This document shows, piece after piece, positions 1 through 60,098 of a DNA stretch of 60,098 nt. A model generated the notes under the pieces. That model saw only the letters and a list, made by a program, of their open reading frames with translations, ran no database searches and was not told the DNA's origin. Position 1 is the stretch's first letter. Each line of letters begins with the position of its first letter. Where the stretch lies: contig PUPD01000227.1 of the NCBI GenBank assembly GCA_003552985.1, positions 1 through 60,098 on the forward strand, written 5' to 3'. The translations under genes were made by a program, and so were the position numbers. This stretch comes from Spirochaetaceae bacterium. Lineage in GTDB: Bacteria > Spirochaetota > Spirochaetia > DSM-27196 > SLAA01.

Positions 1-118
1 GTATCTTTACTACTTCGAGCTTCAACTTCGACGTAGGGATATCCACCTTCTCGAACCGCGCACGACTACCGTTGCGGATCTTGGTCAGCATATCAGCTAA
101 CGGATCAGATACGCTCAT
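1..118 (-). CDS. rpsH: 30S ribosomal protein S8, N-terminal part (truncated by window edge)
   Basis: Reverse complement reads [39 protein letters not shown]; correct spc operon position after rpsN. Confidence 0.9.
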
Positions 119-134
119 TACAATTCTCCCTCTA

Positions 135-320
135 CTACCAGCTCGATTTCGTAACGCCGGGAATCAGCCCATCGCTGGCGAGTTTTCTAAAACAGATTCT
201 GCACATCTGAAACTTGCGCATATAGCCTCGTGGCCGACCGCAAATGCGGCAGCGATTGACCTTCCTGGTCGAGAACTTCGGCCTCTTCTGCGCTTTAACG
301 ATCATCGATTTTTTCGCCAT
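135..320 (-). CDS. rpsN: 30S ribosomal protein S14 type Z (zinc-binding CxxC...CxxC)
   Basis: [26 protein letters not shown]; spc operon order. Confidence 0.97.
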
Positions 321-332
321 GGAATCCTCGCT

Positions 333-908
333 TTACTTGCTAAACGGCACGCCGAACTTCGTCAGCAAGCTCTTCGCTTCCTGATCATTTTCCGCCGTAG
401 TGACGATTGCGATATTTAACCCGCTTATCTGATCAATCTTGTCGTAATCGATCTCCGGGAAGATAATCTGTTCGGTCACTCCCATCGAAAAGTTCCCGTG
501 TCCATCAAACGCGTTAGGGTTGACCCCGCGGAAGTCCTTCACCCGCGGGAGCGCAACGTCAATCAGCCGCCCGAGAAACTCAAACATTCGGTTCCCACGC
601 AGCGTTACTTTCGCGCCGATTTCGTAGCCCTGACGCACCTTGAAGTTTGCGATCGACTTGCGTGCCTTCGTTTTCACCGCCCGCTGCCCGGCTATCAGTG
701 AGAGCTCCTGCACCGCTGAGTCGAGCGCCTTCTTGTTCTGAATAGCCTCGCCAACGCCCATGCTCAGCACGATCTTCTCGAGACGCGGTACCTGCATTGG
801 ACTCTGATACTCGAACTCCCCCATCATCGCCGGTCGTATACTCTCGAGATACATCTTGCGGAGCGGCGGCACATATTCCTGTACCTCGGCTTGCTGCTTT
901 TCCGCCAT
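333..908 (-). CDS. rplE: 50S ribosomal protein L5
   Basis: Sequence and operon order; start overlaps rplX stop (TAATG). Confidence 0.97.
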
Positions 909-1264
909 TACAACGCCTCTCCAGTCTTGCGCGCAACTCGCACTTTCTTGCCGTTTTCGACTCTGTATCCAATCCGGGTGGCATCGCCGGACTTGGTCAT
1001 GACCGCCACATTCGACACGTGTATCGGCGCTTCAATCTCGACAATACCCCCGCGGTCATTCTGCCTACGCTTCTTCATCGCCTTCTTGACGATGTTCACC
1101 CCTTCCACCAGCACACGGTCCCGCTTGCGGTCCACCCGCAGCACCCGCCCGACTTTTCCTTTGTCCTTGCCGGAGAGAACCTTTACCTGATCCTCTTTGC
1201 GGATCTTGAATCGCTTGCGGTGATGCGCCGGGCTCGCTTGAGCCTTTCTTCTTACGCTTCTCAT
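908..1264 (-). CDS. rplX: 50S ribosomal protein L24
   Basis: [34 protein letters not shown]; operon order. Confidence 0.96.
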
Positions 1265-1275
1265 CGCGAACCTCC

Positions 1276-1644
1276 TTACAGCACCTCAGGAGCAAGCGAC
1301 ACAATCTTCATATACCCACCCTCGCGGAGCTCGCGAGCGACCGGTCCGAAAATGCGCTTTCCTTTAGGATTGCTCGTCGCATCGAGTATGACGCATGCAT
1401 TGTCGTCAAAACGGATGTAGGTCCCGTCCGACCGGCGATGCTCTTTCCTGCATCGCACTATCACGGCGCGCTCCACATTCCCCTTCTTGACCGGGGCGTT
1501 GGGAATTGCGTTCTTCACCGCCACAACGACCAGATCGCCGATACCGGCAGACTTGCGCTTGCTTCCCCCAAGGACCTTAATGCACTGCACCTTTTTCGCA
1601 CCGCTGTTGTCAGCGACATTCAGATATGAGTTCATCTGTATCAT
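1276..1644 (-). CDS. rplN: 50S ribosomal protein L14
   Basis: [31 protein letters not shown]. Confidence 0.98.
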
Positions 1645-1655
1645 CGTTCACACCT

Positions 1656-1934
1656 CTATTTCGCGCGTTCGACGATTTCCAAAAGGCGCCAGCACTTGTC
1701 TTTGCTGATCGGACGAGCTTCCTCCACTCGCACCCGGTCACCAACCCGTGCATCGTTACTCGCATCGTGAGCCTTCACCTTCCTGGTACTGGTCACGTAC
1801 TTCTTATACAGCCGATGTACGGCGCGTTTGGTAATCGCAACGACTATTGTTTTGTCCATCTTGTCGCTGACTACAACGCCGGTAAACACCCGCTTTCGCC
1901 TTGCTTTCGTTTGCGCGCTCGTCTGCGTTTCCAC
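1656..1934 (-). CDS. rpsQ: 30S ribosomal protein S17
   Basis: KRVFTGVVVSDKMDKTIVVAITKRAVHRLYKKYV. Confidence 0.96.
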   Translation of the reverse strand: METQTSAQTKARRKRVFTGVVVSDKMDKTIVVAITKRAVHRLYKKYVTSTRKVKAHDASNDARVGDRVRVEEARPISKDKCWRLLEIVERAK

Positions 1935-1943
1935 GAGAAACTC

Positions 1944-2147
1944 CTACTCTCCCTGCTGCGTAACTTCAGGGTGGTTATAAATTAGCGTATTCAACCGCGC
2001 AATCTGCCGCCGCAATGTACGCTTCTCCAACTGATTGTCTACGTGTCCGATGACCATATTGAACCGTACGTCGAGGTAGCGCTTCTTCAGCTCTTCGCGT
2101 TTGACGACCAGTTCCTCAAAGGTCAGGTCTTTGAACGAGTTCCTCAT
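1944..2147 (-). CDS. rpmC: 50S ribosomal protein L29
   Basis: MRNSFKDLTFEELVVKREELKKRYLDVRFNMVIGHVDNQ; start trimmed from ORF track. Confidence 0.93.
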   Translation of the reverse strand: MRNSFKDLTFEELVVKREELKKRYLDVRFNMVIGHVDNQLEKRTLRRQIARLNTLIYNHPEVTQQGE

Positions 2148-2148
2148 C

Positions 2149-2571
2149 CTACGCCCCCTCCCACGAGACCACCTTCGCACGAATCGGCAACTTGCTGGCG
2201 GCAAGCCGCAGCGCGTCATGCGCAAGCTTCTCATTGACACCGGACAACTCGAACATCACGCTTCCGGCCCGTGCAGCCGCCACCCAGTGCTCCGGACTAC
2301 CCTTGCCCTTACCCATCCGGGTCTCAGCCGGCTTCTTGGTATAGGGAATATCCGGGAACAGCCGGATCCACACCTTCCCGCCGCGCTTGATATGACGCGT
2401 CATGGCGATACGGGCCGCCTCTATCTGGCGCGCGGTGATCCAGCTCGACTCCAATGCCACAAGGCCGTACTCACCGAACGAAATCCGATTCCCGCGTCCG
2501 GCCTTGCGACCGAGTGTTGTTCCAATCTTGCGTTGCCGTTTCCTGTATCGTACGCGTTTAGGACTCAGCAT
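2149..2571 (-). CDS. rplP: 50S ribosomal protein L16
   Basis: [37 protein letters not shown]. Confidence 0.98.
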
Positions 2572-2574
2572 TGT

Positions 2575-3276
2575 CTAGCTCCTCGTATCGGCCCGCTCAC
2601 GCTGTCGACGCACCAGCGCACCAGCATCTTCTTTGCGGCTGTACTTCAGCACCTCGCCGTGGAACGCCCACACCTTGACACCGATGGTACCGAACGTCGT
2701 CTTCGCTTCGGCGAAACCGTACTCGATATTTGCCCGCAAGGTATGCAGCGGCACCCGGCCTTCACGCTGCGTCTCGGTCCGCGACATCTCGGCGCCGCCG
2801 AGCCGTCCCGACACCTTGATCTTGATTCCCTGCATGCCGGTCTTCATCGCGCCGGCAACCGCCATCTTCAGCGTTCGCCGAAACGAGGCACGAGAGCGCA
2901 GCTGCCGGGCAACGTTCAGCGCGATCAACTGCGCGTTTGTCTCCGGGCGCTTGATTTCCTTTATCTTTATCTGCAGCTTCTTGCCTACCGCCTTCTGCAG
3001 CTTCTGGCCGATCTTCTCGATATTCGCACCACGCGTGCCGATGATTACTCCCGGACGCGAGGTATGAATCACCAATGTCACCCTTTGCGGATGGCGAATG
3101 ATCTCCACCTCCGCAAGCTCGGCGTTACGGGTCTCCGGCAGCGTGTCCAACAACCTTCGCAGCCGCAGATCTTCGTGCAACGTATCGGCGTACTCCCGAG
3201 GGTCCACATACCATTTCGACCGCCAGGTTTTGTTGATCCCTAATCGAATGCCTATCGGATTTACCTTCTGTCCCAC
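2575..3276 (-). CDS. rpsC: 30S ribosomal protein S3
   Basis: [25 protein letters not shown] domain [14 protein letters not shown]. Confidence 0.98.
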
Positions 3277-3277
3277 G

Positions 3278-3649
3278 TTACTCTCCCGATCTCGCGATCT
3301 CGTCCACCACCGCGGTGATGTGGCTCATCCGCTTATGCAGAATGTCCGCCCGCCCCCGTGCCCGCGGCCACAAGCGCTTCATGCGCGGCCCCTCGTTTAC
3401 CAGCAGCTCCCGGAGGTACAGCATGTCCTCGTCCATCTGTTTGTTCTGAGCAAGCGCATTTGCCGCAGCCGACTCAATTACCTTCCGGAGCACGCGGGCG
3501 CCCTTCTGCGGCGCGTTCTCGAGCACCGAAATCACCTCCGTGTAAGGCTTGTTGCGCACCTTGTCGGCGATCGGACGAAGCTTGAACGGTGAGATCAGTA
3601 TGTAACGCGCATGCGCGCGGTATCCGCTCTTCTCTGCTGTCTTTGCCAT
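3278..3649 (-). CDS. rplV: 50S ribosomal protein L22
   Basis: Sequence and S10 operon order. Confidence 0.95.
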
Positions 3650-3660
3650 GCTCTCCGCTC

Positions 3661-3945
3661 CTATTTCCGCTTCCCGGCCTTCTTGTCGGAGCCGGCATGC
3701 CCGCGGAAGATACGCGTCGGCGCAAACTCACCCAGCTTATGCCCTACCAGGTTCTCGGTGATGTAAACCGGCACCCAAGTCTTGCCGTTGTACACCGAGA
3801 TGGTGAGCCCGACCATCTCCGGGATGATCGTCGAACAGCGCGAGTAAGTCTTCACCATCTTGCGGTCGCCGCTTTTGTTCATCTGCACGACCTTGGAGTA
3901 CAGACTCTTTTCGATAAACGGACCTTTCTTAATCGATCTCGACAC
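3661..3945 (-). CDS. rpsS: 30S ribosomal protein S19
   Basis: [19 protein letters not shown]...[23 protein letters not shown]. Confidence 0.98.
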
Positions 3946-3955
3946 GAGACTACTC

Positions 3956-4783
3956 CTACCTTCTTCGCTTCACGATATGCTTGTCCGAATACTTCCGCTT
4001 GCGCCGGGTGCGATAGCCCTTGGTCGGCTGCCCCCACGGCGTAACCGGATGACGCCCACCCGACGTACGTCCTTCACCACCGCCATGCGGATGATCGACC
4101 GGGTTCATCACGACGCCCCGAACCTTGGGTCGGCGTCCGAGCCAGCGTGCGCGTCCGGCCTTGCCGAGTGCCACATTCATATGGTCTTCGTTGCCGACGG
4201 CCCCTACCGTCGCGCTGCACCGCTTGAAAACCAGCCGAGTCTCTCCCGACGGCAGCCGCACCGTTACGTAGTCCTTCTCCTTGGCAACCACCGTAGCGCG
4301 CGCCCCGGCCGAACGGGCAAGCTGTCCGCCCTTGCCGTGTTGCAGCTCTACATTGTGCACTACCGTACCCATCGGAATGCGCTCCAGCGGCAACGAGTTC
4401 CCCACCGTCGGGGGCGCGTTCTCGCCGCTCATTACGCGGTCGTTCTCACGCAGGCCCTTGGGCGCCAGAATGTAGCGACGCTCTCCGTCGCGATACTGGA
4501 CCAGCGCCACGTTGGCGCTACGATTCGGGTCATACGCGATGCCGACTACCTTGCCTTCGATTCCGTGCTTGTCACGCCGAAAGTCTATTTCGCGCAGCTT
4601 GCGCTTGTGACGTCCGCCCTTGCGGCGTACACTGATGCGCCCCTGCCCATCGCGGCCCGCACCGAACCCCGTACCTTTGGTCAACGACTTCTCGGGACCG
4701 TCGAGCGTGATCTCATCAAATGTCAAGCCGGTACGAAACCGTGTACCCGGCGTGCGCGGTCTGTATTTCTTCACACCCACCAC
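3956..4783 (-). CDS. rplB: 50S ribosomal protein L2
   Basis: [34 protein letters not shown]. Confidence 0.98.
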
Positions 4784-4791
4784 TGACTCCT

Positions 4792-5076
4792 TTACGCGCC
4801 TTCGAACACTTCGATGGTCTCACCCGGGGAGAGCTTCACGATGGCCTTCTTCCAGGTCGCAGTGCGGCCGCTCTTGTAGCGAACTCGCCGCGGTTTACTC
4901 TTGACGGTGCTGATATTGCAGCGCACCGGGTTAACCTTGAACAACTCGCGCACGGCCTCCATCACCTGAATCTTGTTGACTCGGGGGTCGACCTGAAACA
5001 CGTACTTGCTCTCTTCGCGCAAAGCGTTCGTTTTCTCACTTAGCACCGGTCTGATAATCACTTGGTCGGCTCTCAT
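4792..5076 (-). CDS. rplW: 50S ribosomal protein L23
   Basis: [46 protein letters not shown]; start trimmed from ORF track. Confidence 0.94.
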
Positions 5077-5090
5077 TGTCTCCAACCTCT

Positions 5091-5750
5091 CTATTTCTTC
5101 CTGGCGTTGCCGTTCTTCCTGGCGTTGCCGTAAAGCTCGGCTAACCCGGCAGCTGCGGATTCCATCAAGATCACACGCTCTGCATAGTACAGGTCGTGAG
5201 CGCACAACCGCTGGTAAGAAAGAAAACGAAGCCATGGAATATTGCGCGCCGCCCGTTTGACCATCGGGTCGTCGTCCTTCATGATCAATACCGTGCGCTT
5301 TCCCTCGCTGATCGGCCCGAGGATTCCGGCCAGGTCCCGGGTCTTACCCGATTCCACCGTGAAGTCCTCGATCACCCGAAGCGCATCTTGTCGCGCCTTC
5401 ATGCTCAGAATCGACTTCAACGCCACACGCTTCATTGTGCGCGGCAGCTTGTATCCGTAATCGCGGACCTGCGGCCCGAACACCACGCCGCCGCCGACCC
5501 AGATGGGTGACGATCGCCGTCCGGCCCTTGCTCGGCCGGTGCCCTTCTGCCGCCATGGTTTGCGCGTGCTGCCCCGAACCTGGCTTCGCGTCTTGGTGGA
5601 AGCGGTCCCCACCCGGGCGTTTGCCAGCTCATTGCGTATCGCGTGATATATTGAGCCCTCACTGACTTCACGGCTGAACACCGCATCATCGAGTGAGATC
5701 GTCTGCTTAGGCTCTCCGTCCACAGAAAGTACTTGTGTATCCATCCTCAA
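5091..5750 (-). CDS. rplD: 50S ribosomal protein L4
   Basis: RSQVRGSTRKPWRQKGTGRARAGRRSSPIWVGGGVVFGP. Confidence 0.96.
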   Translation of the reverse strand: MRMDTQVLSVDGEPKQTISLDDAVFSREVSEGSIYHAIRNELANARVGTASTKTRSQVRGSTRKPWRQKGTGRARAGRRSSPIWVGGGVVFGPQVRDYGYKLPRTMKRVALKSILSMKARQDALRVIEDFTVESGKTRDLAGILGPISEGKRTVLIMKDDDPMVKRAARNIPWLRFLSYQRLCAHDLYYAERVILMESAAAGLAELYGNARKNGNARKK

Positions 5751-5770
5751 CGCCCTTTACTACTGCGCCG

Positions 5771-6391
5771 CTACTTCTTCGTCGCGGAGCGGATCTCGAG
5801 ATACCCCCCGCGGCGGCCCGGAACCGCACCGGTGACGAGCATTGCGTTGCGCTCAGGATCAACTCGCACAACTCTCAGATTCTGCACCGTAGCGCGCTCG
5901 CCGCCCATGCGCCCCGGCATCTTGGTTCCCTTGTGAATGCGCGACGGGGTCGCCGCCATCCCGGTTGCCCCGAGCCCACGCTTGAACTTCGACCCATGCG
6001 TCTTGCGCCCGCCGTGAAAACCATGCCGGCGCATCACGCCCTGATACCCTTTCCCTTTCGTGATACCGGCCACGTCGACGAACGCTGCGTTCTCGAGGGA
6101 CTGTACCGTGAGCGTGTCGCCGACGCTGCAGTCCAGATCGAAGTCGCGAAATTCCCGCACATAGCGTTTCGGAGCGACACCATCGGGGTACTGACCCCGC
6201 ACCGGCTTGGTCACCCGGTTCTCTTTCGCGTCGAACGCACCGACCACCACAGCGTTATAACCGTCACGCTCGGCGGTGCGCTGCCCAATCACGACGTTCG
6301 GCTCGACCTCAATCACCGTTACCGGTACCAGCGTGCCGTCGTCATCGAACACCTGCGTCATACCGATCTTTTTTCCGATCAGCCCAATCAT
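5771..6391 (-). CDS. rplC: 50S ribosomal protein L3
   Basis: MIGLIGKKIGMTQVFDDDGTLVPVTVIE; start trimmed from ORF track. Confidence 0.96.
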   Translation of the reverse strand: MIGLIGKKIGMTQVFDDDGTLVPVTVIEVEPNVVIGQRTAERDGYNAVVVGAFDAKENRVTKPVRGQYPDGVAPKRYVREFRDFDLDCSVGDTLTVQSLENAAFVDVAGITKGKGYQGVMRRHGFHGGRKTHGSKFKRGLGATGMAATPSRIHKGTKMPGRMGGERATVQNLRVVRVDPERNAMLVTGAVPGRRGGYLEIRSATKK

Positions 6392-6458
6392 TTGCTTCAC
6401 CTCAACTGCCGCTCGAACTCGCCCGAAGCAGACCCGCCCCGGGCACAACAACGGACTG

Positions 6459-6767
6459 CTACTGTTTGATCTCGACGTCAACGCCGGCCGGCAACTCCAG
6501 CTTCATAAGGGAGTCCATGACCGCGGAGCTCGGCTGAATAATATCAATTAGCCGCTTGTGTGTGCGCATCTCGAACTGCTCGCGCGCCTTCTTGTTCACG
6601 TGCGGCGATCGCAGCACCGTAAACTTGTTGATGCGCGTAGGCAACGGGATCGGGCCCGAGACGGTTGCACCCGATTTGTGCACCGTATCGACGATCGCCC
6701 GTGCGCTCTGGTCAATCAGCTCTACGTCGAATCCGCGCAAGCGCACTCGAATCTTGTTGCTCGCCAT
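6459..6767 (-). CDS. rpsJ: 30S ribosomal protein S10
   Basis: [45 protein letters not shown]. Confidence 0.97.
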
Positions 6768-6823
6768 CGTTCCTCCAAAAAAGCGGAGCCCGGCCGCGAA
6801 CGGCAAGGCCCGCTATCCCGGTC

Positions 6824-8014
6824 TTAGTCGACAATATCGATGACCTGACCGCTGGCAACGGTCCGGCCGCCCTCACGGATGGCGAAACGCAGCCCCTTCT
6901 CCATCGCGATGGGATGAATAAGCTCTGCCTCGATCTCAGTGTTATCGCCGGGCATCACCATCTCTTTTCCTTCCGGCAGCATGACCGTCCCGGTAATGTC
7001 GGTGGTACGGAAATAGAACTGGGGCCGATAACCGGTGAAGAACGGCGAATGACGACCACCCTCTTCCTTGCTCAGGCAGTAGATCGTACCTTTGAACTTC
7101 ACGTGCGGCGTGATCGAGCCCGGCTTCGCAAGCACCTGACCCCGCTGCACATCGTTCTTATCTATTCCGCGCAGCAGGGCGCCGATATTGTCGCCGGCCT
7201 CGCCTTGATCGAGCAGCTTATTGAACATCTCAACGCCGGTGCAGGTGGTCTGCTGGGTATCGCGAATACCAACGATCTCGACCTTGTCGTTGACCTTCAA
7301 CACACCGCGCTCGATTCGGCCGGTGACAACCGTACCACGACCCTGAATCGAGAAGATGTCCTCGATCGGCATCAGGAAGTCCTTGTCTTTGGCCCGCTCC
7401 GGGATCGGGAAGTACTCGTCCATCGCGTTCAACAGATCAACGACGCACTTGGTCTGCTCGTCGTCATCCGGATTCATCATCGCGTCGTACGCGCTGCCGC
7501 GCACAACCGGAACCTCATCGCCCGGGAACCCGTACGAGTTGAGGATGTCACGCATCTCTTCTTCAACGAGATCGATGAGGTCGGGATCGTCGACCTGATC
7601 GGTCTTATTGATAAATACGATCAACGCCGGAACGTCCACCTGCCGCGCGAGCAGAATATGCTCTTTAGTCTGCGACATCGGACCGTCGGTGGCGGACACT
7701 ACAACCACCGCACCGTCCATCTGCGCCGCGCCGGTAATCATGTTCTTGATGTAGTCGGCATGTCCGGGGCAGTCGACGTGGGCGTAATGCCGGTTTGCGC
7801 TCTGATACTCGACATGGCGTGTGTTGATCGTAATACCGCGCGCCTTCTCCTCCGGAGCATTGTCGATATCCTCATACTTCATCACTTTGCCGCCGGTAGT
7901 CTTAGCCGACAGCATGGTGATCGCCGCCGTCAACGTCGTCTTGCCGTGGTCAACATGACCGATGGTGCCGACGTTAATATGCGGTTTCGTCCTCTCAAAT
8001 TTTGCCTTTGCCAT
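6824..8014 (-). CDS. tuf: Elongation factor Tu
   Basis: [47 protein letters not shown]. Confidence 0.98.
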
Positions 8015-8176
8015 TACGTCCTCCTTGCGGCATCGTAACTACAGTTGATCAGAATTATCTGCGTTGCTACTGACTGCCCGTGCGACAGCCTGTCGGCACA
8101 CGGATCAGTTGCACCTGGTTTCTACATCTCACAGCGCTTCGACGAAGCGAACCACTGCTGCTGTGTGGGAGTGCGG

Positions 8177-8205
8177 ATTCTAATTCGGAGCAGCCCTTCT
8201 GTCAA
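8177..8205 (-). promoter_or_regulatory. Candidate sigma70 promoter for tuf and the S10/spc operon
   Basis: On minus strand TTGACA - 17 nt - TAGAAT, about 155 nt upstream of tuf in a roughly 350-bp non-coding gap. Confidence 0.65.
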
Positions 8206-8364
8206 GGACATGCGATAAGAGTGGAGTCTTGCAACTATGACTGCAAGCGTACTCGCAGCCGGCCACCTTACCACCCCGTATCTCCGACAACAGCGATACA
8301 GTCTGGATGATCGGTTTGGCACTATACGATCAAGCCGGCAACCCTTGCGCGTACGGCTCAGGCG

Positions 8365-8862
<498 letters not shown>

Positions 8863-9237
8863 TTACGCCTTCGGGCGCTTCGTACCGTACTTCGAGCGCG
8901 CTTTGCGTCGATCATCGACACCCAGGGTGTCCTTAGCGCCGCGCACGATGTGGTAACGCACACCCGGAAGGTCCTTCACACGGCCGCCGCGCAGCAGCAC
9001 AACCGAGTGCTCCTGCAGATTGTGCCCGATTCCCGGGATATAGGCGGTCGCCTCAATTCCGTTCGTCAACCGCACACGCGCGACTTTGCGGAGCGCCGAG
9101 TTCGGTTTTTTAGGGGTAATCGTCATCACACGCGTACAAACCCCCCGCTTCTGCGGACACGCCTGCAGCGCCGGTGATTTCGTTTTGCGCGTTATAGTCT
9201 TGCGACCCTTGCGGATCAACTGATTAATTGTAGGCAT
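8863..9237 (-). CDS. rpsL: 30S ribosomal protein S12
   Basis: [57 protein letters not shown]. Confidence 0.98.
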
Positions 9238-9322
9238 AACAGTTAGTTACAACTCCTCGGTGTCTATTCCAACGCTTCGTCTGCTCGGTGAGCCCGTACT
9301 GTACCAAGCACCTGCAAAAAAG

Positions 9323-13555
<4,233 letters not shown>

Positions 13556-13593
13556 TTTGGGGCCTCCTGAAACGAAGCATCCGGGCCGGTCTC

Positions 13594-16500
13594 TTAGAAA
13601 TTGCTGCCCTTGCGATTGATCAGCTCCTCATCCCGCTCGGTCAAAGCTATTTGCTTTCCTTTGGTGTCGTAGATCGAGATGTCGAGCGCCAGGCCGCGGA
13701 GCTCCTGCACCAGCACATTGAACGATTCCGGAACACCTGCCGAGGTCGCGGGCTCACCCTTGACGATGCTCTCGTAGATTTTCGCCCGGCCGTTCATGTC
13801 GTCACTCTTGATTGTAAGCAGCTCCTGAAGGGTGTTCGCCGCGCCGTAGGCCTCGAGCGCCCATACCTCCATCTCGCCGAGGCGCTGCCCGCCGAACTGC
13901 GCTTTGCCGCCGAGCGGCTGTTGGGTCACCAACGAGTACGGACCGGTCGAACGAGCGTGCATCTTGTCGTCTACAAGGTGATGCAGCTTCAGCATGTACA
14001 TGTAGCCTACCGTCACTTCGTTTTGGAAGCGCTCACCGGTACGGCCGTCGTACAGCACGGTCTTGGAGCTGGCGGGGAGCCCCGCCTCCCGCAGCTTCTC
14101 GGCGATCATCTCGTTGGTCGCCGACTCGAAGACCGGGGTGGCATACCACTCGTTCAACACCGCCGCCGCCCATCCGAGCTCAGCCTCGAGTATCTGACCA
14201 AGGTTCATACGCGAGGGGACGCCAAGCGGGTTCAGGCATACGTCAAGCGGCGTGCCGTCCGCCATGAACGGCATATCTTCCTCGGGAAGAACACGCGCAA
14301 TGACGCCCTTGTTTCCGTGCCGTCCGGCCATTTTATCGCCCTCACGCAGCTTGCGCTTGGTGGCGACGAGCACCTTGACCACTTCGTCGACGCCCGGGCT
14401 CAGGTCGTCGCCTTCCGAACGCCTGAGGCGCTGAATGTCGATGACGGTCCCGTCGGTGCCGTGCGGCACACGCAGGCTTGTATCACGCACCTCTTTCGCT
14501 TTCTCACCGAAGATCGAGTTCAGCAGCTTGAACTCGGGAGTCGTCTCGGTCTCGCTCTTCGGCGTAACCTTACCGACCAAAATGTAGCCGCTGCCGATCG
14601 TGGCTCCGACGCGAACGATGCCTTCCTCGTCCAGCTGATCAAGGGCCTTCTCCGAGGTGTTCGGAATGTCCCGGGTAATCTTCTCCGGTCCAAGCTTGGT
14701 CTCGCGGACCTCGACCGTGAACTCTTTGATATGGATCGAGGTGAAGATATCGTCTTTGACAATCTTCTCCGAGACGAGAATGGCGTCCTCGAAGTTATAG
14801 CCGTTCCAGGGCACGAACCCTACCAACACGTTTCGACCGAGAGCCAGCTCGCCCTGATAGGTCGAGGGCCCGTCGGCGAGCACATCACCGGTCTTCACCT
14901 TCTGTCCGGTCTGCACCACCGGTTTCTGCGTGTAGCAGGTGTCCTGGTTGGTCCGTTGGTACTTCATCAACTGGTACAGATCAACATCGTCGCCACCGTC
15001 CTTCGACCCGTTGGTCTGCACCTCGATGTGTTGCGAGGTCACCCGCTTCACTACGCCGTCGCGGCGCGCCTTCAGCAGAACGCCGGAATCGTAGGCGGTT
15101 TTCGCCTCCATCCCGGTTCCCACGCGCGGCGGTTCGGGGAACACCAGCGGAACAGCTTGCCGTTGCATGTTCGAGCCCATCAGGGCGCGGTTGGCGTCGT
15201 CGTGCTCCAGAAACGGGATCAATGACGCCGAAACCGATATGACCTGCTTGGGAGAGACGTCCATGTACTGGATATCCTCAGGCGGCTTGGTTGTGTAATC
15301 TCCGGACTTGCGAACCGAGATCATTCGGCTGAGAAACTGCCCGTTGCTGTCGATCTCAGCGTTCGCCTGTGCGATGTAGTGTTTCTCCTCATCCATCGCC
15401 GAGAGGTACTCGATCTCTCGCGTCGCCACCCCATCGATCACTCGGCGGTACGGTGTCTCAAGAAACCCGTACTCATTCACCTGGGTGTAGTTTGCAAGCG
15501 AAACAATCAGACCGATGTTCGGGCCTTCCGGAGTCTCAATCGGGCACATGCGGCCGTAATGGGTGTAGTGCACGTCGCGCACCTCAAACCCGGCGCGGTC
15601 GCGAGACAGCCCGCCGGGGCCCAGAGCGTTCAAGCGTCGCTTGTGCGTCAACTCAGCCAGCGGATTTACCTGGTCCATGAACTGTGACAGCTGGCTCGAG
15701 CCGAAAAACTCCTTGATCGCGGCAACCACCGGCTTGATCGAGATCAGGTCCTGCGGCTTGATGGTGTCGGTCTCTTTCAGCGACATCCGTTCTTTGGCGA
15801 TGCGCTCCATGCGACTGAAGGCGGTCTTCATCTGATTTGCGAGCAGCTCCCCGACCGAGCGCACCCGCCGGTTGCCGAGATGATCGATGTCGTCGACATT
15901 CTCTTCGCCGATATACACCTGCACGAGGAATCGCATGGTGTTCACCATATCTTCGCGAGTCAACACGTGATCCTCGACCGGCTCCTCGTAGTCGAACTTC
16001 TTGTTCAGCTTGTAGCGGCCCACCCGTCCCAGATCGTAACGGCGCGAGGTGAAGAACATCGCGTTGAAGTCCTTCTCCGCGCTCTCCACCGTAATCGGCT
16101 CACCCGGCATGATCACCGCATAGACCGCCGACAGCGCATCGTCCTTCGACGGCTCGTCCTTATCGACTTCGTCCTTGGTGAATTTGACCTCCTCACGCTC
16201 AAAACAGTTGAGGATGATCTCGGAGTGCAGCGAATCCGGATGAGCGAGATCGATGATCGCTATCTCGGCCACACCGGCATGAATCAGCTGGTCGATGTCG
16301 TGGGGATGCAGCTTCTCACCGGCGCGGTAGAGTTTCTTGCTCTCGCCCGCGTCGGTCGTCCAAACCGCTTCAGCGAGCACCGCCCCCACCAAGGCTTCCT
16401 TATCCTCCGGCGTGTCTTTCACCTCTACCGGCTTGGTCTGATAGAAGAGCTCGATCAGCTTCTCACGCGAGTCGTAACCGAGAGCCCGGAGGAAGATTGT

Positions 16501-17103
16501 ACCGAGGATGCGCTTCTTGCGGTCGATCTTGGCGTAGATCAGCTCTTTCTTCTGATCGATCTCGAACTCCAACCAGGAGCCGCGGTACGGAATGATCCGT
16601 GACGAGTACACACCTTTCTCGTGCGAGAATATAACACCGGGACTGCGGTGAATCTGGCTCACCACGACCCGTTCGGCACCGTTGATGATGAAGGTTCCCC
16701 GATCGGTCATCAACGGGATGTCACCCATGTAGATATCTTTCTGGCGGATTTCCCCGGTCTCAAGGAAGACCAGGTTGATCCGTGCCTTGATCGGGATCGC
16801 GTAGGTGTGTCCCTTGTACTTACACTCCAGCTCCGACATCTTGATGCCGGCTTCATCGAGGATATAGTGATCATACTCCAACCGCATATCCCCGTTCTGG
16901 CTCTCGATCGGGAACACGGCCTGAAACACTTCCTCGAGACCCTGATTCAAGGGAGGCTCACCCGATATTACGCGATTCCACTGCAAGAAACGCTCGAATG
17001 AGCGCACCTGAATATCAACGAGATCGGGCAACTCCATAACGGTTGCCCCGCGCGTTCCGACGAATACGCGGTTAACATCGGTGGTTCTGTCAAACATTCT
17101 CAC
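13594..17103 (-). CDS. rpoB: DNA-directed RNA polymerase beta subunit
   Basis: [43 protein letters not shown]; 1169 aa. Confidence 0.99.
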
Positions 17104-17211
17104 CTACCTCCCATGAATCATGAAGAGCGCACACGAAAAAGCGACACCATCGTCAAGCCCTCTTGCCGATGGCATCGCGTTGAGTAACTTAAGTTGTACG
17201 TAGCCGCAAGG

Positions 17212-17607
17212 CTATTGAACCTCAATAGCAGCGCCCGCCGCTTCAAGCTTCTCTTTGATCTCGTTCGCCTCTTCCTTACTGACGCCTTCTTTGACCGGTC
17301 GACCGCCGGCCTCAACCATCTCTTTGGCCTCTTTGAGGCCCAGCCCGGTGATTGCACGGACTTCTTTGATGACCGGAATCTTCTTGCCGTCGTCAAAGCT
17401 CTTGAGGATGACGTTGAACTCGGTCTGCTCCTCAGCTGCCTCGGCAGCCTCACCACCGCCTGCAGCAGCGCCGGCGCCGGCCACAGCTACAGGGGCGGCA
17501 GCGCTAACGCCGAACTTCTCCTCCATAGCCGTCACCAGCTCGGAGACCTCGAGTACCGTCATGCTTGAGATGGCCTCGATGATGTCGTCTTTTGTGAGTG
17601 TCGCCAT
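17212..17607 (-). CDS. rplL: 50S ribosomal protein L7/L12
   Basis: [25 protein letters not shown]...[24 protein letters not shown]; start trimmed. Confidence 0.97.
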
Positions 17608-17700
17608 ATTACCTTCTCCTTTCTGTTTTGCTCCGAAGCGATAGCATGGCACACGGACGGAAGACTAACGCTTCGGTTATTGACATTGGTTTGCCTCGGG

Positions 17701-18240
17701 CTATTTGCCCGCTTTCTGATCGGCCACTGCCTGCAACGTGCGCACAAGCTTCTGCGGCACCGCGTTGAGCACGTAGACGAAGTTCTGCAGCGGCGCCTGC
17801 ATTGAGCCCATCAACTTTGCCAGCAGCTCATCGCGCGGCGGCAACTTCGAATAGGCCTCGGTCTGTTCTCGATCGAAGACGTTTCCTTCGATCAACGCCC
17901 CCTTGATCTCAAGCGGCGTGTCTCTACCGAAATCAAACAATGCCTTCACGAGCGCATTGGACTCTGCGCGCGCAATCGCGACCGCTGTGGGCCCTTCAAA
18001 GAACTGCCCCAACTTTTCCGGAGCGCCCAACTGAGAGAACGCGAGCTGTGCAAAGCTGTTCTTGATAACGCGGTACTCCGCCTGCTGCTCCGCGAGCTTT
18101 CCACGAAGCTCGGTTATCTGTTTCACGTTTAGACCGCGGAAGTTGGTAAACACAAAATCCTTTGCGTCTCCGAAACGCTCCTTATACCGGTCAACCGCGT
18201 CTACCTTGTGCTGCTGCACTTTGGTTTGGTACTCAGACAT
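17701..18240 (-). CDS. rplJ: 50S ribosomal protein L10
   Basis: FTNFRGLNVKQITELRGKLAEQQAEYRVIKNSFAQLA; position between rplA and rplL. Confidence 0.94.
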   Translation of the reverse strand: MSEYQTKVQQHKVDAVDRYKERFGDAKDFVFTNFRGLNVKQITELRGKLAEQQAEYRVIKNSFAQLAFSQLGAPEKLGQFFEGPTAVAIARAESNALVKALFDFGRDTPLEIKGALIEGNVFDREQTEAYSKLPPRDELLAKLMGSMQAPLQNFVYVLNAVPQKLVRTLQAVADQKAGK

Positions 18241-18267
18241 ATCGTTTCTCCTACTCGACGTCCCGCG

Positions 18268-18954
18268 CTACGGTGCGCCCACCGCACCGGCGGCGAACCA
18301 CACGCCCGGCCCCATGGTCGACGCTAGCGCCGACGACAACACGAACTCACCCTTGGTATCGGCCGGACGACGCTTGCGCACCTCAGAGACTACCTCGTGA
18401 ATGTTCTCCACAATCTTGGCTGCTTCCATCGAAACCTTCCCGACCGCGAGGTGGAGCACGCCGGTTTTGTCGGAACGAAACTCAACCCGCCCTTTCTTGA
18501 GCTCGGCGATCGCGGCCGTAAGATCAAAGGTCACCGTCTGCGTCTTCGGATTGGGCATCAGCCCGCGCCGTCCGAGCACCGGACCAAGCCGCCCGACGTC
18601 TTTCATCATGTCCGGCGTGGCAACCGCGACGTCGAACTCGAGCCAGCCGCCCTTGATCTTCTCGATCAGATCCTCGTCACCCACATAGGTGGCCCCGGCC
18701 TCCTCGGCCTCCTTGGCTTTCTCGCCCTTGGCGAACACCAGGATACGCTTGTCGGCCCGGAACTGATGCGGAAGCACCAGCGTGTCGCGAACGTTGACGC
18801 TCTTCTTGAGATTCAATTTAAGCGCGAGCTCAATTGTCTCGTCGAAACCGGCAAACGAGATCTGCTGCACAAGCTCGACCGCTTCTTGCGGGCCGTAGAG
18901 ATGCGTCCGATCTACCTTCTCGAGCGCTGTTCGATACTTCTTACCACGCTTCAT
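18268..18954 (-). CDS. rplA: 50S ribosomal protein L1
   Basis: [16 protein letters not shown]...[19 protein letters not shown] overlap with rplK stop. Confidence 0.97.
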
Positions 18955-19388
18955 ACCGACGCCTCCGTTTCGACACCCATGCTCCGAGCCGTGCCGGCGA
19001 CAATCTTCATCGCCGCGTCGATGTCATTGGCGTTCAAATCAGGCATCTTCGTTTCGGCGATCTCTCTGAGCTGAGCGTTGGAGAGCTTACCGACTTTGAC
19101 GCGCCGCGGTTCAGCGGACGCGGTTTCAATACCGAGCGCCTTCTTGATCAACACCGCCGCCGGCGGCGTCTTGGTGATGAAGGTGAAACTCTTGTCCTGA
19201 TAGACCGTGATCACGACCGGAATCAGAAGCCCCGGCTCGATGTTCTTGGTCGCGTCATTGAACTGCTGAACAAACTGCGGCGCACTCACCCCGTGCGGCC
19301 CGAGCGCCGGACCTACCGGGGGCGCCGGCGTCGCTTTGCCGGCGGGCACTTGCAGCTTGATCTCCGCTGCAATCTTCTTCTTAGCCAT
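18951..19388 (-). CDS. rplK: 50S ribosomal protein L11
   Basis: [34 protein letters not shown]. Confidence 0.98.
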
Positions 19389-19465
19389 ACTGTACTCCGT
19401 TGGTGGTACTAACGTTGCCGCCCGTCGCGGTCGGCAACTCCCAGCTTTGGCCAGCGCGAACCGCG

Positions 19466-20020
19466 CTAGATTTTTTCAACCTGGAGAAAGTCAATCTCCA
19501 CCGGCGTCGATCTTCCGAAGATACCGACCATGACGCGGAGCTTGCCTTTCTCGAGATTGACCTCCTCGACGGAACCGGTGAACGACTCAAAAGGTCCCTC
19601 GATAATGCGGACAGTCTCGCCCACAACGAACTTCTGCTTCGGCCGCAGACCCTGGTCTCCCTTGATCTCGCCCGACTTCTGCAGTATCTCCCGCGCCTCT
19701 TCGGAAGAGATCGGCTGCGGCTTCATCCCCGGACTGGCACCCACGAAGCCGGTTACGCCGTTGATTTTCTTTATCTTGGAACAGACCTGCTTCCAACCGA
19801 TATCAGGCAGATCCATCTCCAGCAGGATATACCCCGGCAGGAACTTCTTCGAGGACACCTTTTTCTTGCCTTCGCGAATCTCAACGACCTGCTCCGACGG
19901 CACCTTTACATCGGTCACCACATCGTCGAGCTGGCCCTCGTTCATCATCACGCGAATCGTCTTTTCGATCTTATTCTCATACCCTGAGTAGGTATGCAGA
20001 ACGTACCAGCCTTTTGCCAT
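19466..20020 (-). CDS. nusG: Transcription termination/antitermination protein NusG
   Basis: [18 protein letters not shown]...[43 protein letters not shown]. Confidence 0.97.
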
Positions 20021-20125
20021 ATTTGTCTCTTAACCCTCGCGATGATTACGAGCAAAACCCGGCGAGATCAGCAACCCGCCGACCAGAGCAGCTGTCACCC
20101 AACCCGGAACCCAAAGGAACTAAAA

Positions 20126-20305
20126 CTAGAAGATGAAGTCGACTGCAGAGAGAAGCAGGAAGTCAGCCAACCCGAGTATGGCAGCGAAGATTGCCACGGA
20201 CACGAGCACCACCTTGGTGTTCGACACAACCTCATCACGCCCGGGCCAGATCACTTTCTTCAACTCGGCATAGCTGTCCTTGAAAAAGGTTACGATTCGT
20301 TTCAT
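20126..20305 (-). CDS. secE: Preprotein translocase subunit SecE (59 aa; absent from ORF track)
   Basis: Hand translation MKRIVTFFKDSYAELKKVIWPGRDEVVSNTKVVLVSVAIFAAILGLADFLLLSAVDFIF*; between tRNA-Trp and nusG. Confidence 0.95.
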   Translation of the reverse strand: MKRIVTFFKDSYAELKKVIWPGRDEVVSNTKVVLVSVAIFAAILGLADFLLLSAVDFIF

Positions 20306-20345
20306 TCGATACTCCCGCAGGTCTACCCACAGACAAAAAAGGGAA

Positions 20346-20419
20346 CAGGCCAGGTAGGATTCGAACCTACAACATCCGGTTTTGGAGACCGGCGCTCTAG
20401 CCGTTGGAGCTACTGGCCT
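20346..20419 (-). tRNA. tRNA-Trp (CCA)
   Basis: Reverse complement AGGCCAGTAGCTC...CCGGTCTCCAAAACCGG...GGTTCGAATCC...CTGGCCT folds as cloverleaf; anticodon CCA. Confidence 0.95.
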
Positions 20420-20425
20420 ATGGTT

Positions 20426-20608
20426 TTACTTCACCTTCGTTTCTTTATGCAGCGTGTGCTTACGCTCGAAGCGACAATACTTCATCAGCTCAAGCTTGCC
20501 TTGAATATTGCGCTTATTCTTCTTGGTGGTGTAGTTGCGGCGCTTACAGCTCTCACATTGCAGCGCGATAAGCTCGACAACTTTTCCCTTCGCCTTGTTT
20601 CCTGCCAT
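20426..20608 (-). CDS. rpmG: 50S ribosomal protein L33
   Basis: [47 protein letters not shown]; between two tRNAs upstream of secE. Confidence 0.95.
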
Positions 20609-20699
20609 TGATTTCTCCCGAAAACGCCGCCGTTGGCTGGTAAGTATACAAAAACGCACAAAACAGTGTCAACAGATCAACCGCAGCACGGTTTAGGAC

Positions 20700-20772
20700 A
20701 GCCCCCGACCGGACTTGAACCGGTGACCCCATCCTTACCATGGATGTGCTCTACCGACTGAGCTACAGGGGC
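20700..20772 (-). tRNA. tRNA-Thr (GGT)
   Basis: Reverse complement GCCCCTGTAGCTCAGTCGGTAGAGC ACATCCATGGTAAGGATG...GGTTCAAGTCC...GGGGGCT; anticodon GGT. Confidence 0.95.
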
Positions 20773-20794
20773 ACGTTCGCGTGGCTGCACCATA

Positions 20795-22195
20795 TCAAAC
20801 CCGGATAGTTTGGTCAACACCACACCGCAGAGATTCGTTTACTGCGGCAGGTGGCAAGGCAATCTCATCGATAACGTGTCCCGCCGGCCCGCCTGAAAGC
20901 CTCACGCCGTTGATACGAGCCCACACCAACAGGGAAACGCCTTGAGTTCCCGCTGTCGTGGTGGCGGGATTGCCACGTGTCACGGTAAGAAATCGAACGT
21001 GGCGTGCACTCATGCGCTCGCATTGGGATAGTGGGGCTCGACACGCCGCTTCTTGGTCGGCAGTCTCCGCATCCTGCAACGGTGACGGCAGATCAGGACC
21101 TCGGAATCTCGGCTCCACAGCGTCAATGAAGCCGTCGCTTATGCCAAACTCGACCTCCCAGTCCTGCCGTTTACCGCGTGCGCCCCAGCCTACCTCGAGG
21201 TGAACAACGCTCTGCAGTTCCGACCCCAATGCATCGCTCCCCTGCAGTTCAGGAACCATATCCACCGGCGAAAACCGCCGTAACATGCGATCGCGCTGAA
21301 CGATATCCAGGTAATCAATCGCGGCTCCGCCCGTGACAACCGCCCGCAAACATTTAAACGGCCCGGGCGATCGAATACCCCCCATTGGGGTTCCGTCGAG
21401 CTCGAAGTCCACCTCCAACTTGTTACCGGTCAGGGCGAATGTGCGTCGGGCAGCGATCGCGTCCCACAGCGCGTCGCGTTTGCACGTCGTCGCCCACACT
21501 CCGGTCATACCTTGGCCGTAGCTTCCGGGATGAGCACTATGGTGGTCCGTATTGGCGCAAAACCCGAAGACATGCCCGCGCGCGAGGCCGTACTGTACGG
21601 TACTCATGCAGTCGGCCGGTCCCATAGAATGGAGGTACGGCACCGGACCCTCGCTGGTCTCGGATGCACCGTGCATTGAATATACCTCAACTACCGGCGA
21701 CACCTGTTCGTCGAAACTGTCCCAATTGATTCCGCGCAAGCCTTTTCGATACCCGATATGGTGTGGCAGCGCGGTTGCATTGTGCCCCGTCTGGTTCCAG
21801 CGTCTCAGCTGCGCATGCAGCTGTTCGACCGTTGCCGGGTAAATCAATTCGCCTTCAAGGTGTTTGTAGACAATCGCCCGATCACCGTCGGCCGAAGAGT
21901 GGATCTCAAAACTTGGGAACGCGACGAATTGCCCCGGCGAATCAACATCTCGCAAAGCCCGCAGGAGATCCTGCCATCTATGCCGTAGCCTCCGAAAACC
22001 TCGCCGGTGAAAATCGATAATGTGACCAATACGCTCGTTCGCCACGGGCATATCACACCAATCGGCGTGTCCGGTAACCGAGCAAAAATCTAGTCTTTGG
22101 CGGGCGTTATGAACTGCATCGGCAACGGTTCCCTGTCCGTACGAGACGCTACAGTGATTGTGGATATCACCGTAGTACGCGTTCTGATCAAGTAT
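20795..22195 (-). CDS. PHP-domain / DUF3604-like metal-dependent hydrolase; start codon uncertain (first in-frame ATG at 22051 is inside the domain)
   Basis: In-frame upstream extension reads IL-DQNAYYGDIHNHCSVSYGQGTVADAVHNARQRLDFCSVTGHADWCDMPVANER; HNH and GHADW metal motifs; in-frame stop at 22214-22216. Confidence 0.75.
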   Translation of the reverse strand: MLDQNAYYGDIHNHCSVSYGQGTVADAVHNARQRLDFCSVTGHADWCDMPVANERIGHIIDFHRRGFRRLRHRWQDLLRALRDVDSPGQFVAFPSFEIHSSADGDRAIVYKHLEGELIYPATVEQLHAQLRRWNQTGHNATALPHHIGYRKGLRGINWDSFDEQVSPVVEVYSMHGASETSEGPVPYLHSMGPADCMSTVQYGLARGHVFGFCANTDHHSAHPGSYGQGMTGVWATTCKRDALWDAIAARRTFALTGNKLEVDFELDGTPMGGIRSPGPFKCLRAVVTGGAAIDYLDIVQRDRMLRRFSPVDMVPELQGSDALGSELQSVVHLEVGWGARGKRQDWEVEFGISDGFIDAVEPRFRGPDLPSPLQDAETADQEAACRAPLSQCERMSARHVRFLTVTRGNPATTTAGTQGVSLLVWARINGVRLSGGPAGHVIDEIALPPAAVNESLRCGVDQTIRV

Positions 22196-22285
22196 TACGT
22201 CCCTGCCCCCTTTTCATCGGGCCGCAACCCAACAGCCACGGACCTAATACCGGCCAACCGGTACAAGGCGTTGCCCTTTGACTGT

Positions 22286-23569
22286 TCAGGCCGAAGAGCC
22301 GCGTTCAGACGCGCCGAGGATGCGCTCGAGCCCTTCCGAACTGCGAATAAGCGCCCGTGCGACATGGAACGCTGTCTTCCACTCACCACCCTTGTCGGTG
22401 GTTACAGGCCGGAAAGAGGCAGGGTCAACCTCCGAATACCAGTCACCGTGATCGTGATCGATTTGAAAAGCCCGGATCCAGTTCCACTCCGTCAGGACAG
22501 CTTCGACATACCTGTCTTCGGAAGTCAGCTCAATCATATCTACCAGAGCGTTCAACAGCTCGGCCTGCGTCCACCAGCTGCGGACCATCCGGTCGTCTGC
22601 AAGGTTTGACGCATGCTCTACTCGGCCGGCCATGGGACCATAACTCGCCAAGCCCCCGTTGTTGGGGTCGAAACCGTACTCCAAGGCGTGGTCAACCAGT
22701 CTTTGAACCGGGCCGCCGTAATGGTTCCACGATACGTGCAGCAATTGTCCAGCTTTAATCAGCAACCATGCTAACTCGACGTTCAGCCCATACGATGTTG
22801 TAAACCTACCCTGCGAATCGGGGACTGCATTCCACTGCGAATCGAACGCGGTCACGGTGCCTCCGTGGTTGGGATCAAGACCTTTTGACAAGATCAGGTT
22901 GAAGACCTTGCGCAACGCAGCGAGGTGCCGGTCATCCCCGGAGACCTCCGACAGATACGCGATTCCTTCGAGGACGTTCGTATGCATGTCAATGGTTTTG
23001 ATCGCTCCGTTCTCACTCAAATGCATTTGCTCGGCGTTTAGGACCGGCCAATCTTGTCCGTCAAAATCCTCCCTGTAGCCCATCTCGCCGTCGGCCGCTT
23101 CGATCTGAAGCAATTCAAAAAGCCCTCCGGCCGTCTCCAATACATCCGGCCGTCCCGAGCTGTCAGCGTACGCCGACAATCCAGTGAGGGCATACGCATG
23201 CACGTCGGTGTTCTTCCGTCGCGACAGCGGTTTGCCGTCGCGCGTCACTGTGAAGTAGTACCCGCCGTTTTCCTGATCACGGAAACACGTCTCAATGAAC
23301 TCGAAGGTTGCAGCTGCGAGATCGAGATAGCCTCTATCGTTCAGTCCAAAGTCGTGTGCCCAGGACAGCGCCGCAAGCATGCGAACCTGCATCATAAGAT
23401 ACTTCGGAGCAGTCTCCAATCGGCGTCCGAGTCGATCCACACGTGTCAAGAACCCGCCGTGATCGGCATCCCAGGCGTGCTCCGCCCAAAAAGGCATCAC
23501 ACTGTCCGCCAGGTTCGCCCTTGCCTCCCTGCGACACTGCTCCAACGCTGCGCTTCTGCTGTGATCCAT
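22286..23569 (-). CDS. AGE (N-acylglucosamine 2-epimerase) family protein
   Basis: FWAEHAWDADHGGFLTRVDRLGR, QVRMLAALSWAHDFG, FFxVTRDGKPLSRRK; (alpha/alpha)6 barrel motifs. Confidence 0.85.
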   Translation of the reverse strand: MDHSRSAALEQCRREARANLADSVMPFWAEHAWDADHGGFLTRVDRLGRRLETAPKYLMMQVRMLAALSWAHDFGLNDRGYLDLAAATFEFIETCFRDQENGGYYFTVTRDGKPLSRRKNTDVHAYALTGLSAYADSSGRPDVLETAGGLFELLQIEAADGEMGYREDFDGQDWPVLNAEQMHLSENGAIKTIDMHTNVLEGIAYLSEVSGDDRHLAALRKVFNLILSKGLDPNHGGTVTAFDSQWNAVPDSQGRFTTSYGLNVELAWLLIKAGQLLHVSWNHYGGPVQRLVDHALEYGFDPNNGGLASYGPMAGRVEHASNLADDRMVRSWWTQAELLNALVDMIELTSEDRYVEAVLTEWNWIRAFQIDHDHGDWYSEVDPASFRPVTTDKGGEWKTAFHVARALIRSSEGLERILGASERGSSA

Positions 23570-23604
23570 AGCTCTACCTCACAACTCTCTTTGAAGTTTG
23601 CCGC

Positions 23605-24849
23605 TCAATGCCGACCATCTGCAGGGGGAACGCCATTGTCACGGTGGCGTCGCATCTCTTCCAGCAGTTGGTAGCAATACAACTGCATGCGGGGCAGATG
23701 GAAAGGCCCCTTCCAGAGATTGCCTTTCAGTGGTGTCGAGAGGCGCCCGTCGCGGTGAAAATACCCGAACCATTCGCCGTACTCATCGTCCGGGAACAGT
23801 GAGTACGTCCAATCGTGAATCTGCTCGTGCATTCGTTGATACTTGGGGTCATCGGTCAGGAAATAAGCCAGTAGCGTCGCGATAATCGTCTCGTTCTGCG
23901 GCCACCAAAACTTCATATCGTGATGGTACTCGGTACACGGCCGATTCGTGACGTCCCGGAAATAGATTATCCCTCCATATTCCTGATCCCATCCCAAGTC
24001 CCAGGCCCAATCGAGCATTTTGCAGCCAAGCGCGATCAGCCGCGCGTCACCGCCTCGCAGCCGTGCTTCGTGGAGAATGAACCATGCAACTTCGATTACG
24101 TGCCCGGGGGTTACAAGCCTGCCGTCGAAGTGGTCCAGGTACTCTCCGTTGCTGCCCACATGCTCAAGTACGATACCCTCATCTTCACGCACGAACTCGG
24201 TGGCAACTTCGGCTATTGCGTCGTCTATCCAGGCATCGCAGGATGAATCGGGCCGCGCCAGACGGAGCACCTGTGCGATATTGATCCTCAGCATGCACGA
24301 CCCGAGCGACTTCATCGGCCGCGTCGAGGCGTCGACCTTTGGCGACAGCCGCGTTGGGTTATTGGAATAATCCAGAATGAACCGCATCAGATCAAAGGCT
24401 CGGTCTATTTTCGCCTCATCACCGGCGGCCCTCCCGTAGGCAGCAAACGCCGACACCGCAAATCCTTCGGTCGCCAGATACCGTCGCTTGCGCAGCGGTT
24501 TTCCCTCTCGCGTAACCTGAAAGAACATTTTGCCGTCGTCGTCGAACCCAAAGCGTTCGATGAACTCCAACCCATGTTTCGCGGCGTCAAGCCATTCACG
24601 GCGGGGCTCGACCTCCGCATAGAGAGTTGACAACAGCCAAACGAAGCGCGATTGGATCCACATGCCTTTGTCGGTGTCAAGAACAGACCCATCACGATCA
24701 AGGCAGAACAAGAATCCCCCGGCTTCCCTATCCACGCTATGACGCAGCCAGAACGGAACGGTATCCTCCAAGAGACCGCTTCGGTATACCCGGAGAAGCT
24801 CTTCCATGCGGGCCGTTGTCAAGGCCTGGTAGCGTGCGTCGTTTCTCAT
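23605..24849 (-). CDS. AGE (N-acylglucosamine 2-epimerase) family protein, second copy
   Basis: WLRHSVDREAGGFLFCLDRDGSVLDTDKGMWIQSRFVWLLSTLY; FFQVTREGKPLRKRRYLATEGFAVSAFAAYGRA. Confidence 0.9.
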   Translation of the reverse strand: MRNDARYQALTTARMEELLRVYRSGLLEDTVPFWLRHSVDREAGGFLFCLDRDGSVLDTDKGMWIQSRFVWLLSTLYAEVEPRREWLDAAKHGLEFIERFGFDDDGKMFFQVTREGKPLRKRRYLATEGFAVSAFAAYGRAAGDEAKIDRAFDLMRFILDYSNNPTRLSPKVDASTRPMKSLGSCMLRINIAQVLRLARPDSSCDAWIDDAIAEVATEFVREDEGIVLEHVGSNGEYLDHFDGRLVTPGHVIEVAWFILHEARLRGGDARLIALGCKMLDWAWDLGWDQEYGGIIYFRDVTNRPCTEYHHDMKFWWPQNETIIATLLAYFLTDDPKYQRMHEQIHDWTYSLFPDDEYGEWFGYFHRDGRLSTPLKGNLWKGPFHLPRMQLYCYQLLEEMRRHRDNGVPPADGRH

Positions 24850-24940
24850 CTCTTGTCTCCTGTTTACCGCTGCTGTGAGTCTGTAGGTGCCGTGCGCATA
24901 TTCTTGCCGCAGAACAAGGCGACGTTCAGAGCACGGCCGC

Positions 24941-25786
24941 TTATCCCTTTACGGCCCCCGCGGTCATTCCCTGGATGATCGTTCGCTGCGCAACGAAAAT
25001 GAAGATCATCGTCGGTATACTCGCCATCGTAATCGCAGCCGCCATAGGTCCCCAGGCGACAGCGTAGGATGTAATAAAGAACGAGGTCCCTACGGGAGCA
25101 GTGATCACCCGGCGGAAGCTAAGCACTACCGCAAATATGAACTCGTTCCAACTCAGGATAAAGCCCAGAATCGCAACCGCCGCGATTCCCGGTTTGATCG
25201 TCGGTATAAGAATGCGAAACAGCAACTGCGGAGTGGTAGCGCCATCGACGATTGCCGCTTCCTCGAGCTCTTTCGGCAACTCCTGAACGAACCCTACCAG
25301 CAACAGCAAAGCCGTCGGCGAAATGAAAAGCGTATGCATCAGTATTATCGCGAGGTGCGTGTCGATAAGGTTGAAGCGGCTGAAAACCACGTACACTGGA
25401 ATGGCAAAGCTTAACGCCGGCATCAAGCGCACAAGCAAGGTAGTACCAAGGACGAAATCACCGAGCCCCCGGTATCGAACAATGCTGTACGCAGCCGGTA
25501 CGGTAATAAACAATGCTGCAGCCACTGAGCCCAACGCAATCACCAGACTGTTATACAGATAGACGCCGAAATTATACCCCCCGGTTGCTATCGCTACGAG
25601 ATAGTTGACCATTGTGGGCTCGAATATCCATTTCGGCGGCGAGACCGAGATATCGGCCGGCGTCATAAACGAGGTTCGTATGTTGGTTATGATCCCGATC
25701 AGGAAGACCAGAATGACGATGAGAACCGTTAGTGCGGTCAATCCGGCCCCGATTCGCCGGCGTGTAGACTTGGTCATGTTGATCAT
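24941..25786 (-). CDS. Carbohydrate ABC transporter permease (MalG-like)
   Basis: EAAIVDGATTPQLLFRILIPTIKPGIAAVAILGFILSWNEF (EAA loop); multiple TM segments; ATGA overlap with next permease. Confidence 0.92.
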   Translation of the reverse strand: MINMTKSTRRRIGAGLTALTVLIVILVFLIGIITNIRTSFMTPADISVSPPKWIFEPTMVNYLVAIATGGYNFGVYLYNSLVIALGSVAAALFITVPAAYSIVRYRGLGDFVLGTTLLVRLMPALSFAIPVYVVFSRFNLIDTHLAIILMHTLFISPTALLLLVGFVQELPKELEEAAIVDGATTPQLLFRILIPTIKPGIAAVAILGFILSWNEFIFAVVLSFRRVITAPVGTSFFITSYAVAWGPMAAAITMASIPTMIFIFVAQRTIIQGMTAGAVKG

Positions 25787-26655
25787 CGCACCCCCCTGAT
25801 CATCCGTCTCACGAGCAGGAGCGCCGGTATCAGCAGCATCAAGGCGATAAGGAATGAAGCAGCATTCGCCACACCGAAATCACTGCGCTCGAACGCCCGG
25901 CGATACACAAAAATACTGACGCTCTGCGTAAACGTGCCGGGCCCACCTCCTGTGAGGGCGAAAACCATCTCAAAGATCACGAAGTTCTGCAGCAGACGCT
26001 CAGCAAAGGTTATACCGAGAATCGGAAAAATCGACGGCAAGGTGACGTTACGCCACCGCTGCCAGACACTGCAGCCGTCCACCGTAGCGGCTTCCAGCGT
26101 GTCTCGATTCACTCCCTGCATTGCCGAGTATGCATTCAGGAACACCATCGGGGTTCTGTTCACGACGTTCGCCCAGACCAAGGTATAGAAGACAAACCGC
26201 ATTCCGAGCAGTGCCGTCGTTCCCGTTATGCCACTCAGCAGATACGACACCGGCCCGACAGCCTCGTGAAACAACAAACGGAACATCGTTCCCATCAGCA
26301 CCGGCGAAATCATCAAAGGCAACATGTAGAGCGTTATGGCAAGCCCTTTCGCCGGAAACCGGCGGTTGTAAAGAGTTGCAACGCTGACGCCGATTAGCAT
26401 TTCCACAGCCACTGAGCTCAGCGCAAAACCCAGACTCCATCTGAGCGCGTACCGAAACCCGCTCGACTCGAGTATCAATAGGTAATTGTCAAACCCTACC
26501 CAACTCGGCCGATGCAAGGTAGCCAGCCTGGCATGATGCAGGCTCAGCCAAGCACCGTAGAGCATCGGAACGAGTGAAAACGCCAATAACCATAGAATCA
26601 GGGGCATAAGCAGGAGTATTGAAACCCGCCGACGATGCCTGCTTAAGTCCTGCAT
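25783..26655 (-). CDS. Carbohydrate ABC transporter permease (MalF-like)
   Basis: LEAATVDGCSVWQRWRNVTLPSIFPILGITFAERLL; start trimmed to MQDLSRHRRRV preceded by a GAGGTG Shine-Dalgarno. Confidence 0.9.
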   Translation of the reverse strand: MQDLSRHRRRVSILLLMPLILWLLAFSLVPMLYGAWLSLHHARLATLHRPSWVGFDNYLLILESSGFRYALRWSLGFALSSVAVEMLIGVSVATLYNRRFPAKGLAITLYMLPLMISPVLMGTMFRLLFHEAVGPVSYLLSGITGTTALLGMRFVFYTLVWANVVNRTPMVFLNAYSAMQGVNRDTLEAATVDGCSVWQRWRNVTLPSIFPILGITFAERLLQNFVIFEMVFALTGGGPGTFTQSVSIFVYRRAFERSDFGVANAASFLIALMLLIPALLLVRRMIRGVR

Positions 26656-27016
26656 TTCAAATAACACCTCGCTGTTCTTGGGGGATTCTGGAGTTCCCGT
26701 GGGATCAAAGGCCTGCAATGCGCACCACCGCGCATGCTGCATGCAAGGCCACCGCACCGCCTAGGGAACACGTTAAGTATACCACAATTTCTGATGCTGC
26801 GACTCAGCTACTTACGGCGGATCACCGTTCAATCCGCAATCCGGTCCGGGGCCGAGCTGAGGTCTCAGCGGTAAGCCCGTTTGCGCAATGATCTGAGCCT
26901 GCCTTCACTGGCGAGGATCACCCCCGTGCGAGGCAGGCCCAGACGATCTTGAACGTCAGCACGCCTTCACGCCGGCTCCGGGCAGCACGGCGTTCAAGCG
27001 GGATGCGGCATCGTGC

Positions 27017-28432
27017 TTAGTCAGCAGCCAACTCTCCTGCTTCGATATCGGCCATCACCTGATCTATTTCCCGCTGGGCTTCCCTTTGCAGACCCGAAAG
27101 CGCGGTATCAAAGTCGACACTACCGGTCCAGGCATCCGAAAGATACTCCGCAGCCATCACCTCGATTGCGCCGGTTTGCGGCGGCAAGGCCCGGCCATAG
27201 CGTCCGAGCACGCCGGCCATGACGTCAAAGTCAGGACGAAGGTCGGTCAGCCCGGCCAATATGTCTTCGACCGGAGGTATACCACCCGCTTCGCCATAGA
27301 TCTGGTTCGCTTCGTCGGTGAAGAGCCAGGTCAAGAATATCGCGGTTTGCTCCTTGTGGCGTGAGTTCGGATTGAGCGCATAACCGAGCGAGTGGTTGTA
27401 GCTGAAGCGGCCTTCCGGACCAGCCGGCGGCGCAACAATACCGAACTTGCCCTGCATCGGTGAGTCCTCGGTTTCGATAACGGTCGAGTAAGCAGCGTTC
27501 CAATGGACGCCCATCGCAACCTGACCGGCGAGCATCGCCTCGTTAGCTTCCGGATACTCCCCTGTGACAGACCCGGGAGGAGTGAGCCCCTGGTCGAACT
27601 TGGTATGCCAGATGCGCAATGCTTCGCGCGCCGCGTCGGTGTCAAACACGACGTTCCCGTCGTCATCATACCAATCACCACCGTAACCCCAATACGCGTT
27701 GGTCCACAGGAAACCGGTGGGCCCCATCACCCGTCCGTGCGTAAATGTTCCGTACTCAGTTGGGGAGTCCGGGTTGTACTCTTGCGTAAAGAAGTAAGCT
27801 GCGGCCAAATAGTCATCCCAGGTCCAATCATCAGGATCCTTGGGGTCAAGCGCTTCACCGACATACTCTGCGCTGATCTCCCGATACAGCTCCTGCCACT
27901 CCTCGTTCTCAAGCAGTTCTTCAATGAGGTCCCGGCGATAGTACAGGTAATGAACGCTTACATCGCGCGGGACACCCATCAGTTGGTCGCGATAATAGTA
28001 AGGCGACATAACGCCGCTCATAAAGTTGTCCGGAGAGGCGCCCCACGGGTTAGTTTCAGGATTCTCGATATACTCATCGAGCGGCTCCAAGAACGGCAGA
28101 TAGCGGCCGTAACGCACACTTCCTATCTGAAACACATCAACTTCGGAGCTCCCGGCGGCCATGATCGCTTCCTGCCTCAGATGCATTTGATCACGTCCGA
28201 ACAGGACCACCGACACGTAGATGCCTTTTTCAGGGCCGATCTCACTGTTCCAATGGTTGGCAACGGATTCAAACGCATCGGATTCGGGTCCGGGCCACAG
28301 GATGATCTGGACGGTCACATCACCGTCCACCTCCTCTGCGGCACCACGCGCAAACAGCGCAGCCACTGCAAAGACCGAAACCATCACAACGACGCCGGCA
28401 ATTAGCAGGCGACGCAATCGGTATCTTTTCAT
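27017..28432 (-). CDS. Extracellular sugar-binding protein of ABC transporter
   Basis: Signal peptide MKRYRLRRLLIAGVVVMVSVFAVAALFARGAAEE; SBP_bac_1-like body; precedes permeases. Confidence 0.88.
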   Translation of the reverse strand: MKRYRLRRLLIAGVVVMVSVFAVAALFARGAAEEVDGDVTVQIILWPGPESDAFESVANHWNSEIGPEKGIYVSVVLFGRDQMHLRQEAIMAAGSSEVDVFQIGSVRYGRYLPFLEPLDEYIENPETNPWGASPDNFMSGVMSPYYYRDQLMGVPRDVSVHYLYYRRDLIEELLENEEWQELYREISAEYVGEALDPKDPDDWTWDDYLAAAYFFTQEYNPDSPTEYGTFTHGRVMGPTGFLWTNAYWGYGGDWYDDDGNVVFDTDAAREALRIWHTKFDQGLTPPGSVTGEYPEANEAMLAGQVAMGVHWNAAYSTVIETEDSPMQGKFGIVAPPAGPEGRFSYNHSLGYALNPNSRHKEQTAIFLTWLFTDEANQIYGEAGGIPPVEDILAGLTDLRPDFDVMAGVLGRYGRALPPQTGAIEVMAAEYLSDAWTGSVDFDTALSGLQREAQREIDQVMADIEAGELAAD

Positions 28433-28666
28433 GTTTCTGTCCTCCTTGTTTCTTCCTTACTTTCACACACCTTGGTGTTTTTAGGCGGAATCCGCACCCC
28501 GCCCCTTCTCAGACCAGCTGTTACTCTACCCGGATCACCTCCCCCGACCGGTTCGGCTCGGACCGCAAAGCAGCTTGCTTACCCTGGTTTGCCGCCGCCT
28601 GTCTAACCGGCCGCCACATTCTCAGTAATATTTTTCTAACTGTTTTGTCAACTTCTATATGAACAA

Positions 28667-28695
28667 ATACTACAATTGAGCTGAGCCGCTGTCAA
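28667..28695 (-). promoter_or_regulatory. Candidate promoter for the first ABC transporter operon
   Basis: Minus strand TTGACA - 17 nt - TAGTAT in an AT-rich island. Confidence 0.5.
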
Positions 28696-28836
28696 TGTGA
28701 TTTCGGCAAATGGCCGGCGCATCATTTTGTAAGAGCTCCAACCACCCACGAATTGGGTTGCACATCGCGAGATCGCGTGACATTATCATCGATGCAGTGT
28801 TACAGATCACCACGATGCAGTGTACAGCGGAGTGAT

Positions 28837-30969
28837 ATGACGGTAAAGACGCCCCTCGAACGCCTCGGGTACGGGTTCATCCCGGAACAGTACTTACCCC
28901 CAGGCCGAGATGAGTATTATCTACGGAATGAACAGTCGAACGGCGTACGGTACCGCGATCTCACCACTGCCGAGATCGCCCGGCTTGAAGCGAACGGCAA
29001 CCGTGCCGTCCACTGGGGAGACGTGAAGGTTGAGGACGGGTTTGACCCCGATCTGATACAGGGCAGCCGGTTCTACGGATTGGTCCGAATTCGAAGCCTC
29101 GGGCAGTACTATCTTACTTTTCACGACCTAAAGGCGCCGGTCGGTATCTATGACAGCACGATCATCTCTTCCGACATCGGCGCCGACACTTCAATCACGA
29201 AGGTCGGATACCTGTCTCATTACATCATCCGCGACCGGACGGTTATCGCGCAGGTGGACGAGATTGCCTGCACCAATCATAGCAAGTTCGGCAATGGAAC
29301 CTTGAAAGAAGGGGAGCCCGAAGACGTCCGCATATGGATTGAGCTAGGCAACGAAAACGGCGGCCGCAAGGTACTTCCGTTCAACGGCATGACATCAGCC
29401 GACGCTTACCTATGGTACAAATACCGCGACGATGAAACCCTCATGCAACGCTTTAAGGCGATGACAGAGCGGGAACTCGATCCGCGACGTGGCTACTACG
29501 GCGTAATCGGCAGCGGTTCCGTGATTAAGAGCTGTAGGATAATCAAAGACGTCTTCATCGGTGACAGCGCGTACATCAAGGGCGCGAACAAGCTCAAGAA
29601 TCTTACGATCAACAGCAACCCCAAGGAGCCCACTCAGATCGGTGAAGGGGTGGAACTGGTCAATGGCATTATTGAAGCAGGATCTCGAGTCTTTTATGGG
29701 GTCAAAGCGGTGCGGTTCTATCTGGCTGCTCACGCTTCACTGAAGTACGGCGCACGGCTCCTTAACTCTTATCTAGGAGAGAACTCCACCATTTCATGCT
29801 GCGAGGTGTTGAATTCCTTGATTTTCCCGGCGCATGAGCAACACCACAACAACTCCTTTCTCTGTGCCGCCGCGGTGCTCGGCCAGTCTAACCTCGCTGC
29901 GGGGGCCACGCTCGGCTCAAACCACAACTCGCGTAGCAATGACGGCGAAGTGCTGGCAGGCCGAGGCTTTTGGCCCGGGCTATGTGTCAGCATCAAACAC
30001 AATTGCAGGTTCGCATCTTTTTCGTTGCTCACCAAAGCCGATTATCCGTCAGAGATGCTGATACCTCTGCCATTTGCACTCGTTTCGCGCGACGAGACCG
30101 AGAACCGCCTCCTTATTCTTCCGGCTTACTGGTTTCGGCACAACATGTATGCGCTCGCCCGAAACGCCTGGAAGTTCAAAGCCCGTGATAAGCGAGTGGT
30201 CCGCAAGCTCCTGATTGAGACTGATTATCTTGCACCGGATACAGCTGAGGAAATGTTCGCGGCCTTGGAGTTTCTCGAACAACACATTGGAACTAAGCGT
30301 CTACATTCAGCGGAAGGCGATGAACCGTTCACGCTGCCGGCAGGGCTGCTCGAACGGTCTAACCAATCGCCGCTACTGCTGAAGGCACGGACCGGATACG
30401 AAACGTACCGAAAGATGATACATCTGTACGCGATGAAGTCACTGGTGATCTGGGCCGGCGAGACCGGCAGAGAGTTGCCGGAGATTCCGGCTGAGCTCCG
30501 GGATGCAACGCGTGATTCGTGGGTCAACCTGGGCGGTCAGATGGTTCCCAGCGCACGTGTTGCTCGGTTGCGCGAAGACGTAAAGGAAGGCGTTCTTGCA
30601 ACCTGGGAAGCGCTCCACCAGCGGTATGAGGAGCTCGCAGGGCTGTACTCCATCGACAGAGCGCGACATGCTTTTGCATCGCTCTGCGCTTTGCATGACA
30701 CCTCACCCGAGACTCTCGCTCCCGGCGAGCTGGTCGGTCACCTGCGAGACGCCATACAGTTCAATCGTGAATTGGTAGCCGGGGTTCGCGAGAGCCGCGC
30801 CAAAGACTACACTGAGCCGTTTCGCGCAATCACGTATGATTCTCCGGAAGAGATGGCTGAGGTGATCGGCACGCTCGAAAGCAACGAGTTCATTCGCCAC
30901 GCCGAAGCCGCGGCGCGGGATTTCGAGCGGGAGGCAGGCCGGGTATGCCCGGATTTCGTCTCGCCATAA
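28837..30969 (+). CDS. DUF4954-like protein with left-handed beta-helix (hexapeptide) region
   Basis: MTVKTPLERLGYGFIPEQYLPPGRDEYYLRN; repeats IGSGSVIKSCRIIKDVFIGDSAYIKGANKLKNLTI...IGEGVELVNGIIEAGSRVFYGVKAVRF; start trimmed to ATG after GGAG. Confidence 0.7.
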   Translation: MTVKTPLERLGYGFIPEQYLPPGRDEYYLRNEQSNGVRYRDLTTAEIARLEANGNRAVHWGDVKVEDGFDPDLIQGSRFYGLVRIRSLGQYYLTFHDLKAPVGIYDSTIISSDIGADTSITKVGYLSHYIIRDRTVIAQVDEIACTNHSKFGNGTLKEGEPEDVRIWIELGNENGGRKVLPFNGMTSADAYLWYKYRDDETLMQRFKAMTERELDPRRGYYGVIGSGSVIKSCRIIKDVFIGDSAYIKGANKLKNLTINSNPKEPTQIGEGVELVNGIIEAGSRVFYGVKAVRFYLAAHASLKYGARLLNSYLGENSTISCCEVLNSLIFPAHEQHHNNSFLCAAAVLGQSNLAAGATLGSNHNSRSNDGEVLAGRGFWPGLCVSIKHNCRFASFSLLTKADYPSEMLIPLPFALVSRDETENRLLILPAYWFRHNMYALARNAWKFKARDKRVVRKLLIETDYLAPDTAEEMFAALEFLEQHIGTKRLHSAEGDEPFTLPAGLLERSNQSPLLLKARTGYETYRKMIHLYAMKSLVIWAGETGRELPEIPAELRDATRDSWVNLGGQMVPSARVARLREDVKEGVLATWEALHQRYEELAGLYSIDRARHAFASLCALHDTSPETLAPGELVGHLRDAIQFNRELVAGVRESRAKDYTEPFRAITYDSPEEMAEVIGTLESNEFIRHAEAAARDFEREAGRVCPDFVSP

Positions 30970-31050
30970 CGCCGGTGCTTGGCTGTCCGCATGAGTCCCA
31001 ACGCCGATTGAGCCGTTGTGCAGCGTAGGGATCCTAACTATGATCGATTC

Positions 31051-32397
31051 ATGACTTCACGTCCGAATATACTCCTATTTCACTGCCATGATCTTGGTCG
31101 ACATCTCGGCTGTTACGGAATACCTACAGTGCACTCGCCAAACATCGACCGACTGGCGCACGAAGGGGTTCTGTTCTCTAGCAGTTTCTGCGTAGCGCCC
31201 CAATGCAGCCCCAGCCGGGCGGCGATGTTCACCGGCCGCTACCCGCATAGTAACGGGGTGCTCGGCCTGACTCACGAACGGTTTGCGTGGGAGCTGAACC
31301 GCGATGAGTTGCACCTGGCTCAGCTTCTGCAAGACGCCGGCTACCGCACGGCCTCGCTCGGCGTAGTCCATGAGACGCAGCGTAATCCGAGCGACTGGGG
31401 ATACGAGCTGCGATACGAAGCGCGTGAATCCGCGGCTACCGCGACCAGGATCTGTGACGAAACGATTGAGCTTCTCCGGCGGTTTACCAATCACCGCGAT
31501 ACACCGTTCTTCATCTGTGCAGGCGCCTATGAACCGCATCGCCTGTTCGCGACTGACGAAAGCGATTACATGGGGTTTGTGGGAAACGAAATTGAACCGG
31601 ACAGCGATCGCGGAGTATACGTGCCACCCTACCTTAGGACCGATCCAGGGACGATTACAGAGCTTGCCGAGCTCCAGGGAGCAATTCGATACCTCGATCG
31701 GCAGTTCGGGCGCGTACTGCAAGCCATCGACCAACTCGGATTGCGAGACAACACGTTGGTTGTCTTCACGACCGACCACGGCATCGCCATGCCCCGGGCC
31801 AAGTGCTCCTGTTACGATCCCGGACTCGAGATTGCCTTCATACTCCGCTTACCAAGCCGGAATGGGTGGCACGGAGGAAGGACTGTTCACGAGTTGGTCC
31901 CCAATATCGATCTTGCTCCCTCTCTATGCGAACTGATCGGTGCCGAGGTTCCCGAAACTGTCCAGGGTCGAAGCTGGGTTCCGTTGCTCGACGGCGCCGA
32001 TTCCTATGAGCCCAACCGGGTGTTCTTCCCTGAGCTCACGTATCACGACTATTACGACCCGATCCGCGGTATCCGGACTACCGATCACAAGCTGCTCGCG
32101 TTCTTCAGCGCCGCACACAGTTTCATGCCCCCGAATCAGAGTTGGAAGCGCCGATCGTCACCGCGACAACCCGAAAGGCCACCCTTGAGCTATCACCCTG
32201 AGTTTGAGTTATACCACCTGCTGACAGATCCATGGGAACAAGTGAACCTAATTGATGATATGTCCTGTGCCGACGTCAAACGGACTCTCATGCAACGCTT
32301 ATGGCAGCACCTGGTGGCAACGGATGACCCAATCATTCACGGTGCGATCACCTCGCCCATGCACCAATCAGTCGTCAGAATGCTGGGCGAAGCATAA
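31051..32397 (+). CDS. Type I sulfatase (formylglycine-dependent); possibly heparan N-sulfatase-like
   Basis: APQCSPSRAAMFTGRYPHSNG (C-x-P-S-R FGly motif, Cys codon 31204-31206); N-terminal NILLFHCHDLGRHLGCYG. Confidence 0.9.
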   Translation: MTSRPNILLFHCHDLGRHLGCYGIPTVHSPNIDRLAHEGVLFSSSFCVAPQCSPSRAAMFTGRYPHSNGVLGLTHERFAWELNRDELHLAQLLQDAGYRTASLGVVHETQRNPSDWGYELRYEARESAATATRICDETIELLRRFTNHRDTPFFICAGAYEPHRLFATDESDYMGFVGNEIEPDSDRGVYVPPYLRTDPGTITELAELQGAIRYLDRQFGRVLQAIDQLGLRDNTLVVFTTDHGIAMPRAKCSCYDPGLEIAFILRLPSRNGWHGGRTVHELVPNIDLAPSLCELIGAEVPETVQGRSWVPLLDGADSYEPNRVFFPELTYHDYYDPIRGIRTTDHKLLAFFSAAHSFMPPNQSWKRRSSPRQPERPPLSYHPEFELYHLLTDPWEQVNLIDDMSCADVKRTLMQRLWQHLVATDDPIIHGAITSPMHQSVVRMLGEA

Positions 32398-32446
32398 GCG
32401 ATTCGTCGGGCAGGATCATCGGACCGCTTCGGCACCCCGGAACCGG

Positions 32447-33307
32447 CTACTCGGTGAAATCGAACAGCTGTTCGAGTTCCTCTGCGGCAGGCTGCGCACC
32501 GTATTCGCACAGTTCAAAGGCTTCCGCCTCGATTACCGCCTCTCCGTCGGCCCCATAACGTTCGCGCAACTGCTCACGAAAGCGCTCGGCCACCGATGGC
32601 GTGGCTCGCAGCTTGTAGCGGCCTCGGAGCCAGTCCTTGCGTTCGTCGGATGGAACCGGAACCTCGTGGCTGTAGCCTCCTACCCACGGCAACCATTCAT
32701 ACATCTGGCTCTCATGCTGGTGCAGCATCTCAAGCTTTTCCTCGAAGGTCGCGTCGACCGAAACGACGATCGCCGGATCAAACGGCAGCGGCTGCTTGAA
32801 CGAATCCCACCAGTACAGGATTACAGGATTGAACGGCATAGCCGCTACGTCCGGTGCGATGTTGGGAACCATCAGAGAGTACGCGGCGTCCTGTACCAGC
32901 TGCGAGGTGTAACGGTGGTCGGGATGGTAATCGTTAGGTCGGTTCGTTACGATCATATCCGGTGACACTACGCGGATCGCCCGTATGAGCATAAGCCTGT
33001 TATCGACAGAAGGAACCAGGTACCCGTCAGTCAGCGGCAGAATGTGACTGTCCGCGCCGATAATGCTCGCGGCGCGCCGCGCTTCCTCGGCGCGCCGCGC
33101 AATCAGTTGCGGACCGCCCTGTTCGTGATGTCCTGACTGACCGTTGGTGACGCTCAGGAAGGTAACTTCGTGTCCGTGCCTGCTCCACAGTGCGGCCGTG
33201 CCACTGCACGAAAACTCACAATCATCCGGGTGGGCTCCGATGCACAGGATTCTGAGGCGCCTCGATACCCCGGCGCCTTTGGGCTTGCTGTTGGTATTCG
33301 TCATCAT
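32447..33307 (-). CDS. PIG-L / LmbE family deacetylase
   Basis: LCIGAHPDDCEFSCSGTAALW; RPNDYHPDHRYT. Confidence 0.92.
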   Translation of the reverse strand: MMTNTNSKPKGAGVSRRLRILCIGAHPDDCEFSCSGTAALWSRHGHEVTFLSVTNGQSGHHEQGGPQLIARRAEEARRAASIIGADSHILPLTDGYLVPSVDNRLMLIRAIRVVSPDMIVTNRPNDYHPDHRYTSQLVQDAAYSLMVPNIAPDVAAMPFNPVILYWWDSFKQPLPFDPAIVVSVDATFEEKLEMLHQHESQMYEWLPWVGGYSHEVPVPSDERKDWLRGRYKLRATPSVAERFREQLRERYGADGEAVIEAEAFELCEYGAQPAAEELEQLFDFTE

Positions 33308-33465
33308 TCACCCCCACGCGTATTGCCTGTAGCAAAATAAGATGAAACCTGATCCTGGATCGTACACTTCAAGGAGAAACTCACGCAACACCTCGGCGAT
33401 GCGAGTGCTGATGGCCACAGAGCCATGCAGGACCGGAGTTTCGGCTATCCACTGTGCAGCAAAGA

Positions 33466-33494
33466 TTGCTTTAACTATTAGTATAATGTATAAT
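33466..33494 (+). promoter_or_regulatory. Candidate sigma70 promoter upstream of the second PIG-L gene
   Basis: TTGCTT - 17 nt - TATAAT (a second TATAAT lies at 33482-33487). Confidence 0.7.
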
Positions 33495-33537
33495 TTATTG
33501 GGTTGTGGGACAGACTTGATCGCGGAGGTTTCTTGCC

Positions 33538-33573
33538 ATGGGACTTGCCATGGGAGTAGAGGCGCCACGGTAG
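33538..33573 (+). other. Putative leader peptide MGLAMGVEAPR*
   Basis: GGAGG at 33524-33528 spaced 9 nt from ATG; 11 codons; stop TAG in the loop of a hairpin. Confidence 0.45.
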
Positions 33574-33608
33574 CGGTGCCTCATCGAACAACAGTGAAAG
33601 GGTGTTGG

Positions 33609-34382
33609 GTGAGTGTCGAACACTACACACAGCTGCGAGCTCTTCTTGATCCGGTGCCTCAGCTAACTGAGGCACGGCGTGTCCTGTGTATTCAACCGCA
33701 TCCCGATGATACCGACATTGCCTTGGGAGCTACCATCGCGCTTCTGGCTGCACAGGGAACTATTATCACGTATCTCTCGGTTACCGATGACGCTGCCGGC
33801 CTGACGAACGCCGACGCTGAGCTTCCCTATGAAGCCCGAGTCCGGCTTCGCAGCAGCGAGCAACGTGAGGCGGCATCCATCCTCGGCGTAGCAGAGGTGC
33901 GCGAATTGGGGTTCGCCGATGCGGGTGATTGGTCGGTCCGAGAACTCCGCAATTGCCTTGTCGACGCCATACGAACCGACGAGCCGGACTTTGTGCTTAG
34001 TTGCGATCCATGGCTCCCTTACGAGGCCCACGCCGACCACGTGCGCACCGGGCTTGCCGTTGCAGAGGCAGCTATCCTGTACCAGTTCCCCAACACCGCA
34101 ACCGCGCACTACCGGGCCGAGTATCGTCTGAACGCAGTCGGCTTCTTTTTCACCGACAAGCCAAACCAGTTTGTCGACGCCGCAGCATACCGTGAGTTGA
34201 AGCTGGAGGCCATTTCGGCTCACAAGTCGCAGTTCACTAGCGAACAGATCAACGCACTCGATGCCGTCGACCACGAGCGAGGGCAGCGCCTCGCAGAAAC
34301 AACCGGGGCTGTATGGGTGGAAGGTGTCAAGTGTTTGCGCCCGGAGTGGCTGCATGTGCTTCCGGAGGCACAGTGGCTATAG
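33609..34382 (+). CDS. PIG-L / LmbE family deacetylase (probable GTG start)
   Basis: VSVEHYTQLRALLDPVPQLTEARRVLCIQPHPDDTDIALGATI; CDPWLPYEAHADHVRTG. Confidence 0.88.
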   Translation: MSVEHYTQLRALLDPVPQLTEARRVLCIQPHPDDTDIALGATIALLAAQGTIITYLSVTDDAAGLTNADAELPYEARVRLRSSEQREAASILGVAEVRELGFADAGDWSVRELRNCLVDAIRTDEPDFVLSCDPWLPYEAHADHVRTGLAVAEAAILYQFPNTATAHYRAEYRLNAVGFFFTDKPNQFVDAAAYRELKLEAISAHKSQFTSEQINALDAVDHERGQRLAETTGAVWVEGVKCLRPEWLHVLPEAQWL

Positions 34383-34490
34383 TAAGAGGTGCGGAGCGCT
34401 GCTGCGCAAGACTCGTCCGCATTGGCTTGAACAGCGGCAGGGTCTAACCGGCAGAGTTTCAGCTCCGGAGACGCTGACAGCGAGGTTGGG

Positions 34491-35663
34491 ATGGCGCGTA
34501 AATCCATAAGCGTTAATACAGTGAAGATCCAGAACCGGCTAGCCGTGTTTCGGGAGCTCGCGAACGGTGAGCGGCTCACACGCGGCGAGCTGGCCGAGCG
34601 CTGCGGCGTCAGCCTGGGGACGGTGGTAACAATTCTCGATGAGCTTGCAGGTCAGGGACTCGTTGTTGAGGCCGTGGACACCGGAACACTCGTCGGGCGG
34701 AAGCCGAACCTGGTTCAATTGGTCGGTGGACCTAAGCGCATCGTTACGCTAGACCTCTCGTCGAAGAACTTCGCGTTCTCCATCATGGACCTCAAACTCG
34801 AAACCTGCGCGGAGGGCCGGCACCGCTTTCAATCCACGAAGTCTTTCGAAGAGAATCTGCAGGACGCACTGGCTGAAATGAAAGCCGTGACGGGCGAACT
34901 AGGCCTTGAGGACGATCAAATTGTGGGCGTTGGGATCTCGGTACCGGGACCTTACAACGCATCTTCAGACCGTGTGTCGCACGCCTCGTATCCCCAGCTT
35001 GAACACATTCCTATCAGCGCGACCATTCGCCAATACTTCGGTCAACCGATGCAGATCGAGCACGATGTGTTTCTGGCGGCTCGAGCTGAACTGCGCCATG
35101 TTCCCGACAACCAAGCAAAGAACATTTACTACATCTTCCTCGGCGAGGGTGTAGGCGGGGCCTTGGCCACTCAAGGCGAGATTTACAAAGGATCGCGACA
35201 GGAGGCCGGTGACCTCGGCAGAATGTACATGACCGAGCGTGAAACGCTGGAGGAGCTCGTCTCCTGGACCCGCGTCGGCTCCGCGCTGACGACTGAGTTC
35301 GCCGACCGGTACGATACCCCGTATCAACCGGCTCGATCCGACGGTAGAGACGGCTCGACTGTGGCGAACCCGCCGATGCTTGGGCTCCCTGCTCCGATAC
35401 AGGAGGCCACACGCATGATTGCGCGCGCATTGCACAATGCGTTCTGGGTTCTTGACCCCGATTGCTTCGTAATCGGTGGGGAGTACCACCGATTCGGAAA
35501 CGCCTTCCTGAGCTGCCTGGTTCAAGACTTAAGCGCCTACCTTCCGTCGGAGGTCATGCGAACCCTGGAAGTACGTCTCGCCCGTCACGGAAGCCGGGGC
35601 GCTTTGCTGGGCGCAGGCGAGGTTGTGCGCGAAAACTGGTTGTCGACCTTGACCACCGGGTGA
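34491..35663 (+). CDS. ROK-family transcriptional regulator (N-terminal wHTH)
   Basis: ISVNTVKIQNRLAVFRELANGERLTRGELAERCGVSLGTVVTILDELAGQGLV; ROK fold FLGEGVGGALATQGEIYKGSRQEAGDLGRM. Confidence 0.85.
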   Translation: MARKSISVNTVKIQNRLAVFRELANGERLTRGELAERCGVSLGTVVTILDELAGQGLVVEAVDTGTLVGRKPNLVQLVGGPKRIVTLDLSSKNFAFSIMDLKLETCAEGRHRFQSTKSFEENLQDALAEMKAVTGELGLEDDQIVGVGISVPGPYNASSDRVSHASYPQLEHIPISATIRQYFGQPMQIEHDVFLAARAELRHVPDNQAKNIYYIFLGEGVGGALATQGEIYKGSRQEAGDLGRMYMTERETLEELVSWTRVGSALTTEFADRYDTPYQPARSDGRDGSTVANPPMLGLPAPIQEATRMIARALHNAFWVLDPDCFVIGGEYHRFGNAFLSCLVQDLSAYLPSEVMRTLEVRLARHGSRGALLGAGEVVRENWLSTLTTG

Positions 35664-35694
35664 GACCAGCACATTTCCGCAGGAGGACTTAGAT

Positions 35695-35835
35695 ATGGAG
35701 AATGCGCACAGCATAAGTGAGCGGCGTGGCAACGGACCTCGGGACGGCCGGCACCTCTTGTGTTTGATCAGCGTTACCAGTATTCTGCCGGTGATATGGC
35801 CATTTCTGTGTTCCTCTCGCGACGGGTCTAGATGA
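35695..35835 (+). CDS. Putative 46-aa microprotein with hydrophobic C-terminal segment, translationally coupled to the next ROK gene
   Basis: GGAGG 8 nt before ATG; MENAHSISERRGNGPRDGRHLLCLISVTSILPVIWPFLCSSRDGSR*; stop overlaps downstream ATG (ATGA at 35832-35835). Confidence 0.45.
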   Translation: MENAHSISERRGNGPRDGRHLLCLISVTSILPVIWPFLCSSRDGSR

Positions 35836-36983
35836 TGTCGAAAACGATTAGCGTCAATACGGTGAAGATTCAGAACCGCCTTGCCGTGTTTCGCGAGTTA
35901 CGTAACTTCGGCGAGACTACGCGCACGCAACTGGCTCGGCGCTGCAATCTCAGCCTCGGTACGGTCGTAACAATCCTTGAGGAGCTCGCCGGGCAGGGCG
36001 TGGTGGAGGAGACGCTTGATCAGCGAGCTACCGTCGGGCGCAAGCCCCACCTCGTACGGCTCGTAGACGGAGGCAAGCGCATTATCGCGATCGATCTATC
36101 CTCGCGAAACTCACTGTATGAGATCTTTCCCGTGCATTTGCAGGGGGGCGTTGGCGCGAAGCATCGGTTCCGGAGCGCTCAATCGCTGGAGGCCAACGTC
36201 CGCGCCCTGTTTGAAGAGGTTCGCCGGCATGTGGAAGACCTGAGAATCAAGGACGAGGACATCATCGGGATCGGCGTATCTGTTCCGGGGTCGTATCGCT
36301 ACACTTCAGACAGCATCGAAAACGCGCCGTTCCCGGAGCTCCACCAGATTGGCCTGAATCGATTGCTCAAGGAGTACTTCGACCAACCGGTGACCATAGA
36401 CCACGACGTGTTTCTTGCCGCCCACGCCGAAATTCGGTACATCTCCGCATACCATGACAAGAACATCTTTTACATGTTCCTCGGTGAGGGTGTTGGCGGT
36501 GCACTCTCGGCACATGGCGAGCTCTATCGCGGATCACGTGAGGACGCGGGTGATATCGGGCGAATGTACATCACCGCCGACGAAACGCTCGAGGATCTCG
36601 TCTCCTGGAACCGCGTCGAGGCTGCCCTAGCGGTCGAGGGCACTACGCCGCTGGAAGCACAGAGCCCTGACGGTAGCAAGGGCTCAGCTGCGACCGAAGG
36701 CCCGCCGCGTGACCTCCCTGCTCCGGTGCAGGAAGCAACGCGCGTGATCGCACGTGCGCTCCAGAACACATTCTGGGTTGTCGATCCCGACTGCTTCGTA
36801 GTAGGCGGTGAGTATCAGCGTTTCGGCACCCCATTCGTCGAGTTGATCACCCGCGAGCTCCAACGATACCTTGAGCCCTCGGTGATGGAAACGCTCGAGG
36901 TGAGGCTCTCCCAACATGGCGCACGAGGAGCACTCCTTGGGGCGGCACAGATCGCGCGCCGCCAGTGGCTCGTTTCTCTGTGA
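35832..36983 (+). CDS. ROK-family transcriptional regulator (tandem paralogue)
   Basis: SKTISVNTVKIQNRLAVFRELRNFGETTRTQLARRCNLSLGTVVTILEELAGQGVV; same C-terminal layout as upstream paralogue. Confidence 0.85.
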   Translation: MMSKTISVNTVKIQNRLAVFRELRNFGETTRTQLARRCNLSLGTVVTILEELAGQGVVEETLDQRATVGRKPHLVRLVDGGKRIIAIDLSSRNSLYEIFPVHLQGGVGAKHRFRSAQSLEANVRALFEEVRRHVEDLRIKDEDIIGIGVSVPGSYRYTSDSIENAPFPELHQIGLNRLLKEYFDQPVTIDHDVFLAAHAEIRYISAYHDKNIFYMFLGEGVGGALSAHGELYRGSREDAGDIGRMYITADETLEDLVSWNRVEAALAVEGTTPLEAQSPDGSKGSAATEGPPRDLPAPVQEATRVIARALQNTFWVVDPDCFVVGGEYQRFGTPFVELITRELQRYLEPSVMETLEVRLSQHGARGALLGAAQIARRQWLVSL

Positions 36984-37075
36984 GCCCCAGCTCACACTAC
37001 TGGGAAGGAGCACTTTCGAACCCGACGAGGATATCGACTGCACGAACCACTACTGCACGGCCCTCACCCGTCGGT

Positions 37076-38395
37076 TCATGTGATCGCCAGGCCCTGCACC
37101 AACGCGATCAGATTATCACGCAGCGTTTCGCCCGCCCCAGGTGCAAGTGCGGTGGCCTCCACCTCGAACCCTCCCTCTTCATAAGCCGCTGCGTTGGGAA
37201 GATAACCGACATGACCGTTTGCAAGCCCCATCAAGACGGTTGATACCCCTTTCGTGGCGTCAATGACCTCGCGGCCTAAAGCGTTGAACAGCTCTCCGGG
37301 GATCGTGACCATAACCGTGTCGTTGATCCGCAATGCGGCAATCTCGGCCTCGATAGAGTGCCCGCACCCTTTACGTCGTAAATGGCGCAGCAGCAGAACG
37401 GAATGATCCATCTCGCACTGCAGTAGTCCTTCAGCTCGCTCAGCTCGAGCCGCCCGGCTTTCCTGGTTAAGGTGCTCAAGCAGTTCCGCCTCTTGTGCGA
37501 GACTCGGACGCTGACGAAGCGGAAGAGACACCAGGGCGCGCTTCTGCCGCAGGATCTGCACGTCTTCCGGTTGCAACCGTTCAACCGCTTCAATCACTAC
37601 GCTCCCTAAGCGCCGCCCAAGGCGTTCGGCATCCTCACGGGTGCCGGGATGGATAATCGGATTGCTGTCACCTTCGGCCCCGTTGGTGAACATGACGGTC
37701 GTATCAGCACCAAGAGCGCGCTCCGCGAAGCGTTGCATTGCACCCGGATAGTCAGAGGAGATCTCGATATTCGGCCCGAGCACTACCGCGTGGCAGGCGT
37801 AGTTTACTACGATTGCGCGTTCGCCCATGGAGTTCTCGAACCCCAACACGGCGACCGTCCGATCTACCGGTGCTTCCCAGTTCTGTCCGAGATACGGCAA
37901 CGGTTTGAACCGTCCTTCCGCGTCACGCTGCCTTCGAACAACATTAATATCAGATTGGGTGCGTGCAAAGCCGAAACGAGCCGGGCAGGCGCGGCGCTGC
38001 GCCAGTTCCACCGCGCTCGCGAGCTTGCGCATCAAAACAGTACGGTATTCGAAATCAAGCACGCCGGCGAAAAGATTATGTCCTTCAGGTAAGGTGTCGA
38101 TCATCGGTCCGGAGTGGTTATGGGAGGCCGTTAGAATGATCGATTCAGCCGGAATCCCGGTACGCTTCGATACGGTCGTTACGGCTTCGGCGAAGAAGGA
38201 GTCGGGCATTCCAATGAGATCGGTTGTCACCAGAACTACCGGACCGTCGTCGTGTTCGAGCACCAGAGCCTTGGCGTGTAACTCATCGAAGACCTCAGAG
38301 GCCCCTGCGGTACGCCCTTCACTGACGTAGTACCCCGCGAGAGCGACTCCAAGCGGCGGTGTGATGTTGACAGTTGCCCAGCCTGCTGAGAACAA
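37076..38395 (-). CDS. Neutral/alkaline ceramidase-like protein
   Basis: AGWATVNITPPLGVALAGY; LTASHNHSGP; NYACHAVVLGPN; NGAEGDSNPI. Confidence 0.8.
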   Translation of the reverse strand: MFSAGWATVNITPPLGVALAGYYVSEGRTAGASEVFDELHAKALVLEHDDGPVVLVTTDLIGMPDSFFAEAVTTVSKRTGIPAESIILTASHNHSGPMIDTLPEGHNLFAGVLDFEYRTVLMRKLASAVELAQRRACPARFGFARTQSDINVVRRQRDAEGRFKPLPYLGQNWEAPVDRTVAVLGFENSMGERAIVVNYACHAVVLGPNIEISSDYPGAMQRFAERALGADTTVMFTNGAEGDSNPIIHPGTREDAERLGRRLGSVVIEAVERLQPEDVQILRQKRALVSLPLRQRPSLAQEAELLEHLNQESRAARAERAEGLLQCEMDHSVLLLRHLRRKGCGHSIEAEIAALRINDTVMVTIPGELFNALGREVIDATKGVSTVLMGLANGHVGYLPNAAAYEEGGFEVEATALAPGAGETLRDNLIALVQGLAIT

Positions 38396-38407
38396 ACTGC
38401 TTCCCCG

Positions 38408-39280
38408 TCATCCCTTCGTAGCGCCTGCGGTCATACCGGCGATAAGGTGGTGCTGCAAAGAAAGGAAGAAGATTACCGCCGGCAGCGTCAGAATCACGCC
38501 TCCTGCCAGAAGCCCCCCGTAGTTTGTACCCGCAAACTGTGAGTGAGCGAGGTTGTTTAACACAACGGCCGCCGGGACGACGCTTGCGCTTCTCGCAAGA
38601 ATCATCGCAAACAACAGGTCGTTCCACGCCAGCACGAACGCAAATAGCCCGGTCGCGATAATACCCGGCACGATCAACGGCAAAACGATTCGGAAGAACG
38701 CCTGCAACCGGCTCGCTCCGTCAATCCAGGCCGATTCCTCCAGCTCTACCGGGAAGCCTGCGAAAAAACCCCTCAGCATCAGAATCGCGAAAGGCGCTGC
38801 GAAGGTCGCGTATCCCAGCACTAACCCTAGGTACGTATCTACCAGACGCAGCCGCGTGAAGATCACAAACAGAGGAATCGCAACCAGGACCCGCGGCAGC
38901 ATCTGCGTCGAGACGAAGAAGGTCATAATCGATTTCTTGAACCGATAGCGGTACCGCGCCAGACTGTAGGCCGCCGCTGCACAGATCGTCATCGCCAGCA
39001 ACGCAGTAGCTCCGGCCACAACAAACGAGTTCAATAACCCCCGCATGAAGCGCGCATTGGTGAATGCCCAGTAGTAGTGCTGCAATGTCACGGGATTCGG
39101 GAGCAAGGTCGGGACGCGCGAGAAGATCGCATCTGCTGTTTTCAGGGAGGAAATGAGGCCCCATAGAAACGGGAACGCGATCCACGCCAACAGGATGACC
39201 GTTACGAGGTCGCGTGCTCGGCGGAATACGAATGAGCCTTCGATTTGCCTACCGGGACGACTTCGGCGACGGCGCATCAT
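38408..39280 (-). CDS. Carbohydrate ABC transporter permease (MalG-like)
   Basis: LEESAWIDGASRLQAFFRIVLPLIVPGIIATGLFAFVLAWNDLLFA. Confidence 0.92.
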   Translation of the reverse strand: MMRRRRSRPGRQIEGSFVFRRARDLVTVILLAWIAFPFLWGLISSLKTADAIFSRVPTLLPNPVTLQHYYWAFTNARFMRGLLNSFVVAGATALLAMTICAAAAYSLARYRYRFKKSIMTFFVSTQMLPRVLVAIPLFVIFTRLRLVDTYLGLVLGYATFAAPFAILMLRGFFAGFPVELEESAWIDGASRLQAFFRIVLPLIVPGIIATGLFAFVLAWNDLLFAMILARSASVVPAAVVLNNLAHSQFAGTNYGGLLAGGVILTLPAVIFFLSLQHHLIAGMTAGATKG

Positions 39281-39300
39281 GGTTCCACACCCTCCCTGAC

Positions 39301-40251
39301 TCAGATATCAAGCCTGATTCGGCGCATGTAGACGCCGGTAAACACCAGCATGAAGGCCATCAACAGCACACCGATGCTCGCACCGTACGCAACTCGGTAA
39401 AACTCGAACCCAACTCGGTACGACAGAATGGCCAGAGTTGTGGATTGTCCGCCCGGCCCACCTCGGGTCAACGCCCACAACAGGTTGAAATCGTGGCTGC
39501 GCCAGATAGTCATCAGCAAGGTCACAACCACCAGCACCGGCCGCAACAGCGGAAGCGTGATCATCCTAAATCGGTGCCACAGCGACGCTCCGTCGACTAT
39601 AGCCGCTTCGTAGAGCTCCTCCGGGATCATCTGCAGCCCGGCCAGTAGATTGACGAATGAAAACGGGATGCTTTTCCACCAGCTTATAACCAATATGCTG
39701 ATCCACATGGTACTGCGATTGGTAAGCCACGAGATCCTGCTCTGAATAATCCCCAAGTTCATAAGAACGTAGTTGAGAATCCCCCATTCGCCGTCGAGGA
39801 TCCACCGCCACACGATCGCTACCACGACTGGGGGCATCAGCCACGGTAGGATTACGATTCCCCGCCAAACGGGACGAAACGGGATTCGCCGGTTCAAGAG
39901 CAAAGCGAGCAACAGTCCGAGCCCCACCTCACCAACCACCGAGCCGAAGGTCCAGATCACCGTATTGCGGACGTAGAGCGTCCACCGCGGATCGGCGAAA
40001 AACCGCCGGAAGTTCCCGAACCCATACGGCTCAATTGAGTCGATCCCGCGCATGAGATAGAGGTCCTGAAAGCTCAGCCACACGGCGTGCAAAATCGGAT
40101 AGATGATGAAGACGGCAAAAAACGTGAACGCCGGAAGGAGTAACGCGATACCTACTACCGCTTGCGAACGGCTTGCCCTCGTCAGCAACTTACGCAGCCG
40201 ACCGCTGTTTTGATTATGGTCTCTGTCCATGCTCGTTGTCGGGCCTGTCAT
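39301..40251 (-). CDS. Carbohydrate ABC transporter permease (MalF-like)
   Basis: LYEAAIVDGASLWHRFRMITLPLLRPVLVVVTLLMTIW; six TM-like segments. Confidence 0.92.
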   Translation of the reverse strand: MTGPTTSMDRDHNQNSGRLRKLLTRASRSQAVVGIALLLPAFTFFAVFIIYPILHAVWLSFQDLYLMRGIDSIEPYGFGNFRRFFADPRWTLYVRNTVIWTFGSVVGEVGLGLLLALLLNRRIPFRPVWRGIVILPWLMPPVVVAIVWRWILDGEWGILNYVLMNLGIIQSRISWLTNRSTMWISILVISWWKSIPFSFVNLLAGLQMIPEELYEAAIVDGASLWHRFRMITLPLLRPVLVVVTLLMTIWRSHDFNLLWALTRGGPGGQSTTLAILSYRVGFEFYRVAYGASIGVLLMAFMLVFTGVYMRRIRLDI

Positions 40252-40422
40252 CGCTTAAACCGTTTTAGTTGCGCAAAGCAGTTCTCTTATCAACGCCGCC
40301 AACGGAACGCTGTCGGTATCGCAACCTACAGGGCAGTTGCTTAGAAACCGGCGCAGGACAGCGACCTGCCGTCCCGCGTCCGATTCCGGTAACCGTAGTT
40401 AAGCTTAGGCGTTATGACAGCG

Positions 40423-41748
40423 TCACCCTCGTATGGCCTCGACTCGCTCCTTGAGCTGATCGTACGCCTCTTCCGGACCGATACGTCCGCCGAGAAGATC
40501 ACCGATGACCTCGGCTTTGACGGAGTCGATCTCGCTCGTTGGTGAGTACGGCGGGATGGAGAGAAGATCAACATCACCGCCGCCGGCGAACAGTGCACCC
40601 CACTCTTCTTCCCACCAGCGAACCTGGTCACCCAGGGCGGCCACGCGGTCGTCTATCGTCACACCCTTGTGTGGAGAAACGTTCATAGCCCATTCGACCG
40701 CTACGTCTCGGTCAGCCATAAACTCAATGAACCGGCCCGCCGCTTCCTTGTTCTGAGCGGCTCGCAGAATGGAGTAGCCGACCGTGTATGCCGACGCGTG
40801 CGGATTCCCACCGGGGACGGCGGTCGGAACCGGCATGATGGCGGTAACATCCGGCTGTGCCATTTGCGGGGCCAACCCGGCGAGGTCTCCCTGGAAGTAC
40901 GAGCCCTGCAACGCAACTGCTACAACACCTTCTGTGTAGGAGATGATGCTGTCGCGATGCGTCCAGCCTTCCTGCGCCGGCGGCATGTATTCCGCAAGCT
41001 CCTGCATCTGCGTCAACATCTCGATGTAGTTGTCGCGCATTTCGTCGCGGAAATCGACCGCATTCCTCAGACCGAACGCGGGGGCATAGTAATGGTGCAG
41101 CGCCGCCCCCACCATACGATCCTCGGCCAGCGTAATCGTGGTGGCGTACCGTCCGCGTTCCGGATCGTATACTGCGGCGGCCGCCTCCATGAACTGGTCC
41201 CAGGTGCGGATCTCTTCGGGTGGGTACCCTACCTCTTCGAACCAGTCTCGTCTGACGATGAATGCGCGGGAGGCCTGAGTAAACGGAGCTCCGTATAGTT
41301 GGCCGTCCTGCACGATCTCGTTGGACTCATCAACGATGTGGTCCAGGTACTGGTCGAGCAAGTCCTGAGACACCCAGTCGTTGATCGGCTCGAGAATTCC
41401 CATCTCCATCCAGTCGTTGATCTGAGCGTGCCCGTACCATACAACGTCCGGCGGGTTTCCGGCGCCAAGGTCGGCATAGAGGCGGTCGAAGATGTCAGCC
41501 CAGGTGGTGAGCTGGTAGTCGACATATATCTCGTCCTGCATCTCGTTGAACTCACGCACCCATTTCTGATCGTGTGCCTGTTCAACCTCCGCACTACCGG
41601 AGCTCAAGTAGACGATTGTTACCGTTTCGTCTTCCTCAGCAGCCCCACGTGCAACAGCAAACCCGACAACCCCAACAGCTAAGACCACGGTTATCGCCAG
41701 CATAACCGGCGTACGCCACCCTAGAACCCACTGCTTCCCCAAAGGCAT
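40423..41748 (-). CDS. Extracellular sugar-binding protein of ABC transporter
   Basis: Signal peptide ending VGFAVARGAAEEDETVTIVYLSSGSAEVEQAHDQKWVREFNE; precedes two permeases; AAGGAGG Shine-Dalgarno. Confidence 0.9.
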   Translation of the reverse strand: MPLGKQWVLGWRTPVMLAITVVLAVGVVGFAVARGAAEEDETVTIVYLSSGSAEVEQAHDQKWVREFNEMQDEIYVDYQLTTWADIFDRLYADLGAGNPPDVVWYGHAQINDWMEMGILEPINDWVSQDLLDQYLDHIVDESNEIVQDGQLYGAPFTQASRAFIVRRDWFEEVGYPPEEIRTWDQFMEAAAAVYDPERGRYATTITLAEDRMVGAALHHYYAPAFGLRNAVDFRDEMRDNYIEMLTQMQELAEYMPPAQEGWTHRDSIISYTEGVVAVALQGSYFQGDLAGLAPQMAQPDVTAIMPVPTAVPGGNPHASAYTVGYSILRAAQNKEAAGRFIEFMADRDVAVEWAMNVSPHKGVTIDDRVAALGDQVRWWEEEWGALFAGGGDVDLLSIPPYSPTSEIDSVKAEVIGDLLGGRIGPEEAYDQLKERVEAIRG

Positions 41749-41771
41749 AAGACACCTCCTTGAGTGATATC

Positions 41772-41786
41772 GGCTGCAATGCAGCC
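41772..41786. promoter_or_regulatory. Candidate operator palindrome GGCTGCA-A-TGCAGCC
   Basis: Perfect 7-bp inverted repeat with 1-nt centre between predicted promoter and RBS of the second sugar-binding protein. Confidence 0.5.
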
Positions 41787-41795
41787 CAACAACTT

Positions 41796-41824
41796 ACCTT
41801 AAGCTGCTTCCTATTTTCTGTCAA
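41796..41824 (-). promoter_or_regulatory. Candidate promoter for second ABC importer operon
   Basis: Minus strand TTGACA - 17 nt - TAAGGT (weak -10). Confidence 0.45.
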
Positions 41825-41881
41825 TGATTGATTTAATTATTTTTTTTGATAGTGGTTTTTCGAGCTGCTCCGTATCACCGG

Positions 41882-42913
41882 CTATCCATCCCTTGGTGCC
41901 CCTGGCGCCACAGACACCACCCCACCGGTGCGGGACGACTCATAGGCAGCCTCAAGAATGCGCATGTTGACGATCCCCTCGTCCGGACCGGGAGTTGGAG
42001 CCCGGTTCTCGCGAATGGCGGAGACGAACTCGGCCATCTGGGCGGTGTACATGTGTTGGTCGCAATGCCCGAGGCGCGGTGGGAACTCCGGCGTTATCAC
42101 TATCTGCCCCTCAGGACCATGCCTTTTGACCAGGGTGGGGTATAACGAAGCGTAGCCCCCGGCGCCGTACAGACAAGTAGCCGCCTCGGGTCCGTCCATG
42201 TGCGGCTGCCACCAGCCGCTCTCGACCACCGAGGCGACACCGCCGGCCCATTCCACCACCACTATTCCGGTGTCGTCGAGCTCGGTCTTTCCCATGTTCG
42301 AGCTGATGCGAGCATACACCTGAACCGGCTGCGGATCGCCTAGCAGAAAGCGGGTAGTATCGATAGCGTGGATCCCCATATCCGCCAGCGCTCCACCACA
42401 GGCGAGCGAAGGGTCGGTGAACCAGCCGCCTGGTCCCCAGTTAACGTGTATTCCGTAAGCAGTCGTCCGAAAGATCTGTCCGATCTCGCCCTCGGCAACT
42501 CTCCGCCTGAGATCCAGCACCTCACGATCGAAGCGCCACATGTGCCCGACCATGAGCACACGCCCTCCCCGCTCGGCGGCCCCGGCGAGCTCCTCCGCCT
42601 CGGCGGTTGTGCAGGTCATCGGCTTCTCAACGAATACATGCTTCTCGGCCTCCAAAGCCTGTAGTGCATACGGATGATGATACACGTTCGGGACCGAAAG
42701 AATGACCGCATCCAGCGACCGGTCGCTCAGCAGCTCTTCGGCAGTGCGGTACGTTTTGGGAATGCTATGTCGCTCAGCAAACCGCTTGCCCTTCTCCAAC
42801 CCCCGGTTCTGCGCAGCCGCCAACTCCACTCCGGGCTGCTCAGCCAGCCCCACGGCGTGAAACTCGGCTATAAAGCCGGTTCCGACAAATCCAACACGCA
42901 GCCCTTCGGTCAT
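41882..42913 (-). CDS. Gfo/Idh/MocA-family NAD(P)-dependent oxidoreductase
   Basis: RVGFVGTGFIAEFHAVGL; HVFVEKPMTCTTAEAEEL; ATGA overlap with upstream DegT gene. Confidence 0.92.
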   Translation of the reverse strand: MTEGLRVGFVGTGFIAEFHAVGLAEQPGVELAAAQNRGLEKGKRFAERHSIPKTYRTAEELLSDRSLDAVILSVPNVYHHPYALQALEAEKHVFVEKPMTCTTAEAEELAGAAERGGRVLMVGHMWRFDREVLDLRRRVAEGEIGQIFRTTAYGIHVNWGPGGWFTDPSLACGGALADMGIHAIDTTRFLLGDPQPVQVYARISSNMGKTELDDTGIVVVEWAGGVASVVESGWWQPHMDGPEAATCLYGAGGYASLYPTLVKRHGPEGQIVITPEFPPRLGHCDQHMYTAQMAEFVSAIRENRAPTPGPDEGIVNMRILEAAYESSRTGGVVSVAPGAPRDG

Positions 42914-44187
42914 CCTCGTTCTCTTTGCCGGAGCTCTTTCTTGTTGTCGATCACCTTACGCACCGCCTCGGCGATCTGCTCCATATCCTCGGATGATCCC
43001 ATCAGAACCCGGTGTGTCAGCGCTACCGATGTGTGGTGAAACGCCTGCTGCGATTCCGGCAGCTCAAAGCGGGCAGGATTGAGTGCATCCCAGTACTCGT
43101 CGTTCAATCGATGCCGCTTCTTGGTCTGCGGGCGATAGAGCATACAATCGTTTAACGGCTGATAGCATGCATTCACGCCGATACCGAGCTCGGCGCTCAA
43201 CGCCTGGCGAAACAAACTCACCGAAATGCCGAGCTCCTTTTCGTCGATACGGAACGCGTAATTGAAGTAGCTTTTCTTCGTCTCACGCGGGTCGTCCTTC
43301 ATTGGGTGACAGCCGGGAACCGCGCTGAGCAGTGAATCGAGGTAGCGACCGTTGGTCTCGCGCGTACGGTTCAACGACTCCAACCGAGTGAGCTGCCCGA
43401 GGAGGACCGCCGCCTGAAACTCGGTGATCCGGTAGTTGCCGCTTTGAATCAGGTCACCTTCTTCTCCGTAATCCCCCGAGCTCTTATCTGTTTCGGTATT
43501 CTCCGGGCGCCGCCCGCAATTGCGCAGAGCGTCCAACCGGTACCAGAGCTCGTAGTCATTGGTGGTAACCGCGCCGCCTTCGCCCGCCGTCATGATCTTG
43601 GAAAGCTGCATACTGAAGCTGCCGATGTCACCCAGCCCTCCGACCCTTATCCCGTTCCACTCCGCCCCGTGTTTGTGCGCGGCGTCCTCAATGACGTGTA
43701 GGCCGTGTCGTCGGGCAATCTCGACAATCGCATCCATATCGGCAATGTTGCCGTACAGATGCACCGGGATCACGGCTCGAGTACGCGAGGTTATCGCCGC
43801 CTCGAACGATTGCGGGCTCATGCACCACGTATCCGGCTCAACATCAACCAGCACCGGCACCGCGTTTACGTCCGCCACCGCGGCTGCAGTCGCCTGCCAA
43901 GTGATCCCCGGAACGATCACCTCATCACCGAAACCGATGTCGAGCGCCTCAAGCGCAAGCTGCATGCTGACCGTCCCGTTCGCCACCAGCAGCGCGTGCT
44001 TCACACCCAGGTACTCCTGGAAGCGTCTGAGAAACTCCTGCTCCTTAGGTCCGTTATACGACCAAACCCCGCTCTCCAGCACCTCAAGCAGCCCAGTTCG
44101 TTCTTCGTCGCCCCACATCGGCCAGGCGGGCCAGGGGCTGTTTTGGACATCGCGGACAGGCGTCCCTCCGTTGATTGCGAGCACCAT
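42910..44187 (-). CDS. DegT/DnrJ/EryC1/StrS PLP aminotransferase (AHBA synthase / scyllo-inosose aminotransferase-like)
   Basis: NGGTPVRD; VIEDAAHKHGAEWNG; GDIGSFSMQLSKIMTAGEGGAVTTND (PLP-lysine region); start trimmed. Confidence 0.9.
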   Translation of the reverse strand: MVLAINGGTPVRDVQNSPWPAWPMWGDEERTGLLEVLESGVWSYNGPKEQEFLRRFQEYLGVKHALLVANGTVSMQLALEALDIGFGDEVIVPGITWQATAAAVADVNAVPVLVDVEPDTWCMSPQSFEAAITSRTRAVIPVHLYGNIADMDAIVEIARRHGLHVIEDAAHKHGAEWNGIRVGGLGDIGSFSMQLSKIMTAGEGGAVTTNDYELWYRLDALRNCGRRPENTETDKSSGDYGEEGDLIQSGNYRITEFQAAVLLGQLTRLESLNRTRETNGRYLDSLLSAVPGCHPMKDDPRETKKSYFNYAFRIDEKELGISVSLFRQALSAELGIGVNACYQPLNDCMLYRPQTKKRHRLNDEYWDALNPARFELPESQQAFHHTSVALTHRVLMGSSEDMEQIAEAVRKVIDNKKELRQRERG

Positions 44188-44258
44188 ACTTCCCTCCACT
44201 CGATTCGTTCGTCTCGTCAAACCTCATCATACAAGCGCCTCTGAGGCGCAAGCTCGTC

Positions 44259-45266
44259 TTACCTCGTAAGCTCCCGGAACGCGCTCACGAGCTTTTCGGC
44301 ATCCGGCGCATGATAGTCTATCGCCGAATACCACAGGCGAGCGTCACGGACGAAATCGCCCAGCGTCTCCAACGCTTTACGGAACTCGTGGTGTTCAAGG
44401 CCTATCGCTTCCGGGCGGTATTCAACACCCGCCTGGTCCAGCGTCTGCTTGATGGTTTCGGGGGCGTTGTCCTGATGGAGCGACATCACGAGAATTCCGA
44501 GCGCAACAAGCTCGCCGTGAACGAAGTGTCTGCGGGTGATTCGCTCGACGTTGTAGGCGAAGAAATGCTCAGACCCTTCTTCCATCCGCGCCGAACCCCA
44601 GCTCAACGTCAGATCATTGATCGCGCAGAAGCCCTCGATCATCGCGCGAATTCCGACCGGACTCACCTCCCGGATTTCGCCTGCTTGCGCGCTGCAGCAC
44701 TCCATCACTTCCTTCGCGATTCTGCTCACGCGCTCATCACGCACGTCCTGTTCCTGCTCCTCGGCCAGGCGCCAGTCGAACTGTGCGGTGTGGCAGCTCA
44801 AGACGTCGGAGATACCAGCACGGTTGAGCCGCGCCGGCGCGGCCCGCACGATCGGGTCAGAGACGATCACCTCCTTGGGCGCACAGCTACCGATATACTT
44901 CACGATGCTATGCGTCCGCACCGCGATCGCCGGTGTGACCATTGCGTCCACCGACGCGATCGTGGGAATCGCGGTCACGGGAAGCTCGTACGCCCATCCG
45001 AGGTACTTCGCGGCGTCAATCGAAGAGCCGCCGCCGATACCGACGATGCGCCGGGTTCCCGGCGGCAGGCTGAGCGCTCTCAGATACCCGATTCCCATCT
45101 CGCTGATATAGTGAAGCTGCAGGGGCGTTACTCTGATCACGCCCTGGACGAGCTCCCACGGCTCTTCCATCGTGCAAACCACGGCGCTGGGCCACTCGAT
45201 GTGAGCTACATCGTCCTCGAGATTCTCACTGTACCGCACTGACTCTGCCGTTGTTCCGATCATCAC
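44259..45266 (-). CDS. Glycerol-1-phosphate dehydrogenase-like / DHQ synthase-iron alcohol dehydrogenase superfamily protein
   Basis: VGIGGGSSIDAAKYLGW; PTIASVDAMVTP; GSEHFFAYNVERITRRHFVHGELVALGILVM. Confidence 0.8.
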   Translation of the reverse strand: MMIGTTAESVRYSENLEDDVAHIEWPSAVVCTMEEPWELVQGVIRVTPLQLHYISEMGIGYLRALSLPPGTRRIVGIGGGSSIDAAKYLGWAYELPVTAIPTIASVDAMVTPAIAVRTHSIVKYIGSCAPKEVIVSDPIVRAAPARLNRAGISDVLSCHTAQFDWRLAEEQEQDVRDERVSRIAKEVMECCSAQAGEIREVSPVGIRAMIEGFCAINDLTLSWGSARMEEGSEHFFAYNVERITRRHFVHGELVALGILVMSLHQDNAPETIKQTLDQAGVEYRPEAIGLEHHEFRKALETLGDFVRDARLWYSAIDYHAPDAEKLVSAFRELTR

Positions 45267-45284
45267 CGTCCTCTCTTGCGATCA

Positions 45285-45313
45285 ATTATACCTTACCAAC
45301 CGATTTCTGTCAC
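45285..45313 (-). promoter_or_regulatory. Candidate promoter for the G1PDH-like/DegT/Gfo-Idh unit
   Basis: Minus strand GTGACA - 17 nt - TATAAT just upstream of 45266. Confidence 0.65.
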
Positions 45314-45375
45314 GACTTAATTTAATATCTAGATTATACTCGCCGCTCGTCTACTCCGGATTGCCGGCTCCGCGC

Positions 45376-46644
45376 CTACTCATTAGCAACACCGCACCAC
45401 CGTGCCGCGGCGACGGCCAAAACTTTGGCACAGGTTACGACCTGCTCGAACTCTACATATTCGTCCGTGCTGTGGATCATTCCACCTTTCGGCCCGAACA
45501 CCATCGCCGGCGTATCGCCGTACAGGACCGGCAACCTCAGATCGCACCCTCCCCCGCCCACGGTTCTCAGATCCCTGCCGGTAAGCTCCCGACTCACGCC
45601 TCTCATTGTGGTTACAAACGGATGGCCCGGGTCGATCTCGGCAGCCTCGAACCACAGCCCGAACCATTCCACTGTGGGCGGGTTGTGTTTCAGCCATGGA
45701 TCCTTGGAGGACCACTCCATCAGAAACCGCTTAAACCCCTCTTTCACGACGTGAATATCCTCGCCCGGCAGGCACTCGATGGTGCCCTCCATGACGCACC
45801 GGGACGGGACCGTGGAAGGCCACTCACCACCCCTGATGGTGCAGATCCCGAGCGGAGCCTTGGTGACGCCGTACTCGTCGTAAAGCGGGTGACGAGCTAC
45901 GGACTCGCGCATGATCGAATACTCCTCGATCGCCCGAAAAACCTCCATCGCTTTTCCGATAGGGTTCACCAGCTCATGCTTGTACTCCGTTCCGCCCTCC
46001 TGCCCCGGGACAGTGATGCGAAAATACTGAGCTCCGCGACTCGACACCGCCGCCTTGTCCAGGCCGGTCGGCTCGGTGAAGTTACACGCATCGGCACGGT
46101 AGCCCCTGATAACACAAGCCAGCGTCCCGTTTCCGCCGCTCTCCTCATCGACCACGCTCTCCAGTATCAGATCGCCGCGCAGCCTCACCCCGGCTCGCAT
46201 TAGCGCCTTGAGTGCACTGATATTGGCGACGCATCCGCCTTTCATGTCGGCGGCTCCGCGTCCGTATACTCGCCCGTCAACGAACTCCGCACCCCACGGA
46301 TCGAAGCTCCAGGCGGTTTGAGTCCCGGTCGGCACTACGTCGACATGCCCGTTGAGGATCAACGACCGTCCCCCGCCGGTTCCACGGGAAACCGCCACTA
46401 CGTTCGGCCTGTTCCGATAGTCGAGCTCCACCGGCACGTACGCTGGGTGTGCCCGAAGCTCTTCATCCGGAGGGTCCCAGACGTCGAGATCCAGATCCAT
46501 GCTTCGCAGCTCACGTTCCACAATCGCCTGTACGTCCGCCTCGTCGGGGTGCAGAGACGGCGTGCGAACTAGTTCCTGCAGGAGCGCCAGCATTTCGTCC
46601 CGTTGCGCTTCGACTGCCGCCAGCACGCGTAACTGCCATTCCAT
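45376..46644 (-). CDS. M20-family amidohydrolase (ArgE/DapE/ACY1-like deacetylase)
   Basis: LILNGHVDVVPTG; YGRGAADMKGGCVANI; ESVVDEESGGNGT; start trimmed to ATG after the PIG-L stop (TGAGATG). Confidence 0.92.
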   Translation of the reverse strand: MEWQLRVLAAVEAQRDEMLALLQELVRTPSLHPDEADVQAIVERELRSMDLDLDVWDPPDEELRAHPAYVPVELDYRNRPNVVAVSRGTGGGRSLILNGHVDVVPTGTQTAWSFDPWGAEFVDGRVYGRGAADMKGGCVANISALKALMRAGVRLRGDLILESVVDEESGGNGTLACVIRGYRADACNFTEPTGLDKAAVSSRGAQYFRITVPGQEGGTEYKHELVNPIGKAMEVFRAIEEYSIMRESVARHPLYDEYGVTKAPLGICTIRGGEWPSTVPSRCVMEGTIECLPGEDIHVVKEGFKRFLMEWSSKDPWLKHNPPTVEWFGLWFEAAEIDPGHPFVTTMRGVSRELTGRDLRTVGGGGCDLRLPVLYGDTPAMVFGPKGGMIHSTDEYVEFEQVVTCAKVLAVAAARWCGVANE

Positions 46645-46645
46645 C

Positions 46646-47452
46646 TCAGTTGTCCACTGCTGCATGCTCGAACCAGTCATCCAATGCCCCGAAGCGCAAC
46701 ACACGAAAGGGCTCGGCTGCCGTAACGCCGCAGAGACCGCCGCTTCGGTGTCCCTGTTCACGGATGATCCGAGCGATAACGGGTTCATAATCGCCTTGGT
46801 GGGCCTGCTCGATCTCAGGGACGCTTCGGCCCCAGGTCTTTGTCTGCAGCCACAACTGATGCACGATGTGCGTCATCATCAGTTGATGAGCACAGGCCGC
46901 ACGAATCTTGGTCTCAACGAGATCTGAAATGTCTTCGTAGCGGTTCACTTCAAGCAAGCGACGCGCGAAGTACCAGCGCTCGCAAACTGCGTGCGGTTCC
47001 AATCCCGACTCGAGGTGCTCGGGATGGTGTTTGTCGAACATTGCGGTCCAGAACGCCTCGTCTACCGCCTGCGCGATACGTACGTGGTCCTGATTGTTCT
47101 CATACAGGACTCCATACGGATCAAACGAGAATACCGCGTAGGGCCGGTGCTCGCGATAGAGCCGGATAAACCGCTCGCGAAGCTCGACCTCCGATACCTC
47201 GGCCAGGCAGTCCGAGGGGTAACCAAGCTCGACGATCTCGGAAACCCCGAGAATACGGGCCGCCTCGGCAAACTCAGCCGCGTTACGCTCGATCGTCTCT
47301 TCAACGCCCAGCGCCACCGAGTCCTTGTCGTCGATCGTCACTCTGACGACCACCACGTTCCACCCCTCGCGCGCACGCTTTGCGAGCGTGCCGCCGCAGA
47401 ATAACGCCGCATCGTCGGCGTGCGGCGCAATCATCATCAACGTTCTGCTCAT
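46646..47452 (-). CDS. PIG-L / LmbE family deacetylase (third copy)
   Basis: TLMMIAPHADDAALFCGGTLAKRAREG; HPEHLESGL; LYENNQDHVRIAQ. Confidence 0.85.
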   Translation of the reverse strand: MSRTLMMIAPHADDAALFCGGTLAKRAREGWNVVVVRVTIDDKDSVALGVEETIERNAAEFAEAARILGVSEIVELGYPSDCLAEVSEVELRERFIRLYREHRPYAVFSFDPYGVLYENNQDHVRIAQAVDEAFWTAMFDKHHPEHLESGLEPHAVCERWYFARRLLEVNRYEDISDLVETKIRAACAHQLMMTHIVHQLWLQTKTWGRSVPEIEQAHQGDYEPVIARIIREQGHRSGGLCGVTAAEPFRVLRFGALDDWFEHAAVDN

Positions 47453-47470
47453 AGACTCTTACACTCCTTC

Positions 47471-48958
47471 CTAAGCACGCAAAACCGGCGCACTGCAGAT
47501 CTCCTCAGCGGTATCAAGTAAAATCTCGGTTGCTTCCGGAGCCAGGTCGTTCGCTATGGTCTCGTACTTTCCCCACCAGTCGCGTTCCCCAAACTGCGTG
47601 GGGTGCGGCAGATACTGAAAATGACTGTTGGCATACCCGATCACGAATCCGAGGTCAGAGGAACAGCGACGCTGCCAATCTCGGCCCACGGCAACCAAGG
47701 GCTCGCCCGGCAATGCGACGAACCGGAACTCACCGAGTTGCATAACCTGAACCGGAACCAGGTGCTTCTGTGCCGCATCGCGCTCGCAACGCGAGCGTAT
47801 CAAACGGTACCGACAGACTGCAGCCATGAGCCGGCACATCTCCGATTCGGGTAACCTTCGCCTGATTACGACCTCCGAAGCTCGCGCCCAGAGCGCGGTA
47901 CTCTCCAGGTGGGCATCTGCGGTCGTCACACCGGTCTCCGCACCGAGGAACTCCATGATGACCGTCGCCTCGTGCGTCAGCTGCTCCTGGAGCTCATCCG
48001 CAGACCAGCCACTTCGGCTCGCGTCGCCGGAATGCGCACGCGCCCGCAGTGCGGCCCCGGAGCCCAAATAGGCGTCGGCGATCCGGCACTCTCGCTGGAC
48101 GCACCGAGGCTGCGAATCAGTTACCGGAGAGGCGTCCGCGATGACCCGGATAACCTCTGCGGCCAGCCGGCCTCCAAGATCGGCCGCTTCGTCATGCAGA
48201 ACGTCGGCATACCCACGCGGGTCGAGCGCATCGGCGTTTGGGCGACTCCGCGGTATTACGTCCCCGGAAGCTACGTTGACAAACAAGGCGACCGTTCCCG
48301 GGAATGCCCGCTCCACTGCCGACTGAGCGTGACCCGGGTAGTCGGCGCTGATCGCCATGTTGCGCCATCCGAGCGTCACGGGATGGCAGGCGCATCCGAA
48401 TACCACCGCGACCGGCAGGGACGAATGCCGTTCCACAATCTGAAGAACCGGGATTCGGTGATCCACGTCGTTCGGCCTTCCGCGGGTCCGGCGGTTACGC
48501 ATAAGCTCCGCTTTTCCAACACCGGCATGTAGCCGAGCCGGGCGCGCGGTTTGCACAGCCTTCAGTCCGGTCCGGACCACCGCCTCCGTCAGCCCGTTCA
48601 AGTACCGGCGATGCCGCTCATCGCGCGGCCTGAGGTCCGGTCCTGAATGAGTATGCGACGCTGCGATGCAGATCGCCTCACTGGAAACCGCAGCTTGGCT
48701 TGCGAGCCTCTGCTTAATCGCGCGAGCCAACGAGCCGGGTACATGGATAAGATCAAGGCCGATCAATAACAGGCTGCCGCGGGGGCCTCCGAGATACACC
48801 GCTTTTGCGCTGAGGGGATCAAGCACACCGCTGCTCGGCGAGGTCCGCTGTCCGAAACCACCCATGTATAACTCTTCTCGCGGAGTGATGTCCGTCCAAG
48901 CGCTCCCGGCAACGAGCTCTGCCCGACCCGCCATGCTCGCCATACTATAGATCCCCAC
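47471..48958 (-). CDS. Neutral/alkaline ceramidase-like protein (second copy)
   Basis: AGSAWTDITPREELYMGGFGQR; IAASHTHSGPDLRP; FGCACHPVTLGWRN; NVASGDVIPRS. Confidence 0.78.
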   Translation of the reverse strand: MGIYSMASMAGRAELVAGSAWTDITPREELYMGGFGQRTSPSSGVLDPLSAKAVYLGGPRGSLLLIGLDLIHVPGSLARAIKQRLASQAAVSSEAICIAASHTHSGPDLRPRDERHRRYLNGLTEAVVRTGLKAVQTARPARLHAGVGKAELMRNRRTRGRPNDVDHRIPVLQIVERHSSLPVAVVFGCACHPVTLGWRNMAISADYPGHAQSAVERAFPGTVALFVNVASGDVIPRSRPNADALDPRGYADVLHDEAADLGGRLAAEVIRVIADASPVTDSQPRCVQRECRIADAYLGSGAALRARAHSGDASRSGWSADELQEQLTHEATVIMEFLGAETGVTTADAHLESTALWARASEVVIRRRLPESEMCRLMAAVCRYRLIRSRCERDAAQKHLVPVQVMQLGEFRFVALPGEPLVAVGRDWQRRCSSDLGFVIGYANSHFQYLPHPTQFGERDWWGKYETIANDLAPEATEILLDTAEEICSAPVLRA

Positions 48959-49026
48959 TCATATATAAACTACATATTGCGTTAATTATTATATGAATGT
49001 ACTATTAAATAGAAACCGGATTCTGT

Positions 49027-49036
49027 CAACCGGTTG
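49027..49036. promoter_or_regulatory. Candidate operator palindrome CAACCGGTTG in divergent promoter region
   Basis: Perfect 10-bp palindrome between divergent ceramidase-like and PFK genes; further CCGGTT copies at 49014-49019 (inverted) and 49051-49056. Confidence 0.4.
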
Positions 49037-49080
49037 GTGACGCACTATCGCCGGTTTTAGATATTTTAGACTTTGAAAGG

Positions 49081-50322
49081 ATGGTGCAACGAATGCAGCG
49101 GGCAAACATGCTAATCGGCCAGTCCGGCGGACCCACCACGGTCATCAACGCCAGTCTGGCGGCTGTGGTGGAGCACGCGCGCCGGTCGGAGCTTGTCGAC
49201 CGCGTCTACGGTATGCGCTTCGGAATCGAAGGACTTCTGAGCGGGCACCTTATTGACCTCACCGGGTTGTCGACCGAGCGCCTTACGCGCCTGGCACGAA
49301 CTCCGTCGTCGGCTCTCGGCTCTTCGCGACACAAATTGAGCGATGACGAGCTGCCGCAACTCCTTGAGCAGTTGCGTAGTTTCAACGTCCGGTACCTGCT
49401 CATGATCGGTGGGAACGACACCATGGAGACCATACAGCGCGTAGAACAGTACTGCGCCGAAGAGCACTACCCGATTCATGGGGTCGGCATCCCCAAAACC
49501 GTCGATAACGACCTGTTCGGAACCGATCACACCCCGGGGTTTCCCTCAGCGGCGCGTTATCTCGCGCTCTCCGCACTCCAGGGCGGGTGCCTCGCCCGCG
49601 ATATGCGGCGCGTAGATCAATACCTGATCCTGCAAACCGTCGGACGCGACGCCGGTTGGCTCCCGGCCGCCACCGCCGCCGCCCGGCAACGGGAAGGTGA
49701 TGCTCCCCATCTGATCTACGTGCCGGAAGTGCCGATGAACCGGGATGCGTTCCTCCGGGACGCAACTGATTGCATCGATCGTCACGGTTGGGTATCAATA
49801 GTCTGTGGCGAGGGGGTTGCCTGGGACGACGGTACGCCGGTCTCAGCCAGCGCAACACTCGACCGTTTCTCGAACATCGAGTACGGCGCAATGGGCGGAA
49901 CCGGGGCTGCGCTGCATCTGCATCGGATTCTCGCAGAGCACACCGGCTTGCGCGGCGAATTCCAGATTCCGGAGTCCTTGCCGATGTGCGCCGCCGATCG
50001 AACCAGCGAGATCGACCGCAAAGAAGCGGCCGCCTGCGGCCGTGAGGCTGCTCGCCTCGCGCTCTCCGGCGCCTCCGGCATTATGGTTGGAATGAAACGT
50101 CGATCCGGCAGCTATGCTGTGGACTACATTACCGTGCCGTTGCAGGAGGTCGCTCGGCGGACTAAACCGATGCCGCCCGAGTATCTCGCCGGAGATAAGC
50201 GAGACGTCTCACCGGAGTTCCTCGCGTATCTGCGCCCGCTCATCGGCCCGCTGCCCGAGCACGAATCTCTCGACGACCTCGAACGGTCGTGGGCAGAGGC
50301 AGCCCGCAAAACCGACAGATAG
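49081..50322 (+). CDS. 6-phosphofructokinase family, probably PPi-dependent type
   Basis: GQSGGPTTVINASLAAVV; MIGGNDTMETI; GVGIPKTVDNDLFGTDHTPGF. Confidence 0.88.
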   Translation: MVQRMQRANMLIGQSGGPTTVINASLAAVVEHARRSELVDRVYGMRFGIEGLLSGHLIDLTGLSTERLTRLARTPSSALGSSRHKLSDDELPQLLEQLRSFNVRYLLMIGGNDTMETIQRVEQYCAEEHYPIHGVGIPKTVDNDLFGTDHTPGFPSAARYLALSALQGGCLARDMRRVDQYLILQTVGRDAGWLPAATAAARQREGDAPHLIYVPEVPMNRDAFLRDATDCIDRHGWVSIVCGEGVAWDDGTPVSASATLDRFSNIEYGAMGGTGAALHLHRILAEHTGLRGEFQIPESLPMCAADRTSEIDRKEAAACGREAARLALSGASGIMVGMKRRSGSYAVDYITVPLQEVARRTKPMPPEYLAGDKRDVSPEFLAYLRPLIGPLPEHESLDDLERSWAEAARKTDR

Positions 50323-50332
50323 GAGCATGAGC

Positions 50333-51337
50333 ATGAATCTACAGTCCGAACAGTACCGGCGCTTCAAGCTGGTTCGTGAAATGGAGCAAACCGGAAACGT
50401 CATCTCCGGGCTGAGCCGTGACCAAATCGAGCATACCCCGGTACGCTATCCGAAGATCCTTTTGACCGGCGAGGGTTCTTCGCGCATATTCCCCGGCAAG
50501 CATGCGGTCAACGACGCGCACCGCTTTGGGTATCACGATCAGGTCTTCACCGAGACCGCCGCGAACAGCGCCGATCTCGACCACACCGGCGAGAGCCTGT
50601 TCGTCGCGTCCAACTCCGGCCGCACCGCCGAATGCGTACGCCTGATCCGGCAGCTTGAAGAGCGCTCCGACACACACACGGTCGGACTAACGACGAATCC
50701 GGACTCTCCCGTCGCGACCGAGTGCGACGCACACTACATACTCACCTGTGGAAAAGAGGAGGCGGTTGCAGCGACCAAGACCGTCGTGGAGCAGGCGTTG
50801 TTCCACGACATTCTGTTGCGCTCGCGCAACGGCCGGACACCTGTGGAGCTCCGCGCCCTTGCCGAAGCGTTTCGCGACACGTTGGCCGCCACGGTACCCG
50901 AATCCGTGCTCAGGCCGCTCGCGGGCGCATCGCTCGTCTACTTCACCGGGCGCAACGACGGGGTTGCCGAGGAACTGACGCTCAAAACCAACGAGATTAC
51001 GCGTAAGAAGGCTGACTTCCTGGAAGGAACCTACGCCGTTCACGGCATCGAAGAGGTCATGGACCCTGGCGAGGCGGTGGTGCTGATTGACCCGCCTGCA
51101 AACGAGGAGCAGAAGTTCAAGGAGGTGTTACGGGAGGGTGTAGGTGTGTCGGTCATTGCAATCAGCACGCGAGACACCGCGTTCCCCACCTTCCGGATTG
51201 CCGATGCGGGCGAGCTCCAGCCGTACCTCCTGCTCGCCGCCGGCTGGAACCTGCTGGTTGAGCTCGGACTTCAGCTGGAGGTAGATCTCGACAAACCCCA
51301 GCGGGCGCGCAAGGTGGGCAATGAGTTTGTAGGGTGA
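50333..51337 (+). CDS. SIS-domain sugar-phosphate isomerase/deaminase (GlmS isomerase-domain-like)
   Basis: LLTGEGSSRIFPGK; FVASNSGRTAECVRLI; CGKEEAVAATKTVVEQALF; start placed after AGGAG at 50321. Confidence 0.87.
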   Translation: MNLQSEQYRRFKLVREMEQTGNVISGLSRDQIEHTPVRYPKILLTGEGSSRIFPGKHAVNDAHRFGYHDQVFTETAANSADLDHTGESLFVASNSGRTAECVRLIRQLEERSDTHTVGLTTNPDSPVATECDAHYILTCGKEEAVAATKTVVEQALFHDILLRSRNGRTPVELRALAEAFRDTLAATVPESVLRPLAGASLVYFTGRNDGVAEELTLKTNEITRKKADFLEGTYAVHGIEEVMDPGEAVVLIDPPANEEQKFKEVLREGVGVSVIAISTRDTAFPTFRIADAGELQPYLLLAAGWNLLVELGLQLEVDLDKPQRARKVGNEFVG

Positions 51338-51423
51338 CTCCGTGGGCGCCGGCACCCCCGGGTTCAAGCCGAGCCGGTTTCCACCAAGCCCGCCTCAGCC
51401 GGGCGCGCCTCGGAACAGCGCGC

Positions 51424-51930
51424 TTAGGCGAAACGTTTGCGAAGGTCGCGAACCCACGCGCTGATACGCTTCTGGGTGAGGTCGGGCTGGTTGTCCTCGT
51501 CGATCACGAGCCCGAGGAACCGGCCGTCGCGCACCGAGCCGGAACCGGTAAAGGCGTAGTTCTTGACCTCGGTTCGACCGACGAGGCCGGCGCCGCACGC
51601 ACTCACCTTGTCTGCCATCTGCCCCATCCAGCCGGCGAACGTATCCGGATAGTTCTGTTGGTCGCCCACAGCCAGGAGCGCGACCCGTCTGCCAGTCAGA
51701 TCAAGCTCATCGAAGGCCGGAAAGAAGGCTTCCCAATCGTCCTGAAGATCACCGGTGCCCCAGGTGGAACCGGCAAGAACCAGATTGCGGTACGCGAGCA
51801 TCTGCTCCGGCGTCGCCTCAGCAATGTTTAAGAGATCCGCCTTGTCATGCCCGAAGGTGTCACGCAGCCGCTGCGCGACATCACGAGTGTTGCCGGTGGA
51901 CGACCCGTAGAAGATGCCGACCTTATCCAT
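51424..51930 (-). CDS. Flavodoxin
   Basis: KVGIFYGSSTGNTRDVAQRLRD; VLAGSTWGTGDLQDDWEAFFPAFDELDLTGRRVALLAVGDQQNYPDTFAGWM. Confidence 0.95.
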   Translation of the reverse strand: MDKVGIFYGSSTGNTRDVAQRLRDTFGHDKADLLNIAEATPEQMLAYRNLVLAGSTWGTGDLQDDWEAFFPAFDELDLTGRRVALLAVGDQQNYPDTFAGWMGQMADKVSACGAGLVGRTEVKNYAFTGSGSVRDGRFLGLVIDEDNQPDLTQKRISAWVRDLRKRFA

Positions 51931-52006
51931 GCCAGAAACCTCAAGTCGGAGAGAGTCTTGCCACGTCGTCGATTAATGGAGACGATACCCAATTGGTCGG
52001 ACGCTG

Positions 52007-52957
52007 TCAATCAGCCCGCAGCGCCTCGATCAGCTCAGCGAGCACATCTGCAGCGCGATCGTTGGCCACCTGACAGGTTCCGGCAGCTGCGTGACCGCCG
52101 CCCCCGTAGCTGTGCATGAGATCGCCGACATTCGTCTTGCATGTCTTGTTAAAGATGGACTTCCCGAGTGTAAACACAGTGTTTTGCTTCCGAAAGCCCC
52201 AGATTATCTGAATGGAAACGTTCGTCTCGGGAAACAGCGCGTACTTGATGAATCGGTTTCCGGCGTAAACCGTCTCTTCTCCACGCATATCGATCACCAG
52301 TACGCTGTCCTCAAGGCGCGCACAGTTGCGGATTTGCTTCTTGAACATCTGCTCGTGCTCGAAATAGAGCTTCACTCGCTCGGCGACATCGGCTAAATCC
52401 AGAATCTCTTCGATCGCCAGCTCGCGGCAGTACTCGATAAGATCCAGCATGAGTTGATAATTGGAAATGCGAAAGTTCTTGAACCGTCCCAACCCGGTGC
52501 GGGCGTCCATGATGAAGTTGAGCAGGTCCCAGCGCTCGGGATGCAGTACTTCGTCCCTTGTAAAGCTTGCACTGTCGGCTTTGTCGACTGCCTCCAGCAT
52601 CTCGGCGGAAATATTCTTAAACCGGTCGGCGCCGCCGTAGTACTCATACACAACCCGCGCCGCCGACGGTGCGTCCGGGTCGATAATGTAATTCTGATAA
52701 CGATCCGCACGACGGGCTTCAGAATGGTGGTGATCGAATGCCAGGTGCACCCCTTCCACATACGGTAGATTGGTTATGATATCGTTTTCAGTGACCGCAA
52801 TCAGCCCATCCTGCATATCCTTGGGATGGACAAACTTGATCTCATCGATCACTCCGAGCTCGCGCAGTAACACGGCGCAGACTAGGCCGTCGAAGTCGCT
52901 GCGTGTCACCAGTCGATATCCCGTCCGCTGCTCGTTTGCGCTTTCAACTCTGACCAT
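52007..52957 (-). CDS. DHH-family phosphoesterase (exopolyphosphatase-like)
   Basis: RLVTRSDFDGLVCAVLLREL; HLAFDHHHSEARR; SYGGGGHAAAGTCQV; start trimmed. Confidence 0.88.
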   Translation of the reverse strand: MVRVESANEQRTGYRLVTRSDFDGLVCAVLLRELGVIDEIKFVHPKDMQDGLIAVTENDIITNLPYVEGVHLAFDHHHSEARRADRYQNYIIDPDAPSAARVVYEYYGGADRFKNISAEMLEAVDKADSASFTRDEVLHPERWDLLNFIMDARTGLGRFKNFRISNYQLMLDLIEYCRELAIEEILDLADVAERVKLYFEHEQMFKKQIRNCARLEDSVLVIDMRGEETVYAGNRFIKYALFPETNVSIQIIWGFRKQNTVFTLGKSIFNKTCKTNVGDLMHSYGGGGHAAAGTCQVANDRAADVLAELIEALRAD

Positions 52958-53132
52958 GCCGGGGCCTCCTGCAACGGGTGCTATGCTATCCCATACTCGG
53001 GCAGTGGGCAAGCAAAAACTTACTCTGCAGCGCCGCGACTCTTCACGATCTCGCGCACCGGCTGTACCGGCACCTACCCAGACGTAACAAGCCTTGATCC
53101 CCGCTCGTCTGCATAGTATATAAGAACATGCC

Positions 53133-54218
53133 ATGTTGAGACGAGCCTCGCCTGATTATGACGGACTGATCCTGGCAGCGGATATCGGCGGCACTAACAC
53201 GCGTTTAGCGATAGTAGCCAAACAAGATAACAGCTTCCGGATCCTCGGACGCTTTCAAACCGCGACGCCGGAGCATGAACGCTTCGAGGATGTATTGACG
53301 CTTGCCTTGCAGGAGATGGGCAAAGAAACCGACCTCAGAGAGCTGTCGCTGTGCTGTATCAGTGCCGCAGGCCCGGTGGTAAATGATGAATGCCGTCTTA
53401 CCAACGCTCCCTGGACGATTCGGCGCAACTCCATCGAGCAGACGACCGGAGTACGTACCTACCTGGTCAATGATTTCAGCGCAATCAGCTATGCCCTGCC
53501 GCTCCTCGACCGCGAGAACCCTGATCAGGTGCTCGACCTCCCAACCGTCGAAGGAAACCACGCAGTACCGCAGGAAGGAATCGCGGCGGTAGTCGGCGCC
53601 GGAACGGGCCTGGGAGTGGGCTTCATCGCGACCGACAACGGGAGCTACCGTGCCTGGCCGTCGGAAGGAGGGCACACAGACCTTACCCCCTGCGACGAGC
53701 GGACTGATGCGCTGGTACGACATCTGCGTGCCGAGCTCGGCGGGCATCCTGACTGGGAGCACGTCGTCTCAGGTGCCGGAATCGCCAACGTGTTCGGTTT
53801 TCTGCGCACCCACGAGTTCAGCGACTATTACGCCGAGATCGTAAACCGGGTTCTCGAGCTTCCGGCGCGCGAACGCGCGGCGCAGATCTCGGCGGCAGCC
53901 CACCATGACCCGCTGTGCCGTGCTACGATGGAGTTTTTCGTTGAGCTTTATGCGCGAGCAGCGGCCGGGGTCGCGCTCCAGTTGCTTCCCACCGCCGGGC
54001 TTTATCTCGGCGGCGGCATCGCGCCCAAGAACCTGCGCTTCTTCACGGAAGAACACCGCTTCATGCGCAGCTTCTGCGGCAGTTTCCACGCCAAGTTTCG
54101 CAATATCCTGAGCTACACGCCGGTCAGCATCATAACCGACCCCGAGGTGTCGCTGTACGGGGCGGCACACGCAGCCACAACCCTCGATCGTGTAGCGGCA
54201 GCCGACCGGCCGCTGTAA
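53133..54218 (+). CDS. glk: Glucokinase
   Basis: LILAADIGGTNTRLAIV; GPVVNDECRLTNAPWTI; LVNDFSAISYALP; GAGTGLGVGFI; PSEGGHTDLTP. Confidence 0.93.
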   Translation: MLRRASPDYDGLILAADIGGTNTRLAIVAKQDNSFRILGRFQTATPEHERFEDVLTLALQEMGKETDLRELSLCCISAAGPVVNDECRLTNAPWTIRRNSIEQTTGVRTYLVNDFSAISYALPLLDRENPDQVLDLPTVEGNHAVPQEGIAAVVGAGTGLGVGFIATDNGSYRAWPSEGGHTDLTPCDERTDALVRHLRAELGGHPDWEHVVSGAGIANVFGFLRTHEFSDYYAEIVNRVLELPARERAAQISAAAHHDPLCRATMEFFVELYARAAAGVALQLLPTAGLYLGGGIAPKNLRFFTEEHRFMRSFCGSFHAKFRNILSYTPVSIITDPEVSLYGAAHAATTLDRVAAADRPL

Positions 54219-54252
54219 CAATGGAAAGCACACTAGAGCCCTTGCTACGGAG

Positions 54253-55860
54253 GTGTTGACCATGGCAGTCAGTGAAGCCTTACGACAGAGTATGATCGAA
54301 CAGGGAATCGATATCTCGTTGACCGAACAGATACTCGAGAACTACAACGCCGGACAGTACGATCACGTCACGCCGGTGGAAGTGAAGGACCTTCCCGAGA
54401 TCGACGGTGGCACCGTGATCGACATGACCGGCGATCTCGTGCTGACCGTTCCATGCGATGAGGCCGATCAGCGCCTCATCCGACTGGAGCCGGCTGTGGG
54501 CGAGCGTCTGCGCGTTGCTACGTTCGGCACCGTCGCCGCCGATGGTAAGGCCGCTCGTTTCACCCGCGCTCAGCTGCACGATCTCGGGCTTCGCATCCTG
54601 CCCGCGGTTGCATTCGGAGTGCTCAACGGAGGCTCGGCGACAAGCTACGCCGACGGCAAGAAGAACGCCGGCTTCAATTCGGAGCTGTTCGAGCTGCTGC
54701 ATCCGGAGTTCGAGCCGCTCGCCGCAGCAGTCCGCGGAAAGGCGAAAGGGATTACACCGGCCTTTCTGCAGCCTGACGGCAGCCCGGGACCGAGCTTCCT
54801 GGAGCTCAAGATGCGTAGCCTACTGATTCAGGCGCTGGAGTTTTCAGACCGTTTCGGGCCCCGCGAGGCTTTGTCCCCTAATGCGCCAATGTTCCAGATG
54901 ACGAGCGTGTACAACACCGAGGAGCTGACGGCTGCCTACCGCAGCTACCGGCACGAGTCACCGTTGCTGGCCGAGCTGATCGAAGCCACCGGCATCGATA
55001 TCACCGAGCCCCTTACAGGCGTACAACCGCTGCTCGCAGCGCTCACGCACTCCGACTATGGCAAACCCAAGCAGATCTTCGCCCAAGCCCACGGGCAACC
55101 CGAGACCGCGCTGCCGATTCCGGGTGGGCACGGGCAGAACTTCCATGTGCTGAAGAACATCTACCGTGATCTTTACCGCTCGGGTAAGCGGTTCGCCTAC
55201 CTCGGCAATGTCGACAACCTCGGGGCTACCGTTGATCCGGCCGCAGTGGCGTACCTGGCGCTATCCGGCAGACAGGCCGGATTCGAGTTCGCTTTCCGCA
55301 CCCCGGTCGACGTCAAGGGTGGTATACTCGTGATCGACCAGCACGGCCGCTATAACTGCGCCGATATCGGCCCTGCGATCAGCAGGGAAGAGGTTCTGAG
55401 AGCTGAGCGCTCCGGCAAACCTATACTGTTCAACTGCGCCACCGGTCTCTTTGATTTGGAGTATCTGGCCGAGAACATCGAAACGATCGCCGCTCAGCTG
55501 CCGATGCGGATCTCCGACCAGGACAAGGATGCCGGCAAATACGCTCAGGCAGAGCAGGTAACCTGGGAAATCATCGGGATGCTCGACGACTTTCTGGTCT
55601 TCGGAATCAACAAGTACGACCGCTTCCTGGCCGCAAAGCTCTTGATCGAGACCCTAATGACGAGCGGGATTAAGCTCGACCACCCACGCTATCCCCGCTC
55701 CGACGCCCCGACGCACGACCTGCAGGCCACGGCTGCAAAGCTCCACGCCGGGTTGCAACGGGTCCTGCATGGCCCGTACGGCATGCGGCTCGAGGGCGAC
55801 CGTTGGAGACCGATGACGGTCGATGAGCTGCGGGCGGCGCGCACCGCCCGGGGGGAATGA
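54253..55860 (+). CDS. UTP--glucose-1-phosphate uridylyltransferase (UDPGP family)
   Basis: [78 protein letters not shown]. Confidence 0.85.
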
Positions 55861-55862
55861 GG

Positions 55863-56270
55863 ATGAGCGATGCAGACCCGGCCCGGTCCCAAACACCGGG
55901 CTCCGAGCGCGAGGAAGGCTCCGCGTTGGCTCTCGATTTCGACAAGCTCGGGGGCCTGATCACGGCCGTCGCGCAGGACGCGGTGAGCGGTGAGGTGCTG
56001 ATGGTGGCGTTCATGGACCGCAATGCCTTCGCCGCGACCCGCACCAGCGGCTACGCGCACTATTACAGCCGCTCCCGCGGTCGACTCTGGCAGAAGGGCG
56101 AGAGCTCCGGGAACGTCCAGGAAGTCGAAGAGATCCGTGTCGACTGCGATCAGGATGCGGTGGTGCTGCGAGTCCGGCAGCGCGGCGGCGCCTGCCATAC
56201 CGGCCGCTCAACCTGCTTCTACCGCCGTCTTGACGACACGAAGCTGGTCTTACGGGACGAAGGCGCATAG
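55863..56270 (+). CDS. hisI: Phosphoribosyl-AMP cyclohydrolase
   Basis: [74 protein letters not shown]. Confidence 0.93.
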
Positions 56271-56341
56271 CATCACCCCGAACACTCGTACCGCGGCCGT
56301 TGCGGGAACACGTTCCGCCTCCCGTTCCTCCCGTATGGCGC

Positions 56342-56866
56342 TCAGTCCGCGGTGAGCTCCTTATACAACAGGCTGTGTTGGATACCGGTATTGTTCTGAT
56401 ACTTGCCGGAGCGATAGCTCTCGTACTCGCCGTGGATGGTATGATAGAAGATCTGGCATATCTGAATGCCGGCGTAGATGCGGATCGGCTGTACGCAGAA
56501 TATCTCCAGCGTCCAGTACCCGCGGAACCCAACGTCTCCAAACCCGGCGGTGATATGCACAAACAGGCCTAGCCGCCCGATCGAGGAACGGCCTTCCAGC
56601 ATCGGCACCAACCCGTTCGTTGCGGTGTACTCCACAGTGCGCCCGAGGTACAGCCGGTTAGGCTCCAGCACCAGCCCCTCCGGCGGTATCCGCAGTACCG
56701 AGGACGTGTTCTCGACCCTCATATCGAGCTCACGCGAGTCGTAGCACCGTAGCTCGTCGTGGAGGCGCAGGTTGTAGCTATTGGGGTTCAGTTGCTTTGG
56801 GTCAAACGGCTCGATCACGATCTCGCTGCCGAGCGCCGCCTGTATCTGTTTTCCGGATAGAATCAT
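56342..56866 (-). CDS. dcd: dCTP deaminase
   Basis: MILSGKQIQAALGSEIVIEPFDPKQLNPNSYNLRLHDEL; GRSSIGRLGLFVHITAGFGDVGFRGYWTLEIF. Confidence 0.93.
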   Translation of the reverse strand: MILSGKQIQAALGSEIVIEPFDPKQLNPNSYNLRLHDELRCYDSRELDMRVENTSSVLRIPPEGLVLEPNRLYLGRTVEYTATNGLVPMLEGRSSIGRLGLFVHITAGFGDVGFRGYWTLEIFCVQPIRIYAGIQICQIFYHTIHGEYESYRSGKYQNNTGIQHSLLYKELTAD

Positions 56867-56868
56867 AT

Positions 56869-56895
56869 AAAAAAACGCGCCGTCTGAGCGGCGCG
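56869..56895 (-). terminator. Rho-independent terminator CGCGCCG-CTCAGA-CGGCGCG-T7
   Basis: 7-bp perfect GC stem, 6-nt loop, seven T on the minus strand; directly after the 56-aa ORF and directly before the dcd start. Confidence 0.88.
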
Positions 56896-56903
56896 CTGAG
56901 GAA

Positions 56904-57074
56904 CTACATCAGGTCGCGGGGTTTGCGACCCTGGTTCCCTGTCTTCTCACAGACTGCGAAATGGCGCATTCGTCCGTTTTCGAAGACCGACTTCATGATG
57001 ATCTTCCCGCCCCATTTACTGATCAGATCCTGGGAGCCTTCACGACGTGCGTTCTTGGATACCTTGGCGGCCAT
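56904..57074 (-). CDS. Small basic hypothetical protein, 56 aa (absent from ORF track)
   Basis: AGGAGGA Shine-Dalgarno then ATG; MAAKVSKNARREGSQDLISKWGGKIIMKSVFENGRMRHFAVCEKTGNQGRKPRDLM*; followed by intrinsic terminator. Confidence 0.8.
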   Translation of the reverse strand: MAAKVSKNARREGSQDLISKWGGKIIMKSVFENGRMRHFAVCEKTGNQGRKPRDLM

Positions 57075-57287
57075 ACATTTTCCTCCTGTGAACGAAACTA
57101 TTCGTCACATACCGTTCCGTCAAGTAGTTTGTTTTCTAATCAGGCTCGGTCCGGCCCTGCCGAAACCGCCGTTCCTCGCCACCGGCACGGCCGGTAGATG
57201 CGTGTTATATCACACGGTTCGCCCGTGCATCAACCCTGAGCTCTAGGCGCTGTGGCACGCGCGGCCCGCCAAAACGCAGCCATGACG

Positions 57288-57677
57288 CTACCGACGTCGG
57301 GTGACCCTCACCGTTGTGCGGTCGACGCCGGGCGGCATCCCCGGCTTGCTGACCGCAACCGACACCGTATGCACCGGCCGATAGGCGGACAAGACCGCAT
57401 CGGCGCATTCCGCCGCCGCGGTTTCCAGCAGATGCCGCGGCCTTGCGCGCATCACATCCCGTAACGTCTCGGTGACCGCCGCATAGTCTACGGCGTCCTC
57501 AAGTCGGTCGCTCCCGACCACCGAACTCGCGTCATAGCGCAGTTCGCAGTCAAGGCGCAGCCGCTGGGGAACCGCCCGCTCACCGGGCAGCGCGCCGATA
57601 AATGCCGTCAGCACCACACCGGTGAGCGTAATCGCAACATCAGCGGCACCGCGCTCGTATGATTTCGGTTCCGCCAT
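57288..57677 (-). CDS. folB: Dihydroneopterin aldolase family (FolB-like)
   Basis: LTGVVLTAFIGALPGERAVPQRLRLDCELRYDAS...LEDAVDYAAVTETLRDV...LLETAAAECADAVL. Confidence 0.85.
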   Translation of the reverse strand: MAEPKSYERGAADVAITLTGVVLTAFIGALPGERAVPQRLRLDCELRYDASSVVGSDRLEDAVDYAAVTETLRDVMRARPRHLLETAAAECADAVLSAYRPVHTVSVAVSKPGMPPGVDRTTVRVTRRR

Positions 57678-57683
57678 CTTACG

Positions 57684-58505
57684 CTAGATATTGTGCGTCA
57701 AGAAGCCGCCGTCAACCGGAATCGTCACGCCGGTGATGAATCCCGAGGCTGCGTCGCTGGCAAGGAACACCGTGACTCCTTCCAGGTCGGCGGCCCGGCC
57801 GAAGCGCCCAAACGGAGTACGGTCGATCACCTGCCGGCCGCGCGGCGTCAGCTCACCCTTATCCTCATCGGCGATAAGCAGCGCCTTGTTCTGGTAACCG
57901 ATGAAGAACCCGGGCGAAATCCCGTTGACGCGAATCCCATGGGGTGCCAACTCGCGGGCAGAGCTGACGGTGAGATTCAGCACCGCGGTCTTCGCCGCGG
58001 TATAGGCATCCACGCCGGACAGCGGCGTGTACGAAGACATTGATGCGATATTGATGATGCTCCCCCCGCTTTGGCGTTCTTTCCAGGCATTCGCGCAGAT
58101 CTTGCTGGGAACAACCAAGCCCGCCAGCAAGTTCAGGCGCAGCACCTGTTCGAACTCATCGTTATCGATCTCGGTAAACGGCCGCTTGCCGATATTGCCC
58201 CCAACCCCGTTCACCAAAATCGTTGGATAGCCGACCAGCCGTTCGGTCTCGGCGAACGCCTCAGAGACGGCTCCGTCGTCGCCGGTGTCGACGGTTACAC
58301 CCTGAATGCGTTCGCCCGCGTCGGTCTGCCGACGCAGTCCCTCAACCGCTTCGGGAATCGGGTGGCTCCTGCCACGGCCCCAGAGACAAACCGAGGCGCC
58401 CGCCTTCAGAAGCCCCTGGGCCATCGCGCCGGGGATGACTCCCGCCCCGCCGGTAACAATCGCCGTTTTACCCTCGAGTGAGAACAGTTGCTCAAGACCC
58501 TGCAC
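57684..58505 (-). CDS. Short-chain dehydrogenase/reductase (possibly D-mannonate oxidoreductase-like)
   Basis: LEGKTAIVTGGAGVIPGAMAQGLLKAGASVCLWGR; YTAAKTAVLNLTVSSARELAPHGIRVNGISPGFF. Confidence 0.9.
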   Translation of the reverse strand: MQGLEQLFSLEGKTAIVTGGAGVIPGAMAQGLLKAGASVCLWGRGRSHPIPEAVEGLRRQTDAGERIQGVTVDTGDDGAVSEAFAETERLVGYPTILVNGVGGNIGKRPFTEIDNDEFEQVLRLNLLAGLVVPSKICANAWKERQSGGSIINIASMSSYTPLSGVDAYTAAKTAVLNLTVSSARELAPHGIRVNGISPGFFIGYQNKALLIADEDKGELTPRGRQVIDRTPFGRFGRAADLEGVTVFLASDAASGFITGVTIPVDGGFLTHNI

Positions 58506-58604
58506 CTTGTACCTCCTGTGAATAGTCGTAATTGTCCAGGCGTCGGTCGGCAGATCATACGGCGGCCGAGGTGGCCGGGCCGGTCTCTCGGCGGCCGCTT
58601 CCGG

Positions 58605-59357
58605 CTAAACCGACACCACATCAAAGCCGAGGTCACGAAGATCCCGGCACTCGGCCTCGCCGAGGTCAGTGACGATCACATCGATCATTCCCGGTCGTGC
58701 AAACACCGCGAACGCCTCGGTCCGGAACTTAGAGGCATCCATCAGCATGATTCGCCGTTTCGCCGCCCGGCAGGCGGCTTCCTTGATCTGGGCTTCGTTC
58801 AGGTTCTGGGTCGTGAACACGCCCTGCTCCGAGAGCCCGCTTGTGCCGAGAAACGCCACATCGATATGAAACCGGGCGAAGGCATCAAGAGCGAGCGGGC
58901 CGACCAGGCTCCCCGCGTCGCGGCGAAACGCCCCGCCGACCGAGTGCAGCGCCACCGAGTCCGACTCGGAGAGCGCGAGCAGCACGTCGATGGAGTTTGT
59001 CACCACGCGCAGGCTCATCGGCACGAGCATCGCGGCAAAGGTGGCGCAGGTGGTCCCTGAGTCAAGGTACACCGTCTCGTCGTCACGCACGAGGCGGAGC
59101 GCCCGCTCAGCGATCCTTTGCTTTGCCTGGCGATGCTCCGAGCGCCGCATCCGCAACGGTCGGCTCGCGAGCCGGTTCTCGGCCGGCACGGCTCCGCCGC
59201 GTGTTCGCATGAGCAGCCCCATCTCCTCGAGGACCGTGAGGTCTTTGCGAATCGTGACCTCGGAGACACGCAGGCGCTCGGTTAACTCGCCGATGGTAAT
59301 CGCTTTCCGCGCCTGCACCATCCGCAGGATTGTGTCGTGGCGCGAGTTGCCCGCCAT
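58605..59357 (-). CDS. DeoR/GlpR-family transcriptional regulator
   Basis: RHDTILRMVQARKAITIGELTERLRVSEVTIRKDLTVLEEMGLLMRTRGGAV; start trimmed. Confidence 0.93.
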   Translation of the reverse strand: MAGNSRHDTILRMVQARKAITIGELTERLRVSEVTIRKDLTVLEEMGLLMRTRGGAVPAENRLASRPLRMRRSEHRQAKQRIAERALRLVRDDETVYLDSGTTCATFAAMLVPMSLRVVTNSIDVLLALSESDSVALHSVGGAFRRDAGSLVGPLALDAFARFHIDVAFLGTSGLSEQGVFTTQNLNEAQIKEAACRAAKRRIMLMDASKFRTEAFAVFARPGMIDVIVTDLGEAECRDLRDLGFDVVSV

Positions 59358-59444
59358 ATGCTTACGTTTCCTTTCAGTTATACGTATATACCGAAAGTAA
59401 CGCTCCAAGTCAACCTGCGCGCGCAAGCCGTCGGCCGTAGCCGG

Positions 59445-60098
59445 TCACTCGTCCAGGAACACCATATCTTCGGGGCGAGCAACGATACCGGTGGCCTCCG
59501 GCCCCAGAAGCTCCCGCACCTCGCGGCTCTGCTTGCCGGCGATGGTCCGTAGCTGCACGCTGTCGAAACTGGACACGATCTTGGCTGCATCATTCACCAG
59601 GACGACCGCCCCGGCCGGAAAGACCCCCTCAACACCGCGAACACCCGAGACAAGCAGGCTGTTGCGGCGGCGGATCGCGGCAAGCGCGCCGTCGTCCACC
59701 AGAACCCGCCCCTGTGGTTCACTGTGCAGCAGCCAGCGCAGTCGGTTCTTCACACGCGGTCCGGCTCCGAACACGGTGCCAAGCTCTTCGCCGGCGATGA
59801 TTCGCTCCAGGACCCGGGTTTCCCTGCCGTGGGCAAGCACGGTGCGACAGCCGGCGTTACCCGCCACGCGGGCGGCCTTGAGTTTGGTGCGCATTCCTCC
59901 GGTGGCGTGCTCGGAGCCTGCACCGGCGGCACTCTGTTCTATTGCATCGGTCACCGTCTCCACTTCGGGCACCAGCTTCGCTTCGGAGTCGCGCCGAGGA
60001 TCGCGGTCGTAGAGGCCATCGATATCCGTCAGCATGATCAGGAGGTCTGCATCGAGCTTGCTCGCGACCAACGCGCTCAGCCGGTCGTTGTCCCCGAA
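59445..60098 (-). CDS. proB: Glutamate 5-kinase, C-terminal part with PUA domain (5' end outside window)
   Basis: LLIMLTDIDGLYDRDPR; GTGGMRTKL-like ATGGMRTKLKAARVAGNAGCRTVLAHGRE; PUA GRVLVDDGALAAIRRRNSLLVSGV. Confidence 0.92.
   Translation of the reverse strand, partial: FGDNDRLSALVASKLDADLLIMLTDIDGLYDRDPRRDSEAKLVPEVETVTDAIEQSAAGAGSEHATGGMRTKLKAARVAGNAGCRTVLAHGRETRVLERIIAGEELGTVFGAGPRVKNRLRWLLHSEPQGRVLVDDGALAAIRRRNSLLVSGVRGVEGVFPAGAVVLVNDAAKIVSSFDSVQLRTIAGKQSREVRELLGPEATGIVARPEDMVFLDE

Follow-up and report, generated by a model that had tools for sequence, protein, structure and literature searches.

An insertion beside a tRNA-Thr gene

The window, the whole 60,098-nt stretch of DNA that was analysed, carries a block of genes (20822-51448) that is not present in three congeneric genomes. 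Genome comparison showed that congeneric homology ends at ~20821, just past the tRNA-Thr(ggt) gene (20700-20772, minus strand), with the left edge of the island just upstream of that gene, and picks up again at ~51449. In the three congeners (G001, G002 and G004) both flanks are adjacent, and two genomes of a sister genus are consistent with the island being an insertion. An earlier note had called this region an accessory island at 20795-51337; the 30-kb insertion beside a tRNA gene, and the empty site of three congeners, bear this out. The proposed limits agree unusually well with the homology break points, and every gene listed in the note is present in the island. No integrase was found in the island and no terminal or attachment repeats at its ends; its GC content (58.4%) is like that of the left flank.

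The island comprises at least two modules: the left half and, at 37.1-49.0 kb, a module on the minus strand. Both were probably acquired within one inserted block. The earlier claim of one system across 30 kb is unsupported, because the conserved core spans 37-49 kb only and the left half carries an importer of its own, an N-acylglucosamine 2-epimerase-like protein, a sulfatase and one PIG-L protein with its nearest relatives in haloarchaeal clusters.

The left half of the island

Two genes here were absent from the earlier gene list. The first encodes a DUF3604/CehA-McbA-like metallohydrolase (20795-22051, minus strand), whose reading frame stays open upstream to ~22213 and has a DIHNH motif; the second encodes a DUF4954/DUF6819 protein (28753-30969, plus strand). 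Between them, on the minus strand, lie two AGE-family (GlcNAc_2-epimerase) epimerases (22286-23569 and 23605-24849) and importer A (24941-28432). Both importers of the island consist of a solute-binding protein and two CUT1-type (BPD_transp_1) permeases; no importer ATPase was found among the ORFs examined within the island. The second epimerase resembles N-acyl-D-glucosamine 2-epimerases. It matched 8bry, a characterised AGE, along its full length (491 bits across residues 11-400), and its 364.8 bits fall below a very strict NCBIfam cut-off of 600. Judged by similarity, it looks like a bona fide N-acylglucosamine 2-epimerase.

Further right, the plus strand carries a sulfatase (31018-32397) that lacks a hydrophobic N-terminus, PIG-L #2 (33342-34382, annotated start probably too early) and two ROK regulators (34491-35663 and 35832-36983) that are 54% identical to each other. 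PIG-L #1 (32447-33307) is on the minus strand and shares ~50% identity with PIG-L proteins encoded in clusters on haloarchaeal megaplasmids. The polysaccharide lyase or unsaturated glucuronyl hydrolase of a glycosaminoglycan utilisation locus is missing from the island ORFs. The left half (AGE, importer A, sulfatase, PIG-L #1 and #2, ROK) probably serves a separate substrate, a sulfated N-acetylhexosamine.

The minus-strand module

Read in its direction of transcription, the module begins with a ceramidase-fold hydrolase, CerA (47471-48958), upstream of which is a promoter-like site (49029-49001). The genes that follow on the same strand encode PIG-L #3 (46646-47452), an M20 ArgE/DapE-family deacylase (45376-46788, true start probably near 46640), a G1PDH-like iron-family (Fe-ADH) dehydrogenase (44259-45266), a DegT aminotransferase (42910-44220), a Gfo/Idh/MocA oxidoreductase (41882-42913), importer B (38408-41748) and a second ceramidase-fold hydrolase, CerB (37076-38395). 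At the right edge of the island, on the plus strand, are a PPi-type phosphofructokinase (49081-50322) and a SIS-domain sugar isomerase/deaminase-like protein (50114-51337), the true start of which lies within the frame.

Among PDB relatives, the DegT protein is nearest to 2-deoxy-scyllo-inosose aminotransferases (331 and 293 bits, versus 213 or less for other DegT proteins). The Gfo protein scored 149 bits, far under the IolG cut-off of 355, an observation that runs against a scheme in which the module handles an aminocyclitol. The G1PDH-like protein belongs to a subfamily common to Asgard archaea. Its nearest structures act on glycerol phosphates, a use that such a scheme leaves unexplained; its identity as a 2-deoxy-scyllo-inosose synthase was ruled out by family scores and fold, G1PDH being the closest in sequence as well as in fold.

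The two ceramidase-fold proteins scored 51.6 and 31.6 bits in Ceramidase_alk, over and just under the Pfam cut-off of 32.1, and the lower-scoring protein is 27% identical to the higher-scoring one. The fold of CerA matched neutral ceramidase with an E-value of 1.3e-26. When aligned to 2zws and 4wgk, the metal-site motifs (HTHSGP, second His, Glu, Tyr) are kept as H102/H104, H192, E419 and Y449, columns that we take to be the metal-binding residues. Although fold and metal-site motifs are shared with neutral ceramidase (PF04734; 2zxc, 4wgk), the island proteins are far from it by sequence, with 31.2 bits against a ceramidase equivalog cut-off of 1200. They are 440-495 residues long, lack the C-terminal domain and signal peptide, and are located in sugar clusters. 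Hydropathy gave no hydrophobic N-terminus that would indicate secretion or membrane exposure. Because of this distance, and because there is no N-terminal signal, amide cleavage by these proteins can only be presumed. The earlier count of at least six amide hydrolases leans on fold names, which do not amount to one enzyme class. Free glycosphingolipids are unlikely substrates, since the enzymes are cytosolic and have no signal peptide. The ring-opening hydrolase IolN was rejected as an identity for the ceramidase-like proteins; it forms a separate creatininase-like family (NF041098).

The core of the module recurs in Asgard archaea

Gene co-occurrence elsewhere, by which the earlier note had proposed that the grouping be judged, was found: PIG-L #3, G1PDH-like, DegT and Gfo genes are also together in Asgard archaea, where the PIG-L protein is fused to a ceramidase-fold domain. 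Three Asgard loci (L092, L094, L209) cluster a symporter (MFS_2/GPH), the Cer-PIG-L fusion, G1PDH-like, Gfo and DegT genes; four others (L096, L097, L210, L213) retain symporter, fusion and G1PDH-like genes. Across 197 Asgard genomes, the G1PDH-like subfamily was present in 8/8 genomes with the fusion and in 4/189 without it (p = 1e-11, indicative only, as the genomes are related). Transport genes lie at the module edge in both domains of life and thus point to uptake.

Trees gave the same pairing for two of the proteins. PIG-L #3 forms a group with 11 PIG-L domains from fusions (SH-aLRT 99), separate from PIG-L #1 and #2, and the island G1PDH-like protein joins its Asgard counterparts (support 98). 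For the Asgard DegT proteins, 2-deoxy-scyllo-inosose aminotransferases again rank first, by a smaller margin (237 vs 204 bits). CerA and CerB fall outside the Cer half of the fusion, and the tree gives no support to CerA as its ortholog; the ceramidase-fold proteins are therefore a functional parallel, not orthologs.

The neighbourhood search was wide for the window's own phylum and for Asgard archaea. In the same phylum, 4/10 loci had a Cer-like gene near DegT, versus 0/20 arbitrary control regions; the DegT proteins beside these Cer-like genes are more distant (27-31% identical). Two clusters on haloarchaeal megaplasmids showed the same proximity. Scanning a genome collection with the G1PDH-like protein returned one contig only, in part because single-sequence patterns of this kind pick up just close relatives. 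Taken on gene content, the core module is a non-random collection of genes.

Possible links to inositol catabolism and aminocyclitol chemistry

No IolM, IolN or IolO gene was found in the island. On another contig of the host genome (C49), IolG (441.8 bits, cut-off 355), IolM (503.4/450) and IolN (296.1/245) score over their cut-offs and IolO (145.7/300) under. On one Lokiarchaeon contig (L021), IolM (501.6/450) and IolO (234/300) stand beside the fusion and G1PDH-like genes. This adjacency was seen in that genome alone; in the others the Iol genes are elsewhere, and an IolN over cut-off is absent in 3/8 fusion genomes. The Thermotoga maritima-type pathway of myo-inositol catabolism (IolG, IolM, IolN, IolO; TM0412-TM0416) would share keto-cyclitol chemistry with the module, to which the island adds predicted N-deacylases and a transaminase.

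Rhizopine (methyl-scyllo-inosamine) catabolism by the moc genes involves inosamine uptake and breakdown with a Gfo/Idh protein, and the island resembles it in these respects. Beyond the Gfo/Idh protein and an importer, no moc-like set of genes was recognised in the island when it was compared with published descriptions. The literature searched contained nothing on aminocyclitol catabolism with such a gene set, ceramidase-like operons or Asgard inositol catabolism, and the catabolic module looks undescribed.

Proposed function

The amino-sugar/aminocyclitol theme of the earlier note fits the nearest relatives of DegT, the Lokiarchaeon IolM/IolO adjacency and the host Iol genes. We consider it an even call that the 37.1-49.0 kb module serves the cytosolic catabolism of an N-acylated aminocyclitol (e.g., an N-acyl inosamine) or of a closely similar amino sugar, this substrate being putative. 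Importer B would bring in the compound, with a shared ATPase assumed. CerA, CerB, PIG-L #3 and possibly the M20 protein, as their folds suggest, would strip acyl groups off nitrogen. DegT, by analogy with its closest relatives, would work as a catabolic transaminase, converting the freed amine to a ring ketone, and the Gfo/Idh and G1PDH-like dehydrogenases would act on ring hydroxyls by oxidation or reduction. Should this ketone be scyllo-inosose, the host's IolM, IolN and IolO could open the ring, so that the module possibly drains into the Thermotoga-type pathway. The fullest version would be an undescribed pathway common to bacteria and Asgard archaea: a ceramidase-fold hydrolase and a PIG-L deacylase (fused in Asgard) would deacylate an aminocyclitol, and an aminoglycoside-type DegT would run in reverse to give scyllo-inosose for IolM-IolN-IolO. 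This is a tentative and rather doubtful extension.

The substrate may instead be an N-acylated 3-amino-3-deoxy sugar (kanosamine-like) or another amino hexose, deacylated, converted by DegT to a 3-keto sugar and by Gfo/Idh to a plain sugar. DegT and Gfo/Idh are the pair used in kanosamine chemistry, the PDB relatives of the island Gfo are sugar oxidoreductases, and the best score of the Asgard Gfo is to UDP-GlcNAc 3-dehydrogenase (170 bits, below cut-off). Hyphomicrobiales plasmids also have ceramidase-fold genes together with NagB-like, NagA-like and SIS genes, and one ceramidase-fold protein carries a fused AGE domain. The closeness of DegT to 2-deoxy-scyllo-inosose aminotransferases rather than other sugar aminotransferases, and the IolM/IolO genes adjoining the module in L021, make this possible but unlikely.

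Another reading takes the island for a loose assortment of unrelated sugar genes that collected at a hotspot for insertions. This would account for two importers, two regulators and mixed strands, for the lack of comparable conserved neighbours in the left half, and for CerA and CerB not being orthologous to the Asgard Cer domain. It is improbable, because PIG-L #3, G1PDH-like, DegT and Gfo genes are found together repeatedly, in bacteria as well as in archaea.

A PIG-L deacetylase and, judged by its nearest relatives, probably the DegT subfamily are common to the module and to 2-deoxystreptamine aminoglycoside biosynthesis (2-deoxy-scyllo-inosose synthase and aminotransferase, PIG-L deacetylase), but the island has importers and lacks the synthase and a glycosyltransferase; the direction is therefore probably reversed. 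A biosynthetic module making an aminocyclitol or amino sugar, with DegT running forward and PIG-L acting as in aminoglycoside assembly, would suit a gene set of DegT, PIG-L and a DHQS/Fe-ADH-superfamily enzyme and the Sodalis plasmid L039 (DegT, PIG-L and 2-deoxy-scyllo-inosose synthase), yet is very improbable given a G1PDH-like Fe-ADH protein that is no cyclase, the missing glycosyltransferase, the window's importers and ROK regulators, and the sugar symporter of the Asgard loci.

If correct, the catabolic reading would show how N-acylated aminocyclitols or related amino sugars are broken down in nature, assign a function to the many 'neutral ceramidase-like' proteins of bacterial and haloarchaeal sugar-uptake clusters, and suggest a metabolic capability for Asgard archaea.

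Insertion of the island at a conserved locus

Every gene class that the earlier note had listed for the window was found where that note had placed it; the G1PDH-like gene (44259-45266, minus strand) lies beneath a longer spurious plus-strand frame. Beyond that list, the island also holds two genes, DUF3604 and DUF4954/DUF6819. The DUF3604 frame (20795-22213) is open for about 54 codons upstream of its first ATG/GTG/TTG, and this stretch includes a DIHNH motif.

The window is one entire contig (60,098 bases) of a draft genome of 305 contigs, 3.9 Mb and 91.5% completeness. Homology to congener DNA covers the ribosomal-protein, tRNA-Trp and tRNA-Thr region up to position ~20821, and returns at ~51449. 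On contig C116 of congener G001, the left match stops at 8781 and the right match starts at 8874. Congeners G002 and G004 share this arrangement, and the sister-genus genomes G006 and G007 agree. The island is an insertion. A chimeric contig would not rejoin the same locus on the far side. A search for an integrase and for terminal repeats gave nothing, and the island's base composition equals that of the left flank (58.4% versus 58.0% GC).

The mixture of plus and minus strands, together with duplicated regulators (ROK1 and ROK2, 54% identical), suggests that the island consists of two modules. The left module contains importer A, two AGE proteins, the sulfatase, PIG-L #1 and #2, and DUF4954. 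The right module runs from CerA (47471-48958) to CerB (37076-38395) as ten consecutive genes, all on the minus strand. A sigma-70-like site lies upstream of CerA, though matches of this kind carry no weight alone.

Identities of the encoded enzymes

CerA has the predicted fold of a neutral ceramidase (mean pLDDT 77), and it conserves the HTHSGP motif as well as a second His, a Glu and a Tyr, all aligned with the metal-binding positions of solved ceramidases. The G1PDH-like protein is nearest to glycerol-1-phosphate dehydrogenase, both by sequence and by predicted fold (mean pLDDT 77). AGE2 is a clear relative of N-acylglucosamine 2-epimerase. The best matches of the island DegT are 2-deoxy-scyllo-inosose aminotransferases (5w70, 5w71 and 2c7t), with AHBA synthase next; aminotransferases of this type also rank first for the Asgard DegT, by a smaller margin.

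Neither CerA, CerB, the sulfatase nor any PIG-L protein has a hydrophobic N-terminus, whereas both solute-binding proteins do. The hydrolases are therefore most likely cytosolic, with imported soluble molecules as their substrates.

The right module in Asgard archaea

Our whole-genome searches covered two groups, the Asgard archaea and the phylum to which the window belongs; judging from the signal sequences of the solute-binding proteins, the latter is probably Spirochaetota. The G1PDH-like protein was not found in four congeners, and among 395 genomes from the phylum it had no match above ~97 bits. On a contig from a Lokiarchaeon, however, lies a gene for a protein 36% identical to it, with the motif CTMEEPWE in both. 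The adjoining gene encodes a 656-residue fusion of a ceramidase-fold and a PIG-L domain, the latter 38% identical to PIG-L #3; in the window, CerA and PIG-L #3 adjoin in the order of the fusion's two domains. Symporter (GPH-like by family score), fusion and G1PDH-like genes are grouped at Asgard loci L096, L097, L210 and L213, and are joined by Gfo and DegT at L092, L094 and L209.

In trees, PIG-L #3 clusters with 11 fusion PIG-L domains (support 99), and the window's G1PDH-like protein with the Asgard set (support 98). Judged by these comparisons, the right module is conserved. Neither CerA nor CerB joined the fusion's Cer half: either another Cer subfamily was used to build the same functional pairing, or the depth of the Cer tree prevents its resolution.

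At loci L206 (G526:C224) and L207 (G503:C20), the G1PDH-like genes are split or broken by a stop, near 65-residue Cer-PIG-L fusion remnants containing TAG codons. These interrupted genes are either decayed copies or sequence errors.

Ceramidase-like genes in other neighborhoods

Within the window's phylum, a DegT gene was present in the surrounding region covered at 4 of 10 ceramidase-like loci and in 0 of 20 control regions, which were arbitrary rather than random and, like the loci, came from related genomes. Pooling with Asgard regions gave six DegT genes in 280 kb versus none in 685 kb (chance ~6e-4 under random placement). One locus of the phylum (L109:1437-4223) encodes a 928-residue fusion of AGE (GlcNAc 2-epimerase) and ceramidase-fold domains beside a DegT gene, and at L115 an AGE gene adjoins the ceramidase-like gene.

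On haloarchaeal megaplasmids, a single stretch combines genes for DegT, ceramidase-like, PIG-L, sulfatase and Gfo/Idh proteins with those for ABC importers. PIG-L #1 is ~50% identical to PIG-L proteins from such clusters, whose neighbors include importers, RidA and class V aminotransferases. Large catabolic stretches on megaplasmids L036, L037 and L219-L221 hold PIG-L, ceramidase-like, sulfatase, RidA, PLP aminotransferase and ABC importer genes along with several Gfo/Idh genes. On Hyphomicrobiales plasmids, the ceramidase-like gene is grouped with NagB-like, SIS and NagA-like genes and a CUT1 importer. Sodalis praecaptivus plasmid pHS1 (L039) combines DegT, PIG-L, 2-deoxy-scyllo-inosose synthase and a glycosyltransferase; this is an aminoglycoside-like biosynthetic cluster of an insect-associated bacterium.

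A candidate pathway and its link to inositol catabolism

The analysis shows which genes the island contains, that it was inserted, that its right module is conserved, and the folds and motifs of encoded proteins; the steps of the pathway are those we infer. Importer B would take up the substrate, CerA, CerB, PIG-L #3 and perhaps M20 would N-deacylate it, DegT would transaminate in the degrading direction, and Gfo and the G1PDH-like protein would carry out redox steps, the role of the latter being the weakest element. A serious rival has an amino-hexose, such as a 3-amino sugar, as the substrate.

If the product is a keto-cyclitol, it would drain through IolM-IolN-IolO of the inositol pathway described for the T. 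maritima operon TM0411-TM0416 (PMC5931981). The distribution of Iol genes supports, but does not prove, this route. The Lokiarchaeon contig with the fusion and G1PDH-like genes, L021, also has IolM over the cut-off and IolO below it. Of the 8 Asgard genomes with the fusion, 5 carry IolN, versus 25 of the other 189 (p ~0.002, kinship ignored). Contig C49 of the window's own genome (L091:3067-7478) encodes IolG, an IolO-like protein, IolN and IolM (score/cut-off 441.8/355, 145.7/300, 296.1/245 and 503.4/450, respectively). Across the Asgard genomes, IolN exceeded its cut-off in 30 of 197, so inositol breakdown of the Thermotoga type may be widespread among these archaea.
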